Below, piece by piece: positions 1-64,000 of a stretch of DNA of 64,000 nucleotides. The stretch spans positions 17,774,094-17,838,093 of the forward strand of contig OY986967.1 in NCBI GenBank assembly GCA_963920575.1, read 5' to 3'. The notes beneath the pieces are model-generated. The model saw nothing but the letters and a program-made list of their open reading frames with translations. It ran no database searches and was not told the origin of the DNA. The DNA comes from Narthecium ossifragum (lineage: Eukaryota; Streptophyta; Magnoliopsida; Dioscoreales; Nartheciaceae). Positions within the stretch are counted from its first letter, which is position 1; each line of letters opens with the position of its first letter. The position numbers and the translations under genes are program-made.

Positions 1-1210
1 TACAGTGTGTTGATGACATGTTAGCAATTGACCGATTCATCGAACACTTCTGAGTTTGGCCTTTGCGTCAAGTACACCAGCTGAGGTTTCGGGATTGCAA
101 CGTCCCGAAAACAGCTTTTCGTAGGATATACAGATTGTATGAGTTCATAGTGATGCCGTTTGTTTTTACGAACGCACTAGTCGCTATCTTAAATTTGATG
201 TAGAGGATCTTTAGGCCGTACCCTGATTTGTTTGCAGTAGTATTCATCGACCACATCATATCTACTCACGCTTTGGGGAGGAGCATGAGCCACATTTCGA
301 GTTCGCATCGCAGTTGTCGAGGGAGCATTGGCATTATTTGGCTTCCAATGCAAAGTTTTGGCCTTCAGAGGCACGTTTCGGCGGTCGGATTGTGTCAGCG
401 GCATGCAGATTAGTTAATCCAGCCGAGCTCGAGGCATATATGCGACAGCAGAGGTCGAAAAAGATATTCAAGATTCAGTAAAGGCATCTCCCAGATCACG
501 GGACCGTTGACCAGAGTGACTAGAAGGTCGGATCTCCTTGTTTTAAAGTCACGACGTCAGTGCATTTAAGGGTGATAGCTACCAGTTGTTGCTGGAGAGG
601 TTAGAGCAGCCTTAGTGGATTTATTGTCTCATGGGAGACCGAAAGTCAGTTGGGCCGAGTTTCGAGGATCAGGTTCCATATGACTTCCTCTTTGCTGATT
701 GTAGCATCTCTGCTCCTTTAGTCAGGTTGATAGAGACCCAGGGCAGGTATCAGAGGCTCGTGGAGATCCGTGTTGTGGTTGGCACTGAGCACATGATTGA
801 GGGCTGGACAGTGCCAGCAGATTGCGGGTTATGCTTCGATGGCAGTGTTGCAATACTGGTGATACGGGATAATGAGATATGTCCCGGAGTTTGTTTCCAA
901 ATGCCTCACCTATTAGAAGGTGAAGGCAGAGCATAAACGGACTCTATAATTGTAGTAGCCGCTCCCAGTGTGTTGGGCCAAGGTTGGAGAGGCTTCTCTT
1001 ACCGGTTCAGATATCATCAGACAATCCTCAGAGAAATTAGCACAGATCACACAGAGACTCTTGACGACGCTATCCAAATGAGAGAGCTACGCAGGTTGGA
1101 GGCAATGACCTTCGGAGTTCTCAGTTGATGACAGAGTGCTCCTGAAGGTTCCTCTACGTAGAGGATCGATCAGAGTTGGCAAAGAGCAGAGACCGGATGA
1201 GGTGGAGGTT
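1..1210 (+). pseudogene. Decayed Ty3/gypsy pol fragment (RT, integrase ends)
   Basis: Plus-strand fragments of a Ty3/gypsy polyprotein, read across several frames. RT is visible at about 74-410. It includes a YEFIVMPF-type stretch at 138-176 and FAVVFIDHII at 229-260, where the second Asp of the usual DD pair is His. The residues EHWHYLASNAKFW follow the catalytic block, as expected for gypsy RT. An integrase zinc-finger tail (VSKCL, then KAEH) lies near 885-940. An integrase C-terminal stretch (DRVLLKV, then RRGSIRVGK) lies near 1125-1190. The RNase H and the integrase DDE core are not recognisable, so large deletions have occurred. The fragment starts outside the window. Several stops and frameshifts make it non-functional. 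The match is by eye from family motifs. Confidence 0.75.
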
Positions 1211-2270
1211 GACGATGTGCCCTTTACTGCTTTGCGGTTAACCGGGAGAGTAATGTCTCCCGGGAATGTGTAGATAAATGGGTTAAAGGTGTGTCCTACT
1301 GTTTTGATTAACCTAGGTGAATGCTTAATTGTTGTATTGCTAAACTGTTATCTATTGGATAACAGTAGAACCTTAGCCTGTTGTGTGCCGGCGTTGCGCC
1401 AAGGGCTATTATATAGCGACACCTAGGCTAAATGCTTGTATGTGTGCATGCGTTGTATGCATTAGAGGCATTCAAGGTTAGATGTGGGCGATGGATTGAT
1501 CGCCGATCCGAGGGCTCGTGCAGCTCGGATCTAGCCGTTGGACTGAGGCTAGATAGCAAGGTATAGGGCATGAATTGCTGTGTTAATCTCTATATTATCG
1601 ACGTCGGTATTAGTTTGCAATAATTATATTATTTTCTGACGTTTAAGGGTCGTGTCACTTCTCTAATATCAAGTGATAAGGATGGTTGTCTATGTCCCTG
1701 ATGTGTGTCCTCAGGCAGTGGTTTCTTCCTGGCTAAGAGTGTTTCCACTTCAGTTCTGATTTCTATTTCTCCCAGCGTGATGGTGCCAGTCGTAGCGAGG
1801 TCGGTTGAGAGAGGTGGGATCCCTTGGGAATCGATGGGGTTATGGGGCCCTTTAATATCTTTTAGACTTAGGCTGAGAACTGGCACTGTTGTTATTTTTC
1901 TCCTTTTCAGTGTGATGTAGAGTAGAACCCTACTGAGCTTATCTCTCACTCCTACCCTGGCTGCGTTTTACAGGTGCAGGCACCAGTTCTTCTTTTGTAG
2001 CACCAACTAGACTGACTCTTGGTGGCGCGTTGACCTCTTGAGGTGTTTGAGGAGTTGGAGTTCAATTCATCCTGATAGATTACATAAGTATAATTTCTCT
2101 CTTTGAGGATTTTTGATATCTTTGTATAAATGTTTATCTGAGGAACAATTTGTATTAGTAAATATTGTATTACTTCTTGATGTATAAATTGATGGTGTGT
2201 ATCATCAATATATTGTTAGAACTTACAATACTGACCCCGGATAAATTTTTTTAAATTAGATGTGATATAT
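1211..2270 (+). repeat. Partial LTR of the long-LTR gypsy family
   Basis: This segment aligns by eye with the R/U5-side halves of the other long LTRs (23880-24560, 31690-32400, 32720-33500, 39000-39790). Shared landmarks are a GGTTAACCGGGAG...CTCCCGGGAATG block, GATGGATTGATCGCCGATCCGAGG, and near the end CTGAGCTTATCTCTCACTCC then CTGCGTTTTACAGGTGCAGGC. It follows the integrase tail with no room for the first half of an LTR, so the U3 side and the end of pol were deleted together. The 3' end is lost around 2250-2270, where copia-derived sequence begins. Confidence 0.65.
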
Positions 2271-2271
2271 A

Positions 2272-3248
2272 TTATATAATTGTGCCACAGATAAACTGAA
2301 CAGGTTTACGTCTCTCACACCCCGGTCCAGATGGGTTTTCTGCATCGAGCTGTGAGAGCATCATTATTACTCCTAGGATCTTGAACTTCCTTATTTCTCC
2401 AGTGACTCCCACAAGTGCCGAGATGTGTTGTGCCAATACCCTCCCGTAAACTGTGCCAGGGAAGGAGGCAAAGTTTGGGTCGAAAATAATTAAGAGCGGC
2501 CTTCGACATAGGTTTAGTGAATTGGTCTGCAACCTGATCATCAATAGAGATATGTTCAGTGATAAGTAGTCCAAGAGCAACTCATTCGCGCACAAATTGG
2601 TAATCTAGTTTGTTGTGCTTACTCCGACCATGAAACACAGGATTAACTGTCATATGAAGAGCACTAAGATTGTCGCAGTAGAGTGACGGAGGAGATGTCA
2701 ACGGAGAACAAAGATCTTCGAGAATGAAGGTCATCCATGTAAATTCAGCAGCAGTGTTAGCCATGACTTGATACTCAGCTTGAGTACTGGATCGCGAGAT
2801 CATATGTTGTTTCTTAGCAAACTATGAGATGAGATTGTCGCCAAAGAATGTGCAGTCCAATAGGGTCGTAGGACATCCAGTCCAATCTGCATAAGAAAAA
2901 GCATGTAAATTAAGTGGAGTGTTGGAAGTAAAATGCAGTCCCATGCCAATCGTTCCTTGGACATTTCGGAGGATACGATGAACCATTTTTAGATGCAATG
3001 TGGTAGGGGTATGCTTGAATTGAGAGACATAGTTAACAATAAATAAAAGAACCGGCGATGTGAGTGTGAGATACTGTAGAGCACTAACAAGACTCCGGAT
3101 GTAACTTGGATCATTCAAACGAGAGTCAGTCACAGAGATGGTTCTTTTGGGTTCAAGTAGAGTACTCGTGGGCTTACAATCCACCATGCTAGACCGCTCG
3201 AGAATGGTCAAGCCATAGTTTGATTGAGATAGGTGAAGACCATCAGTT
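2272..3248 (-). pseudogene. Ty1/copia RT C-terminus and RNase H remnant
   Basis: Minus-strand copia polyprotein remnant in at least three frames. The RT end reads DGLHLSQSNYG (near 3215-3245) followed by the connection region with SALQYLTLTSP. RNase H begins with SRSSTQAEYQVMA (2770-2800) and continues with SLYCDNLSALHM and the HNKLDYQFVRE block, all hallmark copia motifs. A further frame carries VADQFTKP and SKAALNYFRPKL at 2440-2510, the usual RNase H tail. Frameshifts lie near 2580 and 2815. The 5' part of RT is missing because a TRIM is inserted at 3249 and another LTR begins at 3950. Not functional. Confidence 0.85.
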
Positions 3249-3541
3249 TGTTGGCCAGATGGGCTGCAGGCCCAGGAGGCAACTCCGTTTGATTCACCCC
3301 TGTTGCTGGGTTGGAGGCTCAGGATAAGATGTGGGCTCCTGGCCATCCTACCTGTGGCGCCCAAGTGGTGCATCCCCTCATGTCCATCCGCCAATTAGTG
3401 TTTGGCTCTGTGCTGCTATGTGATGTTGGCGGTCGATCTATGGGGGTCGATCGCGGCTCTATGGTAAAGCTAATATGGGCACCCCTATTATCACTCCAGA
3501 GTTTTGGTACGAGTGGTTATCTCACGGATCTTGAACTGACA
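3249..3541 (+). repeat. 5' LTR of the TRIM
   Basis: Starts TG and ends CA like a canonical LTR. It contains GGCGGTCGATCTATGGGGGTCGATCGC near 3430-3456, a small TCGA pair of the kind found in other LTRs here. Confidence 0.85.
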
Positions 3542-3599
3542 CGTGGTGTCAGAGCGAGGTGGTAGGTTCGAATCCCAGAGTAGCTGCTGGGGGGGGGAT
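3542..3599 (+). other. TRIM internal region: PBS and PPT
   Basis: The PBS-like TGGTGTCAGAGC is at 3544-3555. A further tRNA-like GGTTCGAATCCC lies at 3565-3576. The polypurine tract is a nine-G run ending next to the second LTR. No ORF. Confidence 0.8.
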
Positions 3600-3881
3600 T
3601 GTTGGCCAGATAGGCTGCAGGACCAGGTAGCAACTCCCTTTGATTCATCGATGTTCCTGGGTTGGAGGACCAGGGCAGGGCGTGGGCTCCTGGCCATCCC
3701 ACCTGCAGCGTAGCCCCTCATGTCGTCCCGCCGCTTAGTGTGGGGCTCTGTGCTGCTATCTGGTGCTGGCGGTCGATATACGAGGGTCGACCGCGGCTCT
3801 ATGGTAAAGTTAATATGGACGCCATTACTATCACTTCGGAGTTTTGTTACAAGTGGTTAGCTCATGGATCATGAACTGACA
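3600..3881 (+). repeat. 3' LTR of the TRIM
   Basis: Second copy of the terminal repeat, with small indels against the first (for example the GTGCATCCCC segment is shortened). It ends GAACTGACA. The 68 bp after it (3882-3949) are AT-rich and unassigned. Confidence 0.85.
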
Positions 3882-3949
3882 TGACATTAGATTTCACTTT
3901 AGAACACATTTCATGTGATAAATGGATGTATAAATTAAGCGGGAGCTTT

Positions 3950-5135
3950 TGTGAGGACCCGTTCCTCTAACCTGGCTCGACCGCGTAGGTCGGGGGCCGT
4001 ACCCAGTTGGCCTATTTCCGCGTCGAGCATGACTTGTTTGATCACATTGTTGATTCTGAACCCTAAGGGTAATTTGGTAAATTACACCTTGGCGGTTGAT
4101 TTCACACCCTCGTAGTGCACATACTGCATTGGCTTGATGTATGTGATCAATTAGATCCTTATAGGCGCTCTCGATCAGGAAAGAATGAAACGGACGATCG
4201 ATCGGCACTGTAGCAGGGCAGTTTGCACTGTAGCAGGTCGGTCACTGAATCCCTTAAATACCCCCTTACCTCCTCCTTCTCTTTCTTTTACTTCCCCTGC
4301 CTCCCGCGTTCTTTCTTCTCTTTCCTCCTTCATGTCGCAAGTTTAACCTTGAGATGGAGAGAGCTCTGGCGTTCTCCGGCAAGCTTGGAGGCAAGGAGGA
4401 GGAGGAAGACATCTTCAGCTAGTTTGACGACGGATTAGCGTAGTAAGGTAGGGTTCTTGCGTTTAGCTTGAGTTTAGCTTGCGTTAAGCTAAATCTGTCG
4501 ATTAGGTTGTTTGTTATTTGTTTTCTTCTTGCTATATAACACTTTTAGGGTTGTTTGATCACTAATCTAAGTTTCATTGGGTTTATTCGGATTTAATCTT
4601 GATTTGAGCATCTTTTCCTCATTTAATTTTTGGATTTTCAGTTCTTCAGTGAGACTTCTTGTTCAAGCCCAAATCGGAGCACTGTACATGCATAATCTCG
4701 GGAAACCTTTTGTCTTCTTCCAAACCAAGTTGATTTCATATTTTTATGATTTTTCTATGAATTTTGGTGAATTCTTATACCAACCTGTGTCAGAACAGAG
4801 GTTCCCAGATTTCTGTCTTACCCAGGCTCCACGATCGACCGTCTTATATACTGTGGGCCTCAGACTCCCCCGATTGCCTCTCGAGGTTGATGAACGAATC
4901 GACAAACATTCCCAGCTTTTGTTTACCCAGGCTTCACGGTCGACCGTCACATCGACCGTGAGCCTCTATTGCGCCTTTGGTTCCTTAGGGTCGATGCTCT
5001 GATCGACCACCATCTTTTGACTCACCTCATATATAAGAACCCTTTCTCTCGTTACGGAGGCCGATCATGTTCCTTCGATGGAGAGAGAGAGAGAGATAGG
5101 CAACGGCGGACCGATCGGGACCGATCGGGAGAGGG
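3950..5135 (+). repeat. Long gypsy-type LTR, 5' portion, cut by assembly gap
   Basis: Begins TGTGAGGACCCGTTCCTCTA, the same start as the LTRs at 29447 and 30563. Collinear landmarks with 29447-30500 follow: GGTAATTTGGTAAATTACACC, a degenerate TATA (TTAAATA near 4255) before a pyrimidine-rich leader, AGAGAGCTCTGGCG...CTTGGAGGCAAGGAGGAGG at 4360-4410, and a leader with GTCAGAACAGAGGTTCCC. A TCGA palindrome array occupies 4828-5010 and is followed at 5030 by TATATAAG. A GA-rich run leads into the gap. The 3' half is not continuous with it, so this may be a truncated LTR or two merged ones. Confidence 0.7.
4828..5010. repeat. TCGA palindrome array (GGTCGACC type)
   Basis: Clustered CGATCGACCGTC, CGGTCGACCGTC, CATCGACCGTG and GATCGACCACC units. 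The last unit lies about 22 bp upstream of TATATAAG at 5030. Confidence 0.7.
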
Positions 5136-5335
5136 NNNNNNNNNNNNNNNNNNNNNNNNNNNNNNNNNNNNNNNNNNNNNNNNNNNNNNNNNNNNNNNNN
5201 NNNNNNNNNNNNNNNNNNNNNNNNNNNNNNNNNNNNNNNNNNNNNNNNNNNNNNNNNNNNNNNNNNNNNNNNNNNNNNNNNNNNNNNNNNNNNNNNNNNN
5301 NNNNNNNNNNNNNNNNNNNNNNNNNNNNNNNNNNN
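5136..5335. other. Assembly gap (200 N)
   Basis: Exactly 200 consecutive N, a placeholder size rather than a measured gap. Open frames across it are artefacts. Confidence 0.99.
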
Positions 5336-6028
5336 CCCCCATCATCTAATCTACCTTCCGTCAAAGTTTGAATCGATTCCATCGCCGTTTGATAGATCAA
5401 ATCCATGTAATTGGGTTTTCATCGGTTTTGTCTATTTTTATGCAATTTGTCTGAAATCTGAGGATTTGATCATTTAAAGTTGGATTGCTTGGTTTTATTA
5501 GATTCCCCACACCTGATTGTATATCCCCTACAAGTTTCATTTTAATCCAACGAGTTTTGATAGTTCAAATCCAAGAAATTGGATTCACAGCACTATTCAT
5601 AAGTGCTGCCGACATGAAGAAGGATCGATCTTCTTGTTGCCAAGTAAGCCGCCGACTATGAAGGATCAATAATCGATCTTTTGTGAGTTAGTCCTCTGTC
5701 TATTCTAAAGGAGATTGATCTTCTGCTTATGAAGATCCATCTCATTTAATCAAGACATACCACCCACTTCGAGAATATCGACACTCCTAGATGGAAAGAT
5801 CGATATCTTCCGTTCCAGACAGAAGACGTCTTTGTAGAAGATCGACCCTTATGGGACATGAAAGTCGATCACTTGTTTTGATGGTGGTTGGCTACGAAGA
5901 GAAGATCGATCTTCACAGGGTATGAACATCGATCTCTTGATTACTGCTAACACTTTGTGATTCCGATTTTAATGATTTTGGTTTCCTTTTAACCCGGATT
6001 TCTCATGTGCCTTTCCCAGTGATGGGTG
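5336..6028 (+). repeat. Gypsy LTR, first half (continues at 23735)
   Basis: Leader-like AT-rich sequence followed by a GATCGATC array, then CCCAGTGATGGGT where a copia element is inserted. The matching second half resumes at 23735 with GGGTAGAGACTAGC. Joined, the two parts resemble the leader, array and R/U5 order of the LTR at 30563-32699. No ORF of note. Confidence 0.55.
5623..5935. repeat. GATCGATC-type palindrome array
   Basis: GATCGATC and one-mismatch variants occur in pairs. Start positions 5713/5734, 5776/5798, 5840/5863 and 5904/5927 give spacings of 21, 22, 23 and 23 bp. Confidence 0.8.
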
Positions 6029-6520
6029 TGAAGTTCTAAGAGGGGGGGGGGGTTGATCTTAAGCCTTATATAATAAAATCAATTATGGAAATCTGAATAG
6101 CAGGAGTCTAATTAAATCAAATGCTTGCAAATGATAAGAGCAGAAAATATATATTAAAGCAAGGATATGAGATGAGAGTTAGAGAGATTGCACCAGAAAT
6201 TTTATAGTGGTTCGGCCAACCTTGCCTATGTCCACTTCACTCAAGGGCCTCCTTGAGGTTCCACTACTTTCAAGAACTCTTACAAGTTGTCCACCAAGCT
6301 TCCGGGTGCTTGGCAACCTATCCACCAAGCTTACGGGTGCTTGACAACCTTACAATCCCTCCAAACTCTCTTTTGGATATTTCTCTCAAAATCTACTTCA
6401 CACTTGAAGTAGTTTTACATAGGTATAGCTCACTAATAAAGAGATAAAAACTTGCTAGAATATTATTGCAATGATCCGTTAGCTCCCCCTAAGCTCCAAC
6501 CATGTTTGCTGCAACTTCTC

Positions 6521-6528
6521 TTTTTATA
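6521..6528 (-). promoter_or_regulatory. TATA box of copia LTR
   Basis: TATAAAAA on the minus strand, in the context AGCTATAAAAAGAGAAG. A matching box lies at about 23236-23243 in the other LTR. The palindrome array begins roughly 80 bp upstream. Confidence 0.7.
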
Positions 6529-6609
6529 GCTGAGCTCCAAAGCCCTCCAAATAGCCTCCCAACATCTATTTTCTGCTTCTGCAACGGCTCTTTAACGGCT
6601 CTTTTCCAA

Positions 6610-6930
6610 ACTGGCGGTCAACCGTCGCATCGTCCATGACATCGTCCGCCAGGTTCTTCTTGAGCCATGGTCGATCCACGCATCGTCCATCAAGCTTCAC
6701 AGTTGACCGTCGCATCGACTGTGACATCGTTCGTCAAGTTCTGTTCTAAAAACCGCTTCTCAGGGTCGATACCTCATTCGACCATCGCACCTCCAAGACA
6801 TGGTCACATAGCCCATGGTCGATCGGTCCATCAACCGTCGCCTATTTTTCCATGAACTGCTTCCATGGTCGATCCTTGCATCAACCGCCATACCCCACGG
6901 TCGATCCATGCATCGTCCGTTGCATCAACC
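6610..6930. repeat. GGTCGACC-type array in copia U3
   Basis: Repeated CGGTCAACCGTCGCATCGTCC, CGGTCGATCC and CATCGTCCGTTGCATC units with TCG cores about 12 and 24 bp apart. It is somewhat more decayed than the sister copy at 23331-23605. Confidence 0.75.
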
Positions 6931-7052
6931 GTCAGTATAAAAACACATTAAATATGATTTTAATGCTTTCCAAATTAAGGGATATTAATATAAAACCAAT
7001 GTTTTATCATCAAACATATATTGACATCATCAAAACAATATTAGGACTAACA

Positions 7053-7749
7053 ATCTCCCCCTTTTTGATGATGGGAACCTTTTAGATTGTGATGATAAAA
7101 CTTTGAAAGCTCCCCCTTAATTTATGCATTCATTTATCTCATAAAATATGATTTAAAGTGAATTTCATTAATGCATGCAGGTCATATGTTACTAAAAGGT
7201 TATACCAAGTTTGATTATAGGTCAAAAGATATGACAGTGTAAAATATGACATATGTACCTCTTTGTATAGAAATGTGGGACATGATATTTGAGCATGAAT
7301 TCTATTTTCATGAAGTCTTCAGTAAATATAGATATAAAAATTCTTTGAATAAACAAAGGTTTCAAGTAGAATATATAAAGTTTCAAGAACTTTCAAAACA
7401 ACAAGATATCATCACAATATTTAAAGAATTAGTAGAAGGGGAAGAAGAATCCAGTTAAAATAGCAAAAACATTTCTTAAGTGAACCAATATAAAGTTTTA
7501 AAATCAACATTGAAGGTTTAAAATCTTCTCAAAACAAGATACCAAATGAAGATTTACAATCAAACGGTCATTTGTAAAAAATAACCAATTCTTCACAAAA
7601 AGCCTTTCTTAAACCATTTTTAAACATGAAATAACTTAAAATAAAAATGAAATAAGAAGATATAATGGAGGAGACATATATCAAAAATTAAAGCAATCAT
7701 CCATTACCTTTAAAGCAAATTGTTATCCTCCTTTAAATACCTTGAGCCT
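7053..7749 (-). other. Copia internal non-coding region with PPT
   Basis: The PPT (AAAAAGGGGGAGAT on the minus strand) directly abuts the LTR at 7053-7066. The rest is AT-rich. This is where protease, integrase, RT and RNase H would lie in a full element, and none is visible. Confidence 0.75.
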
Positions 7750-8781
7750 TCACTTGTCAATTTTATTTTCTTTTTCTCCGAATGCGGTTAAATAAAGATT
7801 TGCAGTTTCTTCTTCTGCTTCTTCTTCTTCGGAGGTGGAGCTCAAGTCACTTTCTCCCTTGGCCTTCTTCTTCTTCTTTGAAGATTTCTTGAGCTTTGGA
7901 CAGTCGGACATGTAATGTCCGGGCTTCCTACACTTATAACAAGTAATTTTATTTAAGTAAGAAGAGAAGTTTCCTTTTTCACCTTTGGGGTTTTTCTTTC
8001 CTTGATTCTTGATGATTCGTTGGATTTTTCTTGTGATCTTTTGCGTCTCCTCATCATCATCTTCATCGCTTGAGTCAGATGAATCCTTGTATGTTGACTT
8101 GAAAGCAATGGTTTTCTTTTTCTTCCTTTCTCCATCATTGCTCCTCTCCATGTTCATCTCATATGTCATGAGAGAACCCATGAGCTCATCAAGGGACAAC
8201 TTGGTTAAATCTTTAGCTTCTTCGATTGCTGTCACCTTGGGATCCCACATCTTACGTAGACACCTAAGAATCTTTCTTACCATCTCATCATTAGTATAAC
8301 TTTTACCAAGAGAATCAAGAATATTTATAATGTCAGTAAAGCGAGTAAACATTTCATTTATATTCTCATCATCCTTCATAGAGAATAACTCATAATCATT
8401 AACAAGTATGCTAATCTTAGACTCCTTAACTCGGCGTGTTCCCTCATAGGTAACTTCAAGTTTTTCCCATATTTCCTTAGCCGTTTTACATGCTGAAATT
8501 CTATTAAATTCATCTGGGCTAAGGGCACAAAATAGAAAGTTTTTGGCCTTTGCATTGACTTGAAGTTTCCTAAAATCAGTAGGAGTATATTCACTCTTAG
8601 CTTTTGGAACTTCTTTTTCCTCAATGATTTTTAAAGGGATAGAATCTCCATCTTCTATTATCATCCATGCATCATAGTCCATGGATTGTATAAAAATTTC
8701 CATTTTAGTCTTCAAATAGGTATAGTTAGATCCATTAAAGTAGGATAGCCTATTGGTAGATTGTCCTTTTATGATTTCCAT
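7750..8781 (-). CDS. gag: Copia Gag (UBN2-type, one CCHC zinc knuckle)
   Basis: A 343-residue open frame starting MEIIKGQSTNRLSYFNGSNY just inside the 5' leader. This is the usual N-terminus of plant copia capsid proteins, with FNGSNYTYLKTKM corresponding to the conserved F-x-G-x-N-Y-x-x-W/L-K block. Residues 50-215 fit the UBN2 Gag family. A Ser/Asp/Glu-rich linker (about 225-250) precedes a zinc knuckle C281-x2-C284-x4-H289-x4-C294, then a Lys-rich and Glu-rich tail. Gag forms the virus-like particle and binds the element RNA. The frame is uninterrupted, which is unusual in this window. It stops soon after the knuckle, where full elements continue into the longer Gag-Pol, so it is a deletion derivative. 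It could still supply capsid. Confidence 0.88.
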   Translation of the reverse strand: MEIIKGQSTNRLSYFNGSNYTYLKTKMEIFIQSMDYDAWMIIEDGDSIPLKIIEEKEVPKAKSEYTPTDFRKLQVNAKAKNFLFCALSPDEFNRISACKTAKEIWEKLEVTYEGTRRVKESKISILVNDYELFSMKDDENINEMFTRFTDIINILDSLGKSYTNDEMVRKILRCLRKMWDPKVTAIEEAKDLTKLSLDELMGSLMTYEMNMERSNDGERKKKKTIAFKSTYKDSSDSSDEDDDEETQKITRKIQRIIKNQGKKNPKGEKGNFSSYLNKITCYKCRKPGHYMSDCPKLKKSSKKKKKAKGESDLSSTSEEEEAEEETANLYLTAFGEKENKIDK

Positions 8782-8824
8782 CTTGATTTAGGTTTCTCTA
8801 TGGGTTGTTACACCAGAAAAATAG

Positions 8825-8842
8825 AAACCTCGCTCTGATAGC
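8825..8842 (-). other. Primer binding site of copia element
   Basis: On the minus strand, GCTATCAGAGCGAGGTTTC follows the LTR end within a few bases. It matches the initiator-Met tRNA site TATCAGAGC. This fixes the 5' end of the element on the right-hand side. Confidence 0.8.
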
Positions 8843-8845
8843 AAT

Positions 8846-9133
8846 TGAAGTTTTAAGAGGGGGGGTTGATCTTAGGCCCTGTATAATAAAATCAATTAAG
8901 CAAATCTGAATAGGAGGAGTCTAATTAAATCATATGCTTGCAAATGATAAAAGCAGAAAATATATATTAAAGCAAGGATATGAGATGAGACTTAGAGAGA
9001 TCGCACCAGAAATTTTATAGTGGTTCGGCCAACCTTGCCTACGTCCACTTCACTCAAGGGCCTTCTTGAGGTTCCACTACTTGCAAGAACTCTTACAAGT
9101 TGTCCACCAAGCTTCCGGGTGCTTGGCAACCTA
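8846..9133 (-). repeat. 5' LTR of copia element, part 1 (LTR 3' end)
   Basis: The last 288 bp of the 5' LTR on the element strand. It is nearly identical to 6029-6316. Interrupted at ACCTA (9129-9133); the remainder resumes at 23030. Confidence 0.88.
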
Positions 9134-10083
9134 TGTAACGTCCCGGGCCGCGAAAGCCCAACCGGGCCGGGCGACGCGAATCGGAACCTACAAAACGCGA
9201 AAAAAGACGGCGAGGGTTCCCTCAAACCTATTGGTCTCCCTAACAATTCATCAAAAACCCCCAATTAAAAGATACAATAATTTAACAACATCGAACCACA
9301 GATTTAAAACCCAAAGTGTTTAATTTACATATCCTCGGAGAGGGGAAGATCCAAATACAACATTACTCCCGTAGGAGACTATCTAACATAGGGTAAAAGC
9401 AGTAAACGATCACCCCCTCTCAAAGTCCATCAGGCGCCGCCGCATCGCCGACCAATTGCCCGGTAGGGACCACAGAAGAAGAATTGACGCATGCACCTGC
9501 AAGACGCAGCCCGGGTAGGTGTGAGCACTAAGCTCAGTAGGGTTCTACACTACGACACACAGAAGGAAGAGGGAAACGCAAAGGTGTAGCCCTCAAGTAG
9601 AACCTGGGTTTATACAGGGGTCCCATAACCCCACCGCGTGTCCTTTAGGCCCAGGAGCAGCCATCAGTAGCAGGAAACAACACTGCTGACTCTCAACAGG
9701 ACACTGAACACTGTTTGGTGGCAAGAGACACCACTGAGTAGTCAACTCCTCTACTCAAGAGTTTTAAGAACACCGGACACCGGCTACACCTCAGATCCGA
9801 CTTGAGGCCGACACGACCTCTACAATCATCAAGCAATAAGTACACCAGTCATCTAGGTCTATCATCAAGTCGACTGGACACCACAATTGAAACCGGGTCC
9901 AAGCTACCCAAGCCTGGTCTTAGGGTTAAGTCCGAGCTTCCAGCCTCGGGAAGGCAACCCACAGATCACCCACGCCCTAACCAATGCAAGGAATGCACAA
10001 AACAACAATGCATGCTATGACATATACAAAGAAGAAGTAAACAATGCAACAGTATGACAAACATCATATAAGTCAACCGGATC
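9134..10083 (-). repeat. Solo LTR, R/U5 side
   Basis: Reverse complement of the region equivalent to 31745-32699. Shared landmarks include the tail with CGGTTCGCGTCGCCCGGCCC, the GGAACCCTCG block, and CAGGTGCATGCGTC near 9485-9505. The CACTA element follows ATC at 10081-10083. Confidence 0.85.
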
Positions 10084-10440
10084 CACTACAAAAAAATCAT
10101 CTTTCTGTGACAAGGTTTCAATGACAATGAGAAAACTTGTCACTAAACATATGTATTTAGTGACACTTTCATTTGTTGTCACACATAGCTGGTCGTCATC
10201 TAATAATCTGTGACAAGTGATTGGCGTTGTCACATATTAGTGACGATTTAGTGACAAATTCTATTTGTTGTCACTGACATTTGTCACTGTAAATGATATC
10301 AATTAGTTCGGAAAAACATATTTTTGTATTTGTAACAAGAATATATTAGATGTCACTAATATTTGTTAGTGACAATTGATTGTTGCCACTAAAGTTGTTT
10401 AGCGACAACATATGGTTGTCACTAATCGGTCATCGTCATT
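10084..10440 (+). repeat. CACTA 5' terminus and subterminal motif array
   Basis: TIR followed by about 15 copies of GTGACA/TGTCAC in both orientations (for example CTTGTCACTAAAC, TTAGTGACACTTTC, TAGTGACAATTG). In En/Spm such subterminal repeats bind the TNPA-type protein. Confidence 0.9.
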
Positions 10441-11600
10441 TTCTCTCTTCTATAGCAGATCTCACCCATCCATATGAAATTGAACAGAAAATCAAGGTAC
10501 TCTAAGTACTCTAACAAATATGCATATTGAATATTGTTTATTTTCGAGTCCACCAACCACTTTCATTTTTATTTTTGTGGAGTGTGATTGTCGTATATAG
10601 ATCTCGAGTTGAAGCCCGGCTCGTGAGCTTTCAATCTGAACCGAATAGTTATCAAGTTTGAGCTTGTCTTTAATTCGAGTCCTATTTATGGGTTCGAGCT
10701 TGGCTCGAGCTCAAGGCTTAATGATGCAAGCCCAAGTCTAGATCCAGACTTGGCTGAGTCCGATCCGAAGAGTCTAGGCGATCCGGTCGCGTTCGAACTC
10801 CGTCTGTTCGACTCAGATGGGCATAAGTTTTGACCCTGATGTCCGATCGAGGCATGCAACTAGCCGTTTCGACCGGCTCGACGAGCCCGACGAGATTCAT
10901 CGGAGATCTCAGATCTCTCCATGACCTCTCTCCATGACCTGAGCCGTTTCTATTTTTAGCATGTTTTCCTATTTCTAGTCAGTTTTTCTTCTTCCTTAAT
11001 TCTGGATTGCCTCATTAGTTATTGGGTTTGAGTCTAATTCCTGTTTTGAATCTGTGTAAGTTGGTCTCTCCTTATCCTATAAAAGGAGTTTTAGGTTTAT
11101 GATGCAGGACAAAGCCCGGACCTGACCGAGTCCGATCCGGAGCAGCTCCCGAGACGATCCGGACGCGTTCGGACTCCATCCGTCCGACTCAGATCTCTGG
11201 GCGACCCCGACCGTCAAAGTGGCATAACTTTCGATCCAGGTGTCCGATCGGGGCGTGCGACCAGTCGAAACGACCTTGACCTCCGAATCTCCAAAATTCC
11301 TTTTCGTTTGGCTTAACATTCAGTTTTTGTGAAAAACGTTCCTTTTTAGGCAGTTTGTTTGGGTCCTTTCTATTTTTGGCAAATTTCCTATTTCTAGTAG
11401 GTTTTCTCCTCTTGGACTTCCGGGTTTAGTACTTGGATTAGGATAATGATGTTTGAGTCCATGTTTGACTTGGTCTGGTCTTTCCTAGGGTTTGTAAAGG
11501 GAGTTTTTTGATGATTAATGAAAGTTAGGGTTTTTGGTTTCTCCCTTTGAGAAATCTGGTCATATAAGGGGTCACTTACAATCAATTTTAACGAGCTAAG
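10441..11600 (+). repeat. Two adjacent diverged repeat copies inside CACTA
   Basis: Segments starting ATGATGCAAGCC (10720) and ATGATGCAGGAC (11101) align for about 400 bp. Shared blocks are GAGTCCGATCCG, GCGTTCG, CCGACTCAGAT, ATAAGTTTTGACC or ATAACTTTCGATCC, TGTCCGATCG, then TTTCCTATTTCTAGT. CCTATAAAAGGAG sits just before the second copy. They look like tandem LTR-like or duplicated promoter segments. No coding capacity is recognised. Confidence 0.55.
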
Positions 11601-13478
11601 ATCCAAATAATAATAAATAAAAAGTTGTTAATTCTTTTAGAAACATGAAAATAAAATAAAATAAAAGGTTGTTAATCCACTTTCATTAAGTTGTTAATTT
11701 TTTTAGAAACATGGAGAGCTTCTCTTAAAAAAAAATGCAAATAAAATAAAATAACATAATAATAAATAAAAAAAATTTATACTTAGAAACTTTATGCCCT
11801 AAGCCAGCCGTCCCTCTCTTCTCCCGTCTATTTCCTTCGCCCAACCCCACACCGACCCCACGCCTCTCTACCGCGTGATCGATCCCGATTTCGGCGGCGT
11901 GCTCCGGCGATCTCGTGTTTCCGGCGTCCTTGCTTCTCCCAACGTCCCCTCTACGGTAAGGTCTCGTCCTCATCTTTCGTGGTTTTCATCTCTCTCTTGA
12001 TCTCTCGATCTCTTACTCCATCTCTCTCTTGATCTCTCGATCTCTTACTCTCCCCTTTTTATTCTTCGGCTAGCCTACCATTGATTCTCCCAACGTCCCC
12101 TCACGGTGGTCGGGGTGTTTGAAGACGAACGGAGCTTCCGTTTAGAAGCTCTTGAGGGGTGGCTCCGTCGCCGCTTGATTAATTGGATCATCTTCGTGAT
12201 ATTTCTATACAAGGTACTTGGATTTTTTTGCCCTCCTCCATCTTGATTTCGGGTTTTTTCTTGGTTATATGCATTTGGAATGAAAGCTTTCAACATGCTC
12301 CCTGCATAGAAAGAAAGCAAAGGGATGCTCTGCTTTTGTGTGTAAAGCTTGACTAAAGAAAGCAAAGGGATGCTCTGCTTTTTCTGTGCATTAGCACATA
12401 CCATTTTCCTCTTCTATGCTTTTCTATGTTGTTGGTCGATTTTTCTATGCTTTGCTGTTGGTCGATTTAATTTTACTCTTCTTCCTCTTCTTCTCAATAC
12501 ATGGTTGTCTGTCCTTCTTGATGTAGAGATTGTCTCATATTGATGGGGATTGTGTGTGCTGTTCGTATAGTGGTTTAAGCTTCATCTTAGGATTGCTGTT
12601 GGTATATTGATGTCCTCTATAAGCTTATGAGTTCTAACCTTTTCTATTTAAAGTTGCCAATCATACCGACTTTGAATTCATTATGTGAAGGAATTAGCAA
12701 TATTTGAATTCATTTTGCTATAGAAATCTCATTTGATGATTTCAATTTAGATTGAACTATATCGCTTCGTAGTTGCACTAACTGCCCTTCATTTCCTCTG
12801 GTTCGGGTAACAAAACTCTGATTGCAAGGTTTATTGTTATAATTGCTTGGTTTATTACGCACGGCAGTTGTGATCTTAACATGGTAACTGCCCTTCATTT
12901 CCTCTGGTTCGGGTAACAAAACTCTGATTGCAAGGTTTATTGTTATAATTGCTTGGTTTATTACGCACGGCAGTTGTGATCTTAACATGGCCTCCAAGTC
13001 TCGTGTCAGTTGATGGCTCATTGCCTGGCAGGTTTTACATGATCAGTGTGCAGTGTTTGTGGATACTGGAGAGTTGTTTTTCTTTTTTTTCAACATGATA
13101 CTGCTTTTTCCTCATTAGACCATTGGGCCTTTTTTAGAGTTTGTCTAATCTGCAGGACATTCCCTTTGTTGAGCTTTCATGGGTTGAGCTTTCAGGTTAT
13201 GCTTTTCTCGAGTAATGTTAGGCCTTATTACAATATAAAGAGATTTAAGATAAAGCCTTATTTTCCATAAAAGATAACATAATTACATTCATTGCTGTAG
13301 ATTAGTACAGTTCTATCTAAAAGCTCATCAATAGTATAATCCTTCCAAAGAATATAGTTAGGTCACCAGATCTAGGACATGGCGATGGCAAAATGTGTAT
13401 TGTTTATACGAAGACTTGTCACTAATGATTGTAGTTTTGAATATAGTTAGGTCACCAAATAATCTGTCTTGGTTTTTG
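11601..13478 (+). other. CACTA upstream non-coding region with small tandem duplications
   Basis: AT-rich 11600-11790, then a pyrimidine-rich GC segment that looks like a 5' UTR, with a possible splice donor CTACGGTAAGG near 11950-11960. Local duplications include a 31-bp unit (TCTCTCTCTTGATCTCTCGA) near 11990-12055 and an AGAAAGCAAAGGGATGCTCT repeat at about 12310-12380. The transposase message probably starts here and loses a long leader intron, but that is inference. Confidence 0.45.
12779..12990 (+). repeat. Perfect 106-bp tandem duplication
   Basis: TAACTGCCCTTCATTTCC starts at 12779 and again at 12885. I see no mismatch between the two 106-bp units through TTAACATGG. The identity implies a recent duplication. 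Confidence 0.9.
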
Positions 13479-13922
13479 GATGGGTGTAGAATTCTTGTCA
13501 TAGAGAGAGATCTAACAGAGCCTAATAGACCTGTTGGGGAAATCTTACAACCTGGAGGCTACCTAAAATTAATTAAAATGGAGCTTGAGGTTAAGCAGCT
13601 TATATTGGCTACCGTTGAATAATTCAATGAGGAATGGGCATCCATATGCCATAAAAAAAAAAGATGATTCAAGGGAATTAGAATGTTAGCCAGAGCAATC
13701 TATGTATTTCAAATCGCATAAGAATATATGTTTTTGATAAACATCACAGTCAGATTATTTTTAATCCAAGAGTACAAGTTATGATCATTAAACTTGTTTA
13801 GTGTACTGTTGGAGCAGGGGAGTGTAACATTTTTAGACAGAGGCAATGGTACTGTAAAGGGGGTATTATACAAGAGTGAAGAAGATGAGGAAATTAAAGC
13901 CTACGCCTCTCTTGCAGTTGTT
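13479..13922 (+). pseudogene. SQE: Captured squalene epoxidase exon fragments
   Basis: Two exon-like pieces. At 13479-13589 the frame reads DGCRILVIERDLTEPN then VGEILQPGGYLKLI, the FAD-binding region signature of plant squalene monooxygenases. At about 13788-13922 it reads LLEQGSVT, NGTVKGVLYKS and IKAYASLAVV, the segment about 60 residues further along in the enzyme. The 198 bp between show no similarity and have intron-like composition; the exon between is missing. The enzyme makes 2,3-oxidosqualene for sterol and triterpene synthesis in the ER. This copy lacks most of the protein, so it is a fragment. It lies between the CACTA 5' end and the transposase, same strand, which fits transduplication of a host gene by the transposon. 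Confidence 0.85.
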
Positions 13923-14196
13923 TTTTTTGTTTTCTTGTCTTTTTTGCCCTTTAATGAGTTTAGGCCTCACACATTTGCTTAGGGGGTTTTGAGTCAGATA
14001 TCTACAGTACCAATGCATCCTGTATATTTTGCTAAAATATGTACTTAAATTTTTCGAGATAGTAGTCCTAAGAAGAAGAGCTATCAATGCTATATTATCT
14101 CCATATGCTATCAATGATACGTTTTTGTTAGTTGAGATTATCTTTCTTTTTTTCATTGTTATGACTTTTGTTTTGCTATGAAAACTATTAGGAAAA

Positions 14197-17100
14197 ATGC
14201 TTGACAAGAATTGGATGAAAATAAAAAATCGGTCAAGTTGGGAATATATAAACGGAGTTGATTCTTTTCTCCAATTTGCATTCAAATCAGTAAGGGTCGG
14301 CGATAGAATTCGGTGCCCCTGCAATAAATGTAGGAATTGTGTCTTCAATCGCCGATACGATGTTAGAGCTCACTTATTCAATAATGGAATACTAGAGAGC
14401 TACAATACATGGGATCTTCATGGAGAAATATTGACAAATGCATACGAACCATCTGGTTTGGATTCTGCTAGTGATAATGATGGGGCAAATGATGCCGCTG
14501 ATGATGACTTTGTTGGAATGATTTATGATACATGTGGCATTACAAATACTTCTGAAGATCCAAATTCGGAGGCCTTGAAGTTTTATCAATTGCTCGAAGA
14601 TGCCAAGGTGGAACTATATCCGGGTTGCACGCTAACTAAGTTGGCGTTTGTTGTGAAGTTACTGCACTTGAAGACTCTAAATAATTGGACCAACAAATCA
14701 ATGGATTCACTGTTGCAATTTATAAAAGAGCTTGTTCCAAAAGATGCCTTGATCCCTGGATCTTTTTATGACGCAAGAAAGATTGTTCGTGATTTGGGTC
14801 AGGATTATACAAAAATAGATGCATGTAGGAATGATTGCATTCTATATTGGCGGGAGCATCAGGATGCGCAGTCATGTCCTGTGTGTGGACTTCCAAGATG
14901 GAAAGTCGAACGAGGTAGGAGTAGAATCCCACACAAGGTTTTGAGGCACTTTCCCCTAAAACCAAGACTACAAAAGCTATTCATGTCCAAAATTACTGCT
15001 AAGGATATGAGATGGCACAAGGAGCAACGTGTTGATGATGGTGTTTTGAGACATCCAGCTGACTCTATTGCATGGAAATCATTTGATGAGGAACATGGTT
15101 CATTTGCTGCAGATCCACGGAGTGTTCTCCTTGGCCTTGCAAGTGATGGTTTCTAGCCTTATGGTCTTATGAGCACCTCACATAGTATTTGGCCTGTAGT
15201 TCTGATTCCATACAATCTACCTCCTTGGAGGTGCATGAAACATACCAACTTCATGATGACGCTTCTTATCCCGGGACCCAAGTGCCCAGAAAATGAAATT
15301 GATGTATACTTACAACCTTTGATTGAAGAGTTGAAGGAGTTGTGGGAAGTTGGGATCGACACATATGATGCACATGCAGAGCAGAATTTCAAATTAAGAG
15401 CGGCTGTGATGTGGACTATTAACGATTTTCTAGCATATGCTAACTTGTCAGGTTGGTCAACCAAAGGAAAATTAGCTTGTCCGTGTTGCCATAAAGACAC
15501 TTCCTCCATGTCAATTAGGAGCAAGCTATGTTATATGTCTCATCGTCGTTTTTTGAGACTCAATCATCCATGGCGACGAAATAAAATGTCCTTTGATGGC
15601 AAAGTAGAGAAAAGACTTGCACCGAAAGTGTTGTCGGGAGATGATGTTCTTGATCAATTGCAGTCATTGGATGGTGTTATATTCGGCAAGGGTCAAAAAA
15701 GAAAACGTAGTGATTCAAACTATGCTTATAATTGGAGGAAGGAGAGTATCTTTTTCCAATTGCCTTATTGGAAGACTCATTTATTACGGCATAATCTTGA
15801 CGTTATGCATATTGAAAGAAATGTCTCAGATAATATATTATCAACAATCATGAATATCAAGGGGAAAACGAAAGATACAGTAAAGAGTCGTTATGATCTT
15901 GTAGACATGGGCATCAGGGAAGATCTTCATCCTTATGTTGACAGGAATAAGTTATGGTTGCCAGCTGCATGCTACGCATTGTCGCCTCATGAGAAAACTA
16001 TCTTTTGTGAGTTCTTAGCAAATCTAAAAGTCCCTGATGGTTTCTCATCAAATATCTCACGATGTGTGAATATTAATGAAAAAAAACTTATCGGTTTGAA
16101 GTGCCATGATCACCATATATTGTTGCAACAGATACTTCCACTTGCAATTCGTGGAATTTTATCTAAGAATGTATGTGAGCCACTCATTGAGTTGAGTAAT
16201 TTTTTTAAGTTTTTGTGCTCAAAGTCATTGAGAGTCGAGGATTTTGAGAAAATGGAGGATCAGATTCCGATAACTCTATGCAAGCTAGAGATGGTGTTTC
16301 CACCGGCTTTTTTTGACATAATGGTTCACTTACCAGTTCATTTAGCTACAGAGGCTAAACTTGCTGGACCGGTACATTATCGATGGATGTACCCAATTGA
16401 AAGGTACATTCTTTTTTAGTCAATCGTGTACCATTATGACTTTAGTTGAATATTTTGCTAATTAAGTGTCTTTACTATGTGTTAGGTACTTGCGTACACT
16501 TAAATCATATGTACGCAATAAGGCTCGTCCAGAGGGCTCGATTGCAGAAGGTTATCTAGCAGATGAATGCTTAACATTTTGCTCAAGATATCTGCATAGT
16601 GTTGAAACGAGATTGAATCGAGTACCAAGAAATGATGATGGACATGTGGATCACAGTGGTTTGTCTATTTTTGCCAAAAATGGTAATCCGAAAGGAGCAT
16701 TCAAATCATGTCGCCTTAATAATGAGGAGTATGACCAAGCTCGTACATATGTGCTTCAAAATTGTGAAGAAGTTTGGCCATTTATAGAGTAATTGAGCTT
16801 AAATTAACTTCTTTCAATTTATGAACACAATATACTATACACGTTTTAAGTATTCAACAATATTTTCTCGTAGGGAGCACAAGCGTGAGCTTCAAAGTGA
16901 GAGCACCAGAAGTATAGCCGGAAGACACAATAAGGAGTTTCCTAATTGGTTGCATAATCGTGTAAGCCTCAAATGTTGTTTTTTGTATATGAGACATTAC
17001 AAATCTAATTGATATACTCAATATCAAATGAAAACAAAACTAAAACACTATTTTTTTGCATAGGTTTCGGATATGAGACATTACAAATCTAATTGATATA

Positions 17101-17930
17101 CTCAATATCAAATGAAAACAAAACTAAAACACTATTTTTTTGCATAGGTTTCGGATCTTCATGCACGAGGGCTTGCAAGTGACAACTTACTAAATTTGGC
17201 TATGAGTCCCCTCCATTTGGCTCGTCGCTATGCAACATATGTTGTGAATGGATTCAGGTTTCATACAAGAGACCGAGCAATTGGAAGGAGGAGTCAAAAT
17301 AGTGGTCTTCTTGTACGGGGAGATGATGAAACACCAGAAAAAGAATATTATGGGGTCTTGGAAGATATCATTGAATTGTCATATGTGGGAAGTAACAAAG
17401 TCTATCTTTTCAAGTGCCATTGGTGGGATGTAGCTCGACTTGGAAGGGGGTACAAGGTTGATAATTATGGGTATACAAGTGTACATATTCAAGGATCCTT
17501 GAGCAGCAATGAACCTTTTGTGTTGGCATCTCAGGCCGAACAAGTATTCTATGTTAAAGACATAAAGGATGCTGATTGGCTTGTTGTTGTGAAAACAAAT
17601 CCTCATGATCTCTATGCCATGCCACTAGAAAATGAGAATAACTCTCATGAAAATGACGAAGAACTGGTGGAGGAGGATGCCTACCAGCAAGATGAGGCTG
17701 ACATAATTGATATTCAACCTGCTAAATCTGTGGAGAACGAGAACATTGATGTTGTGCTTAGAAGAGAAGATGTGGAAGCTAAAAAAGTTGATGGCAATAT
17801 GGAGGATACAATGAGATCAACACCCATGAATGACTCTTTTGATGATAATGATATAGATGCTGACGAAGATGATGAATTAAATAATGTTGATAATATTGAA
17901 TTTAGCTCTGATGATACATTTGATGAGTGA
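14197..17930 (+). pseudogene. tnp2: TNP2-like CACTA transposase (one in-frame stop)
   Basis: Four exons fit: 14197-16403, 16486-16788, 16874-16961 and 17148-17930, with GT-AG introns of 82, 85 and 186 bp and matching phases, giving about 1,126 codons. The N-terminus (MLDKNWMKI...WEYINGVDSFLQFAF, then CPCNKC) is the Transpos_assoc domain. The Transposase_21/TNP2 domain lies around residues 290-540 and includes PYNLPPWRCMK and LDVMHIERNV. DUF4218-like sequence follows from about 630 into exon 3. DUF4216-like sequence (VLEDIIELSY, YLFKCHWWDV) is in exon 4, before an acidic tail. The product binds the element ends and catalyses cut-and-paste transposition. A TAG at 15154-15156 interrupts the conserved ASDGF-x-P block, so the protein would stop at residue 319. 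Otherwise the frame is open. Confidence 0.92.
16987..17154 (+). repeat. 84-bp tandem duplication at intron 3 acceptor
   Basis: ATATGAGACATTACAAATC starts at 16987 and again at 17071. The duplicated unit includes the acceptor GCATAG and the first bases of exon 4 (GTTTCGGAT). Use of the first acceptor (17063) would bring an early stop; use of the second (17147) keeps the frame. Confidence 0.88.
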
Positions 17931-18164
17931 AAATTTTATGCATTTTATATATTTTAAATTATTCTTCTGTTCTTTTAAATTCTTCTTTTCTTTTAACATC
18001 CTTGGTTAAAGAGGAATCTATATCATTGTTAATTTTAGTAGTATATGTTGTGAATTTTCATTTACTTGTTTGTTCAGATATATTGCTACAATGATAGTAG
18101 CTTGTTTTTGTCTACATATTATTTACTTGCAGGTAAGAGATTGCACTTGATAGTTCAACAAGCT

Positions 18165-20336
18165 ATGACACGAACTAGATGCACTAGATTTAAAGGATAT
18201 AGTGGACAACGCCATACTCCGTCTATAATTGATGCATCCATCTCTGGACCACGCTCACCATCGAGGATGATCCTACGTGAAGAAAGGACTTAACAACAAG
18301 AAATGCCTCAACCTGAGCTCCATATTCAGACAACCCCTCAACTACTTGTCCAACAAGGATCAAGCCATCAACTTGATGATGCGAGGCCTCAATATTCAAG
18401 TGGCAATCATAGCGATGCAGGTAAAATGTCTGATCATGACCTTAAAGTACTTAGCACATACTATGTTTTCATATGTGATAATTATTCTTTATGCAACATC
18501 TAATTGTACTCCAAATCACCATGGGAGGGGAAAGTATAAATGCTTGAAAGTTGATATGAAAACAAAGACTGGAGGAAAAATTAAAGTTGATATTCCAGAG
18601 GATATACTACGAGCCCTAGGAGAAAATGCAAGAGATATTGTTAACTACTGTGGATTTGTTGTTAGGACCGTTGCTCCATTACAAGAGAAAACTTGGACAA
18701 AAATTTCAAAGGTTGCAGGTCAACAAATGGTGAAAAAGGTTCAGGTTTGTAGACATATATATAATTGTTGTTGATGTAGTTGTTTAAATTAGTAGTTGAA
18801 TTTTTATTTCATATCGAATATGTATAATTATTGTATAGATTTCTTGTGTACAGATTTCCTGTAATATAAATATAAAGGAGACTCTGTCGAATTTTTTTAG
18901 AAAACAGGTTTAGTTGAACTTTTATTTCGTATCGAATATGTATAATTGTTGTTAGTTGATGTAGTTGTTTAAATTAGTAGTTGAACTTTTATTTCGTATC
19001 GAATATGTATAATTGTTGTACAGATTTCCTGTGATATAAATATAAAGGAGACTCGGTCGAATTTTTTTAGAAAACTGGTTTACTTGAACTTTTATTTTGT
19101 ATCGAATATGTATAATTGTTGTCAGTTGATGTAGTTGTTTAAATTAGTAGTTGAATTTTTATTTTGTATCGAATATTTATCTTGTGCTAGGTGAAATTGT
19201 TGTACAGATTTCCTATGATATAAATATAAAGGAAGCTCTATCGAATTTTTTTAGAAAACAGTTTTAGTTGTTGAACTCAATTTTAAATATTTACTTTAAT
19301 CTTTTTTTCAGGAAAAGTTCAAAGTAGATATGAAAAATCAATATCGTTTTGAGGCATTCATTATAGCCACATTACAACGTCTTTATAGAACTTGGAAAAG
19401 TAGATTACATATGGTGTATAAGAAGTTCAAAACTGATGAAGAAAGATTGGCAAATCTTCCTCAGAATGTTAGTACTGAAGATTAGGCATTTCTTATTGAT
19501 TACTTTGGTTCTGATGAGTTTCAGGTAATGCTTCACCTTTTCTTTTATGTTATGCATTATGTTCTAATATTTTAAATACTAAATTAATTATGTGTATAAT
19601 ATGATTTCTCAAATAATATAGAAAGTTAGCAAACGTAATACTGAGAATAGATCAAAACTAGTTGTGAAGCACACATGTTGAACTAGATCTTATGCAGAAG
19701 TGGAGGAATCAACAGTAAGATATATTATTTTTGTTTTTTTTAGGGATTATATTCAAATATTTATTTTTTGCTTATTTGTTTGGTGTGAAATATATATAAT
19801 AGAGAGATCCTTTCACTGGGGAGAAGCCTAGAGCTGATGAAGTATGGTTAAAACAACATATTAAGAAAAACAAAGAAGGAGAAGTGATATGGTCTGACAT
19901 AAAATCCCAAGAGATTCATGTAAGTACACAATTATAAACCTTACTTGATCTTATTTCTATCGCTCAGCATTGTAATTACGGCAATTGTTTATTTTAGGGA
20001 AAACTCAAAGATATTGTTAGTGAGCAAACACAACCTGAAAGTGACCAGCAAATGAATGATGATGAAATTCTTTTGCACGTTCTTGGTGAGAAATCTGGGT
20101 ACTTTCGTGGGAAAGGTACGGGAAAAAAGACACTAACAAAGAGAGCCAGGGCCCAAGATATGCATGAAGAGATGGAGAAAGTAAGAGCAATGATTGGCAT
20201 TATGAGAGAAGAAGTTCATGCAGAAGTACGTGCTGAAGTAGTTGATGAAGTGCGAGCGGAGCTGGAAAAAACTATGCAATTGGAATTTGAAAAGAGAATG
20301 CAAGCTCAGTTTGATAAGATGTTTCAAACACGATGA
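18165..20336 (+). pseudogene. TNP1/Transposase_24-like second CACTA gene
   Basis: Probable exons are 18165-18420, a start near 18455-18520 to 18744, 19312-19524, 19622-19714, 19803-19919 and 19998-20336; the second exon start is uncertain. The core reads GRGKYKCLKVDMKTK, IPEDILRALGENARDIVNYCG and FLIDYFGSDEFQ, as in plant Transposase_24 proteins of CACTA elements. The last exon has YFRGKGTGKKT and a charged coiled-coil-like C-terminus (EEMEKVRAMIG...EVRAEVVDEVRAELEK). By analogy with En/Spm TNPA it would bind the subterminal motifs. Stops at 18291 (TAA), 19483 (TAG, where Trp is expected) and 19679 (TGA) break it, so it is a pseudogene. It lies 235 bp after tnp2, on the same strand. Confidence 0.82.
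18771..19272 (+). repeat. Three-copy tandem repeat, about 170-185 bp unit, in an intron
   Basis: TTGATGTAGTTGTTTAAATT starts at 18771, 18956 and 19126. Each unit has TATCGAATATGTATAATTG and GTCGAATTTTTTTAGAAAAC blocks. It lies between the second and third exons of the TNP1-like gene. Confidence 0.85.
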
Positions 20337-20744
20337 GTTCACTTTTTAATGCCGCCAGCTCACAATCATCACAATGATAGGTAAATTTGCAATTGTATAT
20401 TGTGATAATAGTTGAAGTTATTTTTTATTGTAGTATTGATATTTATTTTTCCAAAGTAACATGCTTCATGATATGTTTTTGCAGGATCATCGATTGTTGC
20501 TCTTCTGCATTGGGATTGTTTTGGATTGAGATCTTAGAGCCTAATTTACCATAACTTTTAGCTCTCTTTGACATTTATTAGGAACTATGTAGTGAATTTA
20601 TTTATGTTTTTTGGACTACTTTTGTTATGAACAATTTGATTAATAAAATTTTATTTGTAATGCTCGTTTTATTTTATATTGAATGTATGTCAATTGATAA
20701 GTTCATTAGATCAAAATTGTATGCACAAAATAACAGGTAGCTAG
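20337..20744 (+). other. 3' UTR region of the TNP1-like gene
   Basis: AT-rich. GATAG|GTAAATTTGC near 20380 and TTTTTGCAG|GATCATCG near 20480 could be a 3' UTR intron. A poly(A)-signal-like AATAAAATTTTA occurs at about 20642. No protein is recognised. Confidence 0.45.
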
Positions 20745-21393
20745 TCTACGATTTGTGGCAATGAAGATTGTCAATAACCTTCAGTTGTGATAAAAATTAT
20801 TGTCACTAACAAATGTAATTGTGACAATAATAATGTTTTGTCACTATTTATGGTTTTTGTGACAATAAGAGTTGTCATTTTAACTATTTTCGTAACAAGC
20901 ATCACATTTGATTGTTACAACAATTATTGTCACTAACAAATATCTTTTGTGACAACAATTAATATTGTTGTCGATAATATTATTAGTTACAATACGTGTT
21001 GTCACATACTAAAATTAGTGACGCGAATTTGTGTCAACAAATCTAATATATTTTGTCACTAAATACTTACTAGTGACGAGAGAAAAATATTATCACCGAA
21101 AGAATTAATGAGTGACAAGAATGTTGTCACTAATATTGTCACTAATTCACAACCCATCCGATTTAGAACGAGTTATAGTGACAAGTGTATATACTATAGT
21201 GACACCCACAGTTTTCACTAAAAAAATAGTTATCAGTGACAAGACACATGTGTCGTCACTAAAGTATTAGCAACGGCCACACAAGCTACAACAGTTGTTG
21301 TCACTACTGTCGTCACTAAAGCATCTTCAGTGACGAGAACCATGTTTACAGTGACACAAAGTGTTGTCACTAAACATCCTTTTTCTTCTAGTG
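20745..21393 (+). repeat. CACTA 3' subterminal motif array and terminus
   Basis: More than 20 GTGACA/TGTCAC motifs in both orientations, denser and longer than the 5' array, ending CTTCTAGTG. Confidence 0.9.
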
Positions 21394-23029
21394 ATCGCTG
21401 CAGCGGTACTACCGACCGCTGCCAGCCGATCCGCAGCGGGTCCCGGCATTACGACGGTAGCACGACCGTCGACCACAGACTCCTGCAATAGGAAGCAACC
21501 CCGAAAACGATGATGAACAGTAAACAATATAATATTATATTCCGAAATATAATATTATATTCAAAACACTCAAAAGTTCTCTACTAGAGGCTAATTGATC
21601 TTGTCGATCCGACATCCCAACGACGTCGGATTCAAGATCCAACATATTCATTAGTAGATGTATATACCAGGATCAACATATCCAAAATCTATAATCATCC
21701 AACGGTTGGATTAACAGGAAACAACTAATCAAAACCGTTAATCAAACTAACTTGCTAATTAATTGCTGCAACGCAGCCCTCCAGTAAACAATTCATAAAA
21801 AATCGTACGAAAATTGGAAAATTATGAAATCAGTTGGGTTAGAGAGTAGATTCAAAGATCTACAACTCTTATGCTCATCACAACCCAAGATCATGTACGT
21901 ACCGGCCGAAAAACGCGCCGCAAGCCGACTGTTCTTCAAGAACAGTAAAAACCGGAAAATCTGAGGTTAATCATACATAAAACCTACTAAGATCTCAACT
22001 AAAGATCATAAAACTCATATCAGAAATGATACTAGGCATGAGGAAACCAACAAGACAAAGATCAACAAGATCCAACGGCTAGATTTAAAGAAACCCATTA
22101 AAGAACACAGTAGGTAGAAGAACCTACCTGAAACGCACTTCTTGGCTGATTCCCTGCGAACTGGTCACCAACACAGCTCCAAACCACTTCAAGGATCTTC
22201 CTCTCGTTGCCACGGTTCCAACAAGCCTTGGAACACTCAAAACGGTGGCCGGAAGAGGGAGAACGGTGAAGAAGAAGGAGCTGCCGGAGAAGCAGGGGAA
22301 GAAAACAGAGCCGCGGGAGAAGAGAAAGAAGGAAGATGAAGAGAAGAGAAGAGAAGGAATGAAAAGAAAGGAAAGAAGGGAAAAGGGGGAGGGGAAACCC
22401 GGGAAGGGAGGGGAAAAGGTGAAGGAGGGGAAGGAAAGTCCTCCCCTTCTGACAGGAGAGAGCGACGGCCAACGGCGGCCGTCCTCTCGAAGCAGAAAAG
22501 CCACCGACACCGAGTCCGATCGATCGCTCCAAGGAGCGATCGATCGCTCTCGAAGGAGAAGCCAGTCCGGATCGATCGAACACCAAGTCGGATCGATCCG
22601 AGACAGGCTGGATCGATCCAACACCAAGTCGGATCGATCCGAGAAAGGCTGGATCGATCCAAAACACTTGGATCGATCCGAACGGGTAAAAAAAACCACC
22701 GACTCGCTCACGAGCCCGATCGATCGCTCCCAGGAGCGATCGATCGCTCAAGGTCCGTAAGCTGCCCAAAAGCAAGCTTCCGCGGGCCCGAGCTGGGATC
22801 TTCCGATCCCGGGTCCACCTAATCATTCTAAACAAACACTAACACATACAAGGTCAGTGTGTGCACACGCGGGTGTGAAACAAACCAACCATGCACAATT
22901 TACCAAATTGCTCTTGTGGTCCAAGAAACCATGCGATCCACCGGATCGCGCGCTCGACGCGAAGCAAACCAACGAGCCACGGGCCTGACCCAGCCGGTCG
23001 ACCCAGGAGTAGAGGGACGGGTCCTCACA
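21394..23029 (-). repeat. Solo LTR, U3 side
   Basis: Reverse complement of a long gypsy LTR start: TGTGAGGACCCGTCCCTCTA, GGTAAATTGTGCATGG and CGGGATCGGAAGATCC match the start of the LTR at 30563. A leader-like segment with CTACCTACTGTG lies at about 22105-22125. A 245-codon open frame on the minus strand (22098-22835) runs through the palindrome array and has no recognisable domain. Confidence 0.82.
22518..22745. repeat. GATCGATC array, regular 19-21 bp spacing
   Basis: GATCGATC starts at 22518, 22538, then 22570, 22591, 22611, 22632, 22652, 22671, then 22718, 22738. Spacings inside groups are 20; 21, 20, 21, 20, 19; and 20 bp. This is the most regular array in the window. Confidence 0.92.
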
Positions 23030-23734
23030 ACCTATCCACCAAGCTTACGGGTGCTTGACAACCTTACAATCACTCCAAACTCTATTTTGGATATTTCTCT
23101 CAAAGTCTACATCACACTTGAAGTAGTTTTACAAAGGTATAGCTCACTAATATAGAGATAGAACTTTGCGAGAATATTATTACAATAATCCCTTAGCTCT
23201 CCCTAAGCTCCAGCCAAATTTGCTGCAACTTTTCTTTTATAGCTGAGCTCAAAAGCCCTTCAAATATCCTCCCAACGGCTATTTTCTGCTTCTACAATGG
23301 CTCTTTAACGGCTTTTTTCCTGGCTGGCGGTCGACCGTCGCATCGTCCGTGACATCGTGCGCCAGGTTCCTCTTGAGCCACGGTCGACCGTGACACCGTC
23401 CATCAGGCTCTGTTGTAAAAACCGCTTCTCAGGGTCGATACCTCGTTGGACCGTCGCACCTCCAAGACATGGTCACATAGCCCACGGTCGATCGGTCCAT
23501 CGACCGTAACATCGACCGTCGCCTATTTTTCCATGAACTGCTTCCACGGTCGATCGTTGCATCAACCACCATACCCTACGATCAATCCATGCTTCGTCCG
23601 TTGCATCGACCGTAAGTATAAAAACACAATGGAATATGATTTTAATGCTTTCCAAATTAAGGGATATTAATATAAAACCAATGTTTTATCATCAAACATA
23701 TATTGACATCATCAAAACAATATTAGGACAAACA
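23030..23734 (-). repeat. 5' LTR of copia element, part 2 (LTR 5' end)
   Basis: Resumes after the solo LTR with the second ACCTA copy. Collinear with 6313-7052. It ends ATTAGGACAAACA, so on the minus strand it starts TGTTTGTCC. Confidence 0.88.
23331..23605. repeat. GGTCGACC-type array in copia U3
   Basis: CGGTCGACCGTCGCATCGTCC with TCG cores at 23331, 23343 and 23355 (12-bp steps), then further CGGTCGACCG, CGGTCGATCG and CATCGACCG units. It lies upstream of the minus-strand TATA near 23240. Confidence 0.8.
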
Positions 23735-24705
23735 GGGTAGAGACTAGCATGACGTTTTGACCGAGATTTTGTAGGGTTACCTTAGTAAGTAAGAAATGTT
23801 TTAGATCTCATAGTATTCTACTGACATTTGTGGATTTAACGTAGTTTGTCGATAAGCATACCTTGTATGGTTTGTGTTTCCTTTAAACTGCTTTATTTGC
23901 ATGCTTAGTATAAATGGGTCGAAGGTATGTCCTTTCTTTTCCTTGTGGCTAACCGAGGGAGTCATGCCCCTCGGGAATGTGTAGAATAAATGGGTCGAAT
24001 TTGTGCCCTACTGCTTTAATATAGCCCAACTGATGGCCGGCGTGCGCCAGGGGTAGTAGCGTAAAATACTTGAATTGTTTCTTGAATAGATGTTTGATCT
24101 AGTTGGTTACTTGGCCGGTAGAACTATCGTTGTATTTGCAGATCAGTTATGCTCGGGATAACTGTGGAACCTTAGCCTGTCGAGTGCCGGAGTGCACTGA
24201 AGGCTATTGTATAACGACCTTGTCGACTGTTGTTCTAGAATCAAGTTGGATTCTTTATATTGTCTTAGCTTAATTGTTGAACTCATATGATGATGTGACA
24301 TATAGTGATATCTAGGCTAGATACTTGCATAGGTTCATGCACTGTATTCATTAGAGGCATTTCAGGTTAGGCGTGGGTGATGGGTCAGTTGCCGATCTGA
24401 GGCTCTCGGGTAGCTCGGTTCTAGCTTTAGGGTTGAGGATGGGTACTAAAAATAGGGCGTGATTGTACTAAGTTGGAATCTTGTATTCTTGAGGTTGGTG
24501 CCTAGCTGGCTATAATAATTTTCGATTGATGTGTAGAGGTCACCCAGGGATCCAGTCTCAGTCTCAGTATTTGTGTTAGGGGAAGTTACGTGCCACCATG
24601 TGTCCTACGCCCTTTTGTTACAGTGCTTGGTTGTAGAGAGAGGGATGACTGTCGACAATGGAGGTCACAGAGCACGTGCCTTGTGATACGCCTTGAAAAG
24701 TGTCA
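23735..24705 (+). repeat. Gypsy LTR, second half (continues from 6028)
   Basis: R/U5-side sequence of the long gypsy family: GGCTAACCGAGGGAGTCATG, CCTCGGGAATGTG, GGAACCTTAGCCTGTCGAGTGCCGG and GGGTGATGGGTCAGTTGCCGATC. Truncated near 24705, where an Athila/Tat LTR begins. Confidence 0.6.
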
Positions 24706-26237
24706 TGGTGGTCTTAACAAGAACGCGAAAATTAGAAATTTATAATCCGAATCACTAACTAACTACTTTAGGGGTAGATAGCAATGAGTCCGAGTCGGTT
24801 CACATGGAAAAGAAATATTAAGTCTAATTACCTTGTGTAGTTATGAATCAAAAGTTAGGAAAAGGAAATGATAATTGGTCTTTAAACCACTCTTAACTAG
24901 AATTAAACTAATATGGAATAATAATCTGATGAGAATAAGCTAAGGATTTCTAATCCGTAATAAAGAACTATCTAGGCTTTCTTAGAATAAGAGCAAATCC
25001 ATAGATCATAAATGGTTTCCCAAAGGTTGATAGAAGAATGGCTAGATCTACCTATCACTCAACGAATATCTATCAGAATTCTTCATTGGAATGAGATCAA
25101 CAAAGAATGGATATTTAGTGAATAAGTCAAAGTGGTTCTAGCACTTCGAGGGAGCCAAATCAATAATAATAAGGAATAAATGACAACTTAGGAATATAGG
25201 TTTCAGTGGTTCTAGCACTAAGGTAGTGGTTCTAGCACTCCTATAATCTTAATCTAGGGTTTAGGATTCATAAACATAGATCAATCATAGTTCTAGCATG
25301 AAAGTATCATGAAACAATCCCATCCCTAACCTCTAACATGAACAAGACCTGGATCTAGGGCATAATAGAACAAATCATTCATCCACAATATAAATCAACA
25401 CCAAAAAGATATAGAAATAAAGGATTTATCTATTTAAAACCATCAAAAGAATACATGCTCTGATCCATAAGAAGCCCTAGATAATATCTTTAATACATCA
25501 TAGAAATCCCTAGGGTAGAGCTTAGTTACTCATCTTAAAGAGAAGATCCATCAATGAAAGTTGATGAATTTTTTCCGCCATGGATTCCCCCCAAGAGATT
25601 CTCAAAAGAAAAGTTTAAAAGAAGAAAAAGAAAACTGAGAGAAACTTTCCCAGCCAAAAGAAGAAAAAGACGCCCCCAAAAACCCTAGAAAACTTCCAAT
25701 TTATAGCCTGGTAAACATCCTTAACTCGGATTAGATCTGGGCATTTGATTTTCTTCACGGATAATGGAATGATTGATCTTCATAGGGTGAAGATCGATCA
25801 GTTAGTTTGTTATTGCTGGCTGCATCCCGTAAAGGATCGGTCATCTTCCTAGACGATGATCGATCATTTTCTTGTATGATGGGTCACGCCCCGTGGGTGA
25901 TCGAGCATTCCATGAAGGAAGATCGATCTCTTCAAATCTTGTTCTCTGTCACTGTTGACGTACATAAATGATCGATCCTTTCATGCTTGATGATCGATCC
26001 CTTGATGTTGTGCTCTCTGTCAGGTTAATGCATATAAACGATCAATCTTCTCATGCTGTGATGATCGATCATTTATGCTGAAATTGCCCTAATGCGCTCA
26101 TTTTAGCTCCAAACATGATCTAACTCTTATTAAGGTCTTTTGTACCTGAAATAGGTTAAAAATAATTAGTGAAGCATTGCTCAGAGACTAACAAAGCCAA
26201 TTACAAGGGTGATTTGTGTACTTTTCAAGTTTTATCA
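24706..26237 (-). repeat. Athila/Tat 3' LTR of the disrupted element
   Basis: On the minus strand it starts TGATAAAACTTG next to the PPT-like AGTTGAGGGGTG (26238-26250). It ends near TGGTGGTCTTAAC at 24705-24710. A minus-strand TATA (TATAAAT) lies at about 25699-25705, with a leader holding many splice- and poly(A)-like signals below it. The exact outer end is uncertain by a few bases. Confidence 0.7.
25771..26070. repeat. Five GATCGATC pairs, 21-23 bp within each pair
   Basis: Start positions of GATCGATC or a one- or two-mismatch variant: 25771/25792, 25835/25858, 25899/25921, 25970/25992 and 26040/26063. Pair spacings are 21, 23, 22, 22 and 23 bp. Pairs are 41-49 bp apart. The nearest unit is about 65 bp upstream of the minus-strand TATA. 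Confidence 0.92.
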
Positions 26238-27700
26238 CACCCCTCAACTTGATCTTTGCTAGTCTTCGAGCAAAGTAAAGGATAAAAATAAATCTAACTA
26301 GCCACTTTCGTAGGTCTCACGATTGCACTTATCATATGCAACAAGCCTTTAAACCCCGGGGTTAACCCAGTAGAGGAGTTATAGTCTCCTGAGAGTTTTC
26401 AGGGATGACACCCACAAACATTTATACATTCCCTTAAATATGCTATTAGAAATCCATAATAATATTCATCAACTTTAATGCATGACATAGAAATACTATG
26501 CATGAATAAACCCTTCAACTCATAGTCACATAAAGATATAGCAAACCAAACATGCCATAACATATTTATAATACTTTAGCATACTTACTCATGATTAAAA
26601 ATAACTTTGACACTCTTGTGTGTGAATAGAGTTTCACATGTTTCAGAGTATCAATTATATCTAAACACTTCAACTATTCAAAATCACAATCCTATTCAAG
26701 CACATATCTTCCACTTACCACTTAACAATCTTTGTTTTTATTCCTTCTTTTTTTAACTTCTCGGGGGATTCAACTGTTTTACGTGACCACCATGCTGATT
26801 AGGCACACTGCCCGGTTACTAAGTTGAAAATCCTTTCCTTTTATAAAGAACTTTGCATTGGCAGGCAATTCAACCGTTTTATGTGAACACCACGCTGGTT
26901 AGGCACACTGCCCGATTACTAAGTTGAAAATTCTTTTTTTTGCATATTCAGATAATTGCATGTGTTCATGTATTTTCTGTGACATGACATAAAATTGAAA
27001 ATCCATCATAGTATCATGCTTAGAATCTAATATAAACTCTTTAACATGTGAAAATGAACATGTGCATTAGGATATGTCAAGCTACCCTTAAATCATGGTA
27101 AAAGTGTTAAAGTATAGAAATAATGTCATGCATAGCAAACATTTACTATCCCTTATACGGCATACAAGTATCAGAATAATTCATAAAATAAATTTCTAAA
27201 ACATGCATCTTTATCAATAAATCTCATAATTTCATCCTTTTGCCATATTTTAAGGGATGTATAATATGTGGTCATTTAAAAACTTAAGCATGAAATTTAT
27301 GAATGCTACCCCTCAATTTAAGCGGGATTGTGCTCAAGCACGGATGTAGGGTGAGAGAGAGATAACCTGATGATGCTTCTAATGAAACAGTAACGTTGGT
27401 GATAGTGAAAACCGTATTTGCTGAGCAAGGTTAAGCGTGAAAACCATGTACATTCGTGATGTCGTAATGCATCGCAGCAATATGCATACCATAACAGAGA
27501 GACCCTGGAAAATAGCAAAGGGAATACCCCATGATTGCAAAGAAGGAACGAATAGAATATACATGCAAAATTAGAGAATAATTGGGTAGCATCTCCTCTA
27601 TTTATTCAAGCACAAGGGCTACAAAATTTCCATTGACCTCTGCTGTATGTAGAAACAACCTGTACTCCAACAAAAGAAATAAGGGTTATTAACATACGTA
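26238..27700 (-). other. Athila/Tat 3' non-coding region
   Basis: Lies between polyprotein and 3' LTR. It is collinear with 41143-42300 and 47499-48620, so it belongs to a shared family backbone. It begins (minus strand end) with the PPT, then the CACTTTCGTAGGTCTCACGATTGC and GTTATAGTCTCCTGAGAGTTTTCAGGGATGACACC blocks (split here for length), both shared by all three elements. No coding region is recognised. Confidence 0.7.
26766..26936 (-). repeat. Conserved duplicated 3'-UTR motif
   Basis: Two copies, about 67 bp each, of TTCAACTGTTTTACG then GAACACCACGCTGGTTAGGC then ACTGCCCGGTTACTAAGTTG. The outer TTCAAC and GTTGAA are complementary, so each copy can close as a stem. Also found at 41806-41871 (one copy) and at 48036-48103 and 48127-48193. 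Confidence 0.75.
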
Positions 27701-27705
27701 CCCCT

Positions 27706-28025
27706 AAAAACTTGCTAAATAACATATATACCCCTACATTCTTTCATATTACATATATACCCTTACAAACATCAAAAAAATCCAAACCATACCCCTCCGT
27801 CCTCACACCGTTAAAAATGCCTTATAAAATGACCATTTTGCCCCTTATTCATGTTTATTAGGATTCAACTCATAAGGGTATGATAAGGGCAAAATGGTCA
27901 TTTTATAGGGCGTTTTTAACGGTGTGAGGACGGAGGGGTATGGTTTGGATTTTTTTGATGTTTGTAAGGGTATATATGTAATATGAAAGAATGTAGGGGT
28001 ACATTTGTAATTTAAAAAGTTTTGG
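27706..28025. mobile_element. Fold-back MITE, near-perfect long inverted repeat
   Basis: Left arm 27706-27846 and right arm about 27880-28025 are near-exact reverse complements over about 135 bp. For example CATATATACCCCTACATTC pairs with GAATGTAGGGGTACATTTG, and TACCCCTCCGTCCTCACACC pairs with GGTGTGAGGACGGAGGGGTA. A short spacer contains TTATTCATGTTTATTAGGATTC. No ORF. The superfamily and target duplication could not be settled by eye. It is inserted in the Athila/Tat 3' region. Confidence 0.85.
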
Positions 28026-28156
28026 AAGATTCAAAAGTAATTATCGGACAAATGGAAAAGAAAAGGAAATGAAAATAAAACCTAAAGCAACCCTAAATCC
28101 TAAAGCGTTATGCATCCTTTAAACACATCCTAAGCTAACAAAGGCAGCCCAACTCC

Positions 28157-29234
28157 TCAATCCTCGTCAATCTCATCCTCACTATCTTCGTCCACAGAAT
28201 CAACTTTCCAGGAGGGAGAGAATGAAGAACTGTCGGAGTCATAGTCGCTGGCCACAAGAGTTGTCGGGCGGTCTAGATCATCGGACACGTATGGTGACTC
28301 CGCAGGCGATAGGAGTGCGGGATCAATGAGGGATCGTGGTGGCACGACAATCGTGGAACCGCCAGGACTCTAGAATCAAACCCATGGATCATCAAGTTGT
28401 GGGTCATGCTGAATGTCATGGACGACACGAGCAAGCAGATCTGCAGGTAGTAATGGCCGGTAGAATTCAACACCGGAAGGGTGGACTTTGACTGGACCCG
28501 AGGAGGGAAACATAATACTGTCGGTGGGGATGGTGGTGCCAAAGAGTCAGCCGTGCTTACCGAATCAGCATCACTAGAGAACCAAGATGTTTGCGACACT
28601 GGAGATCCTGGTTTGAAATCAGATCGTGGGGAACCGGGAGGACTGCCTGCAGATGGACAGGATGACGGGCTAGAGCGAGACATCTCGGAAGTAAATATGA
28701 AGAAACAACGTGGGTATGGACGGATGAGCAAGATCAGAAGCTCTATTGCATCGTCGACGTCAATGACGAGACCGCTGAGGAGAAGCCGGTTGGCGATGAT
28801 CGATGGGGGCAAGTCATGAAACAATGAAGAGTTGGGAAGGGGGTTGACGGTGATTAAATATAGGAGCTTGAAAATTGAGTTGAAGTGGGACTACCCTAAC
28901 TAAACGAGATCAATTCAAAAACTAAGAAAAGAATATGAATAGAGTTGGACAGGGACTAGAGCATTGGATGATGGAGACGGAGTTGGAGTTGGACGGGTTG
29001 AAGAAAGGGTTGTCGATGCTGCTGGAGGTGGGCTTGTCGAAGGTCCGGAAGGCGATGGTGCTTGCCTGATCGGAGTAGCGAGCGGCGGTCGGGTGGAGGC
29101 CTTCCCCTTGCTGACGGGATCCCTGTTGGCGGCAACCTTCTTGTGGCCCATTGTGTGGGGATGTAGGGAGGGTAAGGTGGAAGTGGATTGCCAGTAGAGT
29201 TGAACTTTGGCCAGCAGCCCTCGTCGGATAACAC
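28157..29234 (-). other. Pro/Ser-rich open frames in Athila/Tat 3' region
   Basis: Overlapping minus-strand frames (28273-28824, 28915-29151, 28956-29234) encode low-complexity Pro/Ser/Arg-rich peptides such as SPSSCPSAGSPPGSPRSD. Similar C-rich stretches occur at the same relative place in the two related elements (43247-43951, 49322-49873). No known domain is seen. They may be remnants of an extra ORF or just GC-rich non-coding sequence. Confidence 0.35.
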
Positions 29235-29738
29235 CGCGGTGATGGGATATGAGGGAAATGTGGAAGATTAAGGGGTGATTGAGGGAGGAGTAGAACCAGA
29301 CGGTGGTCGCGAATGGGAAAAGGAGTCGGACGAGAGGTGATCGGGCCGAAGGAGGTGGTGGCGCACGGGTCGGAGGTGCTGAAGAAGAGAGGCGGTGGGG
29401 TGCAGCGGAGAGAAAGGGAACAAGTGATCGATCTTAGGGCATAAAGTGTGAGGACCTGTTCCTCTACTCCTGGGTCAACCGTCTAGGTCCGGCCCATGGC
29501 TCGTTGTGGACCGCAACGGCAATTTGGTAAATTCCGCCTTGTCGGTTTGTTTCACAGCAGCGTTGTGCACACACGGCCTTGGATTGTGTGTTTGATTAGA
29601 TTCTTGTACGCGTTCTCGATCGAAAGATCAGAGCTCGATCGGGGAAGATCAAATCGGACGGTCGAGATTAGATCTCGTAGCTTGCTGAATCACCCTGACC
29701 CAGTCACCGTCCCTGTAACAGGTCAGTTCACGACCCGC

Positions 29739-29746
29739 TATAAATA
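29739..29746 (+). promoter_or_regulatory. TATA box of solo LTR
   Basis: TATAAATA in CCCGCTATAAATACCCCC, 293 bp into the LTR, followed by a C/T-rich stretch typical of a start region. Confidence 0.75.
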
Positions 29747-30339
29747 CCCCCTCTCCTCCTCCTTTCTTTTCTTTTCCTTCCACTGTTTCCCACGACCCTT
29801 CTTCTCCTTTCTTCTCCTTCATTCTTCCCATCGTGAGTGAGACCTTAAGAGAGAGAGCTCCGGCAGCTTCTCCGACGAGCTTGGAGGTTCTCCACGACGA
29901 GGAGGAAGCCATCTTTCCAGTGGTTTAGCGGCTGGTTTAGCGTAGAATGGTAGGTTTCTACACTTCAACCTTGTTTACATGTTCTAGGATGGTTAGATAT
30001 TTGATTTGGTTGTTTTTTTGTTCTAGATGAATTGTTTTAACTTGCTTAAGATCTGATTTATGTTTGGATGGTCTTTGCTTTGATTTAAATTGGATTTAAG
30101 CAAGTTTTCCTTCAGATAATTTTGGATTTCTGTTCTTCCCAGAAACTGCATGTTCGAGCCCATTTTTTCGGCACTTTATATACATTATCTCAACTGGTCT
30201 TCAACATAAAAGTTGTATCTCTATGAGTCTACTTTCAAACCCAATTGATTTTACATTTTTCTGATGTTTCTACAACTTTTGGTGAATGTTATTCCAAACT
30301 GTGGCAGAACAGAGTTTTCCCGAATAACACCTCACGGAT

Positions 30340-30480
30340 CAACCACCAGACTCCACGGTCGACCGCCGTGGTCTCCGTGGTTAACCGTGAGCGTTAAAAT
30401 CACCATAATAACACCTCATGGTCGATCCGTTGATCGACTGTCAACCTCCACTTCTCCACGGTCGACTGTGACATCGACCG
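30340..30480. repeat. GGTCGACC-type array in solo LTR
   Basis: CACGGTCGACCGCCGTGG, CATGGTCGATCCGTTGATCG and CACGGTCGACTGTGACATCG units, 890-1035 bp into the LTR. The nested sister LTR carries GATCGATC units at the same offset. Confidence 0.8.
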
Positions 30481-30844
30481 CCAGCCTTGAATAGGGTTTT
30501 TTCATGGTTCTGTCATCGAATTTCTTTCATGATAGATAGCCAATGGTGTTAGGAATCTTGCATGTGAGGACCTGTCCCTCTACTCCTGGGTCGATTGGCT
30601 GGGTCGGGCCCGTGGCTCGTTTGCTTGTTTCGCGTCGAGCGTGCGATCCGGTGGATCGCATTGTTTCTTGGACCGCAAGGGCAATTTGGTAAATTGTGCC
30701 TTGTCGGTTTGTTTTACACCTGCGTGTGCACACACTGACCGTGTTGGTGATAATGTTTGTTTAGAACGGTTAGATGGACCCGGGATCGAAAGATCCGGAC
30801 TTGAGCTTGTGTTCTGGCCCAAGTTTAGGTTCCTGCACCTAGAT

Positions 30845-30977
30845 GATCGATCATTCATTGCTAGAAGGATCGATCATTTAGTGATGATCGATCATTCATC
30901 GCTGGAAGGATCGATCATTTGGTGCTGGGAGTTGCGATCGTCATGAAGGATCGATCATTCCTCCTGGATGATCGATC
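30845..30977. repeat. GATCGATC array upstream of TATA
   Basis: Six exact GATCGATC units start at 30845, 30868, 30886, 30909, 30949 and 30970 (spacings 23, 18, 23, 40, 21). The last ends 24 bp before the TATA box. Confidence 0.93.
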
Positions 30978-31000
30978 ATTCATAAGTCGGTTCGTTCGTC

Positions 31001-31007
31001 TATAAAA
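31001..31007 (+). promoter_or_regulatory. TATA box of nested solo LTR
   Basis: TATAAAA in TTCGTCTATAAAACGAACG. Confidence 0.75.
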
Positions 31008-31350
31008 CGAACGCGATCTTCTTCTTTCAATCCTTTTGAAATCCACCATCCTTGAGCTCAGTTCTGGCCGGATTTGGAGGAGATTGAGGGCGATCGTCGA
31101 CTTGGCAGGTGGGATTGAAGCTGCGCTAGTTTAGGTAGGGATTCTACCTACTTTCTTTTCGGTTTTGTGAGGTTTTGAGTTTGGTTGTGTTTGGTTTGAG
31201 TAGATCTTGCTGCATGCTCGTTGGTTTGTAGTAGAAATACCGGTTTTGGATTCTTGGTCGTTCGTACTACCAGATCTCAAGGTTTTGTGGGATGTGGTAG
31301 AGTTTTCCGATGGTATTTTGTCGCCGTCCGGTCGCCGGAGAACCCAACAT

Positions 31351-31585
31351 GATCGATCATTCTTGAGGAATGATCGATCATTCTGGGTTGGTCATGTTTA
31401 GCCCGGGAAGAATCGATTATCTGGTTGGAGATGATCGATCGTGCCCCTTGGCTGACATGGGCGAGGTCCTTGGTTACGAAGGTGATCGATTTTCCCTGGA
31501 GGGAAGATCGATCCTTTGTAGCTTGACAAGGACTGAGCGTTCCCATCACGAGTGTGATCGATCATCCCCCTAGAAATGGTTGATC
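31351..31585. repeat. Second GATCGATC array, paired units
   Basis: Pairs start at 31351/31372, 31410/31433, 31484/31506 and 31556/31578 (one- or two-mismatch variants included). Spacings are 21, 23, 22 and 22 bp. It lies downstream of the TATA box, so it would be transcribed. Confidence 0.9.
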
Positions 31586-32699
31586 CTTCGTGTGGCAGGG
31601 AGGTGTTTTCAATAGCTTTTGCCCACGGGGCATCACATATGCTATTTTCTTTACTGCTTTATAAACTGGTACATATTTTTGAGCATGTTTGCCCCATAAT
31701 GAGGGGTAGTGGTGAACCGAGAGAGTGACGACTCCCGGGATGTTTAGATAGCATGTTGTACTGCTAGTCTTCTTTGTCGGGGTTGCTTCCCGTAACATTT
31801 TTACTGTTCATCACCCCGGGCAGACAGGGTGCCGAGCCCAGACCGTGTTTCCTTAATCGTCACATATGTTGCATGCTTATCTGCTTTCCTGCGTATGTGC
31901 AACTAATGCATCTGGTTGTGCAGTAGTTGCATAAGGTTAGATCGCCGTCCCAAGTTTGAATAGTTGTGTTCAGTCGATTTCGATGATAAGACGATGACTC
32001 GAACCCCTGTTGATTGATGATTGTAGAGGTCGTGTCGGCCTCGAGCCGGGTGCTGAGGTGTAGGCTGTGCCCGGTGATCTATGACTTTTGAGTAGAGGGT
32101 GTGCCTACTCAGCTGTGCCATTTCTTGCCGACAGTGATGGTTTCCTGCTTGTGAGTCTGCACTGCTGGTTTTCTGCGTTCAGGGATACTTGGTTGGGTTA
32201 TGGGGCCCTGTATACACCCAGGCCTTGCTAGAGGGTGACACTGTTGTGTTTCCCTTTCCTTCTATGTGTCGTAGTGTAGTTTCCCTGCTGAGCTTAGTGC
32301 TCATTCCTACCCGGGCTGCGTTTTGCAGGTGAAGGCGTTAGCTCCTCTTTAGTGGCCCCTACCGGGCAGTTGGTTGGCGGTGCGGCGGCGCCTGGCAGAG
32401 TCTGAGGAGTGGTGATCTGTTTTTCCCAAAACCCTTGTACAGTTAGCCTCATACGGGAGAGAATATATGTTTGTACTTGATTTTTCCCTCTTCGAGGTTC
32501 TGTATATTAAACTTTGGGATTTGATATCTTCAGCTTGAGGCTTCTTAAATCTTTTTTTTTTGTAATTGAGGGTTTTTGATGAATTGTTTAAGGAGACTAT
32601 TAGGTTAGAGGGAACCTTCGTCAAAACGTTTCCCTGGTTTGTTAGGTTTCGGTTCGCGTCGCCCGGCCCGGTTGGGCTTTCATGGGTCGGGGCGCGACA

Positions 32700-33780
32700 A
32701 TGCATGCTATTATCAGTGGATTTTTATCGGGGTTGCTTCCCATTGCGGGTTTTCTCTGCAAATTGGCTGGCAGCTGGTGGTGTTACTGCCGCAGCAGTTC
32801 CTTGACTTATTTACTTGTTCAGCACCTCGGGCCGGCTGCGTGCCGAGTCCAGACTTTGTTTTATTATCATCACATATGTTGCATGTTTATCTGTTTTCCC
32901 TGCGTGTGTACATAGCATGCATTCTTTATTGTGCATTATATGCATAAGGATAAGGCATGGGTGATGGGTTGATCGCCGATCCGAGGCTTTCGGGTAGCTC
33001 AGATTTAGCTCAAGGATCGTGGCGGGTAGCATGGTCCAGGTTGGATGGTAGTATTCTGTCAATTTTGATGATAGGCTTAGATGACTTAATACATGTTGAT
33101 CGATGATTTAGAGGTCGTGTCAGCCTCGAGTCGGGTTTTGAGGTATAGCTGGTGTCCGGTTATAACGACTCTTGGGTAGAGGGTGTGCCTACTCAGCGGT
33201 GTCATTTCCTGCTTGTGAGTCAGCATTATTGGTTTCCTGCTTACTGAGCGTGACTCGTCGTGTGACCAGCTTGGCTGAAAGATCATGATTGTGGACCTCA
33301 GGGACACGCGGTGGGGTTTTGAGACCCTTGTGTACACCTAGACCTTACTTGGGGGTGACAATGTTTGGTTCCCTCCTTTTTGTGTGTCATAGTGTAGAAT
33401 CCTACTGAGCTTAGTGCTCACTCCTACCCGGGCTGCATTTTGCAGGTGCATGCATTAGCTCTTCTTCAGTGGCCCCTACCGGGCAGGTGTTTGGTGGCGC
33501 GGAGGCGTCTGGCGGTGCTTGAGGAGCGGTGATTGTCATCTATATCCTTTTTGTTTAGATAGCCTCCTACGGGAGTGTGATCTATATGAATGTACCCTTT
33601 GAGGTTTTCAAATCTTATTATATTATATCTTTTGAAGTTGTTAATTATTGCCAATTTCAGGTACTTGTGAAATGTTTAGGGAAACAAATAGGCTAAAGGG
33701 AACCCTCGTCAAAATTATTCCGCATTTACTTAGGTTCTGGTTCACGTCTTCCGGCCGCCTTCACGGGTCGGGGCGCGACA
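32700..33780 (+). repeat. Outer solo LTR, R/U5 half
   Basis: Resumes after the nested LTR. Landmarks: CACCTCGGGCCGGCTGCGTGCC, GATGGGTTGATCGCCGATCC (split for length), CTACCCGGGCTGCATTTTGC, ending GGCGCGACA. Confidence 0.88.
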
Positions 33781-34574
33781 TAAAGATCTAAGTCGGTCAT
33801 TGACCTTTATATTATTTTTTTAACGCTCTTCACAAATGATCGATCTTCCTTGGGTGCGAAGATCGATCATTTACCACGTGGAAGCATCTCATGAGATATG
33901 CTTTATGGTTTTGTGATGTGTATAAGTGAGCCAGATCGATCACTTTGGGCTAAAGGATCGATCATACTCACTTGGTCATTCTGCTTTGAAGGGAAGATGG
34001 AAAGATTGATCATGTGCAAAGAATGATCGATCCCCCAAAAACCATCTCTCTGTCACAACTAGTGAACAAAAATGATTGATCGTCTTTCATAGAATAATAG
34101 ATCATTTTGAACCTCAGTCCCTGCCTCGTGGTGTTCCCGCAGATGATCGATCATCGTCTTTAGGAAGATCGATCATCTTAATTACCACGCTCTGTTTCAA
34201 CGGGTACATATAAAAGAACGATCATCAAGGCACTGATGATCGATCATCTTAACACCCAGGTTCTGTTTACGTGTGGTGCAAATAAAGATCGATCGTTTCA
34301 TCCTAGGAAGATCGATCATTTGCACCAAAATCACAAAAACTGTGTTAAAACGTGGTAATTAAGCCTCTAACCTTGTATAGATTAATACTAACCCCTCTAG
34401 GGCCTCTAAACTTAAGCAAGAACATCCCAATCGAATGATCAAAAGAAAAATTCAGCAACGACAATTACGGCATCACAATCAAACAAATTAAAAGCAACTG
34501 AAAAACACACCAAAATCAAGCATGCAACTAACTGGAAAAACAAACAACTAGTGAACAAAAAACAAAGCAAAGAT
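33781..34574 (-). other. Athila/Tat region between integrase end and 3' part, with array
   Basis: Non-coding continuation of the element, downstream of pol on its own strand. GATCGATC or near variants occur in pairs at 33838/33861, 33934/33956 and 34004/34025 (23, 22, 21 bp), with more to about 34320. The rest is AT-rich. Confidence 0.75.
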
Positions 34575-37322
34575 GGGTTGCCTCCCACCAAGCGCTTGGT
34601 TTAACGTCTCGAGCTCGACACACAGCAAGCTCAATCCCTGATCATGCGGCTCATTCAACGTCATCGTAGGGTCTAGTTGTGGAGGATTTTCAATGTAGGG
34701 TTTCAATCTCTGGCCATTCACTGTAAAGGTGGAACCCGGCTTAGGATGTTGAATTTCGATTGCTCTGTGCGGAAAGACTTGTTTTACTATGAAGGGACTG
34801 TTCCACCTAGACCTAACTTACCCGGGAAGAGTTTAAGCTTGGCATGGAAAAGCCAAACTTTGTCACCAACATGAAATACTCTTCGATGTATAAATTTATC
34901 ATGATAAGCTTTAGTTCGGGTTTTATAAATAACAGAATTAATATAGGCTTCATTTCGGATCTCTTCTAGTTCATTCAATTGAAGCAAGCGCGTACGAAGT
35001 CCAGTCCATGGGTTCTAATTCACTTTATGAATATTTAACCATGCTTTGTTCATAAGGTTTACTTGAAGATTGCAATATTTACCATAAACCATTCTATATC
35101 GGGACATACCAATCGGAGTCTTATAAGCAGTACGATATGCCCACAAAGCATCATTGAGTCGGATAGACAAATCCTTTCTATCCAACCGCACCACCTTTTC
35201 TAAAATTCGCTTAATTTCACGGTACGACACCTCCACTCGGCCACTAGTTTGAGGATGGTAGGGTGTGGTAATTTTTTGAGATGTTGTATTTATTAAGGGT
35301 GTGGTGGAAGTATCTATTCATAAAGTGGGATCCTCCATCACTAATTATTGCCTTATGGTCGCTTGCAAACGTTGTCGTTAAAACATTGCTGACCTCAATC
35401 AAATCTCAAATTTATATCCTTATTCAACACTAATACTACTACGTATACTAGTGGTGAAATCCGGAGTCGAGCCACTGGGAATTACCACGGAAAACAAAAT
35501 CAGTTCTCAAAACTCTAGATCTAAGCCACCAACTTCAATGATAGATTGATCTAACTGAAACTATCTAAGAAAGCAAAAGAAAATATTAAGGTTTTAATCA
35601 GATTAAAAAGATGTCTTAGGAAATACACAATCCACCATAGTTTCACCCTTAATCTTCCCTAGTTATTATCTTGATCACTTCTCTAAGCATTATGGATCGC
35701 ATGGCTACAATCTCACACGAATCCCCAAAAGAAGGTTTTATGTTTCCTACGGCATAATCTATCTTTGTTTGGCATAAATCATCTTCGGTCCTATCATTAT
35801 CTTAGATTATTCTACTCTTAATGACCTTAGCATGACTTATCTTCACGTAGCATAAATTATCTCAAAGGCAAATCACAAACCATATGAAAACTATCTCATG
35901 AATCTCTACAATCAAGTACAACCATCATGTAGGACTCAAAATACGTTAACAAAACTCTGTTCCTTCAACTCTATGATCATTAAAAACATATTCATGAGAT
36001 TATACGTAGAGAAGTTCACAAAAATCCCACTAAAAAAGATCAAAAGTTACATTAGGGTTTCATGGTATTCCTAAGAACAAGAAATCTAGCCACTCATCTC
36101 TTGGAAATCATGAATCAATGTAGAAGATGAAGCCATTGATCCCCATGAAAAGATCGCCGTCTTCAAAACCCTAACCTTCTCCTCCCAAAGTGCTCCAAGA
36201 GATGCCAATTTTCGACGGGAATAACCCTCTTATGTATTAGAAACCCTTGATCCCGGAATTAGGAGTTATAGTTGAACTTAAACTCTAATTTCCCTAAATT
36301 CCGGGATGCTGACGTCAACAGAGCAATCGATCGGACTCAAATCCGATCCATCGCTCAAGTCGGTCTGATTGGGTCATTAACTGCCACGTCATTAATTAAT
36401 TTTTTCAGCATTTCTCTCCAACTTCCATACTTCTGACTTGAATTCAAACCTGGCGCCAATGTAGATGGAATCTAACAAAGTCTTTAACAGGAAAGTTGTA
36501 GCTCTTGAAGTCTTCTTTCACGTCCCAGAATTTCAGAATATTTGGACTTGTGTAGAATTTCTGGTGATCTATTTCCAAAAAGTCGACGAAGCAGTCTTTT
36601 TGCAGAATTTAGTGATTTTTGGCTGAATTTCTTGTATTTCTTCTCAAATCTTACTTAAACCTGAAATCAAATAATAGGATATCAAATACACCTACTCTAG
36701 GCCTAACAAAGGTAATTTAAGGGGTTTACTTAGGAATAATTAGTGATTTATCACCTTAGGATGACCAAATCGAGAAAAGATGTTTGAATGAAGGAATTTG
36801 ATAACAACTCGATGATCATTTGTCCTAGTAGCTACGGCTTCAATCCATTTAGATACGTAATCAATTACTAAAGGAATGTACTTGAATCCATTTGAAGGAG
36901 GAAAATGACCCATAAAATCGATGCCCCAAACATCAAACATTTCGCAAACAATGATAGAAGTTTGTGGCATTTCATTCCTACTGGAAATATTGCCAAGCTG
37001 TTGACATCTAATGCAAGCTTGAGAAAAACTATGGGCATCGGGAAATATACTTGGCCAATAGAAACCAGATTGAAAGATTTTCGCCGCAGTTCTTCGACCG
37101 GAAAAATGTCCTCCACAAGCATGAGAGTGACAGGTGGTTAAGATAGAAATAATCTCAGATTCATGTATGCAACATCGCATAATTTGATCAGGTCAATGTT
37201 TCAAAAGAATCGGATCATTCCAAACATAGGATTTAACTCTAGAGAAGAATTTATCTTTGTCTTGCTTAGTCCAATGAGAAGGAATAAATCCGGTGACAAG
37301 ATAATTCATAATATGCGCATAC
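34575..37322 (-). pseudogene. Athila/Tat integrase, interrupted by a solo LTR
   Basis: Minus-strand pol end. At 36754-37180 are the zinc-finger side (CIHES..., HACGGHFSGRRTAAKIFQSG, CIRCQQLGN) and the core start ([23 protein letters not shown]). The reading reaches RFGHPK, where a solo LTR is inserted. On the other side (35015-35355) it resumes with AIISDGGSHF, and then, with stops and shifts, [16 protein letters not shown]. The C-terminal part with LNELEEIRNEAY and KLKLFPGKL is at 34787-34987. The characteristic GGGTTGCCTCCCACC (plus strand, 34575) marks the end of the polyprotein. Integrase inserts element cDNA into the genome. RT, protease and gag lie beyond 37322 and are missing, because another LTR begins there. 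Confidence 0.87.
35356..36753 (-). mobile_element. Solo Athila/Tat LTR inside integrase
   Basis: 1,398 bp. On the plus strand it starts TGGTCGCTTGCAAACG and ends GTGATTTATCA, matching the LTR ends at 39793, 44701 and 51727. A perfect duplication CCTTA flanks it (35351-35355 and 36754-36758). Deleting the insert and one CCTTA joins the integrase frame exactly at the Pro-Lys/Ala-Ile position. A small TCGA cluster lies at 36325-36370. Confidence 0.93.
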
Positions 37323-38563
37323 TGATGAATAAATTTTATATCTCGTAAGTATACGAATCGGTGTGGTCAGTATCGCGGCAAGAGGAGTATTATACCCACA
37401 GAGATTTGTAAAGATTATTAGAGAAAAACGCTAAAGAACAGAGAAGAAAGAAAATAAGGAAGGTAAAGTAAGAAATAAGAAGTACCGAAAATAGAAGATC
37501 TAATAACGAAATAAGAAAATGATGGAAATCTGATGGATGAAGACTAAGGTTCTGATTTCACCATAACATCCTCATTCTATGCATTGAATCAATAAAATCT
37601 CAGTTTAATTCCTAGGGTTCGTTCTTCATGTATGATTATCCGTTCGATCGCGGTCCTCACCAAGTACCCTCTATTAAGTTTTGCTAATGAACCCATAGCT
37701 AAGTGTCAATCAAGAATCCATTAAGCTTTGAAGAACAATTTTGAACCAAGAATTGTCTTAGCTTGAACCCGACTTCGACATAAACTCATTCATTCATAGA
37801 TCCTGCAAGATTAGGGAATGAACCCTCGCCCAATCTCACATAAAACAGTCCATAATATTTCTATTGGCCAGATAAAGGTATTTAAGATCTCAGTTATAAT
37901 AATGAATGAAACAAGGAAAATAAACTGATTAAATAAGCATGAGTCCATAACATAGACTGATTCTATTAGGCTACATCGGTACATTAGAAAAGAAACTAGT
38001 CACCCATGTTCATCATGAAGACGACAAAAGTGTTCAAGGAAAAACAAAGAAAAAAAGACGAATAAAACAAAACCCTAACATAGCTTCCTCTCCTCTAGAT
38101 CCTCCAGAAAAGTCCTCCTAGAAGTCCTCCAAAAACTTTCCTTTTGATAACCTTAAGCATCCTATTTATAGGCTTAAGCTCGGGTTAGGTCCGGATCCGT
38201 TACACACTCGCAGCTGATCATGCGGTCGACCGTGAGACCTGACGGTCGACCGTCAACCGCACAAATTTATTTAGACAAGTGGCGGTCGATCTTTGCATCG
38301 AACCTGAGAAATTTTTTTCTTGACAGAGGCTCATAGTCGATGTCGCGGTGGATGCGACAATCGATCGTGATTATTTTGAGCGCGACAGTCGACCTCGCGG
38401 ATGATGCGACGGTCGACCGTCACTATTCATTCAGCTTGCATCATTGGTACTAAAAATACTATAACTTCTTCTAGGAAACTCAGAATCACGAACCGTAAAA
38501 TTCTCAAGAAACTAGACTTCAAGAGCTTTCCAATAATATATTGCACATCATCTAGTTCTTGGA
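37323..38563 (-). repeat. Athila LTR, truncated copy
   Basis: Plus-strand start TGATGAATAAATTTTATATC is the reverse complement of the end of the LTR at about 53650-55104. Homology continues through CTACAAATCTTTGTGGGT, the poly-pyrimidine region and the TATA (minus strand TATAAATA, 38163-38170). It stops at the CATCTAGTTCTT block near 38563, so the LTR start is lost. The flank CATAC at 37318-37322 has no partner visible. Confidence 0.8.
38224..38418. repeat. GGTCGACC-type array in Athila LTR
   Basis: TCGA cores at 38226/38246 (20 bp), 38337/38361 (24 bp) and 38389/38413 (24 bp) in GGTCGACC, GTCGATG and GTCGACC contexts. It lies 55-250 bp upstream of the TATA box. The homologous LTR at 53650 has GATCGATC units in the same position. 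Confidence 0.85.
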
Positions 38564-39792
38564 GTTTCTGATGCTGTTTTCCTGGATGCTTTCCTCGTTG
38601 AGACTACTGCTGGTTTCCTTCGGATTTTGTGATGGATAATGTGGTGCCAATTGCATTCTTCGATGACCCTTCTTTGGCTTGCATGTGGATTGGTTGAAGG
38701 AGGTTATGCTGCATTCCTTTAGATCTGTATAGTTTACACTGTCTATATTCCTTCAGATTACTACTGCATTCCTTCTTTGATTAGTGTCGTTTTGGTTGAC
38801 GCGTAACCTCCCTATCGTAATGCATAATCCAAGATTATATTTTTCTATTTTGGTTGAGGTTCGGCTTATAGATTTCTATGTTCGGTGTGCTAATTGCTTT
38901 TCATCAGTGCCATTTATTTATCCATCTATTCAACTCTTGTACTTTCATGCTATTTGTGCCAATTACTTATTCTTGTATAATGTTGAAGCCTAGGACAGGC
39001 TGTGTGCCCGTTTCTATTTCATTTGTGGGTTAACCAAGGGAGTGATGCCCCTTGGGGGAATGCTTAGTATAAATGGGCCGAATGCGTGCCCTTGTTTGTT
39101 AAATGATATTATGCATGATTTGGATAATTATACAAGTAGAGTGTATGTCTAATTGATGGATGGCTTGATGTATCTGTGATGGCCTTATGCACAAATGCTT
39201 CTTCCTCTATCTTCTTAGCTTGCTATCTCATTCTGTTGGACGATTATTTGATGACATGACATGTAGAGACACCAAGGCCTAGTTGTTTGAATAGGCTCAT
39301 GCATGATGCTTGCATTAGAAGCATTCAGGCTAGGTCGTAGGTGATGGATTCGATTGCCAATCCGGGGGTCTCGGGCAGCCCTGATTTAGCCCTAGGACCG
39401 GGGTTTGAGTAGTTGAGGATTCGCACATGATTGTCATCGAATGATCATGTTTGCTAACATTTGAGGTTATTGTTATAGTTGACCATGTATTATATTCTTG
39501 AACATGAGCTTTAGAGGTCGTGTTGGATTTCCAACGCCAAGTGTTAAGGATGGTTGTCGATGTCCCTGACATGTGTGTCCCCGTGAGAGATGGTACGATT
39601 GGTCAAATTGGGACCTGGACTGGAGCCCGCAGTCTTTGTTTTCTCTTGTTTGTTCTTGGGTCAGGGTGTGACCTAGACAGGAGCCCTCAGGGAATCAACG
39701 AGATTATGAGGCCCCTTGGCATGCCTTAGGCTTAGGCGGGAAACGACAGAGTTGTAGTTTCCCTTCTTTTTTGTGTGACATAGAGTAAAACC
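38564..39792 (+). repeat. Gypsy LTR fragment (continues at 46081)
   Basis: Contains GTGGGTTAACCAAGGGAGTG, CCCTTGGGGGAATGC, GGTGATGGATTCGATTGCC and GAGGTCGTGTTGG, the R/U5 landmarks of the long gypsy family. Cut at AAACC (39788-39792) by the element that follows. Confidence 0.65.
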
Positions 39793-41142
39793 TAATGAGT
39801 TGTGAACGTGTCCTTAAAACATTGCAAACTCAATCAAATATTAAATTTATTATCCTTATTCAATCACTACACTACAAGGTAGAATAGCTGTGAAGTCCAG
39901 AGTCAAATCACAGGGAATTTACCAGGAAAGGTTGAAATCAATTCTCAAAACCGTAAAACCCAAGCAAAAGAAGCAATGAGAAGTTTGAATTAACCTAAAA
40001 CTAACTAAGGAAAGCAATTAAAGATGATCAATTCGAATCAATGGATATGTGACTTAGGACTTACTCAATCCGCACAAGTTTCGACTTTAATCTTCGCTAG
40101 TTATTCTCTTCTTCTATTCTCTAAACATTATAGCTCCACAAGTTCTTAAGCTTACATGTATCCCTAAAAGAAAGTAAGTGTTTTCCAAAGGCATACTTTA
40201 TCTTTGATTAGCATAGCTTGTCTTCAGGGTAAGCTTAGAACAATCTTTCGTCACTAAGCATAAAGTATCTCATCGGCTTTTCATAAACCATATTAAAACT
40301 ATCTTATAGATCTCTACCATCAATCACCGAAATCAAGTAGGCCTAAAAATACGTCAAAGACCTCTTTTCCCTCAATTCTATTAACATTAAAATCAAACCC
40401 ATAAGATCATGTCTTGAGAATGTTACAAGAGTCAAAGCAAAGAAGATAGAAAACTACGCTAGGGTTTCATGAGTAATCTTAAGTATAATAATTAGCAACT
40501 AATCTTTTGGATGAACGCCATCAGCTTGAAATAGGAAGTTGTCACCATCCGCATCCTCACCGTCTTCTTTTTCCTTCTCCAAAGATAATCGAAAAGATGA
40601 GAAATTCGGATTGAATTACCCTATTCATAAGAGAACTCCCGAAATTGGAGTTTAAGTTGAGTTAGACTTCAGTTACAACTCGGATTTTCTGAATTAATTC
40701 TAGCAGTCTTACTCCGAACGCACGAAAATCGTAGATTAGGAAGTTCTCTGTCATATCCCGAATATATCATAATATTTGGACTTATAGGAAATATTTGATG
40801 AATAGTCTTCTGAATGTCGACGGACCAGTTTTTCAGCAGCTATATATTTTTATCTTCTTCAAAACTGGTATCAATCCATCAGAAGTCTCGCAAAATATCC
40901 TACATAAAAGTTGTAGATCTTGAAGTCCTCTATGACGTCCTAAATTTCTAAAATATTTAGACTTAGAACAGGAGACGAAGTTGTCTTTGTCACATAAATT
41001 CATCTTTTTAGCCGAATTTCTTGTATTTCTTCTGAAATCAGGATTAAACCTGGAATCAACTAACAAACTATTAAATACAAACACTCGAGGCCTAACAAAG
41101 GTAATTTAAGTGGTTTAATTGTGAATATTTAATGAATCATCA
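39793..41142 (-). repeat. 3' LTR of Athila/Tat element 1
   Basis: 1,350 bp, ending GAATCATCA on the plus strand, adjoining the PPT. Close in sequence to the other LTR, for example the shared CTACGCTAGGGTTTCATGAG and GTCGACGGACCAGTTTTTCAG. Confidence 0.9.
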
Positions 41143-44100
41143 CACCCCCTAACTTACAATTTGCTAGTCCTAGAGCAAAGAAAAGATAAAAAGAAAAAAC
41201 TATAAATTTAACTAGCCACTTTCGTAGGTCTCACGATTGCATTTAGTGAGTGCAACAAGCCTTTAAACCCCTGGTTTAACCCAGTGGAGGAGTTATAGTC
41301 TCCTGAGAGTTTTCAGGGATGACACCCACAAACATCTATACATTCCCTTGAATATGTCATTAGAAATCAATCATAATACTCATCAACTCTAATACATGAA
41401 ATAGAAATCATATCCATGAATACACTCTTCAACTCATAGTCACATAAGAATATAGTAACTAAAAGCATGTCTTTACATATTTTCAACACTTTAACTTATT
41501 TAATCATGACTAAAAAACAACTTTAACACTCTTGTATGTGAAAAAGATTTCACATGCTTCAGAATATGAATTATATCTAAACACTTCAACTATTCAAGAT
41601 CATAATCCTATCCAAGCACATATCTTTCACTTATCATATGCAATGCTATGATTTCTTAAGGTTTCTTCATGGTTCATGAAACGAGGTTCAAGCCAGTGAC
41701 TCCCAAACCAGATGGCTTTAAGGCACTAAGTGTAGAACACCCTTCAAACTCTGATGCTCAAACCATGAAGGCTACAAATCATAACTAGTCATATTTTTCA
41801 AAAAATTTAACTGTTTTACACGAACACTATGCTAGCCAAGCACACTGCCCGGTTACTAAGTTAAAAATCCTTTTTTTTAACATATATTTCGCGTATTTAG
41901 ATAATTGTATGTGTTCATGTATTTTCTGTGACATGACATAAAACTGTAAATCTATCATACTATCATGTTTAGAATCTAATATCAACTCTTTAACATGTGA
42001 AACTGAGCATCTGCATTAGGCTATGTCAAGTTATCCTTAAGTCATGGTAAAAGTGCTAAAGTATAGAAATAATGTCATGCATAGCAAAACATTTACTATC
42101 CCTTATATAACATAAAAGTCTCAGAATAATTTAGAAGCTAAATTTCTAAAACTAGCAACTTTGTCAAATCATATCATAATTTCATTCTTTTGATATAATT
42201 CAATGTATCTATAATATTTTATACAAAAAAAATAAGTATTGAATTCCTAAAATTCTACCCCCAACTTAAATGTAATTGTCCCCAATTACACTAAGTCATA
42301 AAAATAAATCAAGAAATTAATGTTAGAGATAACCATAATGAACGCCTCAGAAATAGATATATCTCTCTCTTCCAATTTAAGTTTAGCAATCCTCCACCAC
42401 TAACAATGAATTATATCCTGTCAATCATAACCTATACCTCAAGGCTAAACAAGTGAAGCACATAGAAATATTTTAATTATAAACCACAGAAAATAAGAGG
42501 TATAGGGAATGAATACTTCCCCTAAAAGGTACACATCACCCACATTTGATCGAAAGCCAAATATATTTACCCTTGCCAATAAAAGAAGTACCTTTCCAAA
42601 AAATCAAGAAAAATAGCGAAGACATTTATCAGAAAAATACACAATGCACTAAATTCATAAAAAAAATTGGCAGAGTCTCCTTTGTATTTTCATGATATAT
42701 CAATATTGTACAAGTATTCATCCACAAAGAAAACAGAAAATGCACAAGAAGAAGTAAAGGAGATACCATCTTCTTCATCCCAATACCACGGAGCAATAAG
42801 AACCAACACATACCAACATCCAAAAAATCCAAAATGGTCCCAAATCAATAGCTAATATTCATTTGAATCCCTAAAATCAAGCAGTCTAACGGAAGTAGAG
42901 GGGTAGGCTGGCTAAGACTGCGCAATAATAGCAAAGCCGCGGCAAACCTCTGCCATAAGTCTGCAAGTCATGGAGTCAACTACTACTATAAGTGCAAAAA
43001 TCAACCCTAGAGGCGGCTCCGACTTGGTCAAACTGGCTCAAGGCTGTGGAACACTATACCACAGACGACTCGTAAACTTCGACCATGTGCCCTTCCTAAA
43101 GACTACTTGTCCTAAGACTAGATGAAAATAGCAAACAATAAGCTAGGGTTCGAAATTGTAGATCTGGATAATCTCGGGGTGTTTGGTTTGGACTTGATCA
43201 AAGATCCGAATCGTCGGATGGAAAATTGGAGCCTAGGAGCAGCTGGATCATGATATGTAGCAATCAGACGACTGAAGGCTAACTGGCTGCAGGTCGACGG
43301 TGAAACTTCGTTGCCGAAGAACGGGGATGGTGGAGATGGAATCGTAGGAGGCCAAGGAGTCCGTCCATGTGGTCTGATCGAAGAATAGTGGCGTCCAGGC
43401 GGCGAATTGGAGGTCGACGATGAGGTGGAGATCGTTAGAATTGGATCCGGTGATCCGAGCTCTAATTGTGGTAGGGGATGGTGAACGAAGGGTCATAGTG
43501 GCCTAAGGAAGCTTTTTGAGGTGATTCAGGGCAACGGGAGGTCGTGGAATGGTGATGGCCAGCGGAGTGGAAGATAGCTGGAGTTGGAGACCGGTGATCT
43601 AGGCAGCAAACAATGGTTTTTATGGTGGCAGAAGGATCATGGCGGCAAGGGAATTTTGGAGAGGGTTTTCAAGCCGATGGGAGGCCATGGAAGAGGGGAA
43701 CGGAGATGGCGGTGATGTAAGGGAGCTTACCGGCATTAGAGGAGGTGAAATTGGGGTAAGAGGAGGCCGTAAGGAGGTAGAGGAGAGGATGGGGGTGATG
43801 TAGGTCGTCGATTGGAGGGACAATGGTCGCCGGAGAGTTGGTGATTGGCGACCGTGCAGAGGAGAGAGAAAATCCGGCAGAAAATAAGGAAAAATAGGAA
43901 GAAGGTGGAAAAACAATTCCAGGAAAATATGGAGAAAATCCTAAAAATCATGGAAAATTTCTAAAAAGCTAAGAAAAAATTCTGAAAACTGGGTTCACTC
44001 CCAGAAAGCACATAATTTTACGTCTTTTGTTAGACGCTCCCGAAACAATATTTAGGAGGTCGATGGTTCCATGCGAAAAAAATACATGGCCCGGATTATA

Positions 44101-44700
44101 AGAATATGAATGTGAATTAAATGCCGAATTTGAGAAACCATATGTGCAATTATTCTAAGCTGGTCCAAAACTAAAAGGTGATGCTTCATTCGACATGACA
44201 CCCTGTGGCATATAAAAGTTGGCCATGCGTTAAAAATCACAAAAATAAGGACCACACAAAAGATAAGATATATAAACAGTAGGCCGATCCAATAGACGAC
44301 CATCGCAAATATGTGCATTACTGCGACTTGCAGAAGTGTCTCAAACAACTATTGAAAAGCATTTTTTGTAAAATTCAAAACCTTACCTGACTATGTCGCC
44401 TGGCCAATCGATCGGTCCTGCAGACAATCAATCGGTAGGTAACCGATTAATCGGTGGTATGGTCGATTAATCAGTCGTCCGGGTTGGGTAAATTCCTTCG
44501 TCCGAGAAAATTCCAATTCTAGTAGCCACTAAATAAAAAATAAAAATAAGAATAAAAAAAGTTGTCAAAAAAATCCTCAAAAGTGTAAAATAAAGTAAAG
44601 GAAAAATAAGTAATAGAAAAACCTATCTAAGCCGAGAAAAAGAGTAGAGAGAAAATCAATCAACAATCTATCGAATGTCCCCGGCAACGGCGCGAAAAAT
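41143..44700 (-). other. Internal region of Athila/Tat element 1
   Basis: Non-coding backbone shared with element 2. It holds the conserved GTTTTACACGAACAC...CCCGGTTACTAAG motif (41806-41871), a Pro/Ser-rich open stretch (43620-43951, minus) and the GGGTTCACTCCCAG block near 43990. A TCGATCGG/CGATTAATCGG cluster lies at 44405-44480 in the leader. Confidence 0.7.
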
Positions 44701-46075
44701 TGATGTGTTGCGAACGTGTCGTTAAAACATTACAAACTCAATCAAATATTAAATTTATAATACTTATTCAATAACTACACTACTAGGTAGAATAGCGGTG
44801 AAGTCCGGAGTCGAACCACAGGGAATTTACCAGGAAATATTGAAATCAATTCTCAAAACCCTAAACCCAAGCAAAAGAAGCAATGATAAGTTTGAATTAA
44901 CCTAAAACTATCTAAGGAAAGCAATTAAAGATGATCAATTCGAATCAATGGATAGGTGACTTAGGAATTACTCAATCTGCCCTAGTTTCGCATTCAATCT
45001 TCTCTAGTTACTCTTTTCTTCTATTCTCTAAACATTATGGATCCACAACTTCTTAAGCTTACATGTATCTCTAAAAGAAAATAAGTGTTTTCCAAAGGCA
45101 TACTTTATCTGCGACTAGCATAGCTTTTCTTTGGGGTAACCTTAGCACAATCTATCGTCATTAAGCATAAAGTATCTCTTCCGGTATTCATAAACCACAT
45201 TGAAACTATCTTATAGATCTCTACCATCAATCACCGAAATCAAGTAGGCCTAAAAATGCATCAAAGAACTCTGTTCCCTTAATTCTATTAACATTAAAAT
45301 CAAACCCATAAGATCATGTCTTGAGAATGTTACAAGAGTCAAACAAAAGAAGATAGAAAACTACGCTAGGGTTTCATGAGTAATCTTAAGTATAATAATT
45401 AGCAATTAATCTTTTGGATGAACGCCATCAGCTTGAAATAGGAAGTTGTCACCATCCACATCCTCACCGTCTTCTTTTTCCATCTCCAAAGATAATTGAA
45501 AAGATGAGAAATTCGGATTGAATTACCCTATTTAAAAGAGAACTCCCGAAATTAGAGTTTAAGTTGAGTTGGATTTCAGTTACAACTCGGATTTTCTGAA
45601 TTAATTATGGCAGTCTTACTCCGAACGCACGAAAATCGTAGATTAGGAAGTTCTCTGTCATATCCCAAATATATCATAATATTTAGACTTATAGGCAATA
45701 TTTGATGAATAGTCTTCTGAATGTCGACGGACCAGTTTTTCAGCAGCTATATATTTTTATCTTCTTCAAAACTGGTATCAATCCATCAGAAGTCTCTCAA
45801 AATATCCAACATAAAAGTTGTAGATCTTGAAGTCCTCTACGACTTTCTAAATTTCCAGAATATTTCGAATTATAGAGAACTTCTATAGAATATTCTCCTG
45901 ACAGATGATGAAGCAGTCTTTATCACAGAAATTCATCTTTTTAGCCGAATTTCTTGTATTTATTCTCATATCATGATTAAACTTGAAATCAGCTAACAAA
46001 CTATTAAATATAAATACTCTAGGCCTAACAAAGGTAATTCAAGTGGTTTAATTATGAATATTTAGTGACTCATCA
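44701..46075 (-). repeat. 5' LTR of Athila/Tat element 1
   Basis: 1,375 bp, starting TGATGTGTTGCGAACG and ending GTGACTCATCA on the plus strand. Confidence 0.9.
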
Positions 46076-46080
46076 AAACC

Positions 46081-46345
46081 CTACTTGGCACTGTTGCACA
46101 CCCTACTTGGGCTACATCGATGATGCAGGTCAATGCAGTTCCTTCCTTCAAGTGTTCTTCTAGAAAATGACGTGACACTCTCGAGGTGCTCGAGGATTTA
46201 GAACTTAGAGGAGTTTTACACCGTTTTCTTACAATTTCACATTATGATGTATAAATTAAGATATAATCTGATGTATTTGAGGACAGAATTTTATAATCCC
46301 TAAATTCATGTATTTGAGAACATTTGAAACTTTCATTTGAAACTT
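46081..46345 (+). repeat. Gypsy LTR fragment, 3' continuation
   Basis: Continues 38564-39792 after removal of element 1: CACCCTACTTGGGCTAC, GCAGGTCAATGCAG and GAGGTGCTCGAGG match the CTACCCGGGCTGC, GCAGGTG and GGTGCTTGAGGAG landmarks of sister LTRs. It breaks at 46345 into an Athila/Tat LTR at a short direct repeat (TTTCATT). Confidence 0.6.
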
Positions 46346-47498
46346 TCATTATTAGTCTTCTCTAGTTATCATCTTGTTCCCTTCTCTCAACATTATGGAT
46401 CATATGGCTACAAGCTCACATGAATCCCTAAAATAAAGTTAATGTTCCCAACGGCATAACCTATCTTTGCTTGGCATAGATTGTCTTTGGTCCTACGATT
46501 ACCTTAAATTATACTACTCCTAATGACCGTGGCACAACCTATCTTCGCATAGCATAGCTTATCTCAAAGGCAAACCAAATACTTCATGAAAACCATCTCC
46601 TAAATCTCTCCAATCAATCACAGAAATCATATAGGACTAAAAGTACGTCAAGGGAACTCTATTCCTTCAACTCTATTAACAATAAAACCATATTCATGAG
46701 ATCATGTCTTGAGAAGATTACAAGATTCAAACCAAAGAAGATAGAAAACTACATTAGGGTTTCATGAATAATCCTACATTAGTAACTCATCTTTTGGATG
46801 AACGCCGTCGGGTTGGAATATGAAGGTGTCACCATCCACATCCTCTCCTTCTTCTTCTTCCTCCTCCAAAGATAGACAAAAAGATCAGAAGTTTTGCTGG
46901 AATAACCCCTTTTTATAATAAAACCCCTTAATCCCGGAATTAGGGTTAAGGCTAAGTTGAGTTGGGCCTCTAGTGCAACTCGGAATTCCTAGTTTAATCC
47001 TGTCTGCCTCTTCTGGTCGCGACTGGGTTCAATCCATCCGGAATTAGGACATGTACTCAACAGGAAAGATGTAGATTAGGAGGTCTTCTATCCTCCCCCA
47101 AAGATTTTATAATATTTGGAGTTAGCTAGAATATTTGGCGAATATTCTCCCGCACGTTGACGGACCAGTCTTTCAGCAGCTAAATATCTTCATCTTCTTC
47201 AAAACTGCTATCCATCCATCAGGAATCTCTGAAAGTGTCCAACATAAAAGTTGTACGTCTTGATGTATTCTACATGTCACCCAAATTTCAAAATATTTGG
47301 ACATAATAATAATTTCTGTTGAATATTATGCTAACAGTCGACAGAGCAGTGTATTTCAGCATATTCACCCTTTTTTGTAATTTCTAGCTTGAATCTTCAT
47401 TAATCCTGAAATCAACTAACAAACTATCAAATACAAACACTCTCGGCCTAACAAAGGTAATTTAAGGGGTTTAATTATAAATATTTAGTGACTCATCA
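46346..47498 (-). repeat. 3' LTR of element 2, truncated
   Basis: Begins TTTCATTATTAGTCTTCTC, equivalent to 52010 in the other LTR, and ends GACTCATCA before the PPT. Confidence 0.9.
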
Positions 47499-50101
47499 CA
47501 CCCCCTAACTTACACTTTGCTAGTCCTCGAGCAAAGAAAAGATAAAAAAAAAAACAGTAAATCTAACTAGCCACTTTCGTAGGTCTCACGATTGCACTTA
47601 GCATGTGCAACAAGCCTTTAAACCCCTGAGTTACCCCAGTGGAGGAGTTATAGTCTCCTGAGGGTTTTCAGGGATGACACCCACAAACATCTATACATTC
47701 CCTTGAATATATCATTTGAAATCAATCATAATACTCATCAACTCTAATGCATGAAATATAAATAATATCCATAAATATACCCTTCAACTCATAGTCGCAT
47801 AAAACCATAGTAAATCAAAACATGTCATAACATATTTCCAACACTTCAACATATTTAAGCATGATTAAAAATAACTTTAACACTCCTGTGTGTGAATGGG
47901 GTTCCACATGCTTCAGAGCATCAATTATATCTAAACATTTCAACTATTCAAGATCACAATCATATTCAACACATATTTTCCACTTATCACATAACAATCA
48001 CTGTTTTTTTTTCTTTTGTTTTCTTTTTTCTGCTGGAATTTCAACTGTTTTACGCGAACACCACGCTGGTTAGGCACACTGCCCGGTTACTAAGTTGAAA
48101 ATCCATTTTTTTTTCTTTTTTTCAGGAAATTCAACCGTTTTACGCGAACACCACGCTGGCTAGGCACACTGCCCGATTACTAAGTTGAAGATCCTTTTTT
48201 CTTTTTCTTTTTCTTTTTTTCTTTTTTTCATACTCAGATAATTGCATGTGTTCATGTATTTTCTGTGTCATGACATAAAATTATAAATCTATCCCAGTAT
48301 CATGCTTAGAATCTAATATCAACCCCTTAACATGTGGAACTGAACATGTGCATTAGGATATGTCAAGCTATCCTTAGATCATGATAAAAGTGTTAAAGTA
48401 TAGAAATAATATCATGCATAGCAAAAATTTACTATTTCTTATATGATATACAAGTCTCAGAATAATTCATAAAATAAATTTCTAAAACATGCACCTTTGT
48501 CAAATCATATCATAATTTCATTCTTTTGACATAATTCAAGGGATGTATAATATTTGGTTACCATAAAAATAATAAGTATGAATTCCTAGAATTCTACCCC
48601 CCAACTTAAATGTAATTGTCCCCAATTATACTAAGACATAAAAATAAATCAAGATGTAAAGGGTAGAGATAACCATAATGAACGCCTCAGAAATAGATTT
48701 CTCTCTCTTCCAATTTTAGTTTAGGCATCACCATCATTGAATAAATACTTCCTTCCCCACCATAACCTGTCACAGAAATATATACCATTCCAAAAATATC
48801 AAATATAACAAATAAAAGTCCAAAAAGGTATTAGAATCATAGAAAATTTCGGCAGAGTCTCATTTGTATTTTCATGATATATTAATCTGTACAAACATTC
48901 ACTACATAAAAATATAACATGTACAGATAAATAGTAAAGGAGATAATATATCAAAAATAATCTTCTAGACATCACAGATAAAGAAATAAACAACCAAAAT
49001 ATCTTAGCAGAGCATCAAATTATTCGTAACCCGTAGTATGGTTGTTCTCATCCACGGTCTGCAGCCCGCGGCGAGATCAGAAATAAAATCGGCGAAAATA
49101 TGAAGAATTTAATATTGGATGTTGCTCTAGGACGTCTAGAAGATCAAAGAATGGTCAACATGGTCCTTATTGAAGATCTATACCGTCCGATCGAAAATCG
49201 GATCACTGTGGCACCTGGATCATGTATAGCCCAATCGGACGGCTGAGAACTCGGAGCCGATGATCGACGGTGAAACGGCGTCGTCGAAGGACGGGAAGGG
49301 TACAGGAAGAATCGTGGAAGCCTAAGGAGTCCTCCAGTGAGCTCTGATCGAAAAATGGAGGTCCCCAGGTGGTAGAACGGAGGTGGCCGGATCGGAGGAA
49401 GTGACGACCGGAATTGAATTCCGACGATCGGAGCTCAAATCAAGGACGGTACCGATTGAGAAAGAATCGTGGAAGGCCAAGGAAGTGTTATATGGGGTTT
49501 GATTGAAGAATGGGGCTTCCAGGCGGCGGATAGGAGGTGGTCGGAGTTGTGGATACCGCCGGGGTCGGACACAGTGATCCAGCCAGCAAACAATGGTTTT
49601 GATGGTGGAGGAAGCTTCGTGGTAGCCGGAGGAAGGTTCTGGAGGGATTAATGGGTGATGGGCGGCATGGGATGAGGAGATCGGAGACGGCCGGCGGTAG
49701 CGGAGGGGCTCACTGGCGTCGGAGGAGAGGGTTCCGAGGGAAGAGGAGGGCGATATCGGAAAGGTGGAAGGATGGCGATGGTGTTGGTGCTGGTTTGGAG
49801 GGTTGAGGGCGGCCAGAGATGCTGCAATGGGCGGCACTGGGTAACGGCTCGGGGACGAACCGCTTGAAGCCAAGCGGAGCCGAGACGATGATGTCCCGGC
49901 TCGCTAGAGAGCCGATCGGGAAAAGAGAGAAAAAATCAAAAGAAAATTGGCGAAAAAATGAAAGAAAAACGAAAAAATTATGGAAAAATTCTATAAAAAA
50001 TCAGGAAAAACTCCTAAAAATTAGGAAAAATCGTAAAAATTAATAGAAACTCCTAAAAAGCTGGGTTGCCTCCCAGTTAGCGCGCAATTTTACGTCTTTC
50101 G
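47499..50101 (-). other. 3' non-coding region of element 2
   Basis: Collinear with element 1. Two copies of the conserved ACGCGAACACCACGCTGG/CCCGGTTACTAAG motif at 48036-48103 and 48127-48193, separated by T-rich runs. A 183-codon Pro/Ser-rich frame (49322-49873, minus) has no recognised domain. GCTGGGTTGCCTCCCAG at 50061 marks the former polyprotein end. Confidence 0.7.
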
Positions 50102-51316
50102 TTAGACGCTCCCGAAACAAGATTTAGGAGGCCGATGATTCCATGTGAAGAAATACATTGCCTGAATCATGGTGAAGGTATGCATACATGCTTCATCAAA
50201 GAATAAAAAGAAGTCCTTAGCAAACAACATATGCATAAAACTAGAAATTTTGATACGATCTTTGATGAAAGGACGATAAGAATTGGCATGGTCTTCACTC
50301 ATAACAAGGTTCTCCTCCTGACAAAGTTCAACTAATGGGGATGATATTAAAGGTAGAATCTCAAACTGAGGCTCTAGAGAAGGAATATTGCTAACACCCT
50401 CATTATGTTTATCACTAATATGCACATCATCATCATTCAACTGATCATGTATAAGTTCAACTTGAGGTTCCTGACAGGGGGTTTCACTAATATGCTCATC
50501 CTCATTATGATCATTGTAAATAGACATATTATCATCATGAACAACCGACGATTTAGCATAACAACCATCATCATCACTATCATCAAAAAAACTTGCTTCA
50601 TAAGAATGACCGAAATACATATAAGGCCCAGAATATACATCCGGATAGCATTCATCAACATCATCAACTGTATCATCCAAAGTTGATAAAACAATATTTT
50701 CAGCGGCTGGTAAAACATTATCAATATCATCATGAACTGGCAAAACATCATGAGCATTATAGCATGCATCAACATCATTAGAAAGATAAGCATCACAAGC
50801 ATTGTCATCATTAACAAGAGGAATAGAATCATTCGCATAATCCTCATTCTCATAATACAAATCAACCATGTGGGCTAGTTGTTCTATTTGTATCTCTATT
50901 TTCTTAATTGATTGATCATTAGAGTTAACATCTTTTTCAAGTTTTGCCATCTTAGCATTCATGTTATTCATACTAGCATTCATGTTATTCATACTAGCAT
51001 TCATGTTGGCAAGTGTACTCATGATTGTGTCCATAGTCGGGTTAGATGATGCTTGTGAAGGATATTGTTGTCCAAAACTAGGTTCAAAATTTTGGGCCGA
51101 TGTTTCTATGTTCCATGGTTGAACATTAGGAGGTTGATAACCATCAAATTTCCAATTAGGGTTTTTATGATTTCTAAAATTTGAATTATTAGGATATGAA
51201 TGTGAATTATATGTCGGATTTGAGAAACCATATGTGTCATTATTATATGCGGGTCCATAACCAAACGGCAAATCATTATTCAGCATGGCACCCGGTGGCA
51301 TATAAAAATTAGCCAT
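50102..51316 (-). CDS. 404-residue ORF of element 2, probably Gag-derived
   Basis: Intact minus-strand frame starting MANFYMPPGAMLNN and rich in Asn, Tyr, Pro and Gln at the N-terminus (for example NFRNHKNPNWKFDGYQPP). This is followed by a Met/Asn repeat (MNASMNNMNASMNNMNAKMA, near residues 105-125) and KKIEIQIEQLAHMVD. That order (Asn/Pro-rich, then a short coiled coil with QI.QLA) resembles the end of Athila/Tat Gag before protease. An acidic middle (YYENEDYANDSIPL...DDSDDDG) follows. The tail ends by joining the sequence near the former polyprotein end. No capsid core, zinc knuckle or enzyme motif is seen. It is the longest open frame in the non-autonomous elements; its function is unknown. 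Gag origin is inference. Confidence 0.6.
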   Translation of the reverse strand: MANFYMPPGAMLNNDLPFGYGPAYNNDTYGFSNPTYNSHSYPNNSNFRNHKNPNWKFDGYQPPNVQPWNIETSAQNFEPSFGQQYPSQASSNPTMDTIMSTLANMNASMNNMNASMNNMNAKMAKLEKDVNSNDQSIKKIEIQIEQLAHMVDLYYENEDYANDSIPLVNDDNACDAYLSNDVDACYNAHDVLPVHDDIDNVLPAAENIVLSTLDDTVDDVDECYPDVYSGPYMYFGHSYEASFFDDSDDDGCYAKSSVVHDDNMSIYNDHNEDEHISETPCQEPQVELIHDQLNDDDVHISDKHNEGVSNIPSLEPQFEILPLISSPLVELCQEENLVMSEDHANSYRPFIKDRIKISSFMHMLFAKDFFLFFDEACMHTFTMIQAMYFFTWNHRPPKSCFGSV

Positions 51317-51703
51317 GCATGCAAGATCACATAAATAATGACCACACCAAAGATAAGAAATACAAACAGTGGGCTGGTCTAAGAGACGACTGTCGCTGAT
51401 ACGTGCTTTTGTGCGACTAGCAGAAGCGTCTCAAATAGCTAGATAAAATAACTCGGAGTTTAGAAAAAACTTACCTGACTACACAGTTCCGATCGGTCGC
51501 TCCCGTGTCCGACCGATCGCTCTTGGCGATGGGCTGCAGGTCCAAGTCCGAGAAAATCAAATTTAGTAGCCGTAAAAATCAGAAAAATTGTCAGAAATTC
51601 CTAAAAAGTGCAAAATAAAGAAAGGGAAAAACTGAGAAAGAAAAAAAAATCTAATTAAGCAAAGAAACGAGTTAAGAGAAAATCAATTAGTTAACCGTCG
51701 AAA

Positions 51704-51720
51704 TCCCCGGCAACGGCGCC
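51704..51720 (-). other. Primer binding site of element 2
   Basis: GGCGCCGTTGCCGGGGA on the minus strand, six bases from the LTR. This is the Athila/Tat-type site (tRNA-Asp in Athila). Element 1 has the near-identical site at 44678-44694. Confidence 0.85.
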
Positions 51721-51726
51721 AAAAAT

Positions 51727-53167
51727 TGATCGCTTACAAACGTCGTCGTTAAAATGTTGTAAACTCAATCAAATATTAAATTTATAATCCTTATTCAATC
51801 ACTACACTACTAGGTAGAAATAGCGGTGAAGTCGGGAGTCGATCCACAGGGAAAAAGTTGGAAATCAAAATCAATTCTCAAAACCCTAAAACTATGGAAA
51901 AGAATCAAAGATAGAATAGAGTCATCTAACTAATAAAGAAAATAAAAGGTTGATCAATTTGAATCAATGGAGTAGTTACTTAGCAATTACTCAATCCACC
52001 CTAGTTTCATTATTAGTCTTCTCTAGTTATCATCTTGTTCCCTTCTCTCAACATTATGGATCATATGGCTACAAGCTCACATGAATTCCTAAAATAAAGT
52101 TAATGTTCCCAACGGCATAACCTATCTTTGCTTGGCATAGATTGTCTTTGGTCCTACGATTAGCTTAAATTATACTACTCCTAATGACCGTGGCACAACC
52201 TATCTTCGCGTAGCATAGCTTATCTCAAAGGCAAACCAATAAATTCATGAAAACCATCTCCTAAATCTCTCCAATCAATCACAGAAATCATGTAGGACTA
52301 AAAGTACGTCAAGGGAACTCTGTTCCTTCAACTCTATTAACAATAAAACCATATTCATGAGATCATGTCTTGAGAAGATTACAAGATTCAAACCAAAGAA
52401 GATAGAAAACTACATTAGGGTTTCATGAATAATCCTAAGTATAAGAATTAGCAACTCATCTTTTGGATGAACTCCGTCGGGTTGGAATATGAAGCTGTCA
52501 CCATCCACATCCTCTCCTTCTTCTTCTTCCTCCTCCAAAGATTGACAAAAAGATCAGAAGTTTTGCTGGAATAACCCCTTTTTATAATAAAACCCCTTAA
52601 TCCCGGAATTAGAGTTATGGCTAAGTTGAGTTGGGCCTCTAGTGCAACTCGGAATTCCTAGTTTAATTCTGACTGCCTCTTCTGGTCACGACTGGATTCA
52701 ATCCGTTCGGAATTTGGAAATGTGCTCAACAGGAAAGATGTAGATTAGGAAGTCTTCTATCTTTCTCCGATGAGTTTATAATATTTCGACTTATCTAGAA
52801 TATTTGGCGAATATTCTCCCGCACGTTGACGGATCAGTTTTTCAGCAGCTAAATATCTTCATCTTCTTCAAAACTACTATCCATCCATCAGGAATCTCTG
52901 AAAGTATCCAACATAAAAGTTGTACGTCTTGATGTCTTCTACATTTCACCCAAATTTCAGAATATTTGGGCATAATAATAATTTCTGATGAATATTATGC
53001 TAACAGTCGACAGAGCAGTGTATTTCAGCATATTAACCCTTTTTTGTAATTTCTAGCTTGAATCTTCATTAATCCTGAAATCAACTAACAAACTATCAAA
53101 TACAAACACTCTCGGCCTAACAAAGGTAATTTAAAGGGTTTAATTATAAATATTTAGTGACTCATCA
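51727..53167 (-). repeat. 5' LTR of element 2
   Basis: 1,441 bp, starting TGATCGCTTACAAACG and ending GTGACTCATCA on the plus strand. A minus-strand TATA (TATAAAAA, about 52579-52586) lies in ACCCCTTTTTATAATAAAACC. Confidence 0.9.
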
Positions 53168-53649
53168 ACGGTCGATGTGGTGGTTGGTGCACAGATCAAC
53201 CGCGGAGACTTTTTTTACTCGCGGTTGACGCACAGATCGACCGTGGAGACTGGTTGTGTGTTTAATACTCTGACTAAGTGTTGGTTTGAAGGGATAGCCG
53301 TTTTTAATGTTGTAGGCCAGCGGACGATTTGACGGTCGATGCACCAATCGACCATGGACTATGTGACTTTATTTGCAGAACCGACGATTGAACGAGCCAT
53401 CGACCCATAATGCATCATTTTCTCATAGAGACTGACAGTCGATGCGACATACGATACGAAGGTCCACCACGAAACTTGAAGGTCGATGGGCGGTTGATCC
53501 GAGGTATATTTTGAGCGTGACCGTTGATGTGGCGGACGGTGCGAGAGTCGACCACCAGTCAGAAATATAGTCGTTGGAGAGCCATTGGAGAAAAGCAAAC
53601 TAGCCGTTTGAAGCTTGATGAGTGCATGAAAGTTCACTCTGAATAGCCT
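53168..53649 (+). repeat. Copia-like U3 fragment with GGTCGACC-type array
   Basis: Resembles the reverse complement of 6580-6930: GGACTATGTGACTTTAT, GCGGACGGTGCGAGAGTCGA and GTCGTTGGAGAGCCATTGGAG correspond in order to the copia U3. It carries many GGTCGATG, GATCGACC and GTCGACC units. Diverged and truncated at both sides. Confidence 0.55.
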
Positions 53650-53962
53650 TATCACCAGTCCAATTGCTGTATTCTTTATCCTTAATTAACCTCTTTAGTA
53701 TTGGTTTTACATTTATATGATGTTTCACAAAGCTATTTGAAATATGCAGGAAGTAGGAGTCAAAAGGAGCAAAGAAAGTGAAAAGATCACATGGGTCAAG
53801 TTCAAAGATTAAATTGTACCTGCTCGGGAAGAACTAGATGATTTTCCGTATATGATTAGAAAGCTCTAGAAGTATAGTTTTTGGAAAATTTTACGGTTCA
53901 TGATTCTGAGTTTCATAGAGGGAGTTACAGCATGTTTACTACTAATGGCGCTTACATTGAAA

Positions 53963-54237
53963 GATCGATCTTCTATGCGCTAGAGATGATAGAGAGTATG
54001 ATTTCAAAAGATCGATCTTCTCCCTATAAAAGATCGATCTCTTCTGAAACTGAAGAGATTTTTGAGACAGAAAAGATCGATCTTCTCTCTAAGAAGATCG
54101 ATCTCTTATGAAGCTGAAGCAGACAGAGAGTACCATTTCAAAAGCACGATCTTCTCCTTTAAAAAGATCAATCTTCCCTGGACGCAGGTAACTACATGGG
54201 ATGAAAAGATCGATCTTCTCCTATATAAAGATCGATC
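53963..54237. repeat. GATCGATC array upstream of Athila TATA
   Basis: Exact GATCGATC at 53963, 54010/54032, 54075/54096 and 54208/54230; pair spacings 22, 21 and 22 bp. Many extend to AAGATCGATCTT. The last unit ends 64 bp before the TATA box. Confidence 0.92.
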
Positions 54238-54301
54238 TTTGTTTGATAGGAGAGAAAAATAAACGGCCCAGATTTAATCCAAGGGGGAAGGCTTTGGAGG
54301 C

Positions 54302-54309
54302 TATAAATA
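54302..54309 (+). promoter_or_regulatory. TATA box of Athila LTR
   Basis: TATAAATA in GAGGCTATAAATAGGGGA. Confidence 0.8.
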
Positions 54310-55110
54310 GGGGATTTACGGTTATCAAAAGGGGGATTTCCGGGAGTGCTTTTCAAGGAGGAAAGCAGCTAGTTTGGTTTTGGTTTCTCTTCTTCTTTAT
54401 TTATTTTGAACACTTTGGTTGCATTCATGAAGAACATGAGTGGCTAGTTTCCTTGCTAAGGAACCGATGTAGCCTAACAGAATTATTTTATGTTATTGAA
54501 TCATCTTATTAAATCAGTTTATATTCCTTGTTTCATTCATTATTATAACTGAGATCTTGATACTTTTATATGGCCAATAGAAGTATTGTAGATTGTTTTA
54601 TGTGAGATTAGGCGAGGGTTCATCCTTATCTTGCATGATCTGTGAATGCATGCATTTATGTCGAAGCCGGGTTCAAGCTTACACAATTCTTGGTTCATGA
54701 GTGTTTTACAGAACTTAATGGATTCTTGAATGACACTTAGCTATGGGTTCATTAGCTAGGGTTAGTTAGGGGTACTTGGTGACACCACTGCCGAACGAAT
54801 CATCATACTGGAAGAACGAGCCTTTGGAATTAAATTGAGATTTTGCTGATTCATTGCATAGAATGAGGATGTAATGGTGAAATCGGAACCTTAGTCTTCA
54901 TCTATCAGATCTCTGTTGCTTTCTTACGTCATTGTTACATATTTTACTTCAAGCAATTCTTATTTCTTACTTTCTTTCCTTTCTGTTCTTCTTTAGCGTT
55001 TTACCCTAATAATATCTACAAATCTTTGTGGGTACGATACTCGTCTTGCTGCTATATTGATTTCACCGATTCATATACTTGTGAGATATCAAATTTATTC
55101 ATCAAGTTTT

Positions 55111-55132
55111 TGGTGTTGTTGCCTGTGATTTG
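55111..55132 (+). other. Degenerate primer binding site
   Basis: TGGTGTTGTTGCCTGTGATTTG sits a few bases after the LTR. Compared with the intact site in element 2, both CG dinucleotides have become TG, as expected from decay at methylated C. Confidence 0.7.
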
Positions 55133-55153
55133 ATTAAAGGTTATTAGTGGTGA

Positions 55154-56370
55154 ATGCAAGGTCACCGATCACGGAAAAAAAAGTTTTTGCCCTTGGACGA
55201 TAAAATAGATCAAATCAGGAGGAAGAAGAGGTCTAACAAAGGTGGCCTGTCTACTTCAGATCCAGAAGTTCAAAAGGAGGAACTAGAGAAAATTGAGGTT
55301 AATAACAATGCACGTCCGCTGGAGGAGTATGCAAGGCCTGCTATTTCTACTTCACCTTCGTGCATTGTGTTACGGCAGAGGCTAGAAATTATTAACTAAA
55401 AAATCTACATTTTTCTATGCTTCCTGAATTTCATTGTTTACCCTCTGAAAATGCACTGACTTTTGTGAAAGATTATTATGCTACTATTCAGTCCTTTCCT
55501 CTATGTGGCATTACTGAATATCAACTGAGGATGCGATGTTTTCCTTATATCTTGAAGGATAAAGCAAAGAGATGGCTGATGTCGTTGCCTCCTCGATCAC
55601 TCACTGATTGGGATGCAATTTACAACAAGTTTGTCGACAAATTTTATTCTCATGCCATGACTACCAACTTGAGGAGGCAAATTCCAAATTTTCAGCAAGC
55701 TGATGGAGAACCTTTTTCACAAAGCATGGGATAGATTTAAGATGCTTTTGATGCAATGCACCCATCATAATTATTCTTTAGAAAATCAGATGCAATATTT
55801 TTATGATGAACTAAAGCTTTCTTGTCAAACTATGGCAGATAATGCTGCAGGTGGAGCAATGTTCAAAACGACACCACCAGAGGCATATGAGATTTATGAG
55901 ATGTTGGGATCTAATTCGCAGCAAAGGAACACAAGGAATAAAGGGAAATGCATCTATGAGTTGAACCAAAACGACGATATGGCAAGGCAGATGGCAGCCC
56001 TCAACAAAAAGATGGACATGATGATGTCCACACAAGCCAAACCAATTGAGATTTGTTCAATTTGAAATAGTGTTGGTCATAGATTTGATTCATGTCCTTA
56101 TGGTAATGAATTTCCTGAATATGTGCAAGAACAAGCTAATTTGATGAATTCCTAAAACCAGAGAACTAGATTTAATTCGTTTGCAAATACTTACAATTTT
56201 GGTTGGAGGGAGCATCTGAATTTTTCATGGAAAAATAATGCTAATGCTAGTATGCCTACTGGTAATCCGTCTAACTCACCTGTTAAGTCGTCCTTGGAAG
56301 CGACTATGTTAGCTTTTAAGCAAAAAATAAACTGAAAGATGGAACAGCAAGATTCGACCACTGTTAAACA
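55154..56370 (+). pseudogene. gag: Athila Gag, broken
   Basis: The N-terminal part (55154-55399) has ARPLEEYARPAISTS. The capsid core (55417-56065) has LPEFHCLPSENALTFVKDYY, RMRCFPYILKDKAKRWL and LRRQIPNFQQADGEPF, all typical of the Retrotrans_gag family of Athila. The frame shifts near 55709, where one T too many follows GEPF, and resumes with HKAWDRFKMLLMQC. The zinc-knuckle region is CSI then a TGA at the next Cys position (56063-56065), followed by VGHRFDSCP. More stops lie at 55397, near 56152 and at 56332. Gag would form the particle and bind RNA. Not functional. Confidence 0.87.
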
Positions 56371-58945
56371 TGAAGCAGGACAGAAAAAATGCTACAGAAT
56401 CCACTGGGAAGTTAGAAGTTCAAGTGGAACAGCTCGTTGATGCTGTACGAGCCCATGTTTCAGGTAAATTTCCAAGCCAACCTGATCAAGCAAAAGCGGT
56501 CGTAGTTCTTCATTCAAGTAAGATAATTGACAATAAAATTAATGCTAAAGTTACTGATGAGTGCATTGATGATGCAATTGAGGAAGTTGAGACGGAGGAG
56601 CCCTCGAAAAGGCAACCACTGGTCACATCTGATTTTGAGCATGAAAAGAGAGCAAATTCAGTTCCTGAGGTTCATCCCAATACTTCTGCATCATATGTGC
56701 CGCCAATTCCTTTTCCAAGCAGCCTGAAGAAAGCCAAATTGGATAATTCATATTTTAAAATTTTTGATATTCTATCTAAGGTTAATGTGAACTTACCATT
56801 GCTTGATGTGATCAGGAACACGCCAGCCTTTCCAAAGTTCTTCAAGAAACTAAGCACGATAAGCATAAGTATGAACTTCATGAGAAGGTAATGGTTTCAG
56901 AGACGGTAAGTGCAGTGCTACAAAGGAAGTTGCCACCCAAGCTCAAGGATCTAGGGAATTTTAACATTAGTATTAATTAGTAACTAGTGTTAATTTGATG
57001 TCTTACTCTGTTTTTCTTCTGTTAGGTGTGGGTGAATTAAAACATACTACTATATCTCTACAACTTACAGATCGTTCGGTTAAGTATCCATTGGGCGTTG
57101 TAGAGGACTAAAGTGTTGTTGCAGGTAATCAAAAATAAAAACAGTGCTCTCAAAATAAATGTAGTAGTGCGAGCAAGGATCGTTCCCACGATGAGTGTCT
57201 AGACTAGTTTTGTGCTTTGTGAACAAAGATGGGGGTTTTGGCATAACGGAAAAAACTAAGAAATAATTTAAATTAAAGAGTTTAAGTCAATTAAGAGAAC
57301 AAACCATGGTCTAAGTCAACATCCACCATCGTAATCCAACAACTGATCATTGATGCAGGAATATATCAATTCACACCTCGAATATTCACCATTCGAATTA
57401 AATTCGAACTTCTCTTCAATCATAGTTAATTAGAAACAAGCGATCCAATTAACCCTAACTACTAAACAACCCCAGACAAGCACCGAAGATTTAATCTAGT
57501 AGCAGCCTTAAGAATAGGGAGATCGATGAAGCTAAAGAACACAAGCACAAGCGGTTGCATTTAATTTAGTCGAATATTCTTTCTAAGATCTAATAATCTC
57601 TGAAACGTAGTAAATCAATAGATCTCAGTTACTTCGCAGATTAGAGGGATCACATACGGATTTGATATCCAACCTAGCAGTAGATTGCAACGAATAATAA
57701 ACTAGTATGCCTCCTAGCAATTAAACAAGACAATCATGAATATAATCACAAAAGAACATCCAATACCCAAAGTATAAATTAAACAATAAAAATAAATTAG
57801 ATCTCACAGTTTTATTGATTCCGAGGTTTCCGTTTCCTTCGACTAAGACTCAAAGTTTAGCCACGTAGTGCCATGAATAAAACCAAAGGAAAGTTAAAGA
57901 GAAAGATACAATAGAGAACTTATATGAGAGAGAGAAGAGATATATATATGAGAGAAGAGATGAGAGAGAGAGGAATGCGTGAGATTCCATTTCCTCTTTT
58001 CATCGTACTTCCCACATTTTCCTACCAAATCTCCATCCACTCTCCAAAAGTATTCACCCTTTCCTCTATTAACCACATGCAAATCTAACTAATAAAGGAA
58101 AGATTATTATCAAATAAAGTCCTAATATAACTAGGAAAGGTGGTGTTCCCAGCTGGGATCTTCATGCATCAAATCTGGACTCCTCCAAACATGAATCTCG
58201 TCCAAACCGAAATACACTTGCAGCAATTCCGAGCCTGATTTCTTCCTTGATTTTTCTGTCTTTCTGAAGCCGTAATATCACAAAATGCAAAGCAGGAAAG
58301 TTGTAGAGCTCTTTCTTAGCTTTCCATAGCATCCTGGATCATCCCAATCGAAGCTTGTATGAAAATGTTATGTCCAAATTACTAACGGTTGTCCAGATTT
58401 GCCCAAAATTGCCAAATTAACTTCGTTTTGCACTTTAGGTCTCCAATTGCCTCCTAAATCAAAATATAAGAATTATGAGTACATTTAGGCACAAAATAGG
58501 TATAGAAGACTAAATATTATGGAATAAAAATATGACATTTGGCATTCTCATCAAGGACATTTTAGTACAATTTGATAAATTAATTATCCGTACTGATTTT
58601 GTGATATTGGATATAGATGATTCACTTTTGAATGATAAAAATTTACCTATTTTGTTGGGACGTCCATTCATGGCTACAACCAAGACTATAATTAATGTGC
58701 AAGATGGTAAGTTCAGCATCACAGCTCTAAGTGAAACTGTTGAATTTAAAGTGTTTGATTCTATGTTCTATCCTTCAAATTTTTTTGATTGTTTCTCAAT
58801 AGACGTCATAGATTCAGTGGTGTTTTCAAATTTCATGCAGCAGCAATTTAAGATTGCGTTGGAAGCGGCATTGACAATGGTGGAGGATGACTTGCACAAT
58901 TATGAGGGAGCAAAGGAGGTCACGGCAGCCCTTGAGGCATTGTAG
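56370..58945 (+). pseudogene. Gag-protease region, deleted and split by a solo LTR
   Basis: The frame at 56370-56891 carries GKLEVQVEQL, KFPSQPDQAKAVVVLHSSK, YVPPIPFP and FDILSKVNVNLPLLDVI, the usual Athila linker before the aspartic protease. At about 56964-57040 the sequence jumps from PPKLKDLGNF to VNLM...LGVGELKHTTISLQ; the segment that should carry the catalytic Asp block is absent. The solo LTR at 57109-58553 then splits it. Downstream (58554-58945) are ILVQFDKLIIRTDF and PILLGRPFMATTKTIIN, the protease C-terminal half. Proteolytic activity is ruled out by the missing block. Confidence 0.85.
57109..58553 (-). mobile_element. Solo LTR in protease region
   Basis: 1,445 bp, flanked by a perfect duplication AGGAC (57104-57108 and 58554-58558). 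Removing it rejoins the protease frame at VVED/ILVQ. Ends are TAAAGTGTTG...CTCATCA; the first G of a canonical TG is A. Minus orientation is inferred from TGTCTAGACTAGTTTTGTG- and GCAAGGATCGTTCCCACGA-type LTR features, with a GA/TA simple repeat (57925-57975) where a minus-strand TATATATA box lies. Confidence 0.88.
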
Positions 58946-60570
58946 CCATACCCCCCTAGTGGGTCTCAGTTAGACATGCTAAATACCTCTCATTCTAAAA
59001 TGGTTTCATCAATAGTCTCCCCACCGAAAGTTGAGTTAAAACCTCTTCTCGGTAACCTGAAATATGCATATCTTGATGAAAATGAAACTCTTCCTATGAT
59101 TATTGCTATGACATTACATCATTGGAGGAGAAAAAATTCTTGAGAGTTCTTAGGGAGTATAATATTGCAATAGGTTGGACAATTGCATATATTAAAGGGA
59201 TAAGTCCTGCTATGTGTATGCATTGTATTATGCTGGAAGAGGACACCAAGCCTATAAGGGACGCCCATCGTCGCCTTAATCCAAACATGAAAGAAGTTGT
59301 TCGGGCAGAGGTTCTCAAGTTACCTGATGTTTGTGTTATATATCCTATCTTTGATAGCAAGTGGGTAAGTCCAGTTCATGTGGTGCATAAGAAATCAGAG
59401 ATAACAGTTGTGAAGAATGATAACAATGAGCTTATACTTACGAGGATGACTACTGGATGGTGTGTCTGCATCGATTATCGCAAGATTAATGCAGCAACTA
59501 AAAATGACCACTTTCCCTTACCTTTTTATTGATCAATTGCTTGAATGTTTAGCTGGTCACGTATTTTATTGTTTTCTTGATGGATTTTCAGGATATAATC
59601 AGAGTACCACAGCCCCTGAGGACCAAGAGAAGACAACATTCACCTGGCCATTTGGAACATTCGCATACAAATGGATGTCGTTCGGATTGTGTAATGCACC
59701 TGCCACTTCCCAAAGGTGCATGATATCGATTTTCTCTGACATGATAGAAAGATTTGTCGAGGTATTCATGGATGATTTTTCTATCTTTGGGAATTCTTTT
59801 GATAATTCCCTTGAAAATCTAACCTTGGTGCTTAAGAGTTGTGAGGAGACAAATTTGACATTGAGTTGGGAGAAGAGTCACTTCATGGTAAGACAAGGTA
59901 TTGTGTTGGGACATGCTATCTCTAGTAAAGGTAATGAAGTTGATAAGGTGAAAATAGATTTAATTGAGAAATTACCGCCCCCTACTTCTGGGAAGGGTGT
60001 TCGAAGTTTTTTCAGCCATGCAGGATTTTATCGCAGATTCATTAGAGATTTTTCTAAAATTGCATGACTGTTGTGTGATTTATTGGCCAAGGATGCTGAG
60101 TTTAATTTTAGTAAAGCTTATCTTCATGCCTTCAATACCTGGAAAGAGAAATTGACTACTACACCTATTATTACGCTTCCTAATTGGTCATTGCCCTTGG
60201 AAACAATGTGATATGCTTCTGATTATGTTGTAGGGGCCGTTCTAGGACAAAGGATAAATAAGGTTTCTGATGCTATTTATTATGCATGTCGCGCCCTCAA
60301 TGATGCTCAAGTCAATTACTCGACTACCGAGAAAGAATTACTTGCTGTTGTTTTTACATTAGAGAAATTTTATTCTTATTTGATTGGCTCTAAATTTGTT
60401 ATTTATTCTGATCATGCAGCATTGAAATATCTACTAATAAAAAAGGATACCAAGCCCAGGTTAATTAGGTGGATCCTCTTGCTGCAAGAGTTCGATTTGG
60501 AAATAAAGGACAAGAAAGGGAGCGATAATGTAGTGGCGGACCACTTCTCATGATTGGAGCACATGGCCAA
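58946..60570 (+). pseudogene. Athila reverse transcriptase and RNase H, broken
   Basis: The linker PPKVELKPLLGNLKYAYLDE is near 59025-59085. RT spans about 59122-60064: GWTIAYIKGISPAMCMH, RLNPNMKEVV, VCIDYRKINAATK, CFLDGFSGYNQ, FGTFAYKWMSFGLCNAPAT and VEVFMDDFSIFG, the last with the paired catalytic Asp. One extra T near 59525 shifts the frame after DHFPLPF. A TGA at 60065 stands at an expected Arg codon (CGA to TGA). RNase H (about 60170-60560) shows [40 protein letters not shown] and [11 protein letters not shown]. The enzyme would copy element RNA to DNA. Multiple breaks make it inactive. Confidence 0.92.
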
Positions 60571-62990
60571 CAATGTTTTCTTGATGAACAACTATCCAAG
60601 AATGTTTTCCTAATGAACAGCTCTTGTTTGTGCATGGTGAAGACCCCTGGTACGCAGATATCGTTAACTATTTAGCAAGTAAAGTTCTGCGTACTGATTT
60701 GAGTTCACATGAAAATAAAATATTTTTGTCCACAACAAATATTACTTTTGGGATGACCCTTATTTACTTAAGCATTGTTTTGATCAAATAATAAGTTGTT
60801 GCATTTCAAAATCTGAGTATCATGATATATTAAAATTTAGTGATGAATTAACTTGTGGAGGACATTTTGGAGGGTAAAAAAACTGCTTTTAAAGTTCTCC
60901 AATCTGGTTTTTTTTTGGCCTACTTTATTCAAAGATGTGTTTAGTTTTGTTGCTAAGTGTGACAGGTGCCAAAGATCGGGAACATAAGCAAGAGGAACAA
61001 GATGCCTCTTACAAACAATCTAGTGGTGGAATTATTCGACGTTTGGGGAATAGACTTCATGGGGTCGTTTCCTCCATCATATGGGTACACTTATATTCTT
61101 GTTGTTGTGGATTACGTATCTAAGTGGATTCAAGCAATTGCAGCCATGAACAATGACAACAAGACCGTGGTGGGATTCTTGAAAGATATGATTTTTACAT
61201 GGTTTGGAACACCTCGAGTGATTATAAGTGATGGGGGAAGCACTTTTGCAATAAAGCGTTTGATTCATTGTTAAAGAAATACAATATCACTGATACGAGC
61301 GGTCTACTCGTAATCCTCTCGTATCGGGTCAATTGGTTGAATGATGAATGAAGAAGAGAATTATGATTAGTTAAGAATGATTGATAGAATATCATAGGAG
61401 TAGAATATCATAGGAGTAGAGGTAATGTAGATTCCACCAGATATCCACCATCGATCCACCTTCTTCCCCGTTGGTCATCTTCTCCGCAGCCGGCACCGCC
61501 TCCACCGGTATTTCTCTCTCCCCGCCACTTTCTCTCTCCTCCATGTCAGCACCACATCACCACTCTCTCTCCTCATCACCTGCCACGTCATCGCCATCAT
61601 CTTCCTCTCTCCCGTGACCGGAACCCTAGCATCACCGCCTCTACCTCTCTGGCCGCCCCGCTGCCATCCAAGACCTCCAACGCCTTCCCCTAAGTCCCAC
61701 GACTCCGACCATATCTTTCCCGTCGCCCCACTCCACATCTTCTCCAGTGATTCCTACGGCAACCCAACTTCATAGTCGTCGTCCGCCGTCCGCCACACGA
61801 CCCAGATCTCACCCCCTAGGCCCTCTAAAACCTTCGCCAACCGTCCTTAATACCCTTCCGACCATCCACAACCCTTCCCGACATCTGCAGAACCCACGTC
61901 GTCGTTCCCGACGCCGGTCAACCCAAACCCGCCGTCTTTCTTCTCTAGATCCCGTCCCCCCGGCGTCCATCCGACAGATCCACTCCGGTGGATCTCTTCC
62001 CCCTCTACCTGTGACCCTTCCTGCCAGTATCCCGACTGTCGTTGACACCCCTACGCCGGCGATCCACTCCGGCGACCCTCAGCCATCAGATCCAGTACGG
62101 TTCAGCTAGCTTGAATCAGACTCAGTCTAATTGATTCAGCTCAGCCACCAAATCCGGATCCAGCTGACTTAGCCCAATCCAACCCGGTCAGCCTGATCCA
62201 GATCTACTCAGACTTGACCCAGTCAAGTCCTATCCAATCAGGCTCAGCCAAATCTGAACCAGCTCAAGCCAGATTCAACCAATTGGACTCAATCATGTCC
62301 GATCAGGCCGATTCTGATCGATTGGAGCAGTAGAGACCCGATACGAGAAGATTACGAGTAGACCGCTCGTATCAATCACCCATCAGGTGGCAACTCCTTA
62401 CCACCCTCAAACAGCATGACAAGTTGAGGTAAGCAATAGGCAAATAAAAATGATCTTGGAAAGAGTTGTCGGCACTACAAGGAAGGATTGGGCGGCAAAA
62501 TTGAATAGCGTTCTTTCGGCATATCGCACTACATATAAGACTCCTATTGGTATGAGCGCTTATCGAATTGTGTTTGGCAAAGCATGCCACTTACCGGTGG
62601 AGTTGGAGTATAGAGCCTATTGGGTAATAAAGCAGCTGAATTTTGATATGAGAGAAGTTGGGGACATAAGGAAGATGCAATTGAACGAATTGGATGAACT
62701 GCGGAATGAAGCATACGAGAACGCTAAGATCTATAAGGAAAGAACTAAGCTCTATCATGATAAAGCAATACAATAGAATGAGTTTACACTAGGTATGAAA
62801 GTCTTACTTTATAACTCACGATTGAAATTCTTTCCAGGTAAAGGTGATACAAGTATCTCCTGATGGTGATGTTGAAATTGAGAATGAGACGAATGGGAAC
62901 AAATTCAAAGTCAATGAGCATCATTTGAAGTTGTATTTGGCAGGACCATCAGGAGTTGTGGATCCAATGAATTTTGTTGAACCTTAGACT
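60571..62990 (+). pseudogene. Athila integrase, split by a TIR element
   Basis: The zinc-finger side (60820-60990) has HDILKFSDELTCGGHFGG, then KCDRCQR and ISKRNKMP in another frame. The core (61000-61290) has [29 protein letters not shown] and [15 protein letters not shown]. It breaks at KKYNI by the insertion at 61291-62374 and resumes at 62375 with QVATP. Next come the 62450-62776 frame ([59 protein letters not shown]) and a decayed C-terminus. Integrase normally inserts the cDNA. Stops at 61274 and 62774, plus shifts, inactivate it. Confidence 0.9.
61291..62374. mobile_element. 1,084-bp element with 40-bp TIRs and 5-bp TSD
   Basis: Starts TGATACGAGCGGTCTACTCG and ends with its reverse complement CGAGTAGACCGCTCGTATCA. 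The inverted match extends about 40 bp, to ...CGTATCGGGTC, with one mismatch. A perfect ATCAC duplication flanks it (61286-61290 and 62375-62379), and deleting the insert restores the integrase reading. Each arm is itself partly self-complementary (GATACGAG and CTCGTATC). The interior is C-rich with low-complexity frames (61747-62109 plus, 61475-61738 minus) and no transposase or RT. TG...CA ends and a 5-bp duplication suit an LTR, but 40-bp TIRs do not. Superfamily unresolved. Confidence 0.85.
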
Positions 62991-64000
62991 TTGCAGTACG
63001 TCTTGCCTAGACGTTAAATAAAGCGCTGAGTGGGAGGCAACCCACTAAGGATTTCAGCCACCCTGAGGACCCTTGAGGAGATGTTCGCTACTCTATCAGA
63101 TGGCATCTTTCTTACTTATAGAATCTTGTTTGTTTTTTTTTATATAGAATTTTGGACAGCCACCTCCTAGATATTTTATTGGATAAAATGTGCACATTGA
63201 GGACGATGCCGATTTCAGGTTGGGGGGTGTAGACATGCATGCTACCTTGTGGGTTTAATAGTTTTGAATTGAGCACGAAATGTTTTCTTCTTATTATACA
63301 CGTTGCTTTCACTTGGATTGACCTATACATTGAATGCATGTGTGATAACCAGAAGGAAGATATCGTGCGATTCATATACGAACACTTTATGCGCAGTGGC
63401 AAATATACTCACCAATGGATTCAGTATACTAGTGTTAACTTGGACTATGATTTCCACCTTAGCTAGTATGTGAGTATTACATGCAGAAAAAAAAAAAAAA
63501 AAGAGATTCTGGAGCTTGATTAGCAGCCGCTAGGTTTGATTCTTGAGCCCGAGGAGTGTTTTACACTCAGTGCCCTAAAGTAGTCTGGTTTGGGAGTCAC
63601 TCGCTTGAGGTCACTATATGGATCCAGTTGTAGCTTAAGGGATCAAGCTATGCCCAAATGATTACTAAGTGGTCTAATGAGTAACCGGGTGTTATTGTCT
63701 CAGGAAGCACAAAGCTCGCGTAAAAAGATAGAACCACTGATAGTATATAATAATAAAAAATAATGAAGTAAAAGAGCATGCTGTAGTTAAAGTGTGAGGG
63801 GTGGATGATTGGCCAAGAAGATAATGGTGTGTTTGGACTAATGGTGGGTAGAAGTTGCTGTTGTATGTAACTTTTATTTGTCATGTCACGTATGTTCGTC
63901 TGGATGGTGATTGTTATGCTTGAGGTGTAAAAGTTAATTTCATGCGTTCGTGGCATGCGTATGATTGTTCTAGCTAACTATCTGTCTCAAACAAGATGAC
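62991..64000 (+). other. Athila 3' non-coding region
   Basis: Begins with the conserved GTGGGAGGCAACCCACTAAG block (63031-63050). GAGGACGATGCCGATTTCAGG then TTGGGGGGTGTAGAC at about 63200-63235 is a purine-rich stretch often found after Athila/Tat pol. TTTACACTCAGTGCCCTAAAG and TCTGGTTTGGGAGTCACTCG at 63555-63605 match the reverse strand of 41690-41740 in element 1. GAGTAACCGGGTG (63680) and CTCGCGTAAAAAGATAGAACC correspond to the conserved 3' motif of the minus-strand elements. A 16-A run lies at 63486-63501. No gene. Confidence 0.6.

What the first reader, a model, noticed from the sequence alone, without database searches (positions are those of the whole stretch)
22518..54237. Arrays of TCGA-core palindromes at two-helical-turn spacing in LTRs of unrelated families
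GATCGATC (or near variants) recurs in clusters with start-to-start spacing of mostly 20-23 bp, usually as pairs. Examples: 25771/25792, 25835/25858, 25899/25921, 25970/25992, 26040/26063; 31351/31372, 31410/31433, 31484/31506, 31556/31578; 54010/54032, 54075/54096, 54208/54230; 22570 to 22671 in five steps of 19-21. A second motif class, GGTCGACC, shows about 12-, 20- or 24-bp steps (23331/23343/23355; 38226/38246; 38337/38361; 38389/38413). Hosts include a copia LTR, several long gypsy LTRs, Athila/Tat LTRs and a TRIM. This regularity is not expected from shared ancestry of the elements. Two identical palindromes on the same DNA face suggest cooperative binding of a dimeric protein. Alternatively, in RNA each pair can fold into an 8-12 bp stem with a loop of about 13 nt.
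Basis: partly seen in the sequence, partly recalled or inferred. Interest (0 to 1): 0.88.

Follow-up and report, generated by a model that had tools for sequence, protein, structure and literature searches.

The report
Same-face palindrome arrays in retrotransposon promoters
Jumping genes of several families in this plant carry rows of a short mirror-image DNA word, many of them right beside the element's promoter and mostly spaced by whole turns of the double helix, so a host protein likely lands on one side of the DNA there and would switch these elements on.

Summary
Confirmed and sharpened. GATCGATC is the top over-represented 8-mer in 200 kb sampled across this 379-Mb plant genome (170 seen, 5.2 expected). 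GATCGATC-N13-GATCGATC occurs 15,484 times, the reversed control 0 times. Spacing peaks at 20-24 bp (mode 22), and longer spacings recur about every 10.5 bp, also in non-redundant intervals (class 1: n=67, p<5e-5; class 2, CGGTCGA/TCGACCG: n=36, p=0.0003). Arrays that precede a CTATAAA box mostly end in one helical phase with it (25-26, 56-57, 66-68, 87-90 bp). In one Ty3/gypsy family, copies 81-86% alike downstream of TATA carry different arrays (GATCGATC or GGTCGACC) in the same slot. Pair flanks are complementary beyond chimeras, but G.U and A.C mismatches balance (78/82), so RNA-stem selection is not supported. CGGTCGACCG is a known Sirevirus repeated motif. New: helical phasing, a gypsy version, module exchange. 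Best reading: promoter-proximal activator arrays read by an unidentified host protein. A 50-kb replicate was underpowered, 11 of 33 arrays had no TATA nearby, and the whole-genome in-phase count did not complete.

The parts
5623..5934 (.). Array A: loose, decayed GATCGATC sites (2 exact, several near variants); host element and orientation not determined
22518..22745 (-). Array B: 10 exact GATCGATC at 19-24 bp steps (many as GGATCGATCC), 3' of the family-T LTR start at 23029 (minus strand); no CTATAAA box found within 400 bp
25706..26070 (-). Array C (25771-26070, pairs at 21-23 bp, some near variants) and its TATA box (CTATAAA reading down from 25706), 68 bp from the nearest site centre
30563..31006 (+). 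Family-T LTR start (TGTGAGGACC, 30563), array D (30845-30977, 6 exact octamers) and CTATAAA at 31000, 26 bp from the last site centre
31351..31585 (+). Array E: second array of the same LTR, starting 351 bp downstream of the TATA box
33838..34317 (.). Array F: 10 exact octamers, mostly pairs at 21-23 bp; no CTATAAA within 400 bp, host element not determined
53963..54307 (+). Array G (53963-54237, 7 exact octamers) and its TATA box CTATAAA at 54301, 67 bp from the last site centre; Ty3/gypsy family of L007
38165..38418 (-). Array H: GGTCGACC-class array (38224-38418) in the same LTR slot as array G, with CTATAAA reading down from 38171, 56 bp from the nearest site centre
23028..23734 (-). Copia LTR with GGTCGACC-class sites (exact at 23329 and 23382) and TATA box at 23242; 84.6% identical to the LTR at 6314-7052
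6040..7117 (-). Sirevirus 3' LTR with decayed class-2 sites, TATA box at 6529, two GGGGGAG polypurine tracts just upstream (about 7117 and 7062) and a poly-C run near its 3' end
   Evidence: copia-type gag with zinc knuckle at 7750-8787
30357..30470 (+). Class-2 (GGTCGACC) array downstream of the TATA box of family-T copy T2 (LTR start 29447, TATA 29738), which lacks a GATCGATC array upstream

Best explanation
These are promoter modules of LTR retrotransposons: arrays of the 8-bp palindrome GATCGATC (or, in the same slot of a related LTR, GGTCGACC), many of them lying just upstream of a TATA box and mostly spaced by near-whole turns of the DNA helix from one another and from that box, which a dimeric host DNA-binding protein likely binds and which would drive the element's transcription. 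Shown here: enrichment of the word, pairing at 20-24 bp, 10.5-bp phasing of two motif classes, phase with the TATA box, a second array about 350 bp downstream of TATA in LTR family T, and different arrays in the same slot of one gypsy family. Inferred: that a protein reads the full octamer in double-stranded DNA, that stacking on one face helps it act with the TATA-bound machinery, and that the effect is activation and not repression. The pair-specific complementarity of flanks is, taken over all arrays, equal on both strands; I read it as a by-product of template switching between self-complementary octamers, or as a DNA cruciform feature (both untested), and not as selection for an RNA stem.
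For: Word: 170 against 5.2 expected in 200 kb; 15,484 sites against 0 for the reversed control. Spacing: 85 pairs at 20-24 bp, 2 at 25-37. Phasing: power 42.9 at 10.5 bp against a null mean of 3.2, 0 of 500; nine non-redundant array groups p=0.003; 67 non-redundant class-1 intervals, 0 of 20,000, and 36 class-2 intervals, p=0.0003; class 2 alone power 35.7 against 1.75, 0 of 1,000; other repeated words give none. TATA register: 20 cases, R=0.78, 0 of 200,000; 9 collapsed values p=0.009. Slot exchange G/H/L007. Full octamer needed: isolated GATC is not enriched in arrays, 2.96 against 4.79 per kb; 161 exact against 35 one-mismatch sites at 20-24 bp from an exact site.
Against: No protein, expression or binding data. 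11 of 33 arrays have no TATA-like box within 400 bp on either side. The independent 50 kb held 12 octamers and gave p=0.31 for class 1 and 0.083 for class 2, with no array-plus-TATA case. With one value per distinct distance the TATA phase is p=0.0014 for four values but p=0.105 if the outliers 103 and 143 are kept. Among the nine group representatives, adjacent-unit distances alone are weak (28 values, power 3.45 at 10.5). In one search periods from 10 to 11 bp fit about equally. Many arrays are related copies, so independence is approximate. Flank complementarity is not predicted by simple protein reading. Family-T upstream arrays lean to G.U (19 against 7), which RNA selection would predict.
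Confidence: 0.55

Rival explanations
1. The arrays are bound by a host protein that recruits silencing (for example RNA-directed DNA methylation); the elements carry them for another reason or have not lost them.
For: The DNA-level facts (word, phase) are the same as for an activator. In maize, Sirevirus LTR palindromes are small-RNA hotspots (PMC5311732 and PMC10760457, passages seen; the original paper was not held).
Against: Position next to TATA, phase with TATA and repeated gain of arrays in one LTR slot fit something the element gains from. CpG is not depleted in arrays (observed/expected 1.17 against 0.73 elsewhere).
Confidence: 0.15
2. Each pair is kept as an RNA stem-loop of the element transcript, serving packaging, dimerisation or processing, or feeding small RNAs.
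For: 54 non-redundant pairs: inner four bases complementary 0.56 against 0.36 in chimeras, outer four 0.54 against 0.34, 0 of 3,000; predicted folding -21.8 against -17.5 kcal/mol, lower in 38 of 54. 17 non-redundant spacers from elsewhere p=0.0006 at two bases (0.063 at one). Window pairs alone p=0.003. Stem changes in homologous family-T hairpins look compensatory by eye. Family-T upstream arrays: G.U 19, A.C 7.
Against: Over 62 oriented non-redundant pairs G.U 78, A.C 82; other upstream arrays lean the other way (32/54) and downstream arrays are even (18/16). It does not explain 10.5-bp phasing between pairs or with TATA, nor why each arm is itself a palindrome.
Confidence: 0.11
3. Neutral: tandem and inverted duplication plus template switching multiply palindromes in fast-evolving LTR stretches, and no protein selects them.
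For: Unit duplications are visible (41- and 71-bp tandem repeats). Flank complementarity is strand-symmetric and fades away from the octamers, as copying within a hairpin would give.
Against: The same exact octamer in separate LTR lineages, a second class with the same phase, and the TATA register are not expected. The outermost octamer bases are kept too.
Confidence: 0.1
4. The phased words set DNA curvature or the rotational position of a nucleosome at the promoter, without a specific reader.
For: AA/TT steps around octamers have a weak component at 10.5 bp (0.21 of the variance).
Against: Curvature does not need one exact 8-bp palindrome; two words of different composition share the phase; the AA/TT signal may simply follow the phased octamer flanks.
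Confidence: 0.06

Closest known systems
Sirevirus LTR repeated motifs (RM), PMC2829016 (section 9 and passages seen)
   Same: Many copies of a short palindrome in the LTR a short way upstream of a TATA box, CpG-rich. The Vitis motif CGGTCGACCG is class 2 here; the Tnd-1 motif ACAATCGATTGT shares ATCGAT with class 1.
   Different: The paper calls the motif Sirevirus-specific (it compared Ty1/copia elements). Here class 1 sits in a Ty3/gypsy family and in LTR family T, is the top word of the genome sample, is paired at 22 bp, phased at 10.5 bp and in register with TATA, and is exchanged with class 2 within one family. The words 'spacing', 'periodic' and 'helical' give no such result in that paper.
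Maize Sirevirus palindromes as small-RNA hotspots (Bousios et al. 2016; not held, seen only as cited in PMC5311732 and PMC10760457)
   Same: Clustered palindromes in the LTR regulatory region with folding potential.
   Different: Those palindromes carry a CGG-CCG core with a short loop (CACCGGACNNNGTCCGGTG). Here the octamers are uninterrupted palindromes set in pairs, and no small-RNA data could be used.
Plant GATC motif (YVGATCBR) read by GATA factors downstream of the TSS, PMC11525189 (abstract and passages seen)
   Same: GATC core, dose-dependent enhancement, active within 500 bp downstream of the TSS, roughly where the second array of family T lies.
   Different: 93 of 232 octamers meet the consensus, isolated GATC is not enriched in arrays, and that motif acts little upstream of the TSS, where most oriented arrays here lie.
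QuinCent segment acquired by the LTR of RLG_Quinta, PMC11302176 (passages seen)
   Same: A foreign module placed upstream of a conserved LTR core promoter.
   Different: A 162-bp segment linked to CENH3 nucleosomes, not a palindrome array.

Membership tests
Sirevirus (copia LTR at 6040-7052, minus) | Several polypurine tracts upstream of the 3' LTR, the last joined to AT and TG of the LTR start | tested here: met
   GGGGGAG at about 7117 and again at about 7062, followed by AT and TGTTAG
Sirevirus (copia LTR at 6040-7052, minus) | Poly-C signal near the LTR 3' end | tested here: met
   run of C near 6045-6055; the exact LTR end was not fixed
Sirevirus (copia LTR at 6040-7052, minus) | Copia-type gag with zinc knuckle | tested here: met
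   Retrotran_gag_2 1.4e-30 and zf-CCHC 1.4e-06 at 7750-8787; pol of this copy not examined
Sirevirus repeated motif (class 2, GGTCGACC) | Palindrome with CGG-CCG core, many copies, upstream of the TATA box | tested here: met
   CGGTCGACCG-type sites 57-90 bp upstream of CTATAAA in three copia-type LTR copies, 143 bp in the decayed copy
Sirevirus repeated motif (class 1, GATCGATC) | Carried by a Sirevirus (Ty1/copia) element | tested here: not met
   the L007/G/H family has Ty3/gypsy gag and RT, RNase H, integrase in that order
Sirevirus repeated motif (class 1, GATCGATC) | CGG-CCG core | tested here: not met
   GATCGATC lacks it; the paper's own exception Tnd-1 also lacks it
GATC motif / GATA factor enhancer | YVGATCBR consensus | tested here: not met
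   93 of 232 octamers; isolated GATC 2.96 per kb in arrays against 4.79 outside
GATC motif / GATA factor enhancer | Position downstream of the TSS | tested here: inconclusive
   about 350 bp downstream of TATA for family-T second arrays, upstream for the other oriented arrays; TSS not mapped
RNA stem-loop element | Arms complementary beyond composition | tested here: met
RNA stem-loop element | G.U tolerated over A.C on the transcribed strand | tested here: not met
   78 against 82 over all; family-T upstream arrays alone 19 against 7
Same-face activator array | Sites and core promoter in one helical phase | tested here: met
   the 50-kb replicate was underpowered
Same-face activator array | Bound by a protein and raising transcription | not testable with these tools
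   no binding or expression data

The most novel reading that the evidence does not exclude
Plant LTR promoters share an exchangeable, helically registered palindrome code: copia and gypsy elements plug in arrays of GATCGATC or GGTCGACC as enhancers, held on one DNA face with the TATA box and read by one host protein family, while the complementary flanks make each pair a cruciform-capable inverted repeat that lets modules jump between elements by template switching.
Probability: 0.3. Interest if true: 0.82.

Novelty: new variant of a known kind. Interest (0 to 1): 0.66.

Why it matters
If true, retrotransposon promoters across one genome obey a face-of-the-helix rule that can be read from sequence alone, and several element lineages depend on the same host factor. 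That factor could be found directly with a paired-octamer probe. The known Sirevirus motif would become one case of a wider system of exchangeable promoter modules, and spacing shifts of 5 against 10 bp give a simple test.

Tried and rejected
RNA-stem selection: the pair-specific complementarity is real, but over all oriented pairs the G.U/A.C test does not support it. GATA/GATC enhancer as sole reader: rejected on isolated-GATC density and consensus fit. One inherited array: rejected because related LTR backbones carry different arrays and because of the non-redundant tests. Curvature or nucleosome setting: only a weak AA/TT signal. Rfam at gathering thresholds and the tRNA scan found nothing. 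A scan of IMG/VR for triple octamers gave 39 contigs, not examined further. Distances between class-1 and class-2 sites were ambiguous (62 distances, power 7.6 at 10.5 bp but 7.8 at 12.5). The 50-kb replicate had too few sites. The whole-genome in-phase count (61-64 bp) did not complete.
Full report
What is there. The window lies in a plant-type genome of 379.4 Mb (G000, contig 5, 17,774,094-17,838,093). It holds decayed LTR elements, a copia gag (7750-8787) and a CACTA-type tnp2 transposase (14182-16419). It has 50 exact GATCGATC. In 20 stretches of 10 kb taken at set positions on contigs 1-8 (200 kb), GATCGATC ranks first among 8-mers by observed over expected (170 seen, 5.2 expected from a second-order model), and GGTCGACC is the next palindrome (20 against 1.5). 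Genome-wide, GATCGATC-N13-GATCGATC occurs at 15,484 sites and the reversed pattern at none.

Spacing. In 264 kb with 220 octamers, 85 pairs lie 20-24 bp apart (mode 22), 2 lie 25-37 bp apart, and further peaks fall near 42, 49, 62, 72, 84, 94 and 105 bp. The periodogram for 30-150 bp peaks at 10.5 bp (power 42.9; when each unit is moved by up to 10 bp the mean is 3.2, 0 of 500 as high). LTR copies are related, so I repeated this with one array per similarity group (29 arrays of three or more sites, 9 groups: power 20.1 against a null mean of 3.1, p=0.003; adjacent-unit distances alone, 28 values, were weak) and with one interval per spacer type (class 1: 86 intervals reduced to 67, R=0.45, 0 of 20,000; class 2: 51 reduced to 36, R=0.46, p=0.0003; periods 10-11 bp fit about equally). 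Class 2 (CGGTCGA/TCGACCG) shows the period by itself (264 distances, power 35.7 against 1.75, 0 of 1,000, best period 10.75), besides many 12-bp steps. Other repeated words show none. Genome-wide, the four anti-phase spacings 55-58 bp give 1,013 sites (reversed control 21) against 15,484 at the single spacing of 21 bp. An independent 50 kb (L064-L068) held 12 octamers and decided nothing (p=0.31; class 2 p=0.083).

Place in the promoter. Of 33 arrays with three or more exact octamers (window, L001-L024), 16 have a TATA-like box pointing away from them within 400 bp, 8 have one pointing into them, and 11 have neither. With at least four sites, near variants counted, in the 450 bp before a CTATAAA, there are 20 cases: nearest site centre 25-26 bp (6, all family T), 56-57 (3), 66-68 (7), 87-90 (2), 103 (1) and 143 (1) bp upstream. 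Modulo 10.5 they cluster: R=0.78, 0 of 200,000 for all 20; one value per lineage and distance p=0.009 (n=9); four distinct distances p=0.0014, but p=0.105 with 103 and 143 added. Seven of the eight boxes that point into an array stand at 348-354 bp: six are copies of LTR family T (homology), one (L015) is unassigned. So family T has a second array downstream of its TATA box.

Module exchange. G (53963-54237) and H (38224-38418) are one family: 81.6% over 751 bp downstream, 83% over 119 bp upstream, yet the slot between holds GATCGATC pairs in G and GGTCGACC in H. L007 is a third copy (85.5% to H over 869 bp, 81.5% to G over 901 bp) with yet another GATCGATC array, and it codes gag, then reverse transcriptase, RNase H and integrase, the Ty3/gypsy order. 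Its second LTR was not in the stretch, so its LTR limits are inferred. The sequence before its genes reads TGGCGCCGTTGTCGGGG, which I recall as the Athila/Tat primer site (not tested). Family-T copy T2 lacks the upstream array that T3 has; its downstream array is class 2. From recall its LTR ends resemble chromoviruses (not tested). The copia LTR at 6040-7052 shows Sirevirus hallmarks, and its relative at 23028-23734 is 84.6% identical.

Arms. Flanks of paired octamers are complementary to each other: 85 pairs, 54 non-redundant; inner four bases 0.56 against 0.36 in chimeras, outer four 0.54 against 0.34, 0 of 3,000; each site is also somewhat palindromic beyond the octamer (0.48 against 0.35). 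A second set, 17 non-redundant of 46 spacers, agrees (p=0.0006 at two bases, 0.063 at one). Among 97 oriented pairs, 62 non-redundant, G.U and A.C mismatches on the sense strand are 78 and 82. Five of the 97 come from L015, whose orientation is uncertain. Split: family-T upstream 19/7, other upstream 32/54, downstream 18/16. So there is no overall RNA-strand signal, with one subgroup for and one against it. Isolated GATC is not enriched in arrays and 93 of 232 octamers meet the published GATC enhancer consensus. Sites 20-24 bp from an exact octamer are 161 exact and 35 with one mismatch, commonest GATCAATC/GATTGATC (13), as CpG decay would give; CpG observed/expected is 1.17 around octamers and 0.73 elsewhere.

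Mechanism. The simplest account works at the DNA level: a protein that needs the full palindrome binds as a dimer, two dimers sit two turns apart, further pairs and the TATA box lie on the same face, and the array raises LTR transcription. Shown: word, spacing, phase, position, exchange. Inferred: protein, cooperativity, activation. Recruitment of silencing fits most of the same facts and is the main rival.

Known and new. Palindromic repeated motifs upstream of TATA are known from Sireviruses (PMC2829016, section 9 and passages; the Vitis motif CGGTCGACCG equals class 2) and are called Sirevirus-specific there. For the class-1 octamer in gypsy LTRs, the 10.5-bp phasing, the TATA register and the exchange of classes I found no report in the searches, whose library lacks most subscription journals.

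Noticed in passing
window 25706 (-), 54301 (+), 38171 (-); L007, L014, L017, L019, L023: A conserved box, roughly GATYTAAYCCGAG, stands about 18-40 bp upstream of the TATA box in these promoters; in L007 and H it is about one helical turn closer to TATA than in the others.
   Followed up: partly
L023 2930-3198: A mixed array: GGTCGACC-class sites nested between GATCGATC pairs upstream of one TATA box.
   Followed up: no
window 14182-17930: CACTA-type element pieces: Transpos_assoc, Transposase_21 (tnp2) and DUF4218 domains.
   Followed up: no
window 12779-12990: An exact 106-bp tandem duplication (100% identical).
   Followed up: no
window 5136-5335: A gap of 200 N in the assembly.
   Followed up: no
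L025-L063 (IMG/VR): 39 viral contigs hold three GATCGATC in a similar layout; many matches span about 106 bp. Nature and cause not examined.
   Followed up: no
window 23329-23600 and L007 1-240: Class-2 half-sites also recur in 12-bp direct steps (42 of the listed distances are 12 bp), an arrangement apart from the 10.5-bp phase.
   Followed up: no
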